Assembly: GCA_943736015.1 (NCBI GenBank)
Contig: OX031072.1
Coordinates: 2,817,501-2,881,500 of the forward strand
Origin: Tridacna crocea
Taxonomy: Eukaryota; Mollusca; Bivalvia; Cardiida; Cardiidae
Length of the DNA stretch: 64,000 bases
Direction: 5' to 3'
Shown here one piece after another: positions 1 to 64,000 of this stretch. Made by a program: the position numbers and the translations under genes. Within the stretch, counting starts at the first letter, position 1, and the number at the start of each line of letters is the position of its first letter. Under the pieces are notes generated by a model. It was not told where the DNA came from, did no database searches, and was given only the letters and a program-made list of their open reading frames with translations.

Positions 1-46
1 ATGGGGAAATAAGAAAAAGAATTGTTTGTCCTTTCTGTTGCCATAG

Positions 47-94
47 AAATCTTCAGCTTTACCGCTCCCCTTGGTAACCCAAATGGAGGGTCAG
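47..94 (+). CDS. Exon 1 of window (small, Gly/Pro-rich, candidate)
   Basis: A pyrimidine-rich tract ends in CCATAG before base 47 and a consensus donor GTAAGT follows base 94. In phase 1 the 48 bases read through TAPLGNPNGGS and join the split Asp codon of the next exon to give SDPKASPRQR. The low-complexity character fits a disordered segment before the rod. A second acceptor, TTCAG at 52-56, would shorten it by 10 bases and break the phase unless the upstream exon compensates. It is short, so it is less certain than the other exons. Confidence 0.55.
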
Positions 95-3000
95 GTAAGT
101 TTTATCGTAAAGGAGTTTAGGGTGTTTTTTTTCTATCCTCATATATATATTTCCCTTTCCCATTTCACTGTTTCATTCTTAATGATATCAAAAGTAAAGT
201 CTGATCTTCAGTGCAATGATAATTTTATCCTTACCTTTTACAGCACAAAAATATCTTTTCCTGAGAAAAAAGCCTTTCAAAACCTTGTGGGAAAAGGAGA
301 AAAACACTGGCAATCAGCATTTTTTTCCTTTTCATACAATGGCTTCTACCCTTTGAAAAACAAATCCTGTCATTCAGGACACATCAACTCTGTTGTCTGC
401 AATTCTTTCAGTTTCAACAAGTCTACAATTAATTGTCTGATAAAAAACCTCCCTTGTAAAAGGAAGTGTCCAATTTGCAAGTGTAAGCATGCTTGCATTT
501 CAGAAAATAGGCGGTAGTAGGATTTGAAAAAAAAAAAACAGAATAAATATTTCTCCGCTTGCTCATGCTGCGAATTCTTTTGATTGTGCTTCCACTAGCC
601 TTAAAGAAGCAGCACATCTTGAACTGTATTAACTCATTACCACACAAGAAAATTTTAGACTGGTCCAAATTGAAAGCATTTGCAGACGACAAAACAAAGG
701 TGACTGAAAAATTGAAATTTGTTCTGGGAAGGGTAGAAAACACTGTGGGAAAAGGAGAAAATGCTGGTTACCAGCATTTTCTCCTTTTCCCACAGTGTTT
801 TCAAAAGGCTTCTTTCTCAGGGGCGTCAAAAGTAGGGATTGTGTGGTAATGGGTTAAATGATAAAATGTTTAGCACATGCTTTCATATTAAATTAATTCC
901 ACTCAGTTTCATTGACAATATATATGCACATGAAATGTTTGTTTTCCCATATAAATCTTCAAGTTTTACCAAGCACTGCCCTTCGACATTGTTGTGGCAC
1001 CTGTAAATTATAAATTGTTCTTACTAGAATTTTGATTTTCTTCATTCTGTTTGAGAAAGAAAATCTGTTGCTCAGAAAAAACATCTTGATATGTATTTAG
1101 CTAGGGTATGTCTGTGTGAAATAAACCAAAAAATGGTCTTTCCTTGAAAAGGAAGACAAACATAACCTGCCATCGATTTCACACTATCTATGAAGTGTTA
1201 TTGAATTGCAACATGGAAACAAAAATTTAGTGTTGGAGTGAGCTTCAGCAAGAGATTTTGAAGCAATGTCTGTGACTAGAAATTGTTGATTAGGAACTGT
1301 TCACCTGTGGCTGTATTGTAAGTCAGTGACTTGAAAATGGAAAACTAGGCGGAACAAGTGAATGAAACTCCTAGTGTTTCCAAATTTCTTAGAGTCATAC
1401 AAGTTCTTTTCTATTTAATCAGAGGACCAGTTTGATGGGTGGTCTCCCTTTATGACTGGTTTAGTGTCCCCGAGAATCTGTAAGTCTGTACAATGAATGC
1501 GAAAAATTTACTGGTTTTACAAACTTCTTTATAATGGTGTTTTGCTTTATTTGCACATTTTTTGTGTTTCTTTTTCACTTGCATCAAGTAAAACATTAAT
1601 CCCACATATCATTATAACTGGTATCATTAATTTTGAAAAAGTATCAAAAAGAATAAGTACTAACTTGGAACAGTAGTGATACCTCAGTTTGTGAAAGTTT
1701 TTATGAATGCAAGAGGACTGGTTTAGTCAGTATACCTTTTTCTCATTTTGTGGTCAGTATTTATATGCATTTTGTATGTCACAAAGGAAAGATATCCCAG
1801 TCTGCCTTGAAAGTTACTGGACTAGACAGTTGATGTTTTTCAATCACAAACTTGTCATTTTGAAATAAGTGCAGCAAGCTTCTGATTATTTTATTTTAAT
1901 AGAAACATTATCACCTTGGAAAAAACGAAAAAAACAAACAAACTGACTTTGATGACAAACAAAGAAAGGTTTACTTTCAGACTCCAAGTAAACTGGTTAA
2001 AATTGATATACTAGTAAATTTAACCAAAGTAATATTTCTTAGAAGTACATAAAGGTCTGTCTACTTAACCCATTACCAAACAAAAATATTTTAGACTGGT
2101 CCAAATTGAAAGCATTTGCAGACGACAAAATAAAAGTGACTGAAAATTTGAAATTTGTTTTGTGAAGGGTAGAAAACATTGTGGGAAAAGGAGAAAATGC
2201 TGGTTACCAGCATTTTCTCCTTTTCCCACAATGTTTTCTAAAGGCTTCTTTCTCAGGGGCGTCAAAAGTAGGGATTGTGTGGTAATGGGTTAAGACAATT
2301 TGAATTTAGCTAAAGAAATCATGAAAAGAGACATTTAGGATTGCTTTTTTTCTCAATTTAGGTCTTTTTTAATCACTTAATATATTTTGTAGACATACTT
2401 TTGGATTCATTTTGCACTTATCACAACAGATGATCATTTCAGTGGTGGACAGTTACATAGTTGCTTCAGTTTTATTCCACCTTCTGCTTTATTTTCACAC
2501 TCTTTCAAATACACTATGAGAAAAGCATGGTGATGGTTGTTCGAGTTTGATTTTGCTTTGAGGAGGTTCTTTTCTCTCATTTTAGTTTAACAAAAAGGTT
2601 CAGACTTACATTTGAAAAATGTAGCTTGAAATATGTGTATTTGTAATTGTTGTTTGTTTCGTCGATATTTCTATCTGACAGAAAATAAACCAGCTTTTGA
2701 TTTAGATTTGCATGTCTATAACATATTGAGAAGAGGCAAAAAGTTCAATATCCATGGAAAAGCTGAACAAAACATTTTTTTTTAACTTCATGTGTAATAT
2801 ATTATTGAAAAATTAAAAGCAGAAGAATATTACATGAGGTTTTGGTTTTTATCAAATTTGGTGAAAAGATTTTGAAAATGTTACATGGTATTCTTGCTAC
2901 AAGAACTTGATGTGTTTTTATGAGCAATTGTGTTTATTCAGCAGAATTAAAGTTCTGATGTGAAGTAATTACTTTTACTCTTTATACAGCATATTGTTTA

Positions 3001-6000
3001 AAACCCTTTACCAAACAATCCCTGGTTTTTACGACCCACAGAAAGAAGGCTTTTGAAAACATTGTGGGAAAAGGAGAAAATGCTGGATACCAGCATTTTC
3101 TCTTTTTCCACAATGTTTTCTTTCCAGCTGGAAACAAAATTCAATTTTTGAGTTGCATTTATTTTGTTTTCTGCTATTGCTTTCAGATTGGACTAGTCTA
3201 AGATTTTGTCATTTAGTAAAGAATTTAAGTTCTTTGATAAAAGAATAATAGTAGGGATTTGCACAAAATGAATAGTCACATTGTTTTTGTGCTTAGAAGT
3301 GGAAAGCAAAGGTATTAAAGTACATAAAAAAGTATCTGTATAGCTACTGTGAATATCCTGTTGAGTACACATACTTTGCTGACAAAATACTTTTTTGTAG
3401 AGAATACTTCTGAATTAATTGATTTTTTTTTTGTACTCTGGAATCTTTGGATAAATGGATACAAATTAACAGAAGGTAAATTAATATTTAAAAAAAAAAA
3501 TGCAAAAAAGATAAAAGAAAGGGAAAAAAATTGTTTAGTACTGAATAGTACAAAATTCATCACTTGAATTTATTTTAATACGTATAAAATAATTCACACC
3601 CTAACTGAAATAAACATGAACCAGAGCACAAAGGATATTAAATAGGTACATATTTCATATAATCAACAATGTCTTTCAACAAATCCACTTGTTTTATCAT
3701 ACACCCTGTTTAATCTTTTTTTTTATGTCAAAGATTTAGTTTTCTCTATACCATTTACACAAATTTTGAAGCTGCAAAGGAAAAAAAAAATTATTCCGAA
3801 TCAAATTTTCATTACTTTGTAGAATTGATTATATACTCAGTGTCGATGAAAATTCATCAGGTAAGAGATGAAAAGAAATTGAACCTTGGATAGTTTGCCT
3901 TCAGAAAATTGATTAGAATTCATTTTTTAATGTTCTAATAGAGATGGACTACTCAAATGTGTAAGAGTGTGAAATTTGTCAGATACGGGTAAGAAAATGG
4001 GTATAATACGAATCAGCATAATTAAAAATTTCTCTGTTGTGGCACAGTGAAAATTATTCAGCTTTAGTACCTGGTGACTTTTCATTGACGCTGAGTCTAT
4101 ATTGTTATGATATTTCAGACCCTAAAGCCTCCCCACGTCAAAGACCAGCAAGTCCTGCAAGATCACCCAACGATGTGGCTTTACGACAGATAATACAAGA
4201 AAAAACTAAGCTGGAGGCAGAAATTCTTGGCTACAAACAGAAAATTAAAACAGCTGACACTGAAATAAACACTATGAAAGAAAAGGTGATTGCTTTAACC
4301 CTTTACTCCACAGATACTCATTTCTACGCATTCCTTGTAGAACCCTTTGGAAAACATTGTGGCAAAAGGTGAAATTGCTCATGACGAGCAATTTCACTTT
4401 TTGTCACAATGTTTTCTATGCTATCAAAAGGTGTCATATACACATAAGAAACTGCTTCATCCTTGCTTTTATTAAGAGCCGATTGGAGATACCATAGAAA
4501 TATTTTATGGGGTAAAGGGTTAACAATGTTTGTGTTTATTCATATAGCTTTACAGCATTTATATCCTCTGTTTGTATAATTAAATGCATGTAATGTATAT
4601 CGATGGCTGAGTTCAATACTATCCTAAGTGCCTAGACAAGTATAGGCACTTAGGATAGTGTTGCACACATCCATCAATATGAGCCTTGCTCTGTAAAAAG
4701 GGGGCTAAATGCATCTGAGAAAAGTATCGGCACAGGCTGACCTGGTCTGAAACTTCAGTTGTCAATTTTCTGTTTGTCAAAGGGGAGTCTACTTCATAAG
4801 AAAGTGATTTATTTAACTCTTTACCACACGAGAAAATTTTAGACTGGTCTGAATTGAAAGCATTTGCAGACGACAAAATAAATGTGACTAAAATATATAA
4901 ATTTGTTCTGGGAAGGGTAAAAAACACTGTGGGAAAAGGAGAAAATGCTGGTTACCAGCATTTTCTCCTTTTCCCATAGTGTTTTCAAAAGGCTTCTTTC
5001 TTAGGGGCGTCAAAAGTAGGGATTGTGTGGTAATGGGTTAAGAAGATAATCCTGATTGATCTGTAGTATGTGAGGCCTAGGGTTGGTATCATGTATTATA
5101 ATGATGCATTAGACCCCCCTTTTCCAGAGCATGGCTCATATGGATCTGAACAAACCTTGGTTAGAGGAGAAATTTGCCCATTTTCCCTGTTAATGGTTTA
5201 GTTTGGTCAATCTCTTTAAAGGCATTAGGTTTACAAACTGATTTTACATGTACATATACATTTCTTTTTTTTTTTTTCAGACGAAGTTTTACAGTAATCC
5301 AACAATTCATAGTTGTTCAAAAATTTTTAGAAGAAAAAACTTGCTCTTTTCTGTTCTCCAAAAAAAATTTTATGGTGTCTTAAAATGATGGTGTTGATTT
5401 TATTTTTTTTTTTCACAGAAGACATACCAGATTTGCTTAATACTGATTAAAAGAAACACCAAAATGCATGGATATGTGCACTTGTTATAATGAAATAAAT
5501 CAAATACATGTAATGCTGAAAAGAGAATAAATACTATACATTTAATTAATGAATTGAAAAGTAGGGAAATCACATTGAAAAGTAATAGAATCGGCAATTT
5601 CATAAAGCTAACTTTTTCTGCTATTTCAGATGTCAACTTTGGAAAAAGAAAATGAGGAATCACAAAGTAAAATATCTCAGTTATTGATGAAAAACAAAAG
5701 TTTGAAAGCAGAGCTTGAAGAAACTGAGCAACAGCTAGATGAAACAGAGGTATGTACAACTTGTGAAGGTTGATAATGAGATTTAAAAAGATTTGAGAGA
5801 TTCAAAGGACTTTTAGGTCCAGATAATGTCTTGAATATATGTTATAATTTTTGTTTCTATCACTTAGGGTATACCGGTAAATGAAGTCCAACGTAATCCA
5901 AGGTAGTTTAAAGAATTTGCTTACATTTGTTTGTCAAGAAACCACATAAATGTATAGAAGATTTCCTTGTTAATCTGCTGTTATTTTTTAAGGAATTCAA

Positions 6001-9000
6001 TAAATAAATTATTATTCTATTCATAAATGGCTCATTCCTTATATCTCAATTGTAAGGAAAACTTAGTAAAGGTCAAATACTTGACTCTTTTTTTTTTAAG
6101 TTTCAAATAAAAGCCTAAGTATATGCTGAGTTAGTTCCTCAAGCTGGTTACAACCAGGAAGAAAAAGATGAGCAATGATTCACACCTTCAAGTTGAAAAA
6201 TCTCCCAAAATTTTGTCAGTCTTTAGAAGATTTCTTGCAGTTGATACTTTCTTGGTTTTTATAGTGTTGATATTTGTGATTAGCATCATGTAGGAACCCT
6301 ATCATGTTATTATTTACACATTGTCTGACTCCATATATTTCAAAATATCAAATTCATTGTCATTTGCTACCTTTCATCATCTGTAATACTTAGCTCTATA
6401 CATAGCATGTAATCTTAACTCTTTACCAAGCAACAAAATTTAGACTCTTCCAAATTGGGAGCATAAATTTGTATACAACAAATTAAATATGGCTCATTTG
6501 ATGGGACTTGTCAAAGAAAGAGAAGAAAATTGAAAAAAGGAGGAAAATGCTGATAACAAGTATTTTCTCCTTTTCTAATATTGTTTCCAATTGCCTTCTC
6601 CCTCAGGATCATAAAAACACAGAACTGTTTGATAAAGAGTTAAACAGCTGAAGAAAAAGAAAGTGCTATGCTTGCTTTCTTGTGCCTCATTTATAGTGGC
6701 TGTCTTTTGTGTTGATATGCATCTCATTTTCATATTTTTGTTTTATTGCTGCTGATTGGTAGATAAAGGTAAGAGGGAGAACAAATTAAATTTCCTGTAT
6801 CAGACCTAATATTTTGTGTATAACCAATCATCAATATTAGTATATAACCATAGCATGATTCTTTGAAACTTGATTTGAATTATTACATGTAAACTTTAGT
6901 ATGCATTATATTTCATAATTGTTCACTTATTGCCTGTAGAAGTTTTTATTGTAATATATATTAAAACAAATATACTGTAACATAAACAAATATACTGTAA
7001 CATGCAAGATGAAACACACCTATTTGTTGTGTATATTCCACTATGAATGTCACATATACATTCACTGTAGAAAATACTGTATATTTGAGAAATTTTTGGT
7101 AGAATGTATAAATGTTTAAAAAGTACCATTGTTTACCAGAGATTTTCCTTGTTTTCGTCATGAATTAGTTTGCAAATTAGACAAAATTAATGATGAATTT
7201 CCCTAAATCAGACAGCTTAATGAACTTGATTATGATATTTTGCTTTGACATTTTTGACATTTTAATGAAAGATCCATGTATTAGAAGCACTTATTTGAGG
7301 TAGAACCCTTTAGAAAATTTCTGTTCATGGTTGATAATGATTAAAAACCCTAGAGGTAGAACCATGTATTTATAGGGAAATGTTCAAATAGCTGATAGTT
7401 ATCTATTTTGAAATAACTGGTCCAGATCCTATGTAAATTGGCTTTAAAGCATAAATTTCTTCAACTATCTAAAATTAGAACTGGATACCTTTATTTCCTA
7501 TCTTACTTTCTGTTGTGATAAACTGAGTTGATTTATGAACAATTCAGTGTCTCTGTAGATGATATGTTCTGAAATATTGTGTAGTTTTTAGCTTGTTTTA
7601 TGACACAAAAATGCACCAACAATATGAGGCATTTTCTATTTTTTCACAAGCAACTCTGAAAACTCTTTTTGCACTCAACAGGCAGAAATTTTGCATTTTG
7701 GGATTAGCTTTTTTCAAAGAAAACATCGAGGTATTGTTGTAGCACTTATGTCATTTGCATTATGATTGTAACAAGCCTCGTCATCTTCATGCAAAAACTC
7801 CTAACATTTAAAAAACTTAGACAAGTTTAATTATTCCTGTTGTTGTCACAAAAGATATTTGCTTCAAACTTTGACAAGTTTATCACTATCAAAAGGGAAC
7901 CCATTACTTGGACAAGTTTTTCACTTTCAAAAGGGAACCTGTAAAACAAGAGCAGGTTACCATTAAAGTATTTCTTCTAACAGTTCTGCCCCTTTTTGAC
8001 TTTGCATTTTTACTGAAAATCAAGCACTCACAGGAGCCAAGTATTGGCACCCATATGGCATACTTATGTTTTCATAAAGTATTCACACTCTTGGAAATTT
8101 TTTGAGTTAATCAGTTATGATACATATGCTGTGACATATGGCATTTTTTATGAATTCTTCTACAGAATTTTTTTTTTTTCTTTTGACAAATCCGCTTCAA
8201 ACATTACTCTCTGATCAGCCACTTTTAGACAACCTTTAAAAATAGACTTCATAAGTGATATCCTTCTAGTTTATTTATAGTGAACTATTGAAAAACTGTT
8301 CTACATTCCTAATCGATTTTTTTTTTTATCAAACTTTCATGGTGTCTCAAAACTTCCATAGGCTCCCACCACTGCTTTTGTTCTAAATTAAATAATCAGG
8401 CATCAACTGTTTAAAAACATTTTGTTGAGATAAAACAATAAAAAATATCTAAAATCCCCAAATAGTGTAAGTACATTTATATGCTTTGCAAATGGATCAG
8501 CAATTTCAGATCTGCATCAATATGCCTCTGTTGCTTTACTTTTGCTTGCCTTCTTTCATTATTTTGTACCATATATCATTAAGTTTCATTTATGTCAGTC
8601 TTATTATGCAATTTGTTCATTTATAAAATCTGTCAGTCTCAATTTGTAGTGAAATTACTTTGAAGATTAAATTTTCAGATGGAGCAATGATAAATTGCTA
8701 GGTCAGATATTTGACTTGATTATTTTTGAATTTACTCATATCTATGAGCAAGTGATATGTCTGATCGATCCATTATTTGCATTCGTAATTGTGTAAAGAC
8801 TTTTATCTGAAATAAAGGCAGGATGTACAAACTTTTTACCTTATTACACATTAGTTTGGAAAATATGGATTAAATCAAAAGAATTTGGATTAAAGGTTCT
8901 GTTTTTGATACTGTGTTCCTTATAAGAAAGGAGACTTAAAAAACTTAATTTGGAGTTTTTACCCAAAATGTATATATTATATCTATGAAATATTAGAAAA

Positions 9001-12000
9001 AAAATACTAGGAGGATGTTACAAGTAAGCAAAAGTTTTTTTGTGTTTATAAACTCATGCTTTATATGTGCTTTGCTTGTTTAACAAATTAAAAAGATGCT
9101 CATTTCATTTTTGATCTGTATGAAAGATGGGAAAGACAGTTATTTGAAAAGGGAATGTGAGTTTTGAGCTTTTCATTTTGTAATGTGTCAGCTTTCATAT
9201 TTTCAGCTATTATTTTTGAAAATGCATCAACATTTTGTTTTAAATGAATCCATCACAGAAGTACATGATAAACATGAAAATTATGATTTATACATGTATT
9301 TTTCTTCTTTGTCTTTTTTCTGCATTCATATTTGGTTGGCAAAACAAAGATGGTAAGAATTTTTTAGCAGTCATTCTAGATAGGAATTCAAGTGTTAAGA
9401 ATAACTTCTATGGAATTTAACAATATTTGCTTGTTGGTTTAACCCATTACCACACAATCCCTACTTTTGATGCCCCTGAGAAAGAAGCCTATTGAAAACA
9501 CTGTAGGAAAAGGAGAAAATGCTGGTAACGAGCATTTTCTCCTTTTCCCCCAGTGTTTTCTACCCTTCCCAGAACAAATTTCAATTTTTCAGTCATCTTT
9601 GATTTGTCGTCTGCAAATGCTTTCAATTTGAACAAGTCTAAAATTTTGTCGTGTGGTAAAGAGTTAAGAATTAAATCAACATAATTACTTTCTAAAAGTT
9701 TCAATTTTTTACAAACCTTTGTGTTCTCTCCTCCTTACAAAATTACTTTTGCATTCAATATTTAGTTCCCCCAAATTTGTTCAAGGTAGCTTCATAAACA
9801 GAAAAACGGTAGAAGTTAATATTTATATCCAAAAAAAGAAATCATTTCAGAGCCTAAGGGATAGATTTTGTATTACAAATTATTTTTTTTCCTGCGTGCA
9901 AATTCTAATCTATTAAGCAGCTCTTAGTCAACTCAGCCAGTCAGTGCTTTTAGTGCTTTGATTTTGAAATCATTGTATAATTTTTCTCCACTTGGGTAAG
10001 GGTTTACAGCCAAAGTGTTATTAATATCAACAAAGTGTTTAATTTCACTTTCTGTTTCATTCATCTGTCACAATGTCAATTGAATCTGAGTACTTGAATT
10101 TATGTCACAAAACTATTTTTGTTTTTCTGTAGACACAGATGGAGTCGTTGAAGAAACAGAAAGATGCATTACAAGACACTTTGGATAATGTAACTTCAGA
10201 GCTAAACACTTTACAGTCTCAAAGCTCAAAAACTTCCTTCCTCAATGAATCTGTGGAAAAACTCAGTGTTGAAAATAAAGATCTTTCAACACAAGTTGAG
10301 TCACTCAAGCATGAACTGGACCAAGTGACAGCAGAAAAAGATGAATTAGAAAATGAAAAATTAAGACTCAGTAAAACTGAGGTGAATTTATCTAGTGAAA
10401 TACAGGAATTAAAAAGTGAATTAAACCTTCTGAAAACTGCCAAAGATCAGTATAATGAACAACAGAATAAACTTACAGAAACGCAAACAATGTTAGATAC
10501 TAGGACTGTCGAGTTCCAAAAACTTAGTCAAAGTTCTGAAAAACTGGATAAAGAAAATAAAGAGTTGTTGAATAGACTTGAATCAGTTCAGAATGAATTA
10601 GAAACCACAAAGAAAGAGTCACAAGGAATTGCCAAACAAGAGGTGAGTACATATGGCAAATGGTCTTTGTTTTAACCTTTTACCACACAGGCTGGACTTT
10701 AACTCTTTACCACACAATCCCTACTTTTGACGTCCCTGAGAAAGAAGCCTTTAGAAAACATTGTGGGAAAAGGAGAAAATGCTGGTAACCAGCATTTTCT
10801 CCTTTTTCCACAATATTTTCTACCCTTTCCAAACTTAATTTCAATTTGTCAGTCACATTCATTTTGTCCTCTGCAAATGCTTTGAGTTTGGAAAGGTCTG
10901 AATTTTCTTGCGTGGTAAAGCGTTAATTCTAACATGACACGCGACTTTGGCTCTATGAACACAGTGCAAGGAAAACGTGGTAAAATCTACGACAATCCAT
11001 GTACAGTGATGTCATCCTATATCGAGTGATGTCATTCAATGAGTAAGTTATTCAATGGAACATAATCTTCATCCGCGTTTTTACTCTTAGTTTGAACTTG
11101 TTTTCCTTTCATTAAGAATTTGCCATGTTAGAATCGAAATAATCTTCTTTCTATCGTGGTATATTGTTCAATAAACCACGTTGTGAGTTATGAGGCGCAA
11201 TAAATAACCCACTTGGGCTATCGCCCTCTTGGATTATTTATTGTGCCTCGTAACTCACAACTGTGGTTTATTGAACGATATACCACGATAGAAAGAAGAT
11301 TATTTCTTAAATAATCCTAGAGAGAAATACTTGTAAAAAAGACTGAGGGAAGAGGAGATAATTCTGGTAATCAGCCTTTTCTCATTTTCTCACATATGTT
11401 TTCTGACGTTTCAAAATCAAAATTTATCATTTGCTCCTGATTTCTTTTGTCATCTCTGATGCTTTTACTGTAGACCAGTCTACAATTCTGCCAGACTTAA
11501 CCCTTTCCCAAACAACAAACTTTTCGACTGGACCAAATTGAAAAAAACATTCAACTCTTGCTGAAAAGATGATTTCTGTCTATGATAGGGTAGAAAACAT
11601 TGTGGGAAAAGGAGAAAATGCTGGTTACCAGCATTTTCTCCTTTTCTCACAATGTTTTCAAAAGGCTACTATTCCAGAACCGTAAAAACCAGGGATTGTT
11701 TGGGAAAGGGTTAAGCTCACATTTACAAGTTTAAGGATCCTGACAGAAATGACTTTGGAAAACATTGTTGGAAAAGGGATAAATGCTGGTAACTAGAAAT
11801 TACACCCTTTGCTAAAATGTTTTTAAGGGATTTATTGTTACTTCAAGTTTGAAAAGTAAAGTGGAATGATTGTTGTAAAATATTTTTTTCGTTTTTCTTA
11901 AAGTTGCAGGTATGATACAGTAATGGTTTGTGCAAAATTCTTTATAGACAAATATTGATTCCACTTTGTTTTGACGATGTAACCCTTTACCAAACAACAA

Positions 12001-15000
12001 AATTTTAGACTGGTCCAAATTCAAAGCACTTGAAGACAACAAACTAAATGTAACTGATAAATTGAAATTTGTTTCTAGCAGGGCAGAAAACATTGTTGGA
12101 AAAGGAGAAAATGCTGGTTACCAGCATTTTCTCCTTTTCCAACAATGTTTTCAAAAGGCTTCTATCTCCGGATAGTGAAAACCAGGGATTGTTTGGTAAA
12201 CGGTTAAACACAGTTGAATGGTTGCTTCATTTATATATTAATTAATCGTTGATAATTTACATATGTTTGATAGTTTAGCAGAATTACATTATCACAGTCT
12301 AAAGGATGGATACCAATAAACGTTTTCGTCAGGGTTGCAAGAAAGCTATATCATTTGGTAAAGATTTGAATTTATCTTGGTATATATGTATGCTGTTTTT
12401 CTGTGCTTTCAGTTAATCACAGGGCACATGAGGGACCAAATTGCCAAACTAACTAAAGAGGTTGAAGATATGAAAAGTGATCTCAAATCAAAGGTAACAA
12501 GATTTTAGTGATACTCTGTGAAAAGGATGTCATTCATCTGCTAAAAGAATCGACTCAGATCAACCTATTTTATGGATCGATAGCTATGTAATGACTTGCT
12601 CAGTGTTGTGCATCATAGAGATGCATTAACCCTTTACCAATTTTGAGTTACATTTATTCTTTTTGTTTTCAGCAAATGCTTTCAATTTATACCAGTCTAT
12701 AATTTTGTCATTTGATAAAGAGTTAAAACCCCTCTTGTCAGGCCATAGCTCAAATTTATCAGGTATTGATGAAATGTTTGTTGCAATGAAATGGTTTGTG
12801 TAAGTACAGTGTGCATAAGTATAAAAAAAGGTGTGTTGAATTTTAATTCCTTTACCACATATTCCCATATTTTAACCCATTACCACACAATCCCTACTTT
12901 TGACGCCCCTTAGAAAGAAGCCTTTTGAAAACACTGGGAAAAGGAGAAAATGCTGGTAACCAACATTTTCTCCTTTTCCCACAGATTTTCTCGTGTAGTA
13001 ATGGGTTAAGAATATCAACAGGTAAGGAGCATTTTCTCCTGTTTCCACAATGCTTTCTTCCCTTTTAAGGACATATTTAATTTGTTGTCTGGAAGTTCAT
13101 TCAATGTGGGCAAGTCTAAAAGTTTATTGTCATGAAAGGATTGAAAATTTTGATTGAATTTATGAGATATTTTAAGATGTTTCCTATTTGATAGTTACAT
13201 ATAATTATGTAAGATGCTACATTGAGGTTTTGTATCAAGGATATTCCATAGCTAGTGTGGGAGAAATGTGTGAAAGACAAATGCAGGTCATATTGTATCA
13301 TTCATTTTTTACAATCCTAAAAGAATTATACTAAACTAGATATAGAAGGCATGTAAACCCTTTCCCAAACGACAAATTTTGGACTCTTCCAAACCAGAAG
13401 AGTTTGCAGACGACAATTTTAGATTTGGAGAAAATGGCAGAAAGTTCTCAAAAAGGGTAGAAAACACAGTGGGAAAAGGAGAAATTGCTCGTTACGAGCA
13501 ATTTCTCCTTTTCCCACAGTGTTTTCAAAAGACTTTTACTGCAGGCATGTAAAAACCAGGGCTTGTTTGGGAAAGGGTTAAATGATGCAGTTGCAATCTC
13601 ATTTTATTTCTTGTCACTTAACCCTTTACCCTATAAGGCATTTCTATGGTATCTCTAATTGACCCTAAATAACAGCAAGGATGAAGCCGTTTCTTATGTG
13701 TGTACGACACCTTTTGATAGCTTAGAAAACATTGTGGCAAAAGGTGAAATTGCTCATCATGAGCAATTTCACCTTTTGCCACAATGTTTTCCAAAGGCTC
13801 CTTCAAGCAATGTGTAGAAATGAGTATCTGTGGAGTAAAGGGTTAATGTATTTTTTATGTAAGTTAACATGGCTAATGATTTGGCTTTGTCACAATTGTA
13901 CTTCTTGATTAACTAGTGTACCCATTAGTTACACTAATTGATAACATAAAATATTAGAGCAGAACAAAACAGAAGTTTTACTGATCCTTACTGTGCTACA
14001 AAATTGAATGAATATTGGAAGTCTGTAATAAGAAAAGAGCAAAATATTACAATAATATTAATATCAGACATTCTTAATTCAAGATCAAGTTATACATTCT
14101 GTGAAACGTAACTCTTTATTAACTCATTACCAAACTACAGTATTTTAGGCTTGTCCAAATTGAAAGCATTTGCAGACGACAAAATTAAAAGTGACTGAAA
14201 ATTTTAAATTTGTTTTGTGAAGGGTAGAAAACATTGTGGGAAAAGGAGAAAATGCTGGTTACCAGCATTTTCTCCTTTTCCCACAATGTTTTCTAAAGGC
14301 GTCTTTCTCAGGGGCGTCAAAAGTAGGGATTGAGTGGTAATGGGTTATCCCATTAACCACACAATCCCTACTTTGACGACCCTGAGAAAGAAACCTATTG
14401 AAAACATGGTGGGAAAAGGAGAAAATGCTGGTAACCAGCATTTTCTCCTTTTCCCACAATGTTTTCTACCCTTCACAAAACAAATTTAAAATTTTCAGTC
14501 ACTTTTATTTTGTCGTCTGCAAATGCTTTCAATTTAGCCTAGTCTAAAATATTGTTGTGTGGTAAAGAGTTAAACATCAAAATTTTAGCCCCAATTGAAG
14601 TTAGTGTATTAGCAAACAACGAATTCATAAGTAGTATTAAGGCTTACTAGTGATACATTTAATTGCCAGCATAATTTGTTTGTTTATTTTTGGCTACGAA
14701 TAGATGGCCTAAAACACGTGAAAAAGGGCATTCAGACATTTGCCTACAGTGTCACCTAGATTAGCCTGTGGGGACTGCTAATCCAAAATGACATTTTCTG
14801 TTTTTATGTAATTTTCTGCTTTGTGAAAGTCTACAATAGCCCAAAATCTAGTCTAGTCATAAAGTGCTGTCTCGGATGAGCCTGCGCAGACTGATCCAAG
14901 ATGACAATTTACACCAATGTCCGAATGCCTTTTTTTGCATGATGCAATCCGTATACCAGTAATATTTCGTGCAAAAACCAATTTTTACACTTATCAGAGA

Positions 15001-18000
15001 TTGTGGGAAAGACTCAAATTTATGTGACATGTTTCCGAAAGGCTTTTTTTTCGAAGCAATAATTTCTGCTGAATTATTCTTACGGCAGTATCAACTCTCT
15101 TTTGTTCTTTTGTAGGAGGATGCTATTTCAGAAGCAGAGAAACGGTAAGTATGAATTTCATGATATGATAAGTTGGATATATGAAAATAGTAAAAGAAAA
15201 TTTTTGCTGTCTTTAAAGACCAATACACTTGTATGTACATGGTGGCTAAAGACATTTTTAACTCTTTACCACACGACAAAATTTTAGACTGGTTCAAATT
15301 GAAAGCATTTGCAGACGAAAAAATAAAGGTGACTGAAAAATTACAATTTGTTCTGGGAAGTGTAGAAAACACTGTGGGAAAAGGAGAAAATGCTGGTTAC
15401 CAGCATTTTCTCCTCTTCCCACAGTGTTTTCAAAAGGTCTCTTTCTCAGAGGCGTCAAAAGTAGGGATTGTGTGGTAATGGGTTAAGCAAAATAAAAAAC
15501 AGTCATTGAGTATACAGGATGATTAGCATTTTATTACACAAAATTTTAATAAACAATCACTAATTACATATCAGCTTTTCTTTTTGATGGGAGTCTCATA
15601 GTTTTATGTTAGTATTTCAGAAATAATGTGAACAAGTGAACAAAGAAAGAATAGTTGATGGTGTGTTTGTCAAAAATCTGACAAAAAATGTTTCTGTTGA
15701 CATAATTTAGTGCATCAACATAGAATTGTAATTTATTTTTATATGATTATGATACATGATTCCAATCTCAATTTTCAGACATAAGAAAGAAATAGAAGAC
15801 TTAAAAGCTAAGTTACAATTAGCACTAAATGAACTCAGTAAAGCCAAATCAATGGTGGAACAAGAGCGAAGTGAAAATTCAGAACTAACTTCTCGAATAT
15901 TAGATTTAGAAAACCAGTTAGAGGAAGCCTCAGAGGCTACTAGTGCAAAATCTAGTTCTTTAGACGAAGTAGAAGGGCGAGTTAAAGAATTAGAAAAACT
16001 TCTTGGACAAAAAACTGCTACTGAAGAAGACCTGAATGAGCAAAAGAGAAAGACTGAAAAACTGCAAGATGAAATTGATGATTTAGAAGCAGTTAAAATT
16101 GAGTTGGAAGATTCCAGGGATATGTTGGAGCAGGAACGGCAACAGAAAGTGAACTTGGAACGGAAATTTCAGGATTTAGAACAGATGTTTGAGGATCAGA
16201 AAATGGACTCGGAAAATATACAGCAAACTTTGAATGCTAAGGTTTGTAGAGAGATACTAAAAATTCTCAAAAATTTAAACATTTGATACTTCAAGTAATT
16301 TTTTTGTTGAAAGTAAAATTCTTTTTCATTTGTGTAATGTTATATTAGCTGTAAAAATGTCTGAAAACGCATTGCATGGCAAGTTGCTTTTTCAGCCAAA
16401 GTAGATCAAGATCAGACTGCACAAAACATGCAATCTAATCTGTGATCAACAGCATCCGCTTTCCTGAAACACTACAGACAAAAGCAACCATAATTTTTGC
16501 AACCATTTGGGTCTTATTTGTAGGCTTAAAAAGTATGTTGGGTTTACTTGGCACTTAACTCTGTACCACACAATCCCGACTTTTATGACCCCGAGAAAGA
16601 AGCCTTTTGAAAACATTTTGGGAAAAGGAGAAAATGCTGGTAACCAGCATTTTCTCCTTTTCCCACAATGTTTTCTACCCTTCCCATTTAGTCACATTTA
16701 TTTTGTCATCTGCAAATGCGTTCAATTTGGACCAGTCTACAATTCTTTTGTTTGGTAAAGATTTAAGGTAAGAATTTTCCAATAACATTTCAGGTGAAGT
16801 CACTAGAAAATCGTGTTCATGCTCTACAAGATGACCTGTTCTCAGCCCAAGATGAATTACAGGTAGCTCAGGAAAAATATGACAAGGTACTTTACAACTC
16901 TTTTATTTAACCCTTAACCATACAATCCAGACTTTTAGAAGCCCTCAGAAAGAATTCTATTGGAAACATTATGGGAAAAAGGGAAAATGCTTCATGTGAG
17001 AAAGGAGATAGTGGGTTTGAAATCATGTTGGCCAAATTACATAACTCATTACCTCACAATCTCGACTTTGAACAACCCTGAAAAAGACGCCTTCTGAAAA
17101 CATTTAGGGAAAAGGAAAAAATGCTGGTTACCAGCATTTTCTCCTTTTCCCACAATTTTTTCTTCCCTTCCCAAAACAAATTTCAAATTTTCAGTCACTT
17201 TTATTTTGTATTTCTGCAAATGTTTTCAATTTGGACCACAATTTGAAATACAAAATAAAATTTTGTCATTTGATGATGAGTTAAAAAGAAATTGAAAGAA
17301 GGCATAGTAGATGCACTGGCAGGGGTGATATATATATAGGATCTGACATGAGTAGGCTTTTGAGATTAGATTTTATTAAACAAGTCACGGGAAATGTTAT
17401 TAAGTGAGCATTTGGCAAGCTTTAATAACATTTTTCCTTGATGAGTTTAATAAAAAATTTTCCCAAACGTCCATGAATGTTAGATTCTTTTTATCACATA
17501 ATGGCATTTCACAAAATATAGATTAGACTAAATGATGTAAAAAAACATTCATTAATGCAACCACAGTAATGCCCATAGGACCCATTCACTTCTATGTAAT
17601 ACATACGTCATACATACAAAATGACGTCAAAATTGACGTCACACAAATGTGATATCAAACGTGTATAAGATAAGATAATTCGTAATGGGTATAATTATTA
17701 CACTGAAAACAAGGGAGGTTATGTGATAAAACGAAGATAATTTCATAAAAGTGTTAACCCTTTCCCAAACAATCCCTGGTTTTTACAGGTCAGGAATAGA
17801 AGCCTTTTGAAAACATTGTGGGAAAAGGAGAAAATGCTGGTAACCAGCATTTTCTCCTTTTCCCACAATGTTTTCTACCCTATCATATATAAAAATAATC
17901 TTTTTAGGAACTGTTAATTTGTCAACGGCAAAATGCTTTCAATTTGGTCTTGTCCAAAATTTGCTGTTTGGGAAAGGGTTAAACACTGAACAAACAGTTT

Positions 18001-21000
18001 TAGGTACCCTGGACATCTAAAGAACAATGTTTTGTAAATTTACAGATAACTGGCTGGAAAAAGGTATCATCTTTTGTAAATGTGGTAATTCTTAATTTCG
18101 TAAAAGTGATCATCATAATTTTGTATCCATAGTAGTAGTTTGTAGATTAATCTTTCTAGTCTGTTCACCTTTAACTTTTTACCATACAAAAAATTTCAGA
18201 AAAGACCAAATTGAAAGTCTTTGCAGACAATAAATGTGGCTTAAAGATGATTTTTGTCTGTAAAATGTGAAACATCTGATTTGTCGTCTGAAAATGCTAA
18301 ATTGTTGTGGTTTGGGATAGACTTAAAGTAAGGGATACAGATCTTTAGCTTTTCATACAATAAACAATAGATTTAGTTTAAACATATTCATTTGTAATAA
18401 TTAATTTCAAAAAGACTGGGACAGAAGCTAAGGAGAGCTTATAAAGTCCTCTCCGAAGAATAATAACAATAGATTTAGTTGACACTTTATAACCGGCATC
18501 AACATTTTCTCATCCTGCAGTGAAAAATGATTTTCTTTTTTTTATCACAGATCTGTAAACTTTTGAATTAATAGCTGATCATTACATTTTCTCATCATAA
18601 TACATGTATACTCAGATGTCCCAATAGAGGGAGTGATTTCGATTTCAAAAATTGAAAATATTAGTTATTCTCCACTAAACCCCATGTTATGGGTACTCAC
18701 TAGAATTGTCTCATCGAGGCCAGGGTTTGGAAGAGAAATAATGTATTAAGATTAACGTCACTCTCTCTAATCTGGAGCTCTGTATATAGATTTAGTCTGA
18801 ATCATTCATGCATGTGTGACATCTTTTGACTTTCATATTTCTATAGCTGTATTAATGTTTTCATAACAGTAGATAGTTTTTTTTTTTTTCAAAAAGGGAA
18901 TCATGGCATGTCTTTTTTAATAAATATATGATTTCTGTATTCTAACTTAGTCCGTAGTCTAACTTTTATTTGCATGTAATTCTCTGTACCTACATACATG
19001 ATATTTTCTGGTTCCCAGTTTCTGCTTTTGTAATTTCTGTGATTATGCTTCATTTACGTATGTTGTCATAATGAGTAAATGTATTTTTCATCATATCAAA
19101 AGCCGAAACCAGGAACCAGAACATTTCTTGTATGTAGGTAAAGAGAATTCTTGGTACCTACATACATGGTATGTTCTGGGTCTCGGTTTATGTTTATGTA
19201 ATCACTTTGATTGTGCTTCATTTACTAAGCATATTGTCATAATAAGTAAATACATGTTTCATCATATCAAAAGCAGAAACCAGGAACCAGAACATAATTT
19301 GTATGTAGGTAAAGAGAATTCTTGGTACCTACATACATGATATGTTCTGGTTCCCGGTTTCTGTTTATGTAATCACTTTAATTGTGCTTCATTTACTAAA
19401 GATGTTGTCATAATAAGTAAATAGATGTTTTATCATATCAAAAGCAGAAACAGAGGACCAGAACATATGATGTATGTAGGTAAAGAGAATTCTTGGTACC
19501 TACTTAAGTGATATGTTCTGGTTCCCAGTTTCTGCTTTTGTAATTATTGTGATAATGCTTCATTTACTCAACATACTGTCATGATTAGTAAATACATGTT
19601 TCATCATATCAAAAGCAGAAACAGGGAACCAGAACATATGATGTATGTAGGTATAGAGAATTCTTGGTACCTACTTACATTATGTTCTGGTTCCCAGTTT
19701 CTGCTTTGGTTCCCAGTTTCTGTTATATAATTCAATCATTTGTTGTACAAAATGTCTTGCTTTTTAACCCTTTACCAGTCAACAAAAGTTTAGCCTTGTG
19801 CAAATTGAAATCATTAGCAGACAACTATTTCATTGTGGCTTAAATGGTGCAATTTTTCTTTGATAGGCTGGAAAGCATTGTGGGAAAAGGAGAAAATGCT
19901 GGTTACCAGCATTTTCTTCTTTTCTCACAATGTTTTCAAAAGGCCTCTTTAGCAAGGATGTCAAAACTCATCATTGTGTGGTAAGGTAGAAGCATGCCTC
20001 TCAGACATTCTGAAAAAGGTTTTAGTGGTACAATGCACATTGGTACTTTATTGCTACAGTCATATATGTAGTTTGTAAAATGGATTTTTTTTTTTTTGTT
20101 TTCGCTTTTATCAATATTTTCAGGAATTTTTGTTAGTAAGGGGCATGAGAACATTTATGACCATTTTATCAAGTAGATATGATGAAGTGGATAATTTTTT
20201 TTTTCCACCATATTTCAGGCTATGGAGGAATCAGGTTCCACCAGGGCCAAGTTGGAAGAACAGTTGGTGAAAGAAGAACAGAAAACATTGGAGGCCACAA
20301 AACAGATAGAAACCAATACAGTCAACCAAAGACTAGAAACTCAGAGAATTGAGGTAATGTTCATTGTACTGAATCAGTTTATACCCTTAACTCGTTACCA
20401 AACAACAAAATTTTAGACTGAAAGTATCAATTTTGCTGAAAACAAAATTTTTGTGAAGTTTGTTCTGGAAAGGACAAAAACCACTGGAGGAAGAGGAAAA
20501 AATGCTGGCTACCAGCATTTTCTCCTTTTCCTGCAATGTTTTCAAAAGGCTTCTCTTTGACGGTCATGAAAACTATGGATTGTTTGGTAAAGGGTTAACT
20601 CTTTACCACACAAGTAAATAATACACTTGTCTAAATTGAAAGCATTTACAGACCAAAATGTAACACAGATATGTAGGATCTTACATGAGTTGGCTTTTGA
20701 GATAAGATTTTATCAAACGAGTTTAGGGAAATGTTATTAAGTGAGCCTTTGGCGAGCTTAATAACATTTTCCTTTATGAGTTAAATAAAATTTTATCTCA
20801 AAAGTCCACGAATATCAGATTCTTTTTATCACATTATGATATTTCACAAATATAGATCAGATGATGCAAAAAAACATCAATAAATACACCCGCGGTCGTA
20901 TCCATAAGACCCATTCACTTGTATGGAATACGTACAAAATGACGTCAAAAATGAAGTCACACAAAAGTGTATCAAACGTGTATAAGATAAGAAAATTCAT

Positions 21001-24000
21001 AATGGGTATATTACACCAAAAACAAGGGAAGTTATGTGATAAAACAAGGGAGGTTATGTGATAAAACAAGGGAGGTTATGTGATTTAAAAAAAAAAAAAA
21101 AAAGAGTTATCGTGTCAATGCCTAAAATAGGAATGTCAGTTGAAGTACTGTGACTTGTAATTATGAGATTTGATTAACCCATTACCACACAATCCCTACT
21201 TTTGACGCCCCCAAGAAAGAAACCTTTAGAAAACATTGTGGGAAAGGGAGAAAATGCTGGTAACCAGCATTTTCTCCTTTTCCCACAATGTTTTCTACCC
21301 TTCAAAAATCAAAATTCAATTGTTGAGTCACATTTATTTTGTTGTCTGCAAGTGCTTTCAATTTGGAAAAGTCCAAATGTTTGTCATTTGGTAATGAGTT
21401 AATAGCTTATGTTCATTGTTTTAATATTCTTAGCTGGGAACACGTAGCTCAGTTTGTAGTTTACACAACTTGAGAACTTCGATCTCAGGCTAGATCAATT
21501 TCTTTTCGAGGATTGATAATCTACAATGCAACAGGATTTATTTCTTTCTGACTGCTGATTATTGTTTGGACAATAGTTATGTGGGAAACCAGACAGTGGT
21601 TTGGAAAGAAAACTGTAGGGCCTACTGGCAAAAAGAAACTCCAGGAAAGCATGTTCAGTGTTCCCACTTGCGCAAATTATTGCATAAACCATGTTACAGA
21701 AATAAAATTCACATAAAAAATTGTGGGCCTGCATAACTCCTTCAAGCTGACCTGGGATGGAATCCTCAGTTAATTATAAATTTTCTGTGTGTACCAAGAC
21801 CATTCTACCTCACGACTTGGTTGTTGAAAAATAACTTCCAGGGTCAATATTCACCATCTGCTCTCAAGAATGTCCTTGTTCTTATTCTCCAGATTTTTTT
21901 TTTTAATTTGAAAAAAAAACACACCCTCTTGATTGACTAAACCATTTGGCCAATCAGAAGTGTCATTTTCAAATTTAGAAAATCTTGAACAGTAAGACTA
22001 AGAATGTTCTGAAGAATGGTTGGTGAATACAGACCCAGAATTTATACGCATGTGACAACTTGCGGGATATAATTCATCATGGAGATGCATTAACTCATTA
22101 CCAAACGCCAAAATTTTTAGGCTTGTCCAAATTGACAGCATTTGCAGATGAAAAAATAAAAGTGACCGAAGATTTGAAATTTGTTTTGTGAAAAACAGAA
22201 AACATTGTGGGAAAAGGAGAAAATGCTGGTAACCAGCATTTTCTCCTTTTCCCACAATGTATTCTAAAGGCTTCTTTCTCAGGGTCGTCAAAAGTAGGGA
22301 TTGTGAGGTAATGGGTTAAACCCCTGTAACTGGTGCGCCAGTCAAATATCTTTGGTAAGATGTAGGTATCATTTCATATTCAAGTAGTTTTGTTTCCTTT
22401 TTTCTTCTTTCTTTTTTTAATTTAGAATCTAGAAAAGCAGATTGAGAGTATGAAATCTCGGCTGTCTGATGCACAGAGTAAAGTTGACTCAATCACCCGA
22501 GAAAGAGATACCCTACAACGAGAAGTAAAAATGTTACGTGAGAGTGCCAAACAGTTCAGTAACAAGTCTGAAGATGCTGAAAATATGAAGAAAGACTTAG
22601 AAGTTGTTCGGAAGGAATTGGAGCATTTACGTATGTCAGCGCAGTATGACGGGGAGGAGAGACAAAAGCATTTAGATAAAATGAAACGTCTTGAAGATCA
22701 AGTGCATCAGTTAGAACTTGATAATCAAGAGTTAGCTAGCAAGGTTTGTTTTGTTTCTTATCTCCTTATCACGTATTCCAGAGTTTTAACAAGCCAAGCG
22801 CCAGTAGCTCAGTTGGTACTGCACAGGACTTGAGAACTGGCAGATGTTGGTTCAAATACCAGCTAAGCCAAGCCCGACTGGGTGCTTGGCTCAGTGGTTA
22901 GCATATCTCTTGATTTGGAGGTTGCAGGTGCAATACCCAGTTGTGGCCAACTCTCTTTCTGGCGATTTTTCATGTCTCACCTCTGATGCATGTGAGAAAA
23001 GTATTCACTGGCTTTAGAAAGAAAGTTGCGTTAGTACTAGTGTGAGCATTTTCTCCTTTTCCCACACGATTTCCTTCTTTTCTACATAGTATTACAGTCA
23101 TTTCCACTACATTGAATATGTTGTCTGCAAATGCTTTCAATTTGGAAAAGTCTAAAATTTTATCCCTTAGGAAAGAGTTTAACCATTCTTTATCTCTTCC
23201 ATTTGAGTTGTCAATTTTGAAAACAATAGATAAATATAATTGAATAAAGTTGCAAAACTGAAACCTTGGTTTGTATTAATCTAGCTTCAGGAAACATTGG
23301 TGCGATATGAACAGACAGAAGAGTCATTCCAGCGTGAAAAACGTGATACACTGAATCGTCAGGAACAAAATAGCTGGCAGCTGACTCAAGTAGAGTCTGA
23401 CTTAAACACAGCAAACAATCGCGTCAAGGAACTGCGAGAGGAACTTCAGAAGAAGCAAAGTGTAATAATGAAACTGGAGGCTGAAAAAGTGGGACAATCC
23501 GTAAGTGTATGTTAACCCTTTACTCCATAGATACTCATTTCCACGCATTGCTTGTAGGAGCCTTTGGAAAACATTGTGGCAAAAGGTGAAATTGCTCGTC
23601 ACCAGCAATTTCACCTTTTGCCACAATGTTTTCTACACTATCAAAGGGTGTCATATACACATAAGAAACGGCTTCATCCTTGCTGTTATTTAGGGTCCAT
23701 TAGAGATACCATAGAAATGCCTTATGGGGTAAAGGGTTAACTCATTACCGAACGAAAATTTTTTAGGCTTGTCCATATTGAAAGCATTTGCAGACGACAA
23801 AATAAAAGTGACTGAATATTTGAAATTTTGTTTTGTCAAGAGTAGAAAACATTGCGGGAAAAGGAGAAAATGCTGGTGACCAGCATTTTCTCCTTTTCCC
23901 ACAATGTTTTCGAAAGGCTTCTTTCTCAGGGTCTTCAAAAGTAGGGATTGTGTGGTAATGGGTTAATACTTGTTTTGTTACCATTATTACACAATTAACT

Positions 24001-27000
24001 CTTTACCAGTATTTTAGACTTACAAATTTAAAGCATTTGCAGATGACAAATAAAGGGGGAACTCCAATGACAAAATTTGTCAATAGTAGGGTAGAAAACA
24101 TTTTGGTAAAAGGAGAAAATGCTGGTTACCAACATTTTCAACTTTCCTCACAATGTTTTCAAAGCCCTCCTTTTCAGGGTCTCAAAAATTGTGATTGTGT
24201 GGTAAGGAGTAACCTAATCATAAACCAAAACCTATTACATTATGAACAACCCACAGATACAGGATGAATCTTGCAAGTACTGCCATGGTAACAATGTCGA
24301 AAAATTATGGTTTATATTTCAGGCAAAGTCTGAGAGTGCTGTAGCAAGATTGGAAGCAGAGTTGAATGAACTTAAAATTTATCACAGAAAGGAAATAGAT
24401 AAACTGAACAACAAAACAGAGCAAGCTACTAAAGAGGCAAAAGAACTTAGAAATCAGCTCAGGGAAAAAGATCAGGTTTGTTTAGCAAGTACAGTGGTTT
24501 CCATCTTGTAGGCACATTTCACTACAGAATAGAATGTAAAAATGTTGTCAGAATTACATATATCAATCACATGTAATATCCTGCATAAATGTTGCAAGTA
24601 CATTTCTGTAAGATACTATGGCAAAAGGATAATTTCTAGAACTAAACTAAATAAACAGAACAGACCTAGACAATTATGACCCCAGATAGACATACAAATA
24701 TTTTCACATGCACAATTTATATAACTTTACCAACAGACAAATTTATAGAGTGGTCCAAATTGAAAGCATTTGCAGACAACAAATCTCAGGGTCATTGCAG
24801 AATAATAAATAATTTTCTTTGGATAGTATGTACAGAATGTTATGTTCTTGTAACTTTCCTTGTGGTTATAATTGATTTGAGCAGCATGAGAAAACTTGAT
24901 ATCGAGCAAGATATACTTAAGAAATAATCTTCTTTCTATCGTGGTATATCGTTCAATAAACCACAGTTGTGAGTTATGAGGCACAATAAATAATCCAGGA
25001 GGGCGACAGCCGGAGTGGGTTATTCATTGTGCCTCATAACTCACAACATGGTTTATTGAACGATATACCACGATAGAAAGAAGATTATTTCGATTCTAAC
25101 TTGGCCAATTTTTAATGAAAGGAAAACAAGTTCAAATTAAGAGTAAAAACGCGGATGAAGATTATGTTCCATTGAATAACTCACTCATTGAATGACGTCA
25201 CTCTACATGGATTGTCGCAGATTTTACCACGTTTTCCTTGCACTGTGTTTATAGAGCCAAAGTCGGGTGTCATGTTAGAATAAAGGTCGAGCAATATGTC
25301 AAAGTTTTTATATGCAGAGCAGAGCTCTAATAGAGGGAGTGATTTTGATTTCAAAGTTGAGAATTTAAATAATTCTTCACTAAATCCCATCATGTGATGG
25401 ATAATCATTAGAATAGTAAAAATAGTAAATAGTAAAAAATGGTGTTTTTTTTTTTTAATCACAGATCTATACATTTTTGAATAAATAGCCTATCATTACC
25501 TATCATTACATTTTCTCAGATTGATACATGTATATATGTTACAGCCAATCTGTGAAATCAGCCACTTCATGAAATGGCTGAAACATTTTAGTCAATTCAT
25601 GAAATGCCTAAACCAGTCAGCCATTTCATGAAATGGCTGAAATTTTTAGCCATTTCATGAAATGGCTGGAATTCTGATGTCAATATTACACAGATTGTCT
25701 GATGGATTTTCAGCCAATCTGTGTAAACAAATCTAGATTTTATTTAAATTGGTATATTAATGAATTGATTCATTATTTGATTAGAAAACTGATGATGATG
25801 TTGTTTTTGTAATTGATTCCTTTTAGTTTTATTCCTTTCTTTCTTTATTTAGAAAAATATCATTACATTTTCGATTGAATGATTGAATATTTTATTCAAT
25901 GGTTTGTTGAGGAAACATACATTGATCAGTTGTTGTCTTGTTTATTTTTTAAATGTAATTTTGTTTGATTGATTTATTTTCCTATCAAGAATTCTCTAAT
26001 TAAAGGATAACTTAACGTAACAGATCAAAAGATTATCTGTAGTATGAACTATAAATGTGTGAAAACATCCTAATGTAATTACATGTACTTACTTATCCAA
26101 TTATTGGTTACTTTGATCACGGGTGATGATATGGAAACTATCTTTGTGTTATTAATTACCTACATAAATGATGGATAAAAAACATAAAAAAAGCTGACAT
26201 GCCGGAATTCAACAATTTTATTCCTTAAACACAACCCTGCATTTGACCTTTTGCAAAAAAAAGGAAAATGTATAGGAAAAGGAGAAATTGCTTGTAATAA
26301 GTGATTTCTCCTTTCCCCACAATGTTTTCTATTTTTATAGCACGCGTTTTTCATTTCAAATACAGTATCAATTGTCTGTAATCTCCTTGAATTTGGACCA
26401 GTCTAAAATTTTGTTTTCTGGTAATGGGTTAATGCCCACCCAGTTTGTCATTGACTAGTTTCTTCACTTTTGGCAAATATACAATTTTGTCCTCTGGTAA
26501 AGGGTTGAATACTTAAGCCACTTTCAAATTTGTCTTGTCTGAAGCCAAGCAATACCGACAAAAGATCTATTGTAAAGAATATTGTGAACTGCTTTTTTTT
26601 TTGTAAAAATCATCCACAAAAATTAGACACTCAACAAAATCAATGTATGCACATAATATGTTCAAAATAAGTAACACGTGTATAATTTTGAGTTTCAGCC
26701 ATTTCATGAAATGGCTAGAGCAAATTTCCAGCCATTTCATGAAATGGCTGAAATATTTTAGTCATTTCATGAAATGGCTGAATGAATTAAGCATTTCACG
26801 AAATGGCTAAAATTTTCAGCCATTTCATGAAATGGCTGATTTCACAAATTGGCTGTAACATATATAGAGTTCCAGATAAAAGAAGTGATTTTGATTTCAA
26901 AATTGAAAATTTTAATTATTCTCAACTAAACCCTATGTGATGGGTAATCATTAGAATCGTCTCATAGGGTTTGGAAGAGACAAAATGTATTTAGAATACC

Positions 27001-27720
27001 ATCACTCGCTATCACCTGAAGCTCTGTACAGAGAGAAGTATGTACAAGCACAGTTGGAAATTTATTTGGATGAAAATGCTGTATGTATATACATTGCTTC
27101 TATACTCCAGGATAATCTAAGCAAACAGCATGAGAATAAGAGGGTCAAGACTCAGATAGAAAGACTAGAGGCACAATTACAGACAGAGGTGAAGATCAGA
27201 ACAGATTTAGAGAACAGAAATACATCGCTTGATCAGGAGATCTCAAAGGTACTTTACAACATCCTATTTATCATCAGAGCTCAAGATAGGGGGAGCGATT
27301 TTGATTTCAAAATTAAAAATATTAATTATTCTCCACTAAACCCTATGTTATGGGTACTCATTAGAATTGTCTCAATGAGTACCCACAACATAGGGTTTGG
27401 AAGAGGAATAATGAATTTTGTGTACCATAACTCCTTATCTGGAGCTGTGATCATAATTGTGAAAAACTTACATTATACTCCGACACTACTTGTATTGTAC
27501 TCATTATGTATATATGTATCTATTTATGTATAGGTCCAGATAAAAGGGAGTGATGATATTCAAAATTTATTATTTCTCGTTCAAATCCTGTGTTGTGGGT
27601 ACTCATTAGAATCGTCTTGATGAGATGATTTTAATGAGTACCCATAACATAGGGTTTGGTGGAGAATAATGAATGTTTTTAATTTTAAAATCAAAATTAT
27701 TCCCACTATCAGGAGCTCTG

Positions 27721-27752
<32 letters not shown>

Positions 27753-30700
27753 GTGTGTGTATGTATGTATGTACAGTCCGCTCCACATATTACGAGATTG
27801 GTTTCAAAGAGATACTGCTTATAACGTAAATCTCGCTAAGTCCCTGCAGAATCCCTTCTTTTTTTCTTTTATTTCATACCTCATAGAACGAGATCCGTTA
27901 CGGCGAGATATCGGCTACAACGTAAAAATAGTCAAGGCCCCCAACATAAATTTCCCACCTTACAAGGAGGTCCATTGATAAAATACGTCATCTGCGTTAG
28001 TTTGTCACCATGCAAGGCAATTATCGAATAATTATCGGATTAACTGTCTAACATTACACTATTGTCGCGTTTTGGATATGTTTGAGCTACGGGCTAAATT
28101 GATCCGTTGGTGATTAAATATTATCACACATTTTTTAGCAGTTTATACGTGTAGCTTATTACTGACCAGTTCTGATGGATGAAATGGAAACTTTATGCCG
28201 GTTCTTTGAGAGCGAGTCGGACATAGATCAGGGCACGTTTTCAAATTTAGAGAGTATTGAAAAATTACTGGAGAATAAAATCAAAACAAAAAAAAAAAAG
28301 GCAATCTAAAATAACAGCATTCTTCAAATAAATGTATATTTTATCTTTAAAATGCTAACATTCGCGTTTAAATATCTCGTAAATACATATAATGTACAAT
28401 TGTACAGTAGATCGATAGAGTTATCTGTCTTTGTATACTCTTCAAAAAGAAGGTAATTAGCTTCTTCCAGTGTAAACGAAAGTAAACAGTATGAAAGTCT
28501 GTATCCTTACTTATCCTTACGATGTTTGGTTTCTGATTTGGTTATAACGAGACCCGGTTACAACGAGGTAATACTTCTTGTCCCCCCCGATCTCGCTGTA
28601 TCTGGAGTGCACTGTATGTATCAAATAAGTATTTGTATTGTACCCATGCAATACTTGTATGTGCCAACAAAATACTTGAACTTTACACATACAATACTTG
28701 CATTGTACCTATGCCATACTTTTACTGTGCCTATGCTATATTTCTATGTACCCATATAACATTAATTTTTTTATAGTATACTCACACTTTGTTACTTACA
28801 TTCTATTACTATATACATATGAAATACTTATATTGGTCGCGTCTATTACTTTTATTGTATCCATCAGTTTTTGCCACAATCTATTAGTGTAACCATGAAA
28901 TACCTTTACTTTGAGCCATGGATGCTCAGTAGGTAGCAAACAGCACTTGAAAAGAGAAACTTTGCACATATATTGATCATATTTGAAGATTTCCAAGACT
29001 CAATTTTCAAGTGTCAACTCTTCTTGGTTGAGGAATTATCTCCCCTTGAACTTGATACTTTTTCTGTTAAAGGGCTGGTGGGTGTATTAGCTCACATTCA
29101 GTGACAGCTCTCGTTTTTTTTCAGGTCTGGGGTCAAGTGAGAACATTAATGGAAAAGAATGCCAGTTTAGAGTCAACAAAAAGATCACTTGAGGATGAGG
29201 TTGAAAGGGTAAGTTACATGTCTTTTCATTGTCACATATCACGCTCAGCATGTTCAATCTGCTTGATTTATGCCCTGTGGGGTGGGGGAGATAGGGTGTC
29301 CTGCTTGGCCCAGTAGTAAAGTGTGGACTCTTAACCCTTTACCACACAACAAAAGTTTTCACTCATCTTTAACGAAAGAATTTTATAGAGAAAAAACTAG
29401 ACATGTTTCAAATGATGAATTTAATTACTGACAGGGTAGAAAACATTTTGGGAAAAGGGGAAAATGCTGGTTACCAGCATTTTCTCCTTTTTCCAAAATG
29501 TTTTCAAAAGCCTTCTTTGTCTGGGTCGTAAAAAGTCAGGATTGTGTGGTAAAGGGTTTACCTCTAGATAGGCCATCGGTTCGAACCCCACTGGATCCTT
29601 TTGTTTTTTTCGTGGGAGTGTCTTTGGGTAAGACATTTCACAGCCTTAGCCTAGTATTGGTAAAACCCCAGGAAATGCATAAGTATGTCTGCTATCACCA
29701 TGATATTACTGAAATACTGTTGAAAGTGGCTTAAAACACCATTCAATTAGTCCATCAATAAGACTTACGGAAAGGGGTTTATGTCTGCAAAAAGTATTGA
29801 CTCTTGTAAATGACCCATGAAATGGGTCAATGCTTTTTCTTACTTATAAATTTTCTGTTTGTCAAAGGACTGCTCTGTCTCTCGATTCAATCGGCAGTTT
29901 GAGAAAATGGATTTGATGGATCCATAATACTGTGATGACTGACTTAGTGCAATGTGTGACGGTGATGCATAGCTTTTTATGAAAAAACTCAGAGTAGCTT
30001 TTTTGGTCGCTATAATTCTTTACCACACAAGAAAATTTTAAACTGGTCCAACTTGAAAGCATTTGCAGATGACAAAATAAAGATGACTGAAAAATTGAAA
30101 TTTGTTCTGCGAAGGGTAGAAAACACTGTTGGAAAAGGAGAAAATGCTGGTTACCAGCATTTTCTCCTTTTCCCACAGTGTTTTCAAAAGGCTTCTTTCT
30201 CTGAGGCGTCAAAAGTAGGGATTGTGTAGTGAGTTAAAATGGTGATTTTGCAGTGAATGCATACAGTGAGTGTAAGAGCTAACTATTGACAAATCATGTA
30301 AGTGCTAACTATTGACAAATCCTGTAAGTGCTAACTATTGACAAATCTTGTAAGTGCTAACTATTGACAAATCTTGTTGTTTTACTTTTGCAGAAAAATA
30401 GTAGTGTGCGGCAGGTTGAATCAACATACGTCCAGTCCAAAGCTAGTCATGAATCTACCATGAAGGCACTACAGAGTCGAGCAGATGCTGCAGAAAGAAG
30501 GGTAATTATTACACTTTGTGTTATTTCCACAAATGCACCAATTTCTATAAGTACACTTGCACCCTGATATTGATTTTCCATTGAAGGGTAACACCAGACC
30601 TTAAAGAAATCTGTCTGATAAGCTGCAACGAGAAACAGTTAATCCTTTTTAACAGCCAAAATAGAACCAGAAAACTAACATCTTTAGACAGATCACTTTT

Positions 30701-33700
30701 AAACACAGACACTTCCAATCAAATTTTTAATTTTTGAATTTTTATTAAGGTAGTTTGATTCAGACGGCTTCTGTACATAGATAGTAGCTAGGACAGATCT
30801 GATTGTAAATTACAGCTAACCTATTTTGTGAATCAACAGCAGGATGCCAGTTTTGTTAAACATTTTTTGATTGGTACATAAACACACATGATTGTCCAAT
30901 GGCTGTCATCCATAGATTGGATGTTGCTTGTTGGTTTTCAAACAGCCAAGAGATACACAATGTTTTTTTTTTTCTTAATGCTTTATAACAGTGAAACTAG
31001 AAACTGTTTACTTCTTCCTCCAATTATACCATCATCCTTTTATGTATCACCTTCAATTATGTATCAGAACTTGCTGATTATTTACTAAAAGATATTTTTG
31101 TCTGACCTTATTTTTGAAATTTGAGGTTAACAGGATTCTTTTTTTTTATTGGGAGGGCCAGGGGATTGAGAAAGAAAAGTCTTCTTCTGGGTCTTCAAAC
31201 CTCAGGATTGTTTGAGTAAGGGTAAATCCTAGCCAGTGTTCATTGACATAAATATTGTGACACAATATCTAACTTTTTTTAGGACATTGAATTTAAGATT
31301 CTAAGACTATACTAGTGGCTGTACTGTAAAACTGGAAATTTTTGTATTTTGGAAATCTTCATGGTTTTTGCGAATCAAAAACCACAGAGGTATTCACCAG
31401 CGACCAAGGTATATTTTACCTAGACATCAGGTTTTGTGGGAGAGATTGACAGGGACCATTGTCAACATCAATGAGGGCTTGTTTTTCATCAGAGTCGACC
31501 AAAATACAACTACACATTTAAATATGTTTCTTCCAAGTGCATATATGTTAAATTGAATGATAATGATGATAGTTCTAGCAGAAATATAAACATGCTCAAG
31601 GTCCGTATTTTGTTATTTGCAAAAGCAACACAATAATATCCACTTTTACAGTAATGTGCTATTTGTGGTAAACCTTTCTGTTGTTCATTAACATATTAGG
31701 AAGATCTATCGTATTTTGTCTGAGAGTATCTTGGACTAAGATACAATTCAAAGTAACATTTGCTCAAATTATATAACTCTTTCTTTTTTAAGAGGTAAAT
31801 CAAATTACTGATCCTTTAATAATAATAATTATTTATCATCATTATCATCATCATCATCAAACTTTAAATCTTACTTTTCCAAAAGTCCTCCTCACATATT
31901 ATTCTGTGAACAAAAGACAAATTTTAGATGCCAGGACCACAGAATTGAAAGCTGCAGCAGGCTTCAATTTCGAAAGTTGTGCAACAAAAGTGAAGTTCTT
32001 TGACAGGATGGTAATAGATGTTGGAAAAGGAGAAAATGCTGATAACCAGCATTTGTCTTTTGCCTAACAATGTTTTCAAAGGAGTTCCTTTTCAGGGCTG
32101 TTAAAGCTTGGGATTGTGTGGTAAATAGTTAAAGCTCAGTAAATATCATTTGCAATGTTATAACCTATATTTTCTGAAGGCCTCTCAAGTTAAACCTATC
32201 TTAGATAAAGTAAGTAGAGTGGGAATATTTACGTAGCTGTAAATCTATGTATACCTCTGTAAATATACTCTATATTTACTAGTAGAGCAAGCATGTATGT
32301 TACAGCATAATTACAAAAACCTTTAGCAACTTTTATATCTATAGTAGATTAAAAGAATGTCAACCCATGGGATTTAACCCTTTGCCACACAGTCCCAAGT
32401 TTTAACCCTTTACCACACAATCCCGACTTTTAATGACCCTGAAAAAGAGCGCCTTAGAAAACATTGTGGGAAAAGGAGAAAATGCTGGTAACCAGCATTT
32501 TCTCCTTTTCCCACAATGTTTTCTATCCTTTCCAAATAAAATTTCAATTTTTGATTCACATTTATTTTGTCGTCTGCAAATGCTTTCAATTTGGACTTGT
32601 CCAGAATTTTGTGGTTTGGTAAAGGGTTAATGACACTGAAGGAGAAGACTGTTGAAAAGATGTGGGAAAAAAAGAAAAAAAAAAGTTGTGCTATTTGTCA
32701 TCAGGAGATGCTAATTTGTTTTTTTTATAAAGAGAATGAGAAGAAGCAATAGTATGAACAGATGACTTTTGGGTTGTCTTCATTTATACCTGGATAGGTA
32801 GATATCATGAAATAATCAAAATTTTGTTGAAATGGTGATTTAAAAAAAAATATATATATATATGGCATGTATATTTTTTGGAGGTTTTTTTTTTGTCAAG
32901 GATCCTGTAACATGTATTGCTTGCTGTAACCCCTCTATTTCCCTTGCTATTTCTAGCTTTGAACAAAACTATCAATAATGCAACTCTTGTCATGTTGTAA
33001 TATACAATTTTAGCACTTTTGCAAACCTTATTGATTAAGATAAGACTGATTTGTCTGTGCCATCTCGCTTTTGATCGATACTGTTTGATACTTCAGAGAT
33101 GTTAAAACCAGTTATAATGAAATTTTCATTTAGAAAGGAGTTGAAGTTTAATGTGTTGTCCACTGTGGATTATAAGGTCATAAGTTTAACTCTTTACCAC
33201 ACAATCCCGACTTTTAACGACCCTGAGAGAGAAGCCTTTTGAAAACATTGTGGGAAAAGGAGAAAATGCTGGTAACCAGCATTTTCTCCTTTTCCCACAA
33301 TGTTTTCTATCCTATCAAAGACAAAAATGATCATTTTAGCTTCAGTTATTTTGTCCTCTGCAAATGCTTTCAACTTGGACTGGTCTACAATTACCTTGTT
33401 TGGTAAAGAGTTAACCCTTTACCCCATAAGGCATTCCTATAGTATCTGTAATTGGCCCTAAATAGCAGCAAGGATGATGTCGTTTCTTATGTGTATGTGA
33501 TACCTTTTGATAGCATAGAAAACATTGTGACAAAAGGTGAAATTGCTCGTCACGAGCAATTTCACCTTTTGTCACAATGTTTTCCAAAGGCTCCTACAAG
33601 CAGTGCGTCAAAATGAGTATCTATGGAGTAAAGGGTTAACTTGTAAAGACAATACTTGGGTCCTTCTTGTTGAACTGATTGATTGATTGATTGTTTGGTG

Positions 33701-36700
33701 TTTAACTCAGTTTTCAATATTATTTCATATATATCACAGGAACAAGTGCACCTGGCGTTTCTTTTTACCAGTACTCTGCACAATATTCTTTCTAAACCAC
33801 TAGCTGCTTTCCCACATAACCATCATTGAAGCAATGGTCAGCAGTAAGAGAAGAATGAATCCTGTCGCAATGACTATCATCAGTCTTCCGAAAGAAATTG
33901 GGGATCGAGCTAGTGTTTTTGAGTCGTGCAAACTACTGACTGTGCTACTGGGTTTTGCACTCTTGTTGAAGGAAAACACCGAATTCATTTGTATAGCAGT
34001 CAAAGGCTTCACCTATATGAGCTTTATTTTGCTGTTTCAGCATTTTCTTCTGATCTTTCGTTAACGCTTCTTTGCACAATTAGGCCATGCATACAAATAA
34101 TGGAAAAATAACCAAACTATTATAGTTGTGTTGATGTGCCCTACAGCCCTTTTCAAAGAACTTTGTAAGCTTCAATTTGCTTATCAATTATTACACTCAT
34201 TTTGGCCTCTCCCCTAATCCTTTTCACCCAATATTGCATGAAATAGTTTCTCTGTAGTCTTTTCGAACTAGGATCTACTTCTAGGGAAAGACCTAATTAA
34301 GGACTTATGATAGTTTTTGCAAAATAAGTTGTTCCTATCTCACCGCTCAACACTGTATAGGCAATTTCATATGAAAAATTGAGGCAAACTTTCTTTCCGG
34401 TGTATTTTCGCCTCTCACCTCTGCTGAAGCATGTGAGAAAAGTAGTCGGTGGCTTTGGAAAGAAAGTAGTGTAAGTACCGGTGTGAGAAAGCCAGGAAAC
34501 ACATGTGCGTCACCGACCGCCATGATATGACCTTAGCTGTTAAAGTGGCATTAAACCCCAATACAACCAACCAATCATGTGAAAAAACAGCCAGTGGCTA
34601 GGAGTCTTGTGGGTATGTTAGTTCCACTTGCCCTTTTAACTCTTTACCACACGAGAAAATTTTAGACTGGTCCAAATTGAAAGCATTTGCAGACGACAAA
34701 ATAAAGGTGACTGAAAAATTGAAATTTGTTCTGGGAAGGGTAGAAAACACTGTGGGAAAAGGAGAAAATGCCGGTAACCGGCATTTTCTCCTTTTCCTAC
34801 AGTATTTTCAAAAGGCTTCTTTCTCAGGGGCGTCAAAAGTAGGGATTGTGTGGTAATGGGTTAAGTCAATATAAAGGGAAGAAAGGATAATAGAGTAAAT
34901 TTTTTAATGATATGCAGGCTTTTTGTCTGCTTTTGTTGAATTCTTTTTTTTTTTAAATTAGCTGATGCTATACAAAAATATCATAATATGTCAACTTGAT
35001 AATTATACACAGTTATATTTCTATACTGTAGTTTTATAGAAATGTGTGCAGTGTGCCTATATATCAACATTAGTTTTATTATCATTTTACAAAATAGCAG
35101 TAAGGCCAACCCATACTGAATGCAGTTGCAGACAGCCAACAAAACTTGACCCAAGAGACAGGATTTGTCTACATAAGGGTAGAAAATATTATGAGAAATG
35201 GAAGAAAGTGCTGATTAGGGTTAAGATTAAACCTAACCATTTGTCCTTTTTCTAACATAATAATTAACAAGCTTTTTTTAAAGGCTTTTTTCAAATTAAA
35301 CAATGAATTGTGAATTGTTTGGTAAAGTTTTAAAATTTCAGGGGTTCCTTTATATACAGAACTGGGATTTACATGTAGAAACATAAACTTGTAGATGATA
35401 ATACAAATTGCTGTAAAGTGAAGGTGGATGCTTATATTGACTGTTTTCCTGTCAGAAACATGGATTATTTGAAATTCCATTTTTTATCTAATTGCAAAAT
35501 GTTTCAAAATCCTACAAATTACCAATCTAGAAAAAGTGAAATTTGCTTGAATAGCATATTGATAGACAGATATGCAAATTAAGCAAGTACCCACTGGAAG
35601 TCAAATTATGCTTCAGTAAAACATGCACTTGCCAAGGACAGGCGCAGTTCAGGAAACAACTGGACAGCTCTTTTGAAAAGTTTTGACCATGTCAGCCTCT
35701 TTAGACTGTGCAGGCTGATGTAAGTTAGTATCTGTTGCAGATGTGATAAACCCCTTTTTAACAGCACTTGACTTCTGTAGGAACTCATATTATGCTTGCT
35801 TCATACAGGCAATTTGTTTTGTACAGGCGGCCATTAGGTCAGATTTTTATATTATTTAATAATACATAAACTCATATTTCATATGTATATCCATTTTTAT
35901 TCAGTAAAAAGTTAGAGGAAGAAGTAAATATTGATTTGTTAAGTTAAAAGATATGTCAATTTATGATATAGAGGATATTTGCGCCACTGGTGAAAGTATT
36001 ACCGTTGATGTTCACTAGATGAAATAAATTTCGATCTTTCACCGAAAAAAACAATATTATGTTTATTTCATGCTTTTAACACTCTCTGGAAGGAGCTTTA
36101 TCAAAATCAAGTACATGTACAGTTCTTTTCTGTTATTCCCCATGGCATACCCCTCCAGCATAGCAATGCATTACAATAACATGTCAAGCACGAAAAATGT
36201 AGGGTGAAAAATGGTGTCATATTTCTATCTGGTTGTGAGACATGCGAAATTAGCCTTGGCAACATGAACATGAAAATCTGTATTTTTACTATTCGTACCT
36301 GTGAAAGATTGAAAAATATTTTCACTGCTATTTCTCAATATCCTTCTGGAAAGCATGAAATAAATATATTTAATTGATGATGCTTTATGTTAATGGAGTA
36401 TTCTGGTATAAGACTTGACACTGTTTCAGCCTATAGAAGATCAGTGTTAACCATTTACCAAACAATCTCCACTTTTAACGCCCTGGAAAAGACAGCATTT
36501 GAAGACTTTGTAGGAAAAGGAGAAAAAGCTGGTAACCAGCATTTTCTCCCTTTCCCACAATGATTTCTACCCTTCCCAAATCACATTTCAATTTTGGATT
36601 CACATTTATTTTGTCGTCTGCAAATGCTTTCAATTTGGACAGGTCCAAAATTTAGTCATTTGGTATTTTAGTGATGCCATGTTAAAATCTATTGAATGTG

Positions 36701-39700
36701 GAGAACTGTAATTGTAGTAGACTTCATTATCAGATCAAATGATTAACACATAAATCATATTCTACGTATCTATGTAAAGATCTGCCTATGTAAATCATAA
36801 TCCATTTATTTAGAGAACAGTCTGTGTAAGTACTTTTGTATCTGGTTTAGGATCTCTGTGTGTGTATGTGTAGTTTGTTGCAGCTTTATAAAAATCAGCC
36901 AATATCATAGAAAAGTGCATTGTTTTAACTTATTACCAAACAACAAAGTTTTAGGTTCTTCCAAATCGAAAGCACTTGCAGACGACAAAATAAAAGTGAC
37001 TGAAAAATTGAAATTTGTTTTGTGAACAGTAGAAAACATTGTGGAAAAGGAGAAAATGCTGGTTACCAGCATTTTCTCCTTTTCCCACAATGTTTTCAAA
37101 AGGCTTCTTTCTCAGGGTTGTTAAAAGTCAGGATTGTGTGATAATGGGTTAAAAGTCATTCAGTATAAGGTCTCTTATGATTAGCCCTTTTTCATACTTG
37201 GTATCTTTATACATGAATTTTTTTTCATCTGCATGTACCTCATAAATGTGAAATCAGGTCTATTCCACATGTGTTGCCTCAGTTTAGAGACTTTTTCATA
37301 TCTGCTAAATGTTAAGATTTATCTGAGTAAGGTACCGGTATATAATTTGTCTTGCTTGAAAACAATTTATAATTGTTTCACTGTAGATATTCAGAGCCCA
37401 TTCATTCAATAGTAGGACCAGTCTGTATCTAGACTGTCCTTGGATGAGAAAGGTAGGAGAGTAGAGTATCTGGATTGGGTTGTCATAAATACTGTCACAC
37501 TGTAATGCCAGTTTGTGGATCAGTGATGTACATGAATGTCACTTTTCTCATGTGATACACCTTGTAATGCTTTTTTGCCATCTTGGTCTGCAATCAACAA
37601 CCATTCTTAAGAACAATCTTTGTCTTATTCCTCCAAGATTTTCTGACAGTGAAAGTAACAGAACTTATGATTGGCTAAACCATATGGTTTAGCCAATCAT
37701 AAGTTCTGTTACTTTCACACTGACAAAATTCTGAAGAATAAGACTAAGAATGTTCTTGAGAAAGGTTGATGAATACAGATCCTGGTCCCTCTAGTTTGAT
37801 TTTGTCTCGTAATAAATAGAAAATATGTAAGCAACAGAAATGCAAAGAAAGGTGAAATAGTATGACAGTTTATCATTTTGTCAAGTTTTTTCTTCCATAT
37901 ACCTGGACAGGAAATTAACCTTTAATATTGTGTTTTTAAGAGCAAAGAATACCCAAAACAGGCCACAAAGATGATGGAAAATGAAAAAGTTACTAAACTT
38001 TTTACAAACAACAAAATTAAAGACTTGTTCAGATTGAAAGCATTTTCAGATGATATTTACAGTAAATGTTGCTTAAATGGTGGGATTAGCTTTGCCAATT
38101 GTGTGAATGCAAGAAAATTTTGGTTACCAGATGTTATCAAAAGCCTCAAATACAAAACAAAAAGATTATAAATAGTCATTTGATAGTAATTAGAGCAGGT
38201 AAAATGGGAATTGGAAGGTTTTCTTTTTCTATTGTGAAAAACATTACTTGTCCAATTTAATCAAAACATGGGTTTATATGGATGGTGATAGTTTCTTCAT
38301 TTTTCATTTCTTTTTACCAAACAGAATTTTTAGAGCATTGTTTGCATTGTTTTACTTTACTTTAGATTTCCTGATGACAATTTGCAGCAGTTGGCCTGGA
38401 AAATGATATGAATTTATTTTAAAATAGTGCGTCTTGAAAGACATTGTGGTTATGGGGAATTTCTATTTATATAACAATTTATAAAATGTAGAGTTTCTGC
38501 TTAATTCATTTTAATTGATAGCAAAATGATCCCCTCTCCAGAGTTTGGGTATTTTGAGTTGTCAAGTTTTAGTGAACATTGGGCAGAAACTGCCATTCAG
38601 CTACATCAATGAATTTGTTGCTTTGGTTCAAATGGAATTGAAAAGATATGATTTTTGCATTCACTGTATTTGATATACCTCCATTATAGGTATTGCTTTA
38701 ATTTTCTTCCAAGCTCAAACTGATTGAAAACTAAACTTTACAATGTTTCACAATTCAGTCTTGAAAAAGACACTTGATAGAATAAACAGGGAAAAAAAAG
38801 ATACAGAATTCTTTAAACAACTTTTTTCAAGACCACATAATTTTGACCATATACAGTGGTGCTTTGACGAGATAAGAGTGAAAATCATCTCAAGGCATAA
38901 AGGTGGTATTTTGCCTCAGGGGAAATATCCCTACTTGAAACATGATTTTAGCAATGCTCCCAAAAAACCATCTAAAGTTGTTCACATTGGGTAAAGATTT
39001 ATTTTTAGTAAAGATGTAATGTTTTTATGGTTTCAGGCTGACAGTCTACAGAGAGATTTACAAGAGACCTCCTTGAAGCTGCAGTCTTTACAAGCCCAGG
39101 TGCACCAGGCTGAAAACTGTAAAGTTGACCTTCTTGAGAAGAAAGATAAGATGACACAATTGAAAAACCAGCTTGATTCAGAAAAACTACAAAGGTATAT
39201 TTTGATACAGTAAAGAAGTTTCAAGGACTTCAACTAAACCTTTACCACACTTTCCCAAGATCCAACACCCCTAAAGAGGCAAGTTGCAAACATTTTGGGA
39301 AAAAGAAAAATAATGCCAATAACTGGGGTTTTCTCTTAACCCCAGAACATTTTCCCTGTATTCAAAAGCAAATCCCTGAAATTTAAACCTTATCTAATTT
39401 GCTGGGCACCTGCTCCCAATTTTGACACATCTTAATTTTTTTTGTTTTGTAAAATAAATATTTAGTTACATATTTTTACTAGTTGTGATACTAGACCCCT
39501 TTATTCCACATTTACTTCAGTTGACCACGTCAGGGTATTTTTTATTACCCAGCACACAAAATGGCTTTCAGAACTGTTAGTACTTTGATTGAACTCTACC
39601 AGCTGACTGAAGCATATAATTGTCCACACTTGTGACCATGTTCATACTTTCTCCATGTTTTCAATGGTATTTTCTTCAGGTTTGTTGAGACAAATGATTG

Positions 39701-42700
39701 TTTGATTATCTGAAACAAGCAACTTTGAAAATAAACAAGTAATGAGCATGAATTCAGCATTAACTATATGAGAAAAACAGAAATACTGAAGAAAAGGTCA
39801 TGCTTTTGCACTATCTCAGTGCTTTACCACATTATCCCAAGTTTTAATGACCCTGAATAATGAACATTTTGTCCTTTTCCCGCAATAATTTTCATCCTTT
39901 TAGATACAAATTTAATCATTTATGCGACTTGTTTTATCTCATCTGCAAATGCTATCTGACTTATTACAGGAATTTACTAGATCAAACAGTCCAGGAACTA
40001 CAGCAGCAGGTCACCATGATGAGACAGCGAGAAAGCAAAGCACTGGAGCAGAATCGAGAGTTACAGCACACAATACTTGACCTTGAGGCAAAGCTTGAAG
40101 AACAACATGATAGGAGTCAAACAGCTTTTGAAATGGTACGCGCACTATGTACAAATTGTGCACCATTTGCATATAAAATGGTATGTGTGGAATTGTATCC
40201 GACTTTGTCTATGTCCACAGGGGTATTGGTAGGGAACACATATAGGATTTACATGAGGGTGTAAAGAGAGTTGGATCTCTTTTCAAAAGATTTTTATTAC
40301 AGAAAAGACATAGTTGATTGGAATCTAAAGCCTCGTGGCTCAGAAGCTGTAGTTTGATTTCAGCCTCTCAGGATGAATTCAGTGCAAAGTTATAGCACAA
40401 TTTATCAAAGTTTTAGGTTTAGGGTCAGCATTTTGAAAATCATGAGCAGGAATTACAATGTACAATGTTAACGTAGATAGTGCTTTTTTACAACACTACT
40501 GACTGTAGTTTAGGGTTTTGGTTTGCAGTGAATTTTCTGTGGTCCCTCTTTTACAGTGCCTATTCTATGCTTATTTAAAACTTAATCTTGATCTATTTAA
40601 AAATAATATACAAGATATGATATGAAATCTTATTTTTAAAATCTGTAAAATCTGGCTTTTGTTTGGTGAATAGAATAGAGTCTTTCAAGTCCAAAATTGT
40701 CAAAACCACCTTTTGAGAATCTGTATGAGAATTTATTTCAGGTCATTTATTAATTACAAAAGCATATACATATAATTTGAAACATTAAAAATAATGGTTG
40801 CTAAAACATCTTGTAGAAATATTTTATCAGAAATACACAAAGTATACATATATATATATATTTAGCAGTGCCTCAATGCCAGATATAAAAGATGTATTCT
40901 TGAGCAGATAAGTCTGAAATTTATGGAACTGGGCCACTGGGTCACTTCATGATAATCTTTTTTTTTTTCAGCGTTAGCCTATTGATTTATACAAGGTAGA
41001 TTAATGCAAAACACAACTCAGAGCTTAAAGGTCTAAATCAAATGTTGTATTTTGGGTCGGTGGCCTTAATTTACTTGAAATAAAGTATTTGTATTCAGAT
41101 TCGTTAACATACAAATAATATCCTTTTAAATAATCTCAAAGGATGTATTTTATGGAATGTGGTATCGCAAATCAAACGTAATATTATGTATGTCTACCTA
41201 TTGCTATTTAAGCAGTTTAATAAACAAATTTATAAGTAAGAACTACAAACATATACAAAATGAATACTTTGTGATGTGAACATGACTATTATTTCAGATA
41301 TTTACTAGAAATCAGGTAAATTGCAGACTATCCCAGAGTGTTAATATTCCTCCTTCATAATCATTTTCTCACAAAAATGTTACATTGTTATGTACAGAGA
41401 AAATTTCAGAATTTGTGCTTTCATTTTTATGTAAAAGAAATTACAACATGTTTCTCAGTACAATTTGCACTTAAGTTACACCCTAAAATTCCTATATACA
41501 CTTTTAACTTGAGAATGTTGATTAATACTTGATTACCCTCACACATTATACTTCTACAAAATGATCCCAATTTTCTTTGATCTTGAGGAAGATGGCCTTT
41601 GAAAAATTTTGAGAAAAGGAATAAATGCCTTTCACCAGTATATTTGCCTTTTCCTACAATTTTTCTAACTTTCTTGTCAGATACAAATCTCAGCATTTGA
41701 TCAACATTATTTTTTCATTCTTGTCTGCAGATGCTCTCAATGAGGACTTATCTAAAATTTTTGTTGAATTGTTAAGTCAACAGTTTAGTTTCATAAAGTG
41801 TAAACACAAATATTTCATACCATAATCCATCTGAAATTAATTACCAGTTTCTTATTGATTATTATGAATGGTTTGTTATAACTTAAAATTGTAGTGTTTA
41901 GAAAAAAAAATACTTCAAGACTATGATATATATTTTAAGGAATGTTACTCTGTTTTGAAAACTATGGTTAACTCTTTTACCAGACAACAAATTATGGACT
42001 TGTCCAAATTGGAAGCACTAAGTTTTGCAGATGACAGTTCAAATGTGCATAGGGTAGAAATTATGGTGGAAAAAGAAGAAAATGCTGGTTACAAGCATTT
42101 TCTTCTTTTCCCATATTTTTTTCCAAAGGCCTTTTCCTTAGGGCTGTTAAGACTTTGCATTGTGGGATACAGGGGTTAACCTTATACTGACATATAACTC
42201 ATATGTTGAGATTTGTCAATGATAGGATAGAAAACATAGAAATAGAAGAAAATGCTGGTTTCCAGCATTTACTCCTATCACCACAATGTTTTTAAGCTGT
42301 TTGTCCTCATGAGAAAATGTGATTGTTTAGTAAAGAATTAAGAAGTATAGAAATTCTCTTGACAACTATTTATTGCCTTGCCAGGATTCAGGAAAGCCTT
42401 GGGAAAAGAGCATGAGTGGTGTTGATCAGGTAGGAAAAAGGAAAAATGTGGTTTATCCATGGCTACCAACACATTATTTTTCTGTTGCTATGGTTACAAG
42501 CTGCTATGCTTTTGTAGTGTGAAAATATTTGCTTTGGTACTTGTTAGACATGTAAAAGTATGTATATATAGATTGTACCCATATAGACTCCCATTTTTCA
42601 TTGTAATGCTTTTCAGCATTTTTCAACTCTTTACCAGATGAAAAAATATTTGACACATCAAAATTGACGGGAGTTGCAGACTATTCAAATGTGTCTGAAA

Positions 42701-45700
42701 TAGTAGGATGGGACTTTGAAAAGATAAAAAAAAATTTGGGAGAAATAGTTAATTGTATTTTTTTCTTACATTATTTTCATGAAGTCGTCAGGGTCATGAA
42801 AACACAGCTTTCTTTGGTAAAGAGTTAGGAAAATCTTTCCTTTGCTTAGCAGTTACAATGTGGGTCATATGTGATTCTCCAGGGGCCATGAATTCCATTC
42901 CAAGCTTGCCCCAAAATCTTTCTGATGCATACTGACAGAAGTCATTCCTCTTCCGCCACTTAAATTGTTACTACATTCTTAATGAGGGAAAGCAGCCAGT
43001 GGTTTGGAATGAATACTGCTTAAACAGAAATTCATGGATAGGTGCCTACTGTGTACCTAAGTGTACATAGGTTGCTTCCTCATTACAGATGCATTATTCC
43101 CCCTTTACACAAGGCAAAATTCATAGATAGTAATTTTTTCAACCCAAGTCAGCCTTTGCCTACTGTGTACCTAGGTGTACATAGATTGCTACCTTATGAC
43201 AGATGCATCATGCCCCCTTTGCATAAGTCAAGATTTATAGATAGTAATTTTTTTTCAACCCAAGTCAGTCTTTGCCTACTGTATACCTAGGTGCACATAG
43301 ATTGCTACCTTATGACAGATGCATCATGCCCCTTTACATGAGTCAGCCGTTGCCTCCTGTATACCTAGGGGTACATGAGGTGTTACTTTATTACAGATGC
43401 TTTATGCCCCCTGTATATAAGGCAAGTTTTAAAGATAGTAATTTTTTTCAACCCAAGTCAGCCTTTGCCTACTGTGTACCTAGGTGTACATGAGTTGCTA
43501 CTCTTACGACCAAAGTCCGTAACAAAGAAACAAATAAAGGCATAGCTCAAAAACAAACAGCATCTGGCAGAATTTGAAGGGACAAATGATCTTGTTTTTC
43601 GAGGATTAAAAGACCAATACAATAACCACTGAGCCAAAGAGATATCTGTCTGACGCAATTGTCAGGTATTGTATCTAAATCCGGACCAAGCTCTGCATGA
43701 AGGAGTGGTCTCCCGTAACACCCCCCCCCTCTTAAAGTCATCATTTATTGATGACTCAAAGCCCTATCCCTATTTGGCAGGAAGTCTGATTTTTGGACAA
43801 CAAATGGGATTAATGGCTCAATGGCCAATCCCTGACAAGGCCTCATCTCACAAACAAAGTCCATAACAAAGAAACAAATAAATGCATAGCTCAAATACAA
43901 ACCATATCTGGCGGGATTCAAACATTTGAAGGGACAAATAAACTCATTTTTCAAGGATTTTAAAAGCAAAACAATAACCACTGAGCCAAAGAGATATCTC
44001 TCTGACGCAGTTGTCAGGTATTATTTTTAAATCGGGGGAAAAAAATATGCATGAAGCAGTGGTCGCCCGTAACACTACCTTATTGTAGATGCATAATGCC
44101 CCCTTTACATAGGACAAGATTTATAGATAGTAATTTTTTTATTTTAACCCAAGTCAGCCTCTGCCTACTGTGTACCTAGGTGCACATGAATTGCTACCTT
44201 ATTACAGATGCATCATGCCCCCTTTAAATAAAGCAAGATTTATAGATAGTGATATTTTCAACCCAAGTCAGCCTTTGCCTACTGTGTACCTAGGTGTAAA
44301 TGAGTTGCTACCTTATTACAGATGCATCATGCCCCCTTTACATAGGGCAAGATTTATAGATAGTGATATTTTCAACCCAAGTCAGCCTTTGCCTAGTGTG
44401 CACCTAGGTGTACATGGGTTGCTACCTTATTATGGATGCTTTATGACCCCTTTACATAAGGCAAGATTTATAGATAGTAATTGTTTTCAACCCAAGTCAG
44501 CCATTGCCTACTGTATACCTAGGGGTACATGAGTTGTTACTTTATTACAGATGCTTTATGTCCCCTTAATATAAGGCAAGTTTTAATGATAGTAATTTTT
44601 TTCAACCCAACTCAGCCTTTGCCTACTGTGTACCTAGGTGTACATAAGTTTCTACCTTATTACAGATGCATCATGCCCCCTTTAAATGAGGTAAAATTTC
44701 TAGATTTTTTCAAGCCAAGTTAGCCTTTACCTACTGTGTACCTAGGTGTACAAAGGTTGATACCTTATTACAGATGCATTATGCCCCCTGGGTTGCTACC
44801 TTATTATGGATGCTTTATGACCCCTTTACATAAGGCAAGATTTATAGATAGTAAATTTTTTTCAGCCCAAGTCAGCCTTTGCCCACTGTGTGCCTAGGCA
44901 TACAGAGGTTGCCACGTTATTACAGAATGATGCATTATATCCCTTTTAATTAGTTCCCAAATGACAAAATTTTAGACTGGTCCAAATTGAAAGCATTTGT
45001 AGATGATAAGATAAATTTGACCGAAGAATTGACGAAAAAAACATTTTGGCTAAAGGAGAAAGTGCTGGTTACCAGCATTTTCTCCTTTTTCCACAATGTT
45101 TTCAAAAGGCTTCCCTCACAGGGGTATCAAAAATCGGGATTATGTGGTAAAGGTTTAAATAAGGCAAGACTCACTTGTAATTGATCAAAGCTTAATCAAA
45201 TGAAGTTTCTTATTGTTTTTCTTTTCACTCATGGACTTTTTGTTTCAAAAAGAAATGATAATTTACACATGTGCAAACAAAGTCATGTCTAAATTATGCA
45301 TGCATCTGTGGTAACATGTGCAATTGGTACTATTCTAACTTGCTGTAATTATGGGAACTTTTGATTGCTCAGGTGCTTTGGCGTATCTTGCATGAAATAA
45401 TTAATTACCTCATAACAAATAACAAAATCTTCTACCTTTCAAAGTTTTTACTTTTGAAAGTGTTTTGAAGGAGATGATATGAATATTTCTCAAAAGGCAG
45501 CATTTGTTTTCTGACAGGGGTGAAAACATGAACAAAGGAGAGAATGCTGGTTATCAGCATTTTCGTTCTTTTTTCCCCTAGTGTTTGCTAATTCCTTCTC
45601 TTTTCAGGGTCATTTAACTCATTATCAAATGAAAAAACTTTAGGTTTGTCCAAATGGAAAGCATTTATGACCCTGGGTACCAGCATTTTCTTCTTTTTCC

Positions 45701-48700
45701 ACAATGCTTTCTACCTTGCTGGAAACAAATTTCAAAATTGAAGAATGTTTATTTTGTTGTCTGCAAGTGCTTTTAATTTGGACCAGTCTAAAATTTTGTC
45801 GTTTAGCAAAGAGTTAACCCATTACCACACAATCCCCACTTTTGACGCCCCTGAGAAGGAGGCCTTTAGAAAACATTGTGGTAAAAGGAGAAAATGCTGC
45901 TAACCAGCATTTTCTCCTTTTCCCAGAATGTTTTCTACCCTTTATAAAAGAAATTTCAAAATTTCAGTCACTTTTCCTTTGTTGTCTGCATATGCTTTCA
46001 ATTTGGACAAGCCTAAAATTTTGTCAATTGGTAAAGAGTTAAACTTGGGATAATTTGGTAGAGGGATAATATATGTGTAACCTTATACCACACAATTCTG
46101 AATTTTAATGATCCTTGAATTGGGCTATGAAAACCTTGTGGAAAGAAAGGAGGAAACGCCAGTAACTAGCATTTTCTCCTTTTCCCACTATGTTTTCTAC
46201 CCTTTCTAAGACAATTGTCTTTTTCTGGCCACCTTTAAACTGTTGTCTGCCAATGCTGTGTTGTTTAATGAGTCTTATTTTTCAACCCATTACCACACAA
46301 TCCCTACTTTTGACGCCCCTGAGAAAGAAGCCCTTTGAAAATACTGTGGGAAAAGGAGAAAATGCTGGTAACCAGCATTTTCTCCTTTTCCCACAGTGTT
46401 TTCTACTCTTCCCAACACAAATTTCAATTTTTCAGTCACCTTTATTTTGTCGTCTGCAAATGCTTCCAATTTGGACCAGTCTAAAATTTTGTCGTGTGGT
46501 AAGGAGTTAATTGTTTGGTAAAGAGTTATTTTGCATGTTTAGCTTATGATTATGCATGTACCTTTCAGTTGTGTCTGCTCCATCTTTGTTTTGTACTCTT
46601 TGGAACTTTCTCATTTTGGAAGTTTTCTCCCAATTAGTTATAGATTGCACAATCATTGTTTTTTTTCCCCTAGCTTTTAGCCTACAGAAACTTATACTGA
46701 GTAGTTACACTGATAGTTAGAAATTGGCACCAAGAAGCTAGTTGACGAGATTGGTTTATTTGATTTCCTCTTCAGCAATTTTAGACTTGTCTTCATTGAA
46801 AGTATTTTCAGACATTCATTAATTTCAGTACAAAAGACGATTTCTTTCACTATAATGGAAGAAAACGCTGTTGGTAGAGGAGAAAATTGCTGGCTCCCAT
46901 TATTTTCTCCTTTTCCCAGAATGTTTTCAATTTTTTTTTTTACTATAGGGTCATTCAAGCATGGGATTGTTTGGAAAAGGGTTGATAAAAAGTTACTAAA
47001 ACCTTATTGATGTGGCCAAAGTATTTCACAATTATAGTTTTGGTCACTTTGTTTCGACACAAAATTAATTGTGATACAGAGTTTAAGCTTTTGAAGTATT
47101 CTTCATTTTCAAGAAATTGCAAAACACTTTTGAAAACCTCTGCATCAAAGTTAGAATAGCCAGTTCATTTATCAATTTTAATTTTCTATGGAGAAATTGA
47201 GTTATTAACCAGAAGCTAGCTACCATACATGTATTAATTTTGTGTTGGGTTGTGTATTTTTTGAGACACAATTGTATTTCTTGTTTAGGAACAGATTGAT
47301 TGGACCTGGAAAAGGATTTCAGATGAAAAGTTAGGCTTAACCCTTTACCAAACGACAAAACTGTAGACTGGTCCAAATTGAAACCACTTGCAAATGACAA
47401 AATAAATGTATCTTGAAAATTGAACTTTGTAGAAAACATTGTAGAAAAAGGAGAAAATGCAGGTTACCTGCATTTTCTGCTTTTCCCACAATGTCTTCAA
47501 AAGGCTTCTGTCTCAGGGTTGTACAAACCAGGGATTGTTTGGTAAAGGCTCAAGATAATTTTTTGTATAGATTTGTATACAAGGAAAAACTCTAAATTTG
47601 TGGCAAATTTTATATTTTTCTAAGATGTGAACTGATATTTCAGAAAATTTAAATCAGTTATTTACATCTAGCAACAACTGCAGTACAAAGTAAAAATAAT
47701 CCTGTTGGCAATTCCTTCTATTACATTTTTTGTGCCATATCATAGAATAAAAAGTATTTGAAAATTTTCAATACAAGACATTTTTTCTTTTTTCTTGTTA
47801 TAGAATTCTTTATTTTCTTTTGAAAAAGTATGTAAAGACCCCTTTGAAGTGATTTGTTTTTCATTATTTTTTGGATGCATTTTGTTGTCACTTATTTTTC
47901 ACTACTTTTATTGAATAACAATAAGTGACAGCAAATTGTACAACAATGATATCTTCTATATTAAAAGATTGATTTATTTTATCTTCTTTCTGTGTATTTG
48001 AAAACAGCAACAGCACATGTCAGAGGCAGGTAAAAGATCCATGATGGAACAAATCTTGAAGCTTCAGAAAGACATCAAAGATCTACAGTATGAGCTTCTC
48101 ACTGTAAATGAGAGACGAGAAATTCTTGACAGAAAATATGAAGACCGCAAAGTCCGTACAAAAGCAAAATTACTGAAAGCAAGGTAGGATATAAAGATAT
48201 CAGTCATTATGGTATAATTTTCAAACACCAATATGATATCCTCCTTTATGATCTTTTCATGTATTAGTATTGCAACTGTATGCTTCTATTTCTTTATTTT
48301 TCTTTTTTCTTATCCAAATATAAACATCTGTTTTACCATAGTATTTTTATCTCAAATGAGAAAACTAAATGAAATGGGAAAAAAAAGATTATAATCTGCC
48401 ATTAAGTCAATTTATATTCTGCATTGTTTATGTAAGAAACTAGGATAAGAAATATTTTTATATCTAACTGTTTGGAATCATTGGACAAAAAAGTTCCAGT
48501 AGGCAGTTTAACCCTTTACCAGATGACGAAATTTTAGCCTTGTCCATTATGAAAGCATTTGCAGACGACAATTTCAATGTAGCTCAAACAGTACCATCAT
48601 TTTTTGATGAAGTAGAAAATATTTCGGGAAAAGGAGAAAATGCTGGTTACCAGCATTTTCTCCTTTTCCCAAAATGTTTTCCAAAGGCTTCTCTTACAAG

Positions 48701-51700
48701 GTCGTTAAAACTCGTTATTGTGTGGTAAAGGGTTAAAATATTTCATTGAGCTTTTGGTTTATTTCAGAACTTGTTTTCTTTTTATAAGAAGCTTTTGGGA
48801 TTTTGATTCTGACCAACTATCACTATTTTAATATCTGTTTTTACAGCTGCTTGAGTGACACACACATGTGATTAATCATTTGTTGAACCCATGTTATCTG
48901 CAGGAAATCAATTTAGCAGTTTCTTCAATTTATTTTTTACTATTTTCCTTTTATTTCTCACAGTATAGGTACAAATAAATATACTTAAACACTCTAATAA
49001 GGTTATACTTGCTAAAAGCCCATTACTTGTCTCCTGAAATCAAATTGATGGAATTTTGAAGAACAAGAATGCAAGAAACATTATAGTTTTGTGTTGAATT
49101 TGTATTTTCAGTGACTATGATTCATATTCAAGGTATTTAAAGCATGTTTGATGACAATTTACAATCCATTAAATGACATTTTCACAAAACATCCTTTCTG
49201 TTTAAAGCTTTTTCCTCATGTGCTATTGTCATTTTTCCTAATACCAAAACTGTCAAAGTATTGTGGCAAAAATCCATGTTGTTCATTAGGAGCAAAACAT
49301 TGCAGCCTAATTGTCTTTTTGTTTGTTGCAAATGCAATACAATATACTTGGATGAAATATTGTCATATAAGTTGGGCTACTTGTTTATGAAATTTATGTG
49401 TAGTACATGTATTGATAATTTTTACTAAGACTTGCACAGTCTCCATTTTCATATTTTGATTCTGATGAAGACTGATTGGAAAAAATTATTGTTAAAAAAT
49501 GAAAATAAGCATACCTGTCAATTTTTAGACTGTAAAATGGTTGTTATAGCTATACTGTTTGGTAACTAATTTACTTTCTCTGAAAAAAAAAAATTCGTAG
49601 ATTAACTCATTACCAAACGAAAATATTTTGGGCTTGTCCAAATCGAAAGCATTTGCAGACGACAAAATGAAAGTGACTGAAAATTTGAAATTTGTTTTGT
49701 GAATGATAGAAAACATTGTGGGAAAAGGAGAAAATGCTGGTTACCAGCATTTTCTCCTTTTCCCAAAATGTTTTCTAAAGGCTTCCTTCTCAGAGGCGTC
49801 ATAAGTAGGGATTGTGTGGTAATGGGTTAAGTATAAAGGTCAACAGAAAGGTTGTTTACAGTTCTATATATATGTTCACATTTAGCGTTTAAGACATTGG
49901 TTGCTGAAGACATCAGTTGGTCATGATAATTCCTGTAAACTTTGGTAACTAGGTACTCCACTGAATGAGTGGCAAAGGAGAATGGGTGATGTTAACAAGA
50001 CAATGCTTTTCTGAGTGGTCGAATATTTCCTTTGATTGACGGTATATATTGGTCAATTGATACAGACAGCGAATCATGCAGTTTGGAGGTCACTTGATTG
50101 CCAAAAAATCAAACATGTCCCATAAATATGGTGTCTGTGGTTGTGAGGTAGAGCAACACATTTGCCACAAGTACTGATGTAGCTCCCAGGAAGTAAATTC
50201 AAGAGAAATTTGTATAAGTTTTAAGAACTTGTTTCGCAATCAGTGTTAACCCATTACCACACAATCCCTACATTTGATGCCCCAGAGAAAGTAGCCTTTT
50301 GAAAACACAGTGGGAAAAGGAGAAAATGCTGGTAACCAGCATTTTCTCCTTTTCCCACAGTGTTTTCTACCCTTACCAGAACAAATTTCTACTTTTGAGT
50401 CACCTTTATTTTGTCGTCTGCAAATGCTTGCAATTTGGACCGGTCTAAAATTTTCTTGTGTGGTAAAGAGTTAAATATATATGATTTAACTAATTATAAG
50501 GACAATTTCACCACAGTATATTCTATTCAGAATCACAAACATGCATGTTATATTAAAAAATTGTGAATCTCTTCTATCCTCTCTCTATACTGCATGCATC
50601 TTGGTAGATAACTTACAGGCAGAAATTTTACCTTATTTTATCCAGAAGGTTTTAAGATCAAACTTAAGACTTGCTTAGCTTTCTTTTTGTTTTGTTAGGG
50701 TGTGGAACTGGGGTCGGGGGGCTGTATGTATCAGCCTTTCATAACTCTTTACCAAATGACAAAATTGTAGACATGTCCAGATTGAAAGCACTCACAGATA
50801 ACATATACAATGTGGTTAGAAGAAAGAGATTTTTCTTTGATTACTATAATTTTCTTTTTTCCCTCACAGTGCTTTCAAAAGCCATCATATGCAAAGTTCT
50901 GAAAACCTAAAATGATGTGTTGTAAAGGGTTAAATGGCATCATATAAATTCCAAGATGAAGAATTAAATATATACAAGACACAGTGTCTCTGCAAATGAA
51001 AAGGCAAGTTTTAAAATTTAGAACTACAGTTGTATAAGTCAATTTTAACCGGTGAATGTAAACGGAACCTGATATGTAGGGCTACAACATCATCTTTGTA
51101 ATACATATGTATGTCTTATGATTTTCTTGGCAAGGAACAATTTGATTTGAATTTTCAAGAGTTTCTGTTTAAAAAGTGCTCATTCAAATGGCCAGGTGTA
51201 TTTGCATAGATACAAGATCATTATTTTCTGCTTTTATGTCCTAAATGATGGGATAAAATGGTTTTCAGTTTAAAAAAAAAATTCATCAGTTTTTAAAAAC
51301 TAAAACCAAAATACAAGGTAGAGGCTGTGCATCTTGTGTATTTAGTTTAACTCATTACCAAACGACAATATTTTAGGCTTGTCCAAATCAAAAGCATTTG
51401 CAGACAACAAAATAAAAGTAACTGAACATTTGAAATTTGTTTTGTGAAGGATACAAAACATTGTGGGAAAAGGAGAAAATGCTGGTTACCAGCATTTTCT
51501 CCTTTTCCCATAATGCTTTTCTGAAGGTTTCTTTCTCAGGGTTGTCAAAAGTAGGGATTGTATGGTAATGAGTTCATCTCTTCCACAGTCAATGTAAGCA
51601 CCTTCTTCCAATGCTTGGCATTGCTGGAAATATCCCATTACCGTTATATGTCCAAAATATTCACAAAATCGTTCTAAACACCAACACCCGTACCTGACCT

Positions 51701-54700
51701 CATCTGTTACTAGAAAGAAAAAGAAAGTATATCCCATAAACATTTTAAGCATCTAAATATTCAATCTTTATTACCGGTATGTCTTTGTATGTTTCACTCT
51801 AAATGTGCCACATCATCTCTGTGATTTGCATTTCTTTTATATTTCAAAGTTTGTGTTGTTATAATTTTTCTTCTCTAAAACAAATTTGGCCATTGATTTT
51901 ATTGGCTTAGATTGACTTGAATGCAAGTGTTCAGCTCTTTTGTCTTGTTCTGTAATTTTGAAGCAGTCTTGTATTGTCTTATGTAAGACTTATGTGCCTT
52001 GTTGTCATAGTTATGTCAAAAGTCATGCCCGTGTCATGCCATGATTTGACTTTTCAGCAAAGCTTAATGACCTACCCCAGCCAAGCTTTTGCTGCAACTA
52101 ATGATGATTGGTTATTTCTTATGAATTAATTGGGGTAGTACTTAGAAAAATGATCTTTACATTTCAGGATTATTGTTTTTGAATAAATTAATTGTGCATT
52201 TTTTAGGATATAGAATATTGAACTCACCACCAAAAGACAAAGTTTTAGACTAGTCCAAATTGAAAACATTTGCAGACAACAAATTGAATTTGGAGAGAAT
52301 GATGATATTTTTATCAGAAAAGGAAGAAAACATTGTGGGAAAAGAAGAAAATGTCGGATACTAACATTTTGTGGTTTTCCTATGATGTTTTTAAATACCA
52401 TCTTAATCTTGGGGTCATTAAAAGGGTCTTTGAAAGTCAGATTGTTTGGGAAAGGATTAAGCGTTTTAGAGTTGACACATACATGCATAATTTATGGAAT
52501 ACTTACTGTTATGTCAAAGTGTTGAAAAAAATTCATCAAATTAGCCATGTTGGGTAGACACACCTTTATTCTTCCTTTTTATTTCAGTCAGAAATAATAT
52601 GTACAAAATACATGCAACCAAATCTGCTATTAGAAATGTTGTGATTAATTTAATTATCTGATGTTATTCAGTATTTATTGTAATACATTGATGTATTGAT
52701 TTCAGGAGTAGGTAGGTGAAAGTGTTCATGAGTTAAACAATTTTTTTTACAGCAATGACGATGAGTACTTTCGGTACTTTGATCACTACAATAATGGAGG
52801 GTAAAAAATGATTTTGGAAAATGCCTCTCGTAGAAAATAATTTCTTTTGTTCACATTTTAGAAACTAATGGCCAGTTACTGCGTTTGTGGTTTGTTATGA
52901 AGTAAATTATGTTTATGTACTGAAGACCAAAGGGCAAAATACTATAAAAGAACTTGTACTCTTTTGTTGAACATGTCGAGTGATCTTAGGGTTTTTGGAA
53001 TGTTACTTATTCTTCTATATGGCTTGCAACACCCAAAAAGGGGCATTTGGACATTTGATAAAAGTTTGTCTTGGATCAGCCTGTGCAGTCTGTACAGATT
53101 AATCTGAGATGGCACTTTACAACTACATAGGACTTCGGGATACAGTAGAGTGGCAAAAAACAGAAAATTACATGAAAACGGCAAGTTTCATATCAGATCT
53201 GCCTTTTACGGACTGAACAGACTGATCCAAGACGACACTTTATGCAAATATCCCTAAGGTCCCTTTTCGCATGTTTCAAGCCATATAGAGAATAGGAAAT
53301 AAAAAGAGATAGCTAAGGTAGAGGAAAAGAAGAAATATTGTGTGTGTGTTAAATTGAAAACACACAATGGTATGTTTGTTTTTTGCAGCTTACAAAAGCT
53401 ACACAAGGATAGCAATGTGTGATTGTTTTCAGTCATCTATTGTAACCCAACCACAAATGCTTTCTGGACATAAATTATGGAATGTTTATTACATTTCAAT
53501 AAAACTTTCAAATGTATGCTCACTGTAAAGACTTTTATGTTGATGACAAGAATATAGGAATGAATGACTGCTATTTCTGGTGGATTGTCTATTCTTTTAT
53601 AGTACATCATGAGTGTGAAATCCCTGCTAAATACATGTACTTTGAGTGAAGATTCACTTTGAGAGCACCTGTGCCAGTATTCACTGACTATTTGACTAAC
53701 TTTCTAAATGTAACAATTCTAGGACAATCCATCTGACTGGCTTGAGCACTTTGTTTTGACCAGTCAGATTGGTAGTCTTGTATTTTAGAAAGAAAACAAT
53801 TATCAAAATCGATTGTGATATGGATTGAACAGTTTCTCTTTGATCGCATAAATAATCACTGGAATATTTTTGTCACAAATACACATATCAAAATGATTTA
53901 CTGATCCTTTTGTATACTTTATATTAGTACCTTTTTTTTTTCAATGTTGAAATGTAATAAACATATACCTGGCTTTCTCATTAAGTTAGGGAAATTTAGA
54001 TTGATGTAGGTGACTTTTTTTCTAAACCTTTCAAAGCTAATTTTCTTAGCAGAGAGTCATTCTTTCTTTTTTTGCTTCCATTTCATTCATTTAAAAAACA
54101 ACATGTGTTGCCATATTCACCGATCACATTAAAGTTAATTCTAAACATCAAAACTAGCCATCTGATTTTCTCCCAGCCATCCAGATGGCCTGGTTTTAAA
54201 TTTTAACCCTTTACCAAACAACAAAATTTCAATTTGAAAGCACTTGCAGACGACAAAATTAACGTAACTCAAAAATTGAAATTTGTTTCTAGTAGGGTAG
54301 AAAACATTGTGGGAAAAGGAGAAAATGCTGGTAACCAGCATTTTCTCCTTTCCTCACAATGTTTTCAAAAGGCTTTTATCTCAGGGTCATGAAAACCAGG
54401 GATTGTTTGGTAAAGAGTTATGAAATGGAGCAATATTTGCAATTGAAGGCAAAGTACATACCCAGGTCTTTACTAGACCAGCTCTTATTGTTTACTTTGT
54501 TGTCATCGAAAATTACTTATTTTAACCACAATCGCCTAAAACATTCATATAAGTTTGCAGTAGTCTGTCATTTGATTTACTCAGTACTTGCTTCAATTTC
54601 ATTGGCTAGAATAATTTTTAGCAGATGATATACTGTATTATGGTTTGCTGCTGCGTTTTGTGTCATTTGAATTGCTATACATACTTGGCCACTAACCTGT

Positions 54701-57689: not shown

Positions 57690-57743
57690 GTAAGTAGTTC
57701 CTCTTTATAAAGTGACCTTGTTTCTAATCAAGGAATCTAAGAA

Positions 57744-57978
57744 TTAACCCATTACCACATAATCTCTACTTTTGACGACCTGAGAAAGAAGTCTGTATAA
57801 ATAACAGCAAGGATGAAGCTGTTTCTTATGTGTATATGACACCTTTAGGTAGCACAGAAAACATTGTGGCAAAAGGAGAAATTGCTCATCACGAGCAATT
57901 TCACCTTTTGCCACAATGTTTTCCAAAGGCTCCTACAAGCTATGCGTAGAAATGAGTATCTATGGAGTAAAGGGTTAA
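57744..57978 (-). mobile_element. Chimeric A/B TTAA MITE
   Basis: The left ~45 bases are the A-type short arm (CCCATTACCACATAATCTCT, TTTGACGACC). From TAAATAACAGCAAGGATGAA onward it is B type, with a B hairpin mixed with GGAGAAATTGC on one arm. TTAA on both sides. Confidence 0.85.
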
Positions 57979-58198
57979 CTCTTTACCAAACGACAAATTT
58001 TTGGACTGGTCTGAATTCAAAGCATCTGCAGACAACAAATTGAATCTTATTATGGTGATTTCTGACATTAAAAGGGTAGGAAATATTGTGGGAAAAGGTG
58101 AAAATGCTGCTTACCAGCATTTTCTCCTTTTCCCACAATGTGTTCCACAGGCTTCTTTCTCAGAGTCATCAAAAGCCAGGATTGTGTAGTAAAGAGTA
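57975..58198 (+). mobile_element. TTAA hairpin MITE, A type, sharing TTAA with the chimera
   Basis: Starts on TTAA 57975; right end GTAGTAAAGAGTAAA. Centre GCTGCTTACCAGC, stem with GGTGAAAATG/CATTTTCTCC mismatch. Confidence 0.85.
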
Positions 58199-58363
58199 AA
58201 ACTCCCTTTTCACATGTCTTTATTTCAATGCTTAATTCATGTATTGTTACTAAAACCAAAAATAGTATGTTTCTTGGCATGTAACAGTGTACCTTTAGAT
58301 ATCAGTTTTTTTTAGGGGATTTAGAATTTTCTGTTATTTCAATAATTCAATATCACTTGTTAT

Positions 58364-58838
58364 ACCCCCACAACGTAGTGGAGGGGTTATACTGGAATCG
58401 CCATGGCTCTCTGACTGTCTATCTGTCTTTCTGTCTGTCCTTGTTTATGAGGGGGCATTTATTGGGTATGTTTCAGTTACAATGGCATTTGTTGGGTAGT
58501 TTTTGTATCATATTTAAATACCCAACAATACATATCCAATATGAATTTAAACTTTTTACCCAACAAGTGGTCAGATGTGAATAGATCCGTCTGTCTGTCC
58601 ATAGACACAAATTTTTCCGCAGCAATACTCCTACAGTTTTTCACATACTGAACTCAAATTTACACAAATACATATATGTGAAGTTATGAAGTTATGCATG
58701 TGCATTTTCCATGACCCTGCTGTGATTTGTTATGGAATTATCTCCCCTTGAAATTTTTCAACTCTGTGATAAAGACCTGTTTTTGTGACAAGGAGCTGGT
58801 GGGGAGTATAATCATGTTTAGTGATAGCTCTAGTTTTT
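58364..58838 (+). repeat. Dispersed repeat split by a ~150-bp insertion
   Basis: ATACCCCCACAACGTAGTGG to CTGTCTGTCC (58440), then foreign sequence containing TTGTTGGGTA ... TACCCAACAA, then CTGTCTGTCC again (to 58600) and the remainder to AGTGATAGCTCTAGTTTTT. The repeated CTGTCTGTCC may be a target duplication. Confidence 0.7.
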
Positions 58839-59078
58839 ATCAATATTGGCAAATTCTGATTGGCTGACTTTGTTATTTCATAGCTCCATAAAAAAAAAGA
58901 TCATACTGTGCCAGAACTAATGTTGCTGTCAAACTAATGTAAACAAACATGTATACGAGATTTCATAATTTTTTTTTTTTTCAAATTTCATACAGAGTCC
59001 AATGTTCAAATGCTAGCTTAGTTCATTTTCTCTGAATATCACAAAAATAAAAAAAAATATGCAACAAATTGATAAAAT
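58839..59078 (+). other. Intron stretch with a possible terminal exon
   Basis: TTTCATACAG at 58986-58995 is followed by a short frame in the phase of exon 19 that stops at TGA 59033-59035, with AATAAA-like sequence at 59046. Only 13 residues, so I do not call it a gene part. Confidence 0.2.
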
Positions 59079-59182
59079 CTACCTTTCTCAACTGAATTTT
59101 AATGTTTGATTCAGTTATTTTGTTGTCTGCAAATGCTTTCAATTTGGACAAGTATTAAATTTTGTCGTTTGGTAAAGAGTTA
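59079..59182 (-). mobile_element. Truncated TTAA MITE long arm
   Basis: TTTGTTGTCTGCAAATGCTT through TGTCGTTTGGTAAAGAGTTAA; hairpin absent. Confidence 0.7.
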
Positions 59183-59758
59183 AGCTCACTTTTAGACAAC
59201 AAATTAAGTGTGAATCAAGTGATAGTAGCTCTCTGTCAAACAATATAAATATTATGATAAAAGAAGAAAAAATGAGTAACTAGCTTATGTCACTATAATT
59301 GTGCACATCTTCATCTGACTTTGAAAAATATGAGCAGTTAAACACATTTTCTAAGTATACTAATAACTGCAAAATAATTTTTGCCTATTTCACATATATT
59401 TTGTCCAAAAAAAGGTAATGGGTAACCAGCTTATGTCACAGTAATGGTACACATCTGAGTTTGAAAAAAATATATACAGCTAAACACATGCTCTAATTAT
59501 ACTAATAAATGCAACATAATTTTTGCCTATTTCACATACATTTTGACCAAAAAAGGTATGACTTGTATTTATATGTATATATTGCTAAACAGAGTTTGTT
59601 TGGTTTTGCTGCATAAACTATATTTTGTGTTCTAGCACAGCTTAATTCTTTTCTGTTGACAACACCAGAAGTTTTTATGGACTGTGTAGATTAAGACAAG
59701 ACTTCACCAATAATGCAGACTGATCTCTGATCCAAGCTCTTGACTACTTTACTTCTGA
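59183..59758 (+). repeat. Local direct duplication of ~125 bp
   Basis: GTAACTAGCTTATGTCACTA ... TAATTTTTGCCTATTTCACA at 59275-59400 recurs at 59420-59545 as GTAACCAGCTTATGTCACAG ... TAATTTTTGCCTATTTCACA. Confidence 0.75.
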
Positions 59759-59985
59759 TTAACACTTTACCAAACAACAAAATTCTGGACTAGTCCAAAT
59801 TGAAAACATTTGCATAAAAAAATAAATGTAAATCAAAAATTGAATTTTGAATTGGAAAGGGTAGAAAACCCTATGGGAAAAGGAGTAAATGCTGGTTACC
59901 AGCATTTTCTCCTTTTCCCACAGTGTTTTCAAAGGCTTTCTTTTCCAGGGTTGTTAAAAGTAGAGATTGTGTGGTAAAGGGTTAA
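59759..59985 (+). mobile_element. TTAA hairpin MITE, A type
   Basis: TTAA on both sides; stem mutated on one arm (CTATGGGAAAAGGAGTAAATG), centre GCTGGTTACCAGC. Confidence 0.88.
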
Positions 59986-60084
59986 GGTGAAATTGTCGCT
60001 TTATGTTGCAGTGAACCTATATTTATAACCAATGAAAAAATGTAACTCATTTATATGGTAGTGAAAGAGTCAACCCACAACGAC

Positions 60085-60235
60085 ACAACTTTGGGAAATC
60101 AGACTGTTGAAAAAATTGTGGGAAAAAGAGGAAATGCTGATAACCATTTCCTGAATTTTCTTCAGTTCAAACAATGTTTTGAAATCATCTTCTTAATGGT
60201 CATGAAAACAAGGAATTATTTGGTAATGGTTAGAT
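60085..60235 (-). mobile_element. TTAA MITE, strongly diverged
   Basis: GTGGGAAAAAGAGGAAATGC and GATAACCATTTCC keep only half the hairpin; ends unclear and orientation uncertain. Confidence 0.4.
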
Positions 60236-60428
60236 AAGCTGAAATTGCAATTTCATGTTGCATGAGATTCGCTTTGCATAGTGGCGGGACTTGCAATCAA
60301 GCTGTTTTGTGTGTTTTTCACAAGATTTAGTTTGCTAATAATAACATGTAATCAGATACAATGTTTAAGCTGACGTAAGTTAGTATGTGAGATAAAAATT
60401 CTTCTAAAACAAGTTCTTACAAATGTTG

Positions 60429-60613
60429 TTAACCCTTTCAGGACCATAATGCAAAAACAGTGACTTTTGGGGCCAACATAGATCAAGATCAGACTGCACA
60501 GAACATGCAGTCTCTTCCTTGATATGCACCATCAGCTTGCTTAGTCAAGTATGTACAATCAAAATCTTTTGAAAAGAGAGGTCAATTTTATTTATTGGCT
60601 CTGAAAGAGTTAA
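60429..60613 (+). repeat. TTAA-bounded repeat with GATCAAGATCAGACTGCAC
   Basis: TTAACCCTTTCAGGACC at the left and CTCTGAAAGAGTTAA at the right suggest another TTAA family; the inner block is shared with 16374-16500. Confidence 0.6.
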
Positions 60614-60740
60614 GCAAGCCCTTGGTGAGCTGAATAACATTATTACTTCGAGAGTTTAATAAGATTTTTATCACATAAATAAACTTATGTCAGAGTCTTT
60701 TTATCACATGATTCTGTCTCAAGAAGTGTATGTCAAGATA
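60614..60740 (+). repeat. Fragment of the ~400-bp repeat
   Basis: GAGAGTTTAATAAGATTTTT and AGAGTCTTTTTATCACATGA resemble 20770-20835. Sequence from 60740 to 60992 shows nothing further. Confidence 0.5.
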
Positions 60741-60992
60741 TTCAAAATATAAGACAATTTTTGTGATTTGAACTTTACATGAATAATACCCTTTCTTGTC
60801 TTAGAAAGGTGTGTATATTCTTGATGAAAAATTGTCCCAAAGAAAAGAATATATAAAACTTGTTTTCAATAAAAAATGTAAAGTTTACATTACATTCAAA
60901 GGTAATTATGTGATAAATACATTTAGTTTGCTTACTGTCACTGTCAATGTTTGTATTTTGTTGTTTGTGTTGTAACCATTCATTGATTCTTA

Positions 60993-61207
60993 TTAACTCT
61001 ATACCAAGCCTTTGTATAACGGTATTTGAAGCATATTGCAGATGAAAAATGAATCTGGTTCAAATACTGGGATAAGGGATGATGATTGTATTTGAAAGCA
61101 TACATAAAAATGTGGGAAAGGGAAATCCAGTATTTTCCCATCTTTCTACAATTTTCAAAGACCTAGTTCAACTTTGTTAAAATGGAGGATTGTGTGATAA
61201 ATTATTG
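60993..61207 (+). mobile_element. TTAA MITE, strongly diverged
   Basis: ATTAACTCTATACCAAGCCT start, GATTGTGTGATAAATTA end; hairpin reduced to GGGAAATCCAGTATTTTCCC. Confidence 0.55.
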
Positions 61208-61539
61208 AGGCACAAGTTTCTTTCCCAGTTTAGCTCAACACTTTAAGGCCTAGAGTATACATTACAATTTTAATTGTTCCACAAAAGTTAATACTGGTTT
61301 ATGTAGAAAATGTATTATGTTGAAAGCAGGCTGTGCTAAATATCATCTACTGTATTACCTAGATTTTGAAACATTTTGGCAAAAAAAGGTCTTACAATAG
61401 ATAAGCAATACATGAGAGTGACAGTGTCTGCTATTAAAATTGTGGCAGTATCATTTAAAAGCAGTGAAAACACCTGTATTCAGGGACAAAGCTAGTGAAA
61501 CAATTGGATGCCTTTTAATGGGTTTAATCATCAGTTGTC

Positions 61540-62815
61540 ATTCTTTTACACTGGTAAAAACCATCAGTTGTATGTCAGAGATAGTAGTCAAGCCATCAGT
61601 TGTTTGCCACAGACACTGGTTGAAACATCTGTTGTGTCTTAAATATATGGTAGAACCATCATGTGTCCATTATAGGCATTGGTAAAACCATCAGTAGTCT
61701 GTCAAAGGCATTGGTTAATCTATGAATAGTCTCTCATAGTCATTTATAAAATTTAGCAGTTGTCCCGAGTAGACATTAGGAAAACCATAAGCTGCCTGTC
61801 ACTGACATTGTAAGACAATCAGATGCCTCTCTTAGACATTCGTAAAATTGCCAGTTGTCTCACACAGGCATTGGTGAAACAATCAATAGTCTCTCGTAAA
61901 CATCGGTAAAACCATCGGTTGCCTCCTATAGAAATTCCTAAAACCATCAATTGCCTCTCATACACATTTGAGTTTCATTTTTATTGGTATAATTATCTCT
62001 TGTCTCTTCTAGGCACTGGTAAAACCATTTGTTTCATCTCATAGAAATCGGTAAATTTATCAGTTGTCTCTGCATATCATTGATAAAACCATCCGTTATC
62101 AAAGACTTTGGTGACCATCACTTGTCTATCCATGCACTAGAACATGGTTAAAGCCGTAAGTGTTGCATCATAGACATTGGAAAAACTATCAATTGTTTCA
62201 CAAACATGAGTGAAAGCATCCTGTCTCCCATAGACACCAGTTAACCTATCACTCTTATATCATTGATATTGGTGAGAGACATTAGTAAAATTATCAGTTG
62301 CCTCTCATTGACATTAGTAAAACCACCTTTTGTCTGCCACAGATATTGGTAATGCCATCAGTTTTCTGTTACATGCAATGATAAACCTATTATCATGTCA
62401 GTTATAGACATTGGTAAAGCCATCAAGTTGTCTGTCATAGACAGTGGTGAAACTATCCTGTTGTTAGTCATCACCATGATTTATGTTGTCCATTAAAGAG
62501 ATTGTTAAAACTATCATATTGTCTGTTATAGACTTTGGTAAAACCATCATGTTGTCCAACAAAGACATTGTTAAAGCTGTTATAGACATTGGTGGTGCCA
62601 TCAGTTGTCTATCATAGACATTGGTAAAACTATCATGTTGTCTGTCTTAGACATTGGCAAAACTATCTTAACACTGCCGTTTGTCGAAGACGTTGGTAAA
62701 GCTAACATGTTTTCCGTCACAGACGTTGGCGAAGCCATCAGTTGTGTATCATAATCAGGACTAAAACCATCAGTTGCCTCTCACAGACATTGGTTAAACC
62801 ATATTTCATGTGTCA
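61540..62815 (+). repeat. ~32-bp minisatellite, roughly 40 imperfect units
   Basis: Unit variants of GACATTGGTAAAACCATCAG plus TTGTCTGTCATA run almost without interruption. Divergence among units is high. No coding frame persists across it. Confidence 0.9.
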
Positions 62816-62830
62816 GTAGCATTGGCATAA

Positions 62831-64000
62831 TCTTCCCACATAGCCGATATTTTTAACATCATTTTAGATTCAGGACACTTCCCTGAGAGCTGGTCCAAAG
62901 GCGTAATTGTTCCAGTCTTCAAAAAAGGGGACATTAACTCAGTAGAAAATTATCGAGGTATAACATTAATAAGCTGTTTGAGTAAACTGTTTACCAGCAT
63001 TTTAACTCGGCGATTGACAAAATGGTGTGAAACGAATGAGATAGAGACAGACGCACAGTTTGGTTTTAGGAAAGGAAGGTCTACCATTGACGCCGTATTT
63101 ATCTTAAAATGTATCATTGATAAAATAATAAACTCGAAGGAGCGGCTGTATTGTGCGTTTATAGACCTTAAGAAGGCTTTTGACTCGGTTTATCGTAATG
63201 CGCTATGGTTAAAACTATTCAAATTGGGTTTGAATGGCAAAATGCTCAGGATCATTCGTTCAATGTATGCTAGTGTAAAAGCTTGCGTTAAGTTTAAAGG
63301 AAAATTAACAGATTATTTCGACATTATGGTGGGCTTAAAACAAGGAGATTCTATGTCGACTATTTTATTCTCGCTCTTCATTGAAGATTTGGAACTTTAT
63401 TTACTGAATAAAATTGACAGCGGACTTACTCTTGACGATATCACATTAATATTATTAATGTTCGCAGATGACATGGTCATATTTGGTACATCCCCTGAGG
63501 ATCTGCAAAATTCTTTAGACCGGCTTTACAGTTATTGCGATACATGGGGGCTATCGGTTAATACAGACAAAACCCAAGTAGTTGTTTTTAGAAAGAGGGG
63601 GAGATTACGAGATAATGAGGTATGGTATTATAACGGAAAACCCCTTTCTGTGGTAAACGATTTTAATTACTTAGGGGTGGTTTTTAATTACACAGGATCT
63701 TTTACTGCCAATCAACAATACCTGAGTGGAAAAGCTTTAAAGGCCATGAATGTACTACGTATTCGTCTTATGAAATTTGATTTAAAGCCCAAAGATTCAT
63801 TACAACTTTTTGACACTTTTATCTCCTCATTATTAAATTATGGAAGTCCGATCTGGGGCTTCACCAAATCTAAGGAGCTAGAAAGACTTCATCTGAAATT
63901 TCTTAAAAGTCTCCTAGGAGTTAAAGCATCTACGAGTAACGCAGGTGTATATATTGAACTTGGAAGATATCCACTTTTTATTAATAGATACGTAGCTATA
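62831..64000 (+). CDS. Reverse transcriptase of a non-LTR retrotransposon (partial)
   Basis: A 390-codon frame runs without a stop from after TAA 62828 to the window end. RT fingers: GVIVPVFKKGD, NYRGITLISCLSKLF, QFGFRKGRST. Motif A: AFIDLKKAFDSV with its Asp at 63164. Motif B: GLKQGDSMSTILFSLF. Motif C: FADD at 63461-63472. Later, NTDKTQVVVFRK and YLGVVFNYTG match the D and E regions. This enzyme copies the element's RNA into DNA at a nicked genomic target. The frame continues beyond the window. No integrase or LTR is seen, which with the motif style fits a LINE; the clade is not resolved. Confidence 0.92.
62831..64000 (+). mobile_element. LINE-type element, 5' part missing, extends past the window
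   Basis: No ORF1, endonuclease or 5' UTR lies upstream; the RT similarity starts abruptly next to the minisatellite (IFNIILDSGHFPESWSKG). This fits 5' truncation during insertion. The intact frame suggests a recent copy. Confidence 0.8.

Follow-up and report, generated by a model that had tools for sequence, protein, structure and literature searches.

The 64,000-nt window analyzed here (Tridacna crocea, contig OX031072.1) harbors two related families of TTAA-flanked MITEs, designated A and B, in which the central palindrome is the most constrained part of the element in the source lineages, above the inverted ends, a feature newly described here. These are probably piggyBac-type, TTAA-targeting MITEs whose palindrome acts as a cis module under selection.

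Copies and Families

Screening of the window by nhmmer with two family models led to 77 non-redundant segments, 71 of family A and six of family B, the first at 260-443 and the last at 60994-61200 (Table 1). They occupy 15,174 of the 64,000 bases (23.7%); 46 are in plus and 31 in minus orientation, and both model ends are kept in 46/77. Scores are at least 100 bits in 49/77 and below 40 bits in 6/77, and five dinucleotide-preserving shuffles of the window gave no nhmmer match at the same cut-off. Some segments are fragments or pieces split by other insertions, so the number of insertions is somewhat lower than 77. A previous sequence-only reading described about 70 full, truncated or decayed copies of one MITE of about 229 bp in both orientations. 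Number, orientation and length agree with our results (the consensus is 229 bp in A and B alike), while the single MITE has to be replaced by two families with ends and hairpin in common and unlike interiors, and the central palindrome of about 49 bp by one of 67 bp with 33 paired positions. Being short and non-coding, with inverted ends and many copies of uniform length, the elements are MITEs.

Both families share short inverted ends and the palindrome, which consists of 33-bp arms with a loop of one base and lies about 105 bp from one element tip and about 55 bp from the other. Identity between A and B is 57/67 in the hairpin and 13/17 in each end; the left interiors align no better than shuffles and the right ones are alike at most marginally. 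Five stem pairs differ between the consensus sequences, four of them on both arms, and each of these four occurs in paired form in five or six of the six B copies. All four represent a swap of the two bases between the arms. In several B copies, the loop-adjacent bases 139/143 either do not pair or show a change on a single arm. Copy 13354-13581, despite its A interior, has B-type bases on both arms at two hairpin pairs.

Table 1. Segments of families A and B and two example hairpins, in window positions.
Positions	Strand	Description	Method
260-443	-	A, partial	nhmmer
629-857	+	A, full, TTAA at both ends	nhmmer + end check
2065-2293	+	A, full, TTAA at both ends, hairpin perfect	nhmmer + end check
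3000-3227	-	A, full, ends decayed	nhmmer + end check
4295-4523	-	B, full, begins 10 bp past an exon end	nhmmer
4813-5041	+	A, full	nhmmer + end check
6415-6643	+	A, full, decayed	nhmmer + end check
9439-9667	-	A, full	nhmmer + end check
10699-10926	-	A, full	nhmmer + end check
11317-11490	-	A, partial	nhmmer
11497-11714	+	A, full, interior old, 1 hairpin mismatch	nhmmer + end check
11729-11823	-	A, fragment	nhmmer
11979-12207	+	A, full, hairpin with private compensated pair	nhmmer + end check
12635-12726	-	A, fragment	nhmmer
12873-12990	-	A, right half	nhmmer
13019-13138	-	A, fragment	nhmmer
13354-13581	+	A interior; two hairpin pairs B-type on both arms	nhmmer
13618-13846	+	B, full	nhmmer + end check
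14119-14348	+	A, full; one mutated TTAA common with 14345-14573	nhmmer
14345-14573	-	A, full; adjoins 14119-14348	nhmmer
15258-15486	+	A, full	nhmmer + end check
16555-16766	-	A, full	nhmmer + end check
16907-16991	-	A, right fragment	nhmmer
17041-17284	-	A, full	nhmmer + end check
17754-17982	-	A, full; hairpin perfect despite 27.5% interior divergence	nhmmer + end check
18172-18268	+	A, weak fragment	nhmmer
19764-19986	+	A, nearly full	nhmmer
20387-20598	+	A, full; TTAA common with 20595-20662	nhmmer
20595-20662	+	A, left fragment; adjoins 20387-20598	nhmmer
21174-21402	-	A, full	nhmmer + end check
22090-22319	+	A, full	nhmmer + end check
22981-23179	-	A, partial	nhmmer
23512-23740	-	B, full; TTAA 23737-23740 common with 23737-23966; begins 12 bp past exon end	nhmmer
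23737-23966	+	A, full; adjoins B copy 23512-23740	nhmmer
23995-24213	+	A, full	nhmmer + end check
24725-24822	+	A, left fragment	nhmmer
26229-26432	-	A, partial	nhmmer
29331-29560	+	A, full, old	nhmmer + end check
30013-30232	+	A, nearly full	nhmmer
31911-32131	+	A, partial	nhmmer
32402-32630	-	A, full, hairpin perfect	nhmmer + end check
33186-33414	-	A, full, hairpin perfect; TTAA common with 33411-33639	nhmmer
33411-33639	+	B, full, hairpin with private compensated pair	nhmmer
34636-34864	+	A, lowest interior divergence; private compensated pair and loop base changed	nhmmer
35103-35292	+	A, partial	nhmmer
36448-36665	-	A, partial	nhmmer
36925-37152	+	A, full	nhmmer + end check
37997-38130	+	A, weak fragment	nhmmer
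39236-39453	-	A, decayed	nhmmer
39859-39956	-	A, weak fragment	nhmmer
41561-41771	-	A, decayed	nhmmer
41969-42174	+	A, nearly full	nhmmer
42194-42335	+	A, partial	nhmmer
42623-42828	+	A, full, decayed	nhmmer + end check
44946-45158	+	A, full, within 114-bp tandem repeat (empty-site test)	nhmmer + flank alignment
45409-45612	+	A, partial	nhmmer
45614-45666	+	A, weak fragment	nhmmer
45671-45817	-	A, left part; TTAA common with 45814-46042	nhmmer
45814-46042	-	A, full; adjoins 45671-45817	nhmmer
46079-46258	-	A, partial	nhmmer
46282-46510	-	A, full, possibly nested inside older copy	nhmmer
46777-46983	+	A, partial	nhmmer
47337-47553	+	A, full, hairpin with private compensated pair	nhmmer + end check
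48508-48736	+	A, full	nhmmer + end check
49602-49830	+	A, full	nhmmer + end check
50246-50474	-	A, full	nhmmer + end check
50741-50933	+	A, two-ended, decayed	nhmmer + end check
51347-51576	+	A, full	nhmmer + end check
52219-52460	+	A, two-ended, decayed	nhmmer + end check
54203-54421	+	A, full	nhmmer + end check
54954-55182	+	B, full	nhmmer + end check
57744-57978	+	B, full; TTAA common with 57975-58200	nhmmer
57975-58200	+	A, full; adjoins B copy 57744-57978	nhmmer
59078-59183	-	A, fragment	nhmmer
59759-59985	+	A, full	nhmmer + end check
60105-60230	+	A, partial	nhmmer
60994-61200	+	A, weak	nhmmer
2172-2238	+	A hairpin, perfect example, 33-bp arms	within 2065-2293
13725-13791	+	B hairpin, perfect example	within 13618-13846

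TTAA Target and Mobilizing Superfamily

The interpretation as TTAA-targeting MITEs is well supported. Exact TTAA is present at the left end of 40/46 two-ended copies, at the right end of 34/46 and on both sides in 30/46, confirming the borders reported earlier, and the outermost T and A are found in 44/46 and 40/46, respectively. The empty-site test proposed in the sequence-only reading, that TTAA should precede insertion, was run on copy 44946-45158, which lies in a 114-bp tandem repeat: its two flanks, once joined, match other repeat units with no gap at the junction, and two empty units (44148-44238 and 44606-44694) bear TTAA at the junction position, while in the other units shown the junction reads TTAC, TTGC or differs. 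An empty TTAA site alone cannot separate TTAA duplication from TA duplication. In six places, two neighboring copies adjoin through one common TTAA, which is intact in five of the pairs and has become TTAT in the sixth; this is no excess over random TTAA placement (mean 11.2, 95% range 6-17).

The same reading deduced a piggyBac source from TTAA, which alone does not imply it, because Kolobok elements likewise duplicate TTAA, with 5'-RR/AG ends (PMC6004289, PMC9587614); the end motifs may nevertheless favor that source. Ends described for animal piggyBac elements are CCCTT, CCCAT, CCCTC and CACTA (PMC10813416). Here, C is the first base after TTAA in 43/46 two-ended copies. B ends continue with CCCTT in 5/6 copies on each side, and the A right end with CCCAT (16/40) or CCCTT (10/40), together 26/40. 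The A left end reads CTCTT in 13/40, CCCTT in 9/40 and CTCAT in 8/40, i.e., CTCTT or CTCAT in 21/40 and CCCTT or CCCAT in 10/40. The CCCTT/CCCAT ends prevailing in B and on the A right side would tilt the assignment toward piggyBac, which is our best guess for the source. Sola3 elements also target TTAA and have GAG ends. Mobilization by a different TTAA-using superfamily (Kolobok, Sola3), or by a transposon duplicating TA or 3 bp with a preference for TTAA, is improbable: TTAA is common to both superfamilies, a TA duplication would leave an empty TTAA site too and CTCTT is frequent at the A left end, but C after TTAA fits neither the RR (AG) ends of Kolobok nor the GAG ends of Sola3, so membership in either was rejected, and near-fixed outermost T and A are not expected from a TA duplicator with free neighbors. 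Peptides from 20 of the 98 window ORFs of at least 75 aa, some read partly, contained no transposase family, and no autonomous relative came to light in this search; to that extent the result agrees with the sequence-only reading, in which nothing in the window could mobilize the copies. The hairpin core pattern had no match in genome_contigs and viral_contigs.

Host Gene Context

Nine coiled-coil exons with AG/GT borders are located on the plus strand between 4,119 and 40,135 (2,215 bp in total), and one gene likely spans the copies. The single gene span of the sequence-only reading is in accordance with these exons up to 40 kb, beyond which no further exon was noticed among ORFs of at least 75 aa. 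No segment overlaps any of the nine exons, which is not significant given so little exon sequence. Many copies lie within introns of the apparent gene and the region is animal-type; B copies 4295-4523 and 23512-23740 begin 10 and 12 bp past exon ends.

Hairpin Conservation and Arm Covariation

For the constraint test, 39 copies were picked by their flanks only and private and shared variants were compared between stem and flank. Private variants reach 46/2,492 (1.85%) in the stem and 128/5,790 (2.21%) in the flank (p = 0.32), while shared variants amount to 65 (2.6%) in the stem versus 690 (11.9%) in the flank, and to 87/986 (8.8%) in the inverted ends, which are counted within the flank. Counted as variant types in 35 copies, 64 stem sites bear 40 private and 15 shared types and 154 flank sites 132 and 138 (p = 0.0017), a result unchanged without CpG and still visible without CpG, TpG and CpA (p = 0.027). 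With stem and flank placed on one common tree of 41 copies, internal length is 0.032 for the stem and 0.695 for the flank. The data do not agree cleanly with strictly neutral decay of inserted copies: terminal branches are shorter in the stem too (2.02 vs 4.14), and the stem shows fewer differences both between nearest-neighbor pairs (72/1,086 vs 399/2,544) and within the nine-copy 115C subfamily (16/576 vs 86/1,381, p = 0.0016). The conservation of the hairpin, like the existence of two families, was missed by the sequence-only reading. Since the hairpin changed less than the ends, it is suggested that the hairpin, and not the ends alone, helps the element move.

Two other processes could preserve a hairpin. 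Breaks at the palindrome could initiate ectopic gene conversion among copies and so homogenize the hairpin, and the perfect hairpins (0/32 mismatches) of two copies with old interiors, 17754-17982 (27.5% interior divergence) and 33186-33414 (19.5%), together with the shorter terminal branches of the stem, point in that direction. Conversion should however erase private variants, in which the stem is nearly as rich as its surroundings, other old copies have decayed hairpins, and the old interiors may partly reflect subfamily differences; we therefore consider it unlikely. Selection on the hairpin as RNA, whereby transcripts of the copies would fold into a long duplex, either to be processed or to shield the element, appears less likely still. 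Folded as single-stranded RNA, four example hairpins reach -48.5 to -51.7 kcal/mol (z about -15), and many copies occupy introns, yet among transitions limited to one arm those that yield G.U in the sense RNA are not favored over those that yield A.C (74 vs 59, p = 0.22), and the window contains no Rfam match at the gathering cut-off. The G.U and A.C counts mostly mirror decay after insertion.

The two palindrome arms change together. Double-change cells number 43 in the 44 hairpins compared (39 distinct), versus 9.6 after shuffling, and 12/33 pairs covary versus 5.8, counts that relatedness inflates; ten of the shared variant types in 35 copies affect one arm only. The palindrome could also be kept by mutation alone, if template switching from arm to arm restored pairing with no selection on the element. 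Seven private double changes restore pairing against 1.3 expected under independent arms (post hoc; P = 0.0005, or 0.005 if half of the chance doubles pair), and changed loop bases go from T to A, as with an inverted loop, in 8/10 cases among A copies of at least 60 bits (p = 0.02 vs flank T sites) and in 5/6 in the 35 best copies (p = 0.08). Copy 34636-34864, which has the lowest interior divergence, shows a private compensated pair close to its changed loop base, a combination regarded as the strongest possible support for template switching, yet extremely rare in the data of that study (PMC8794818). The four A/B base swaps are also expected if the families copied different arms of one imperfect ancestor. 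On the other hand, arm copying keeps the arms alike but leaves the pace of sequence change as it is, whereas in the stem shared variants are reduced about fivefold; five of the 12 private doubles are unpaired (7/12 paired, p = 0.066), and in a one-base loop an inversion is indistinguishable from a T to A change. As a complete explanation, mutation alone seems to us about as doubtful as gene conversion.

The preferred reading, a selected cis module, can be outlined as follows. Two related non-autonomous cut-and-paste families would be moved, most likely, by a piggyBac-superfamily transposase supplied elsewhere, with the palindrome as a putative cis-acting part in transposition; inserted copies would then decay roughly neutrally, and replication template switching may help to keep the arms alike. 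In its likeliest form, the palindrome would be a two-fold symmetric site for the dimerized C-terminal domain of the transposase, as in piggyBac, piggyBat and MER85, a step that we propose only tentatively. More speculative, and rather unlikely as a whole, is a 67-bp palindrome that outweighs the inverted ends as the transposase-recognized core, its arms being monomer half-sites matched by template switching and A and B opposite-arm copies of one imperfect ancestor. If so, one template-switch event would change both half-sites at once and the element could follow a new transposase specificity. To learn which parts of an element its source lineages require, contrasting private with shared variants in a single window is simple and needs no genome.

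Comparison with Known Systems

Xenopus Kolobok T2-MITEs are likewise long-lived TTAA MITE families, described with AGGRR/AG ends (PMC6004289), in contrast to the C-rich ends here. MER85, a human PGBD3-derived element, is a short TTAA piggyBac MITE with 13-bp ends and a transposase-bound internal palindrome, which is reported to be an imperfect 16-bp sequence close to the 5' tip (PMC3459987), while ours is near perfect and central. In piggyBac and piggyBat, a dimer of C-terminal domains binds a two-fold symmetric internal site, given as at most 19 bp (bp 17-33 in piggyBac; PMC7351741, PMC11707139), whereas binding would be by inference here. The 67-bp palindrome is far longer than these known bound palindromes of 16-19 bp.

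The closest known system is the CMITEs of Acropora corals, described as short TTAA-flanked MITEs with piggyBac-like ends, in which several families with different ends have a common internal region, better conserved than the ends and with a proposed role in transposition, and one copy lies in a presumed intron (PMC2872659). The same relation holds here, with shared variants of 2.6% in the stem versus 8.8% in the ends and an A/B hairpin identity of 57/67. CMITEs are however given as about 100 bp versus our 229-bp consensus; the copies here meet at a single TTAA no more than by chance, unlike slippage arrays. With an E limit of 1, blastn did not match the published 60-base part of the 75-base CMITE core (PMC2872659) anywhere in the window; the fold of this part is weak (-4.7 kcal/mol with DNA parameters) and does not form a single long palindrome. 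The coral report did not settle what makes some MITEs such effective amplifiers or what function their conserved interiors have. Here the conserved interior takes the concrete shape of a palindrome whose arms covary, which makes the idea of transposase binding directly testable.

Two Families of One Element Kind

Profile models seeded with 12 copies for family A and five for family B led to 77 non-redundant segments (71 of A and six of B) occupying 23.7% of the window, while five out of five shuffled windows gave no model matches. Copy density in one window is uninformative on the genome average. Both consensus sequences are 229 bp long; on either side 13 of the 17 end bases match, as do 57 of the 67 positions of the central hairpin. 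For the left interiors the alignment score of 20 is at shuffle level (mean 18, maximum 38), and the right ones show a marginal likeness (18 against a mean of 1.8 and maximum of 20). With unlike interiors but common ends and hairpin, A and B are therefore one kind of element, differing in at least one interior, and not the single family claimed by the sequence-only reading.

None of the segments overlaps the nine coiled-coil exons of the window. Concerning gene identity, Pfam gave only weak matches, all under curated cut-offs, and PDB six weak ones (best E = 0.0022, prelamin). Rfam at the gathering cut-off and ARAGORN had no matches over the window. Genomic features, together with other repeats observed, are listed below.

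Coordinates of elements, exons and other repeats in the window
Position (nt)	Feature	Observation
4,119 to 40,135	Nine coiled-coil exons	Plus strand; AG/GT borders; total 2,215 bp
4286-4298; 23501-23515	5' splice sites, GT inferred from reading frame	Two of the six B copies start directly behind, 10 and 12 bp past the exon end
11019-11313 / 24914-25208	Inverted pair, 295 nt	94% complementarity; a further dispersed repeat that lies in no MITE segment
13354-13581	A copy	Two of the A/B swaps, those nearest the loop, on both arms
18978-19706	171-bp tandem repeat	4.3 copies, 87% matches
20700-20800	Separate foldback, long inverted repeat	By eye; outside A and B segments
22805-22850	tRNA-like motif, by eye	No ARAGORN or Rfam match; of the kind that heads a SINE
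25560-25673; 26693-26839	Two 29-bp tandem arrays	Unit includes palindrome AGCCATTTCATGAAATGGCT
26229-26432	Copy	One of the A/B swaps
43043-43510; 44075-44825	114-bp tandem array in two parts	MITE copy at array end; the ~560-bp stretch between the parts looks unrelated by eye
44148-44238; 44606-44694	Units of the 114-bp repeat	TTAA at the junction place
44946-45158	Copy inside the 114-bp repeat	Empty-site case
46282-46510	Candidate insertion within older copy	Weaker second empty-site case
61648-62667	Minisatellite rows	32-33-base units (one of 54) around TTGGTAAAACCATC

Target Site and Superfamily

After exclusion of 31 of the 77 segments, which lack an end, TTAA was exact on both sides in 30 of the 46 remaining; no strong preference was seen in these for the bases beyond it. 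When the flanks of the copy inside the 114-bp repeat are joined with a single TTAA, they align without gaps across the junction with other repeat units, two of which carry TTAA at that place (the others shown have TTAC, TTGC or differ). This is one empty-site case and it bears out the TTAA target of the sequence-only reading. The second, an alignment at 70% with a one-base gap, is weaker. An empty TTAA site alone cannot distinguish duplication of TTAA from duplication of TA, but the near-fixed outer T (44/46) and outer A (40/46) of the two-ended segments argue for the former. Six neighbouring pairs, made up of two A copies or of one A and one B, join at one TTAA position, where random choice of TTAA predicts 11.2 (6-17), so a preference for inserting at element ends is not needed to account for them. 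A tandem-array origin of the abutting copies was likewise dropped as unneeded, their count not being above chance.

TTAA had also been taken to indicate a piggyBac source. Kolobok elements duplicate TTAA too, but their ends are RR or AG (PMC6004289, PMC9587614), while animal piggyBac elements start with CCCTT, CCCAT, CCCTC or CACTA (PMC10813416). Directly after TTAA, B has CCCTT in five of six copies on each side and the right end of A has CCCAT (16/40) or CCCTT (10/40), 26 of 40 together; the left end of A is often CTCTT (13/40), followed by CCCTT (9/40) and CTCAT (8/40). The ends, rather than TTAA itself, therefore favor piggyBac over Kolobok as the probable superfamily, and membership is not claimed. 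The hairpin core pattern had no matches in collections of genomic and viral contigs, and the literal end string was not found in connection with piggyBac in open-licence papers.

Pairing Within the Hairpin

The A consensus pairs 33 consecutive positions around a one-base center, and RNA folds of four example hairpins are near-perfect stems. Covariation was studied in 44 of the 49 hairpins of at least 100 bits (38 A and six B, 39 distinct), those with an indel or missing end being dropped. Paired cells amounted to 94.3% (90.1% with partners shuffled). Changes on both sides, in counts that are inflated by relatedness of the copies, reached 43 cells against 9.6 shuffled and 12 of 33 pairs against 5.8, and only 4-11 cells and 3-9 pairs when partners were slid by 1-3 columns. 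Between the A and B consensus, pairs 121/161, 128/154, 133/149 and 138/144 are altered on both arms, with the bases exchanged between arms each time; the exchanged pair is complete in 5/6, 5/6, 6/6 and 5/6 B copies, respectively. In the B consensus a fifth pair, adjoining the loop (139/143), is altered on a single arm, and B copies vary there. Two individual copies carry some of these swaps (see table). Among double changes confined to a single copy, seven restore pairing and five do not, with 1.3 expected to restore. No RNA-strand preference was seen in hairpin changes. Where the loop base is altered in A copies scoring 60 bits or higher, it is A in eight of ten cases, a T-to-A bias which, in these small numbers, matches what loop inversion would give. 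Titles and abstract starts of open-licence papers yielded nothing on compensatory hairpin changes in palindromic MITEs.

Constraint on the Stem

A region needed for making new copies should change little in source lineages, while dead copies decay evenly. Among the 35 A copies scoring 150 bits or higher, variants private to a single copy differ little between stem (40/2,238, 1.8%) and flanks (132/5,315, 2.5%; p = 0.08), whereas shared variants number 50 (2.2%) in the stem and 594 (11.2%) in the flanks. Because the hairpin itself raises the copy score, the analysis was redone with copies found by their left and right interiors only (43 pairings at the start, leaving 39 copies): private rates were 1.85% in the stem and 2.21% in the flank (p = 0.32), and shared ones 2.6%, 11.9% and, for the inverted ends, 8.8%. 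The same stem-flank contrast was obtained when variant types were counted in place of cells (p = 0.0017) and persists without CpG sites. Of the tests in the analysis as a whole, several were chosen post hoc and carry uncorrected p values, and cells with shared variants are not independent of one another. Along the element the private rate is 1.2%-3.7% across 19 full 12-base blocks; the shared rate is 0-1.2% at positions 121-156 and 6-16% outside the hairpin. With one tree of 41 copies fixed, internal branch lengths total 0.032 for the stem and 0.695 for the flank. In an initial, underpowered singleton test against all decayed copies, stem and flank did not differ (p = 0.22 to 0.65).

The pattern broadly fits constraint in source lineages with even decay of dead copies. 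Some results fit less neatly: the terminal branches are likewise shorter in the stem (2.02 versus 4.14), the 115C subfamily of nine copies shows fewer differences in stem than flank, as do nearest-neighbour pairs, and two copies combine an old interior with a perfect hairpin. Any of three processes might add to these residuals, and one window does not tell them apart: variation left over from the source, gene conversion, or copying from arm to arm.

Putative Role and Comparison With Known Elements

The stem sequence itself is conserved beyond pairing, with mostly symmetric changes between families. Such a combination would be expected of a two-fold DNA site occupied by a dimeric protein. In piggyBac, the 19-bp palindromic internal repeat is the binding site of a C-terminal domain dimer (PMC7351741); piggyBat has a C-terminal domain of another kind, which contacts an imperfect palindrome (PMC11707139); and in MER85, a human MITE, binding takes place at a palindrome of 16 bp (PMC3459987). 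From these bound palindromes and the conserved symmetric stem we infer that the palindrome of A and B, which exceeds those cases in length and in distance from the tips, may serve transposase binding or synapsis. Template switching (PMC8794818) would assist by keeping the arms alike.

The coral CMITEs are also TTAA MITEs with an internal region more conserved than the ends, for which a transposition role was suggested by the authors (PMC2872659). A and B resemble them in behaviour, without a detectable common core sequence. An interior more conserved than the ends in TTAA MITEs is thus already known from CMITEs; the printed CMITE core is not one long palindrome, and A and B appear to differ in their core sequence and in the long palindrome that it forms.
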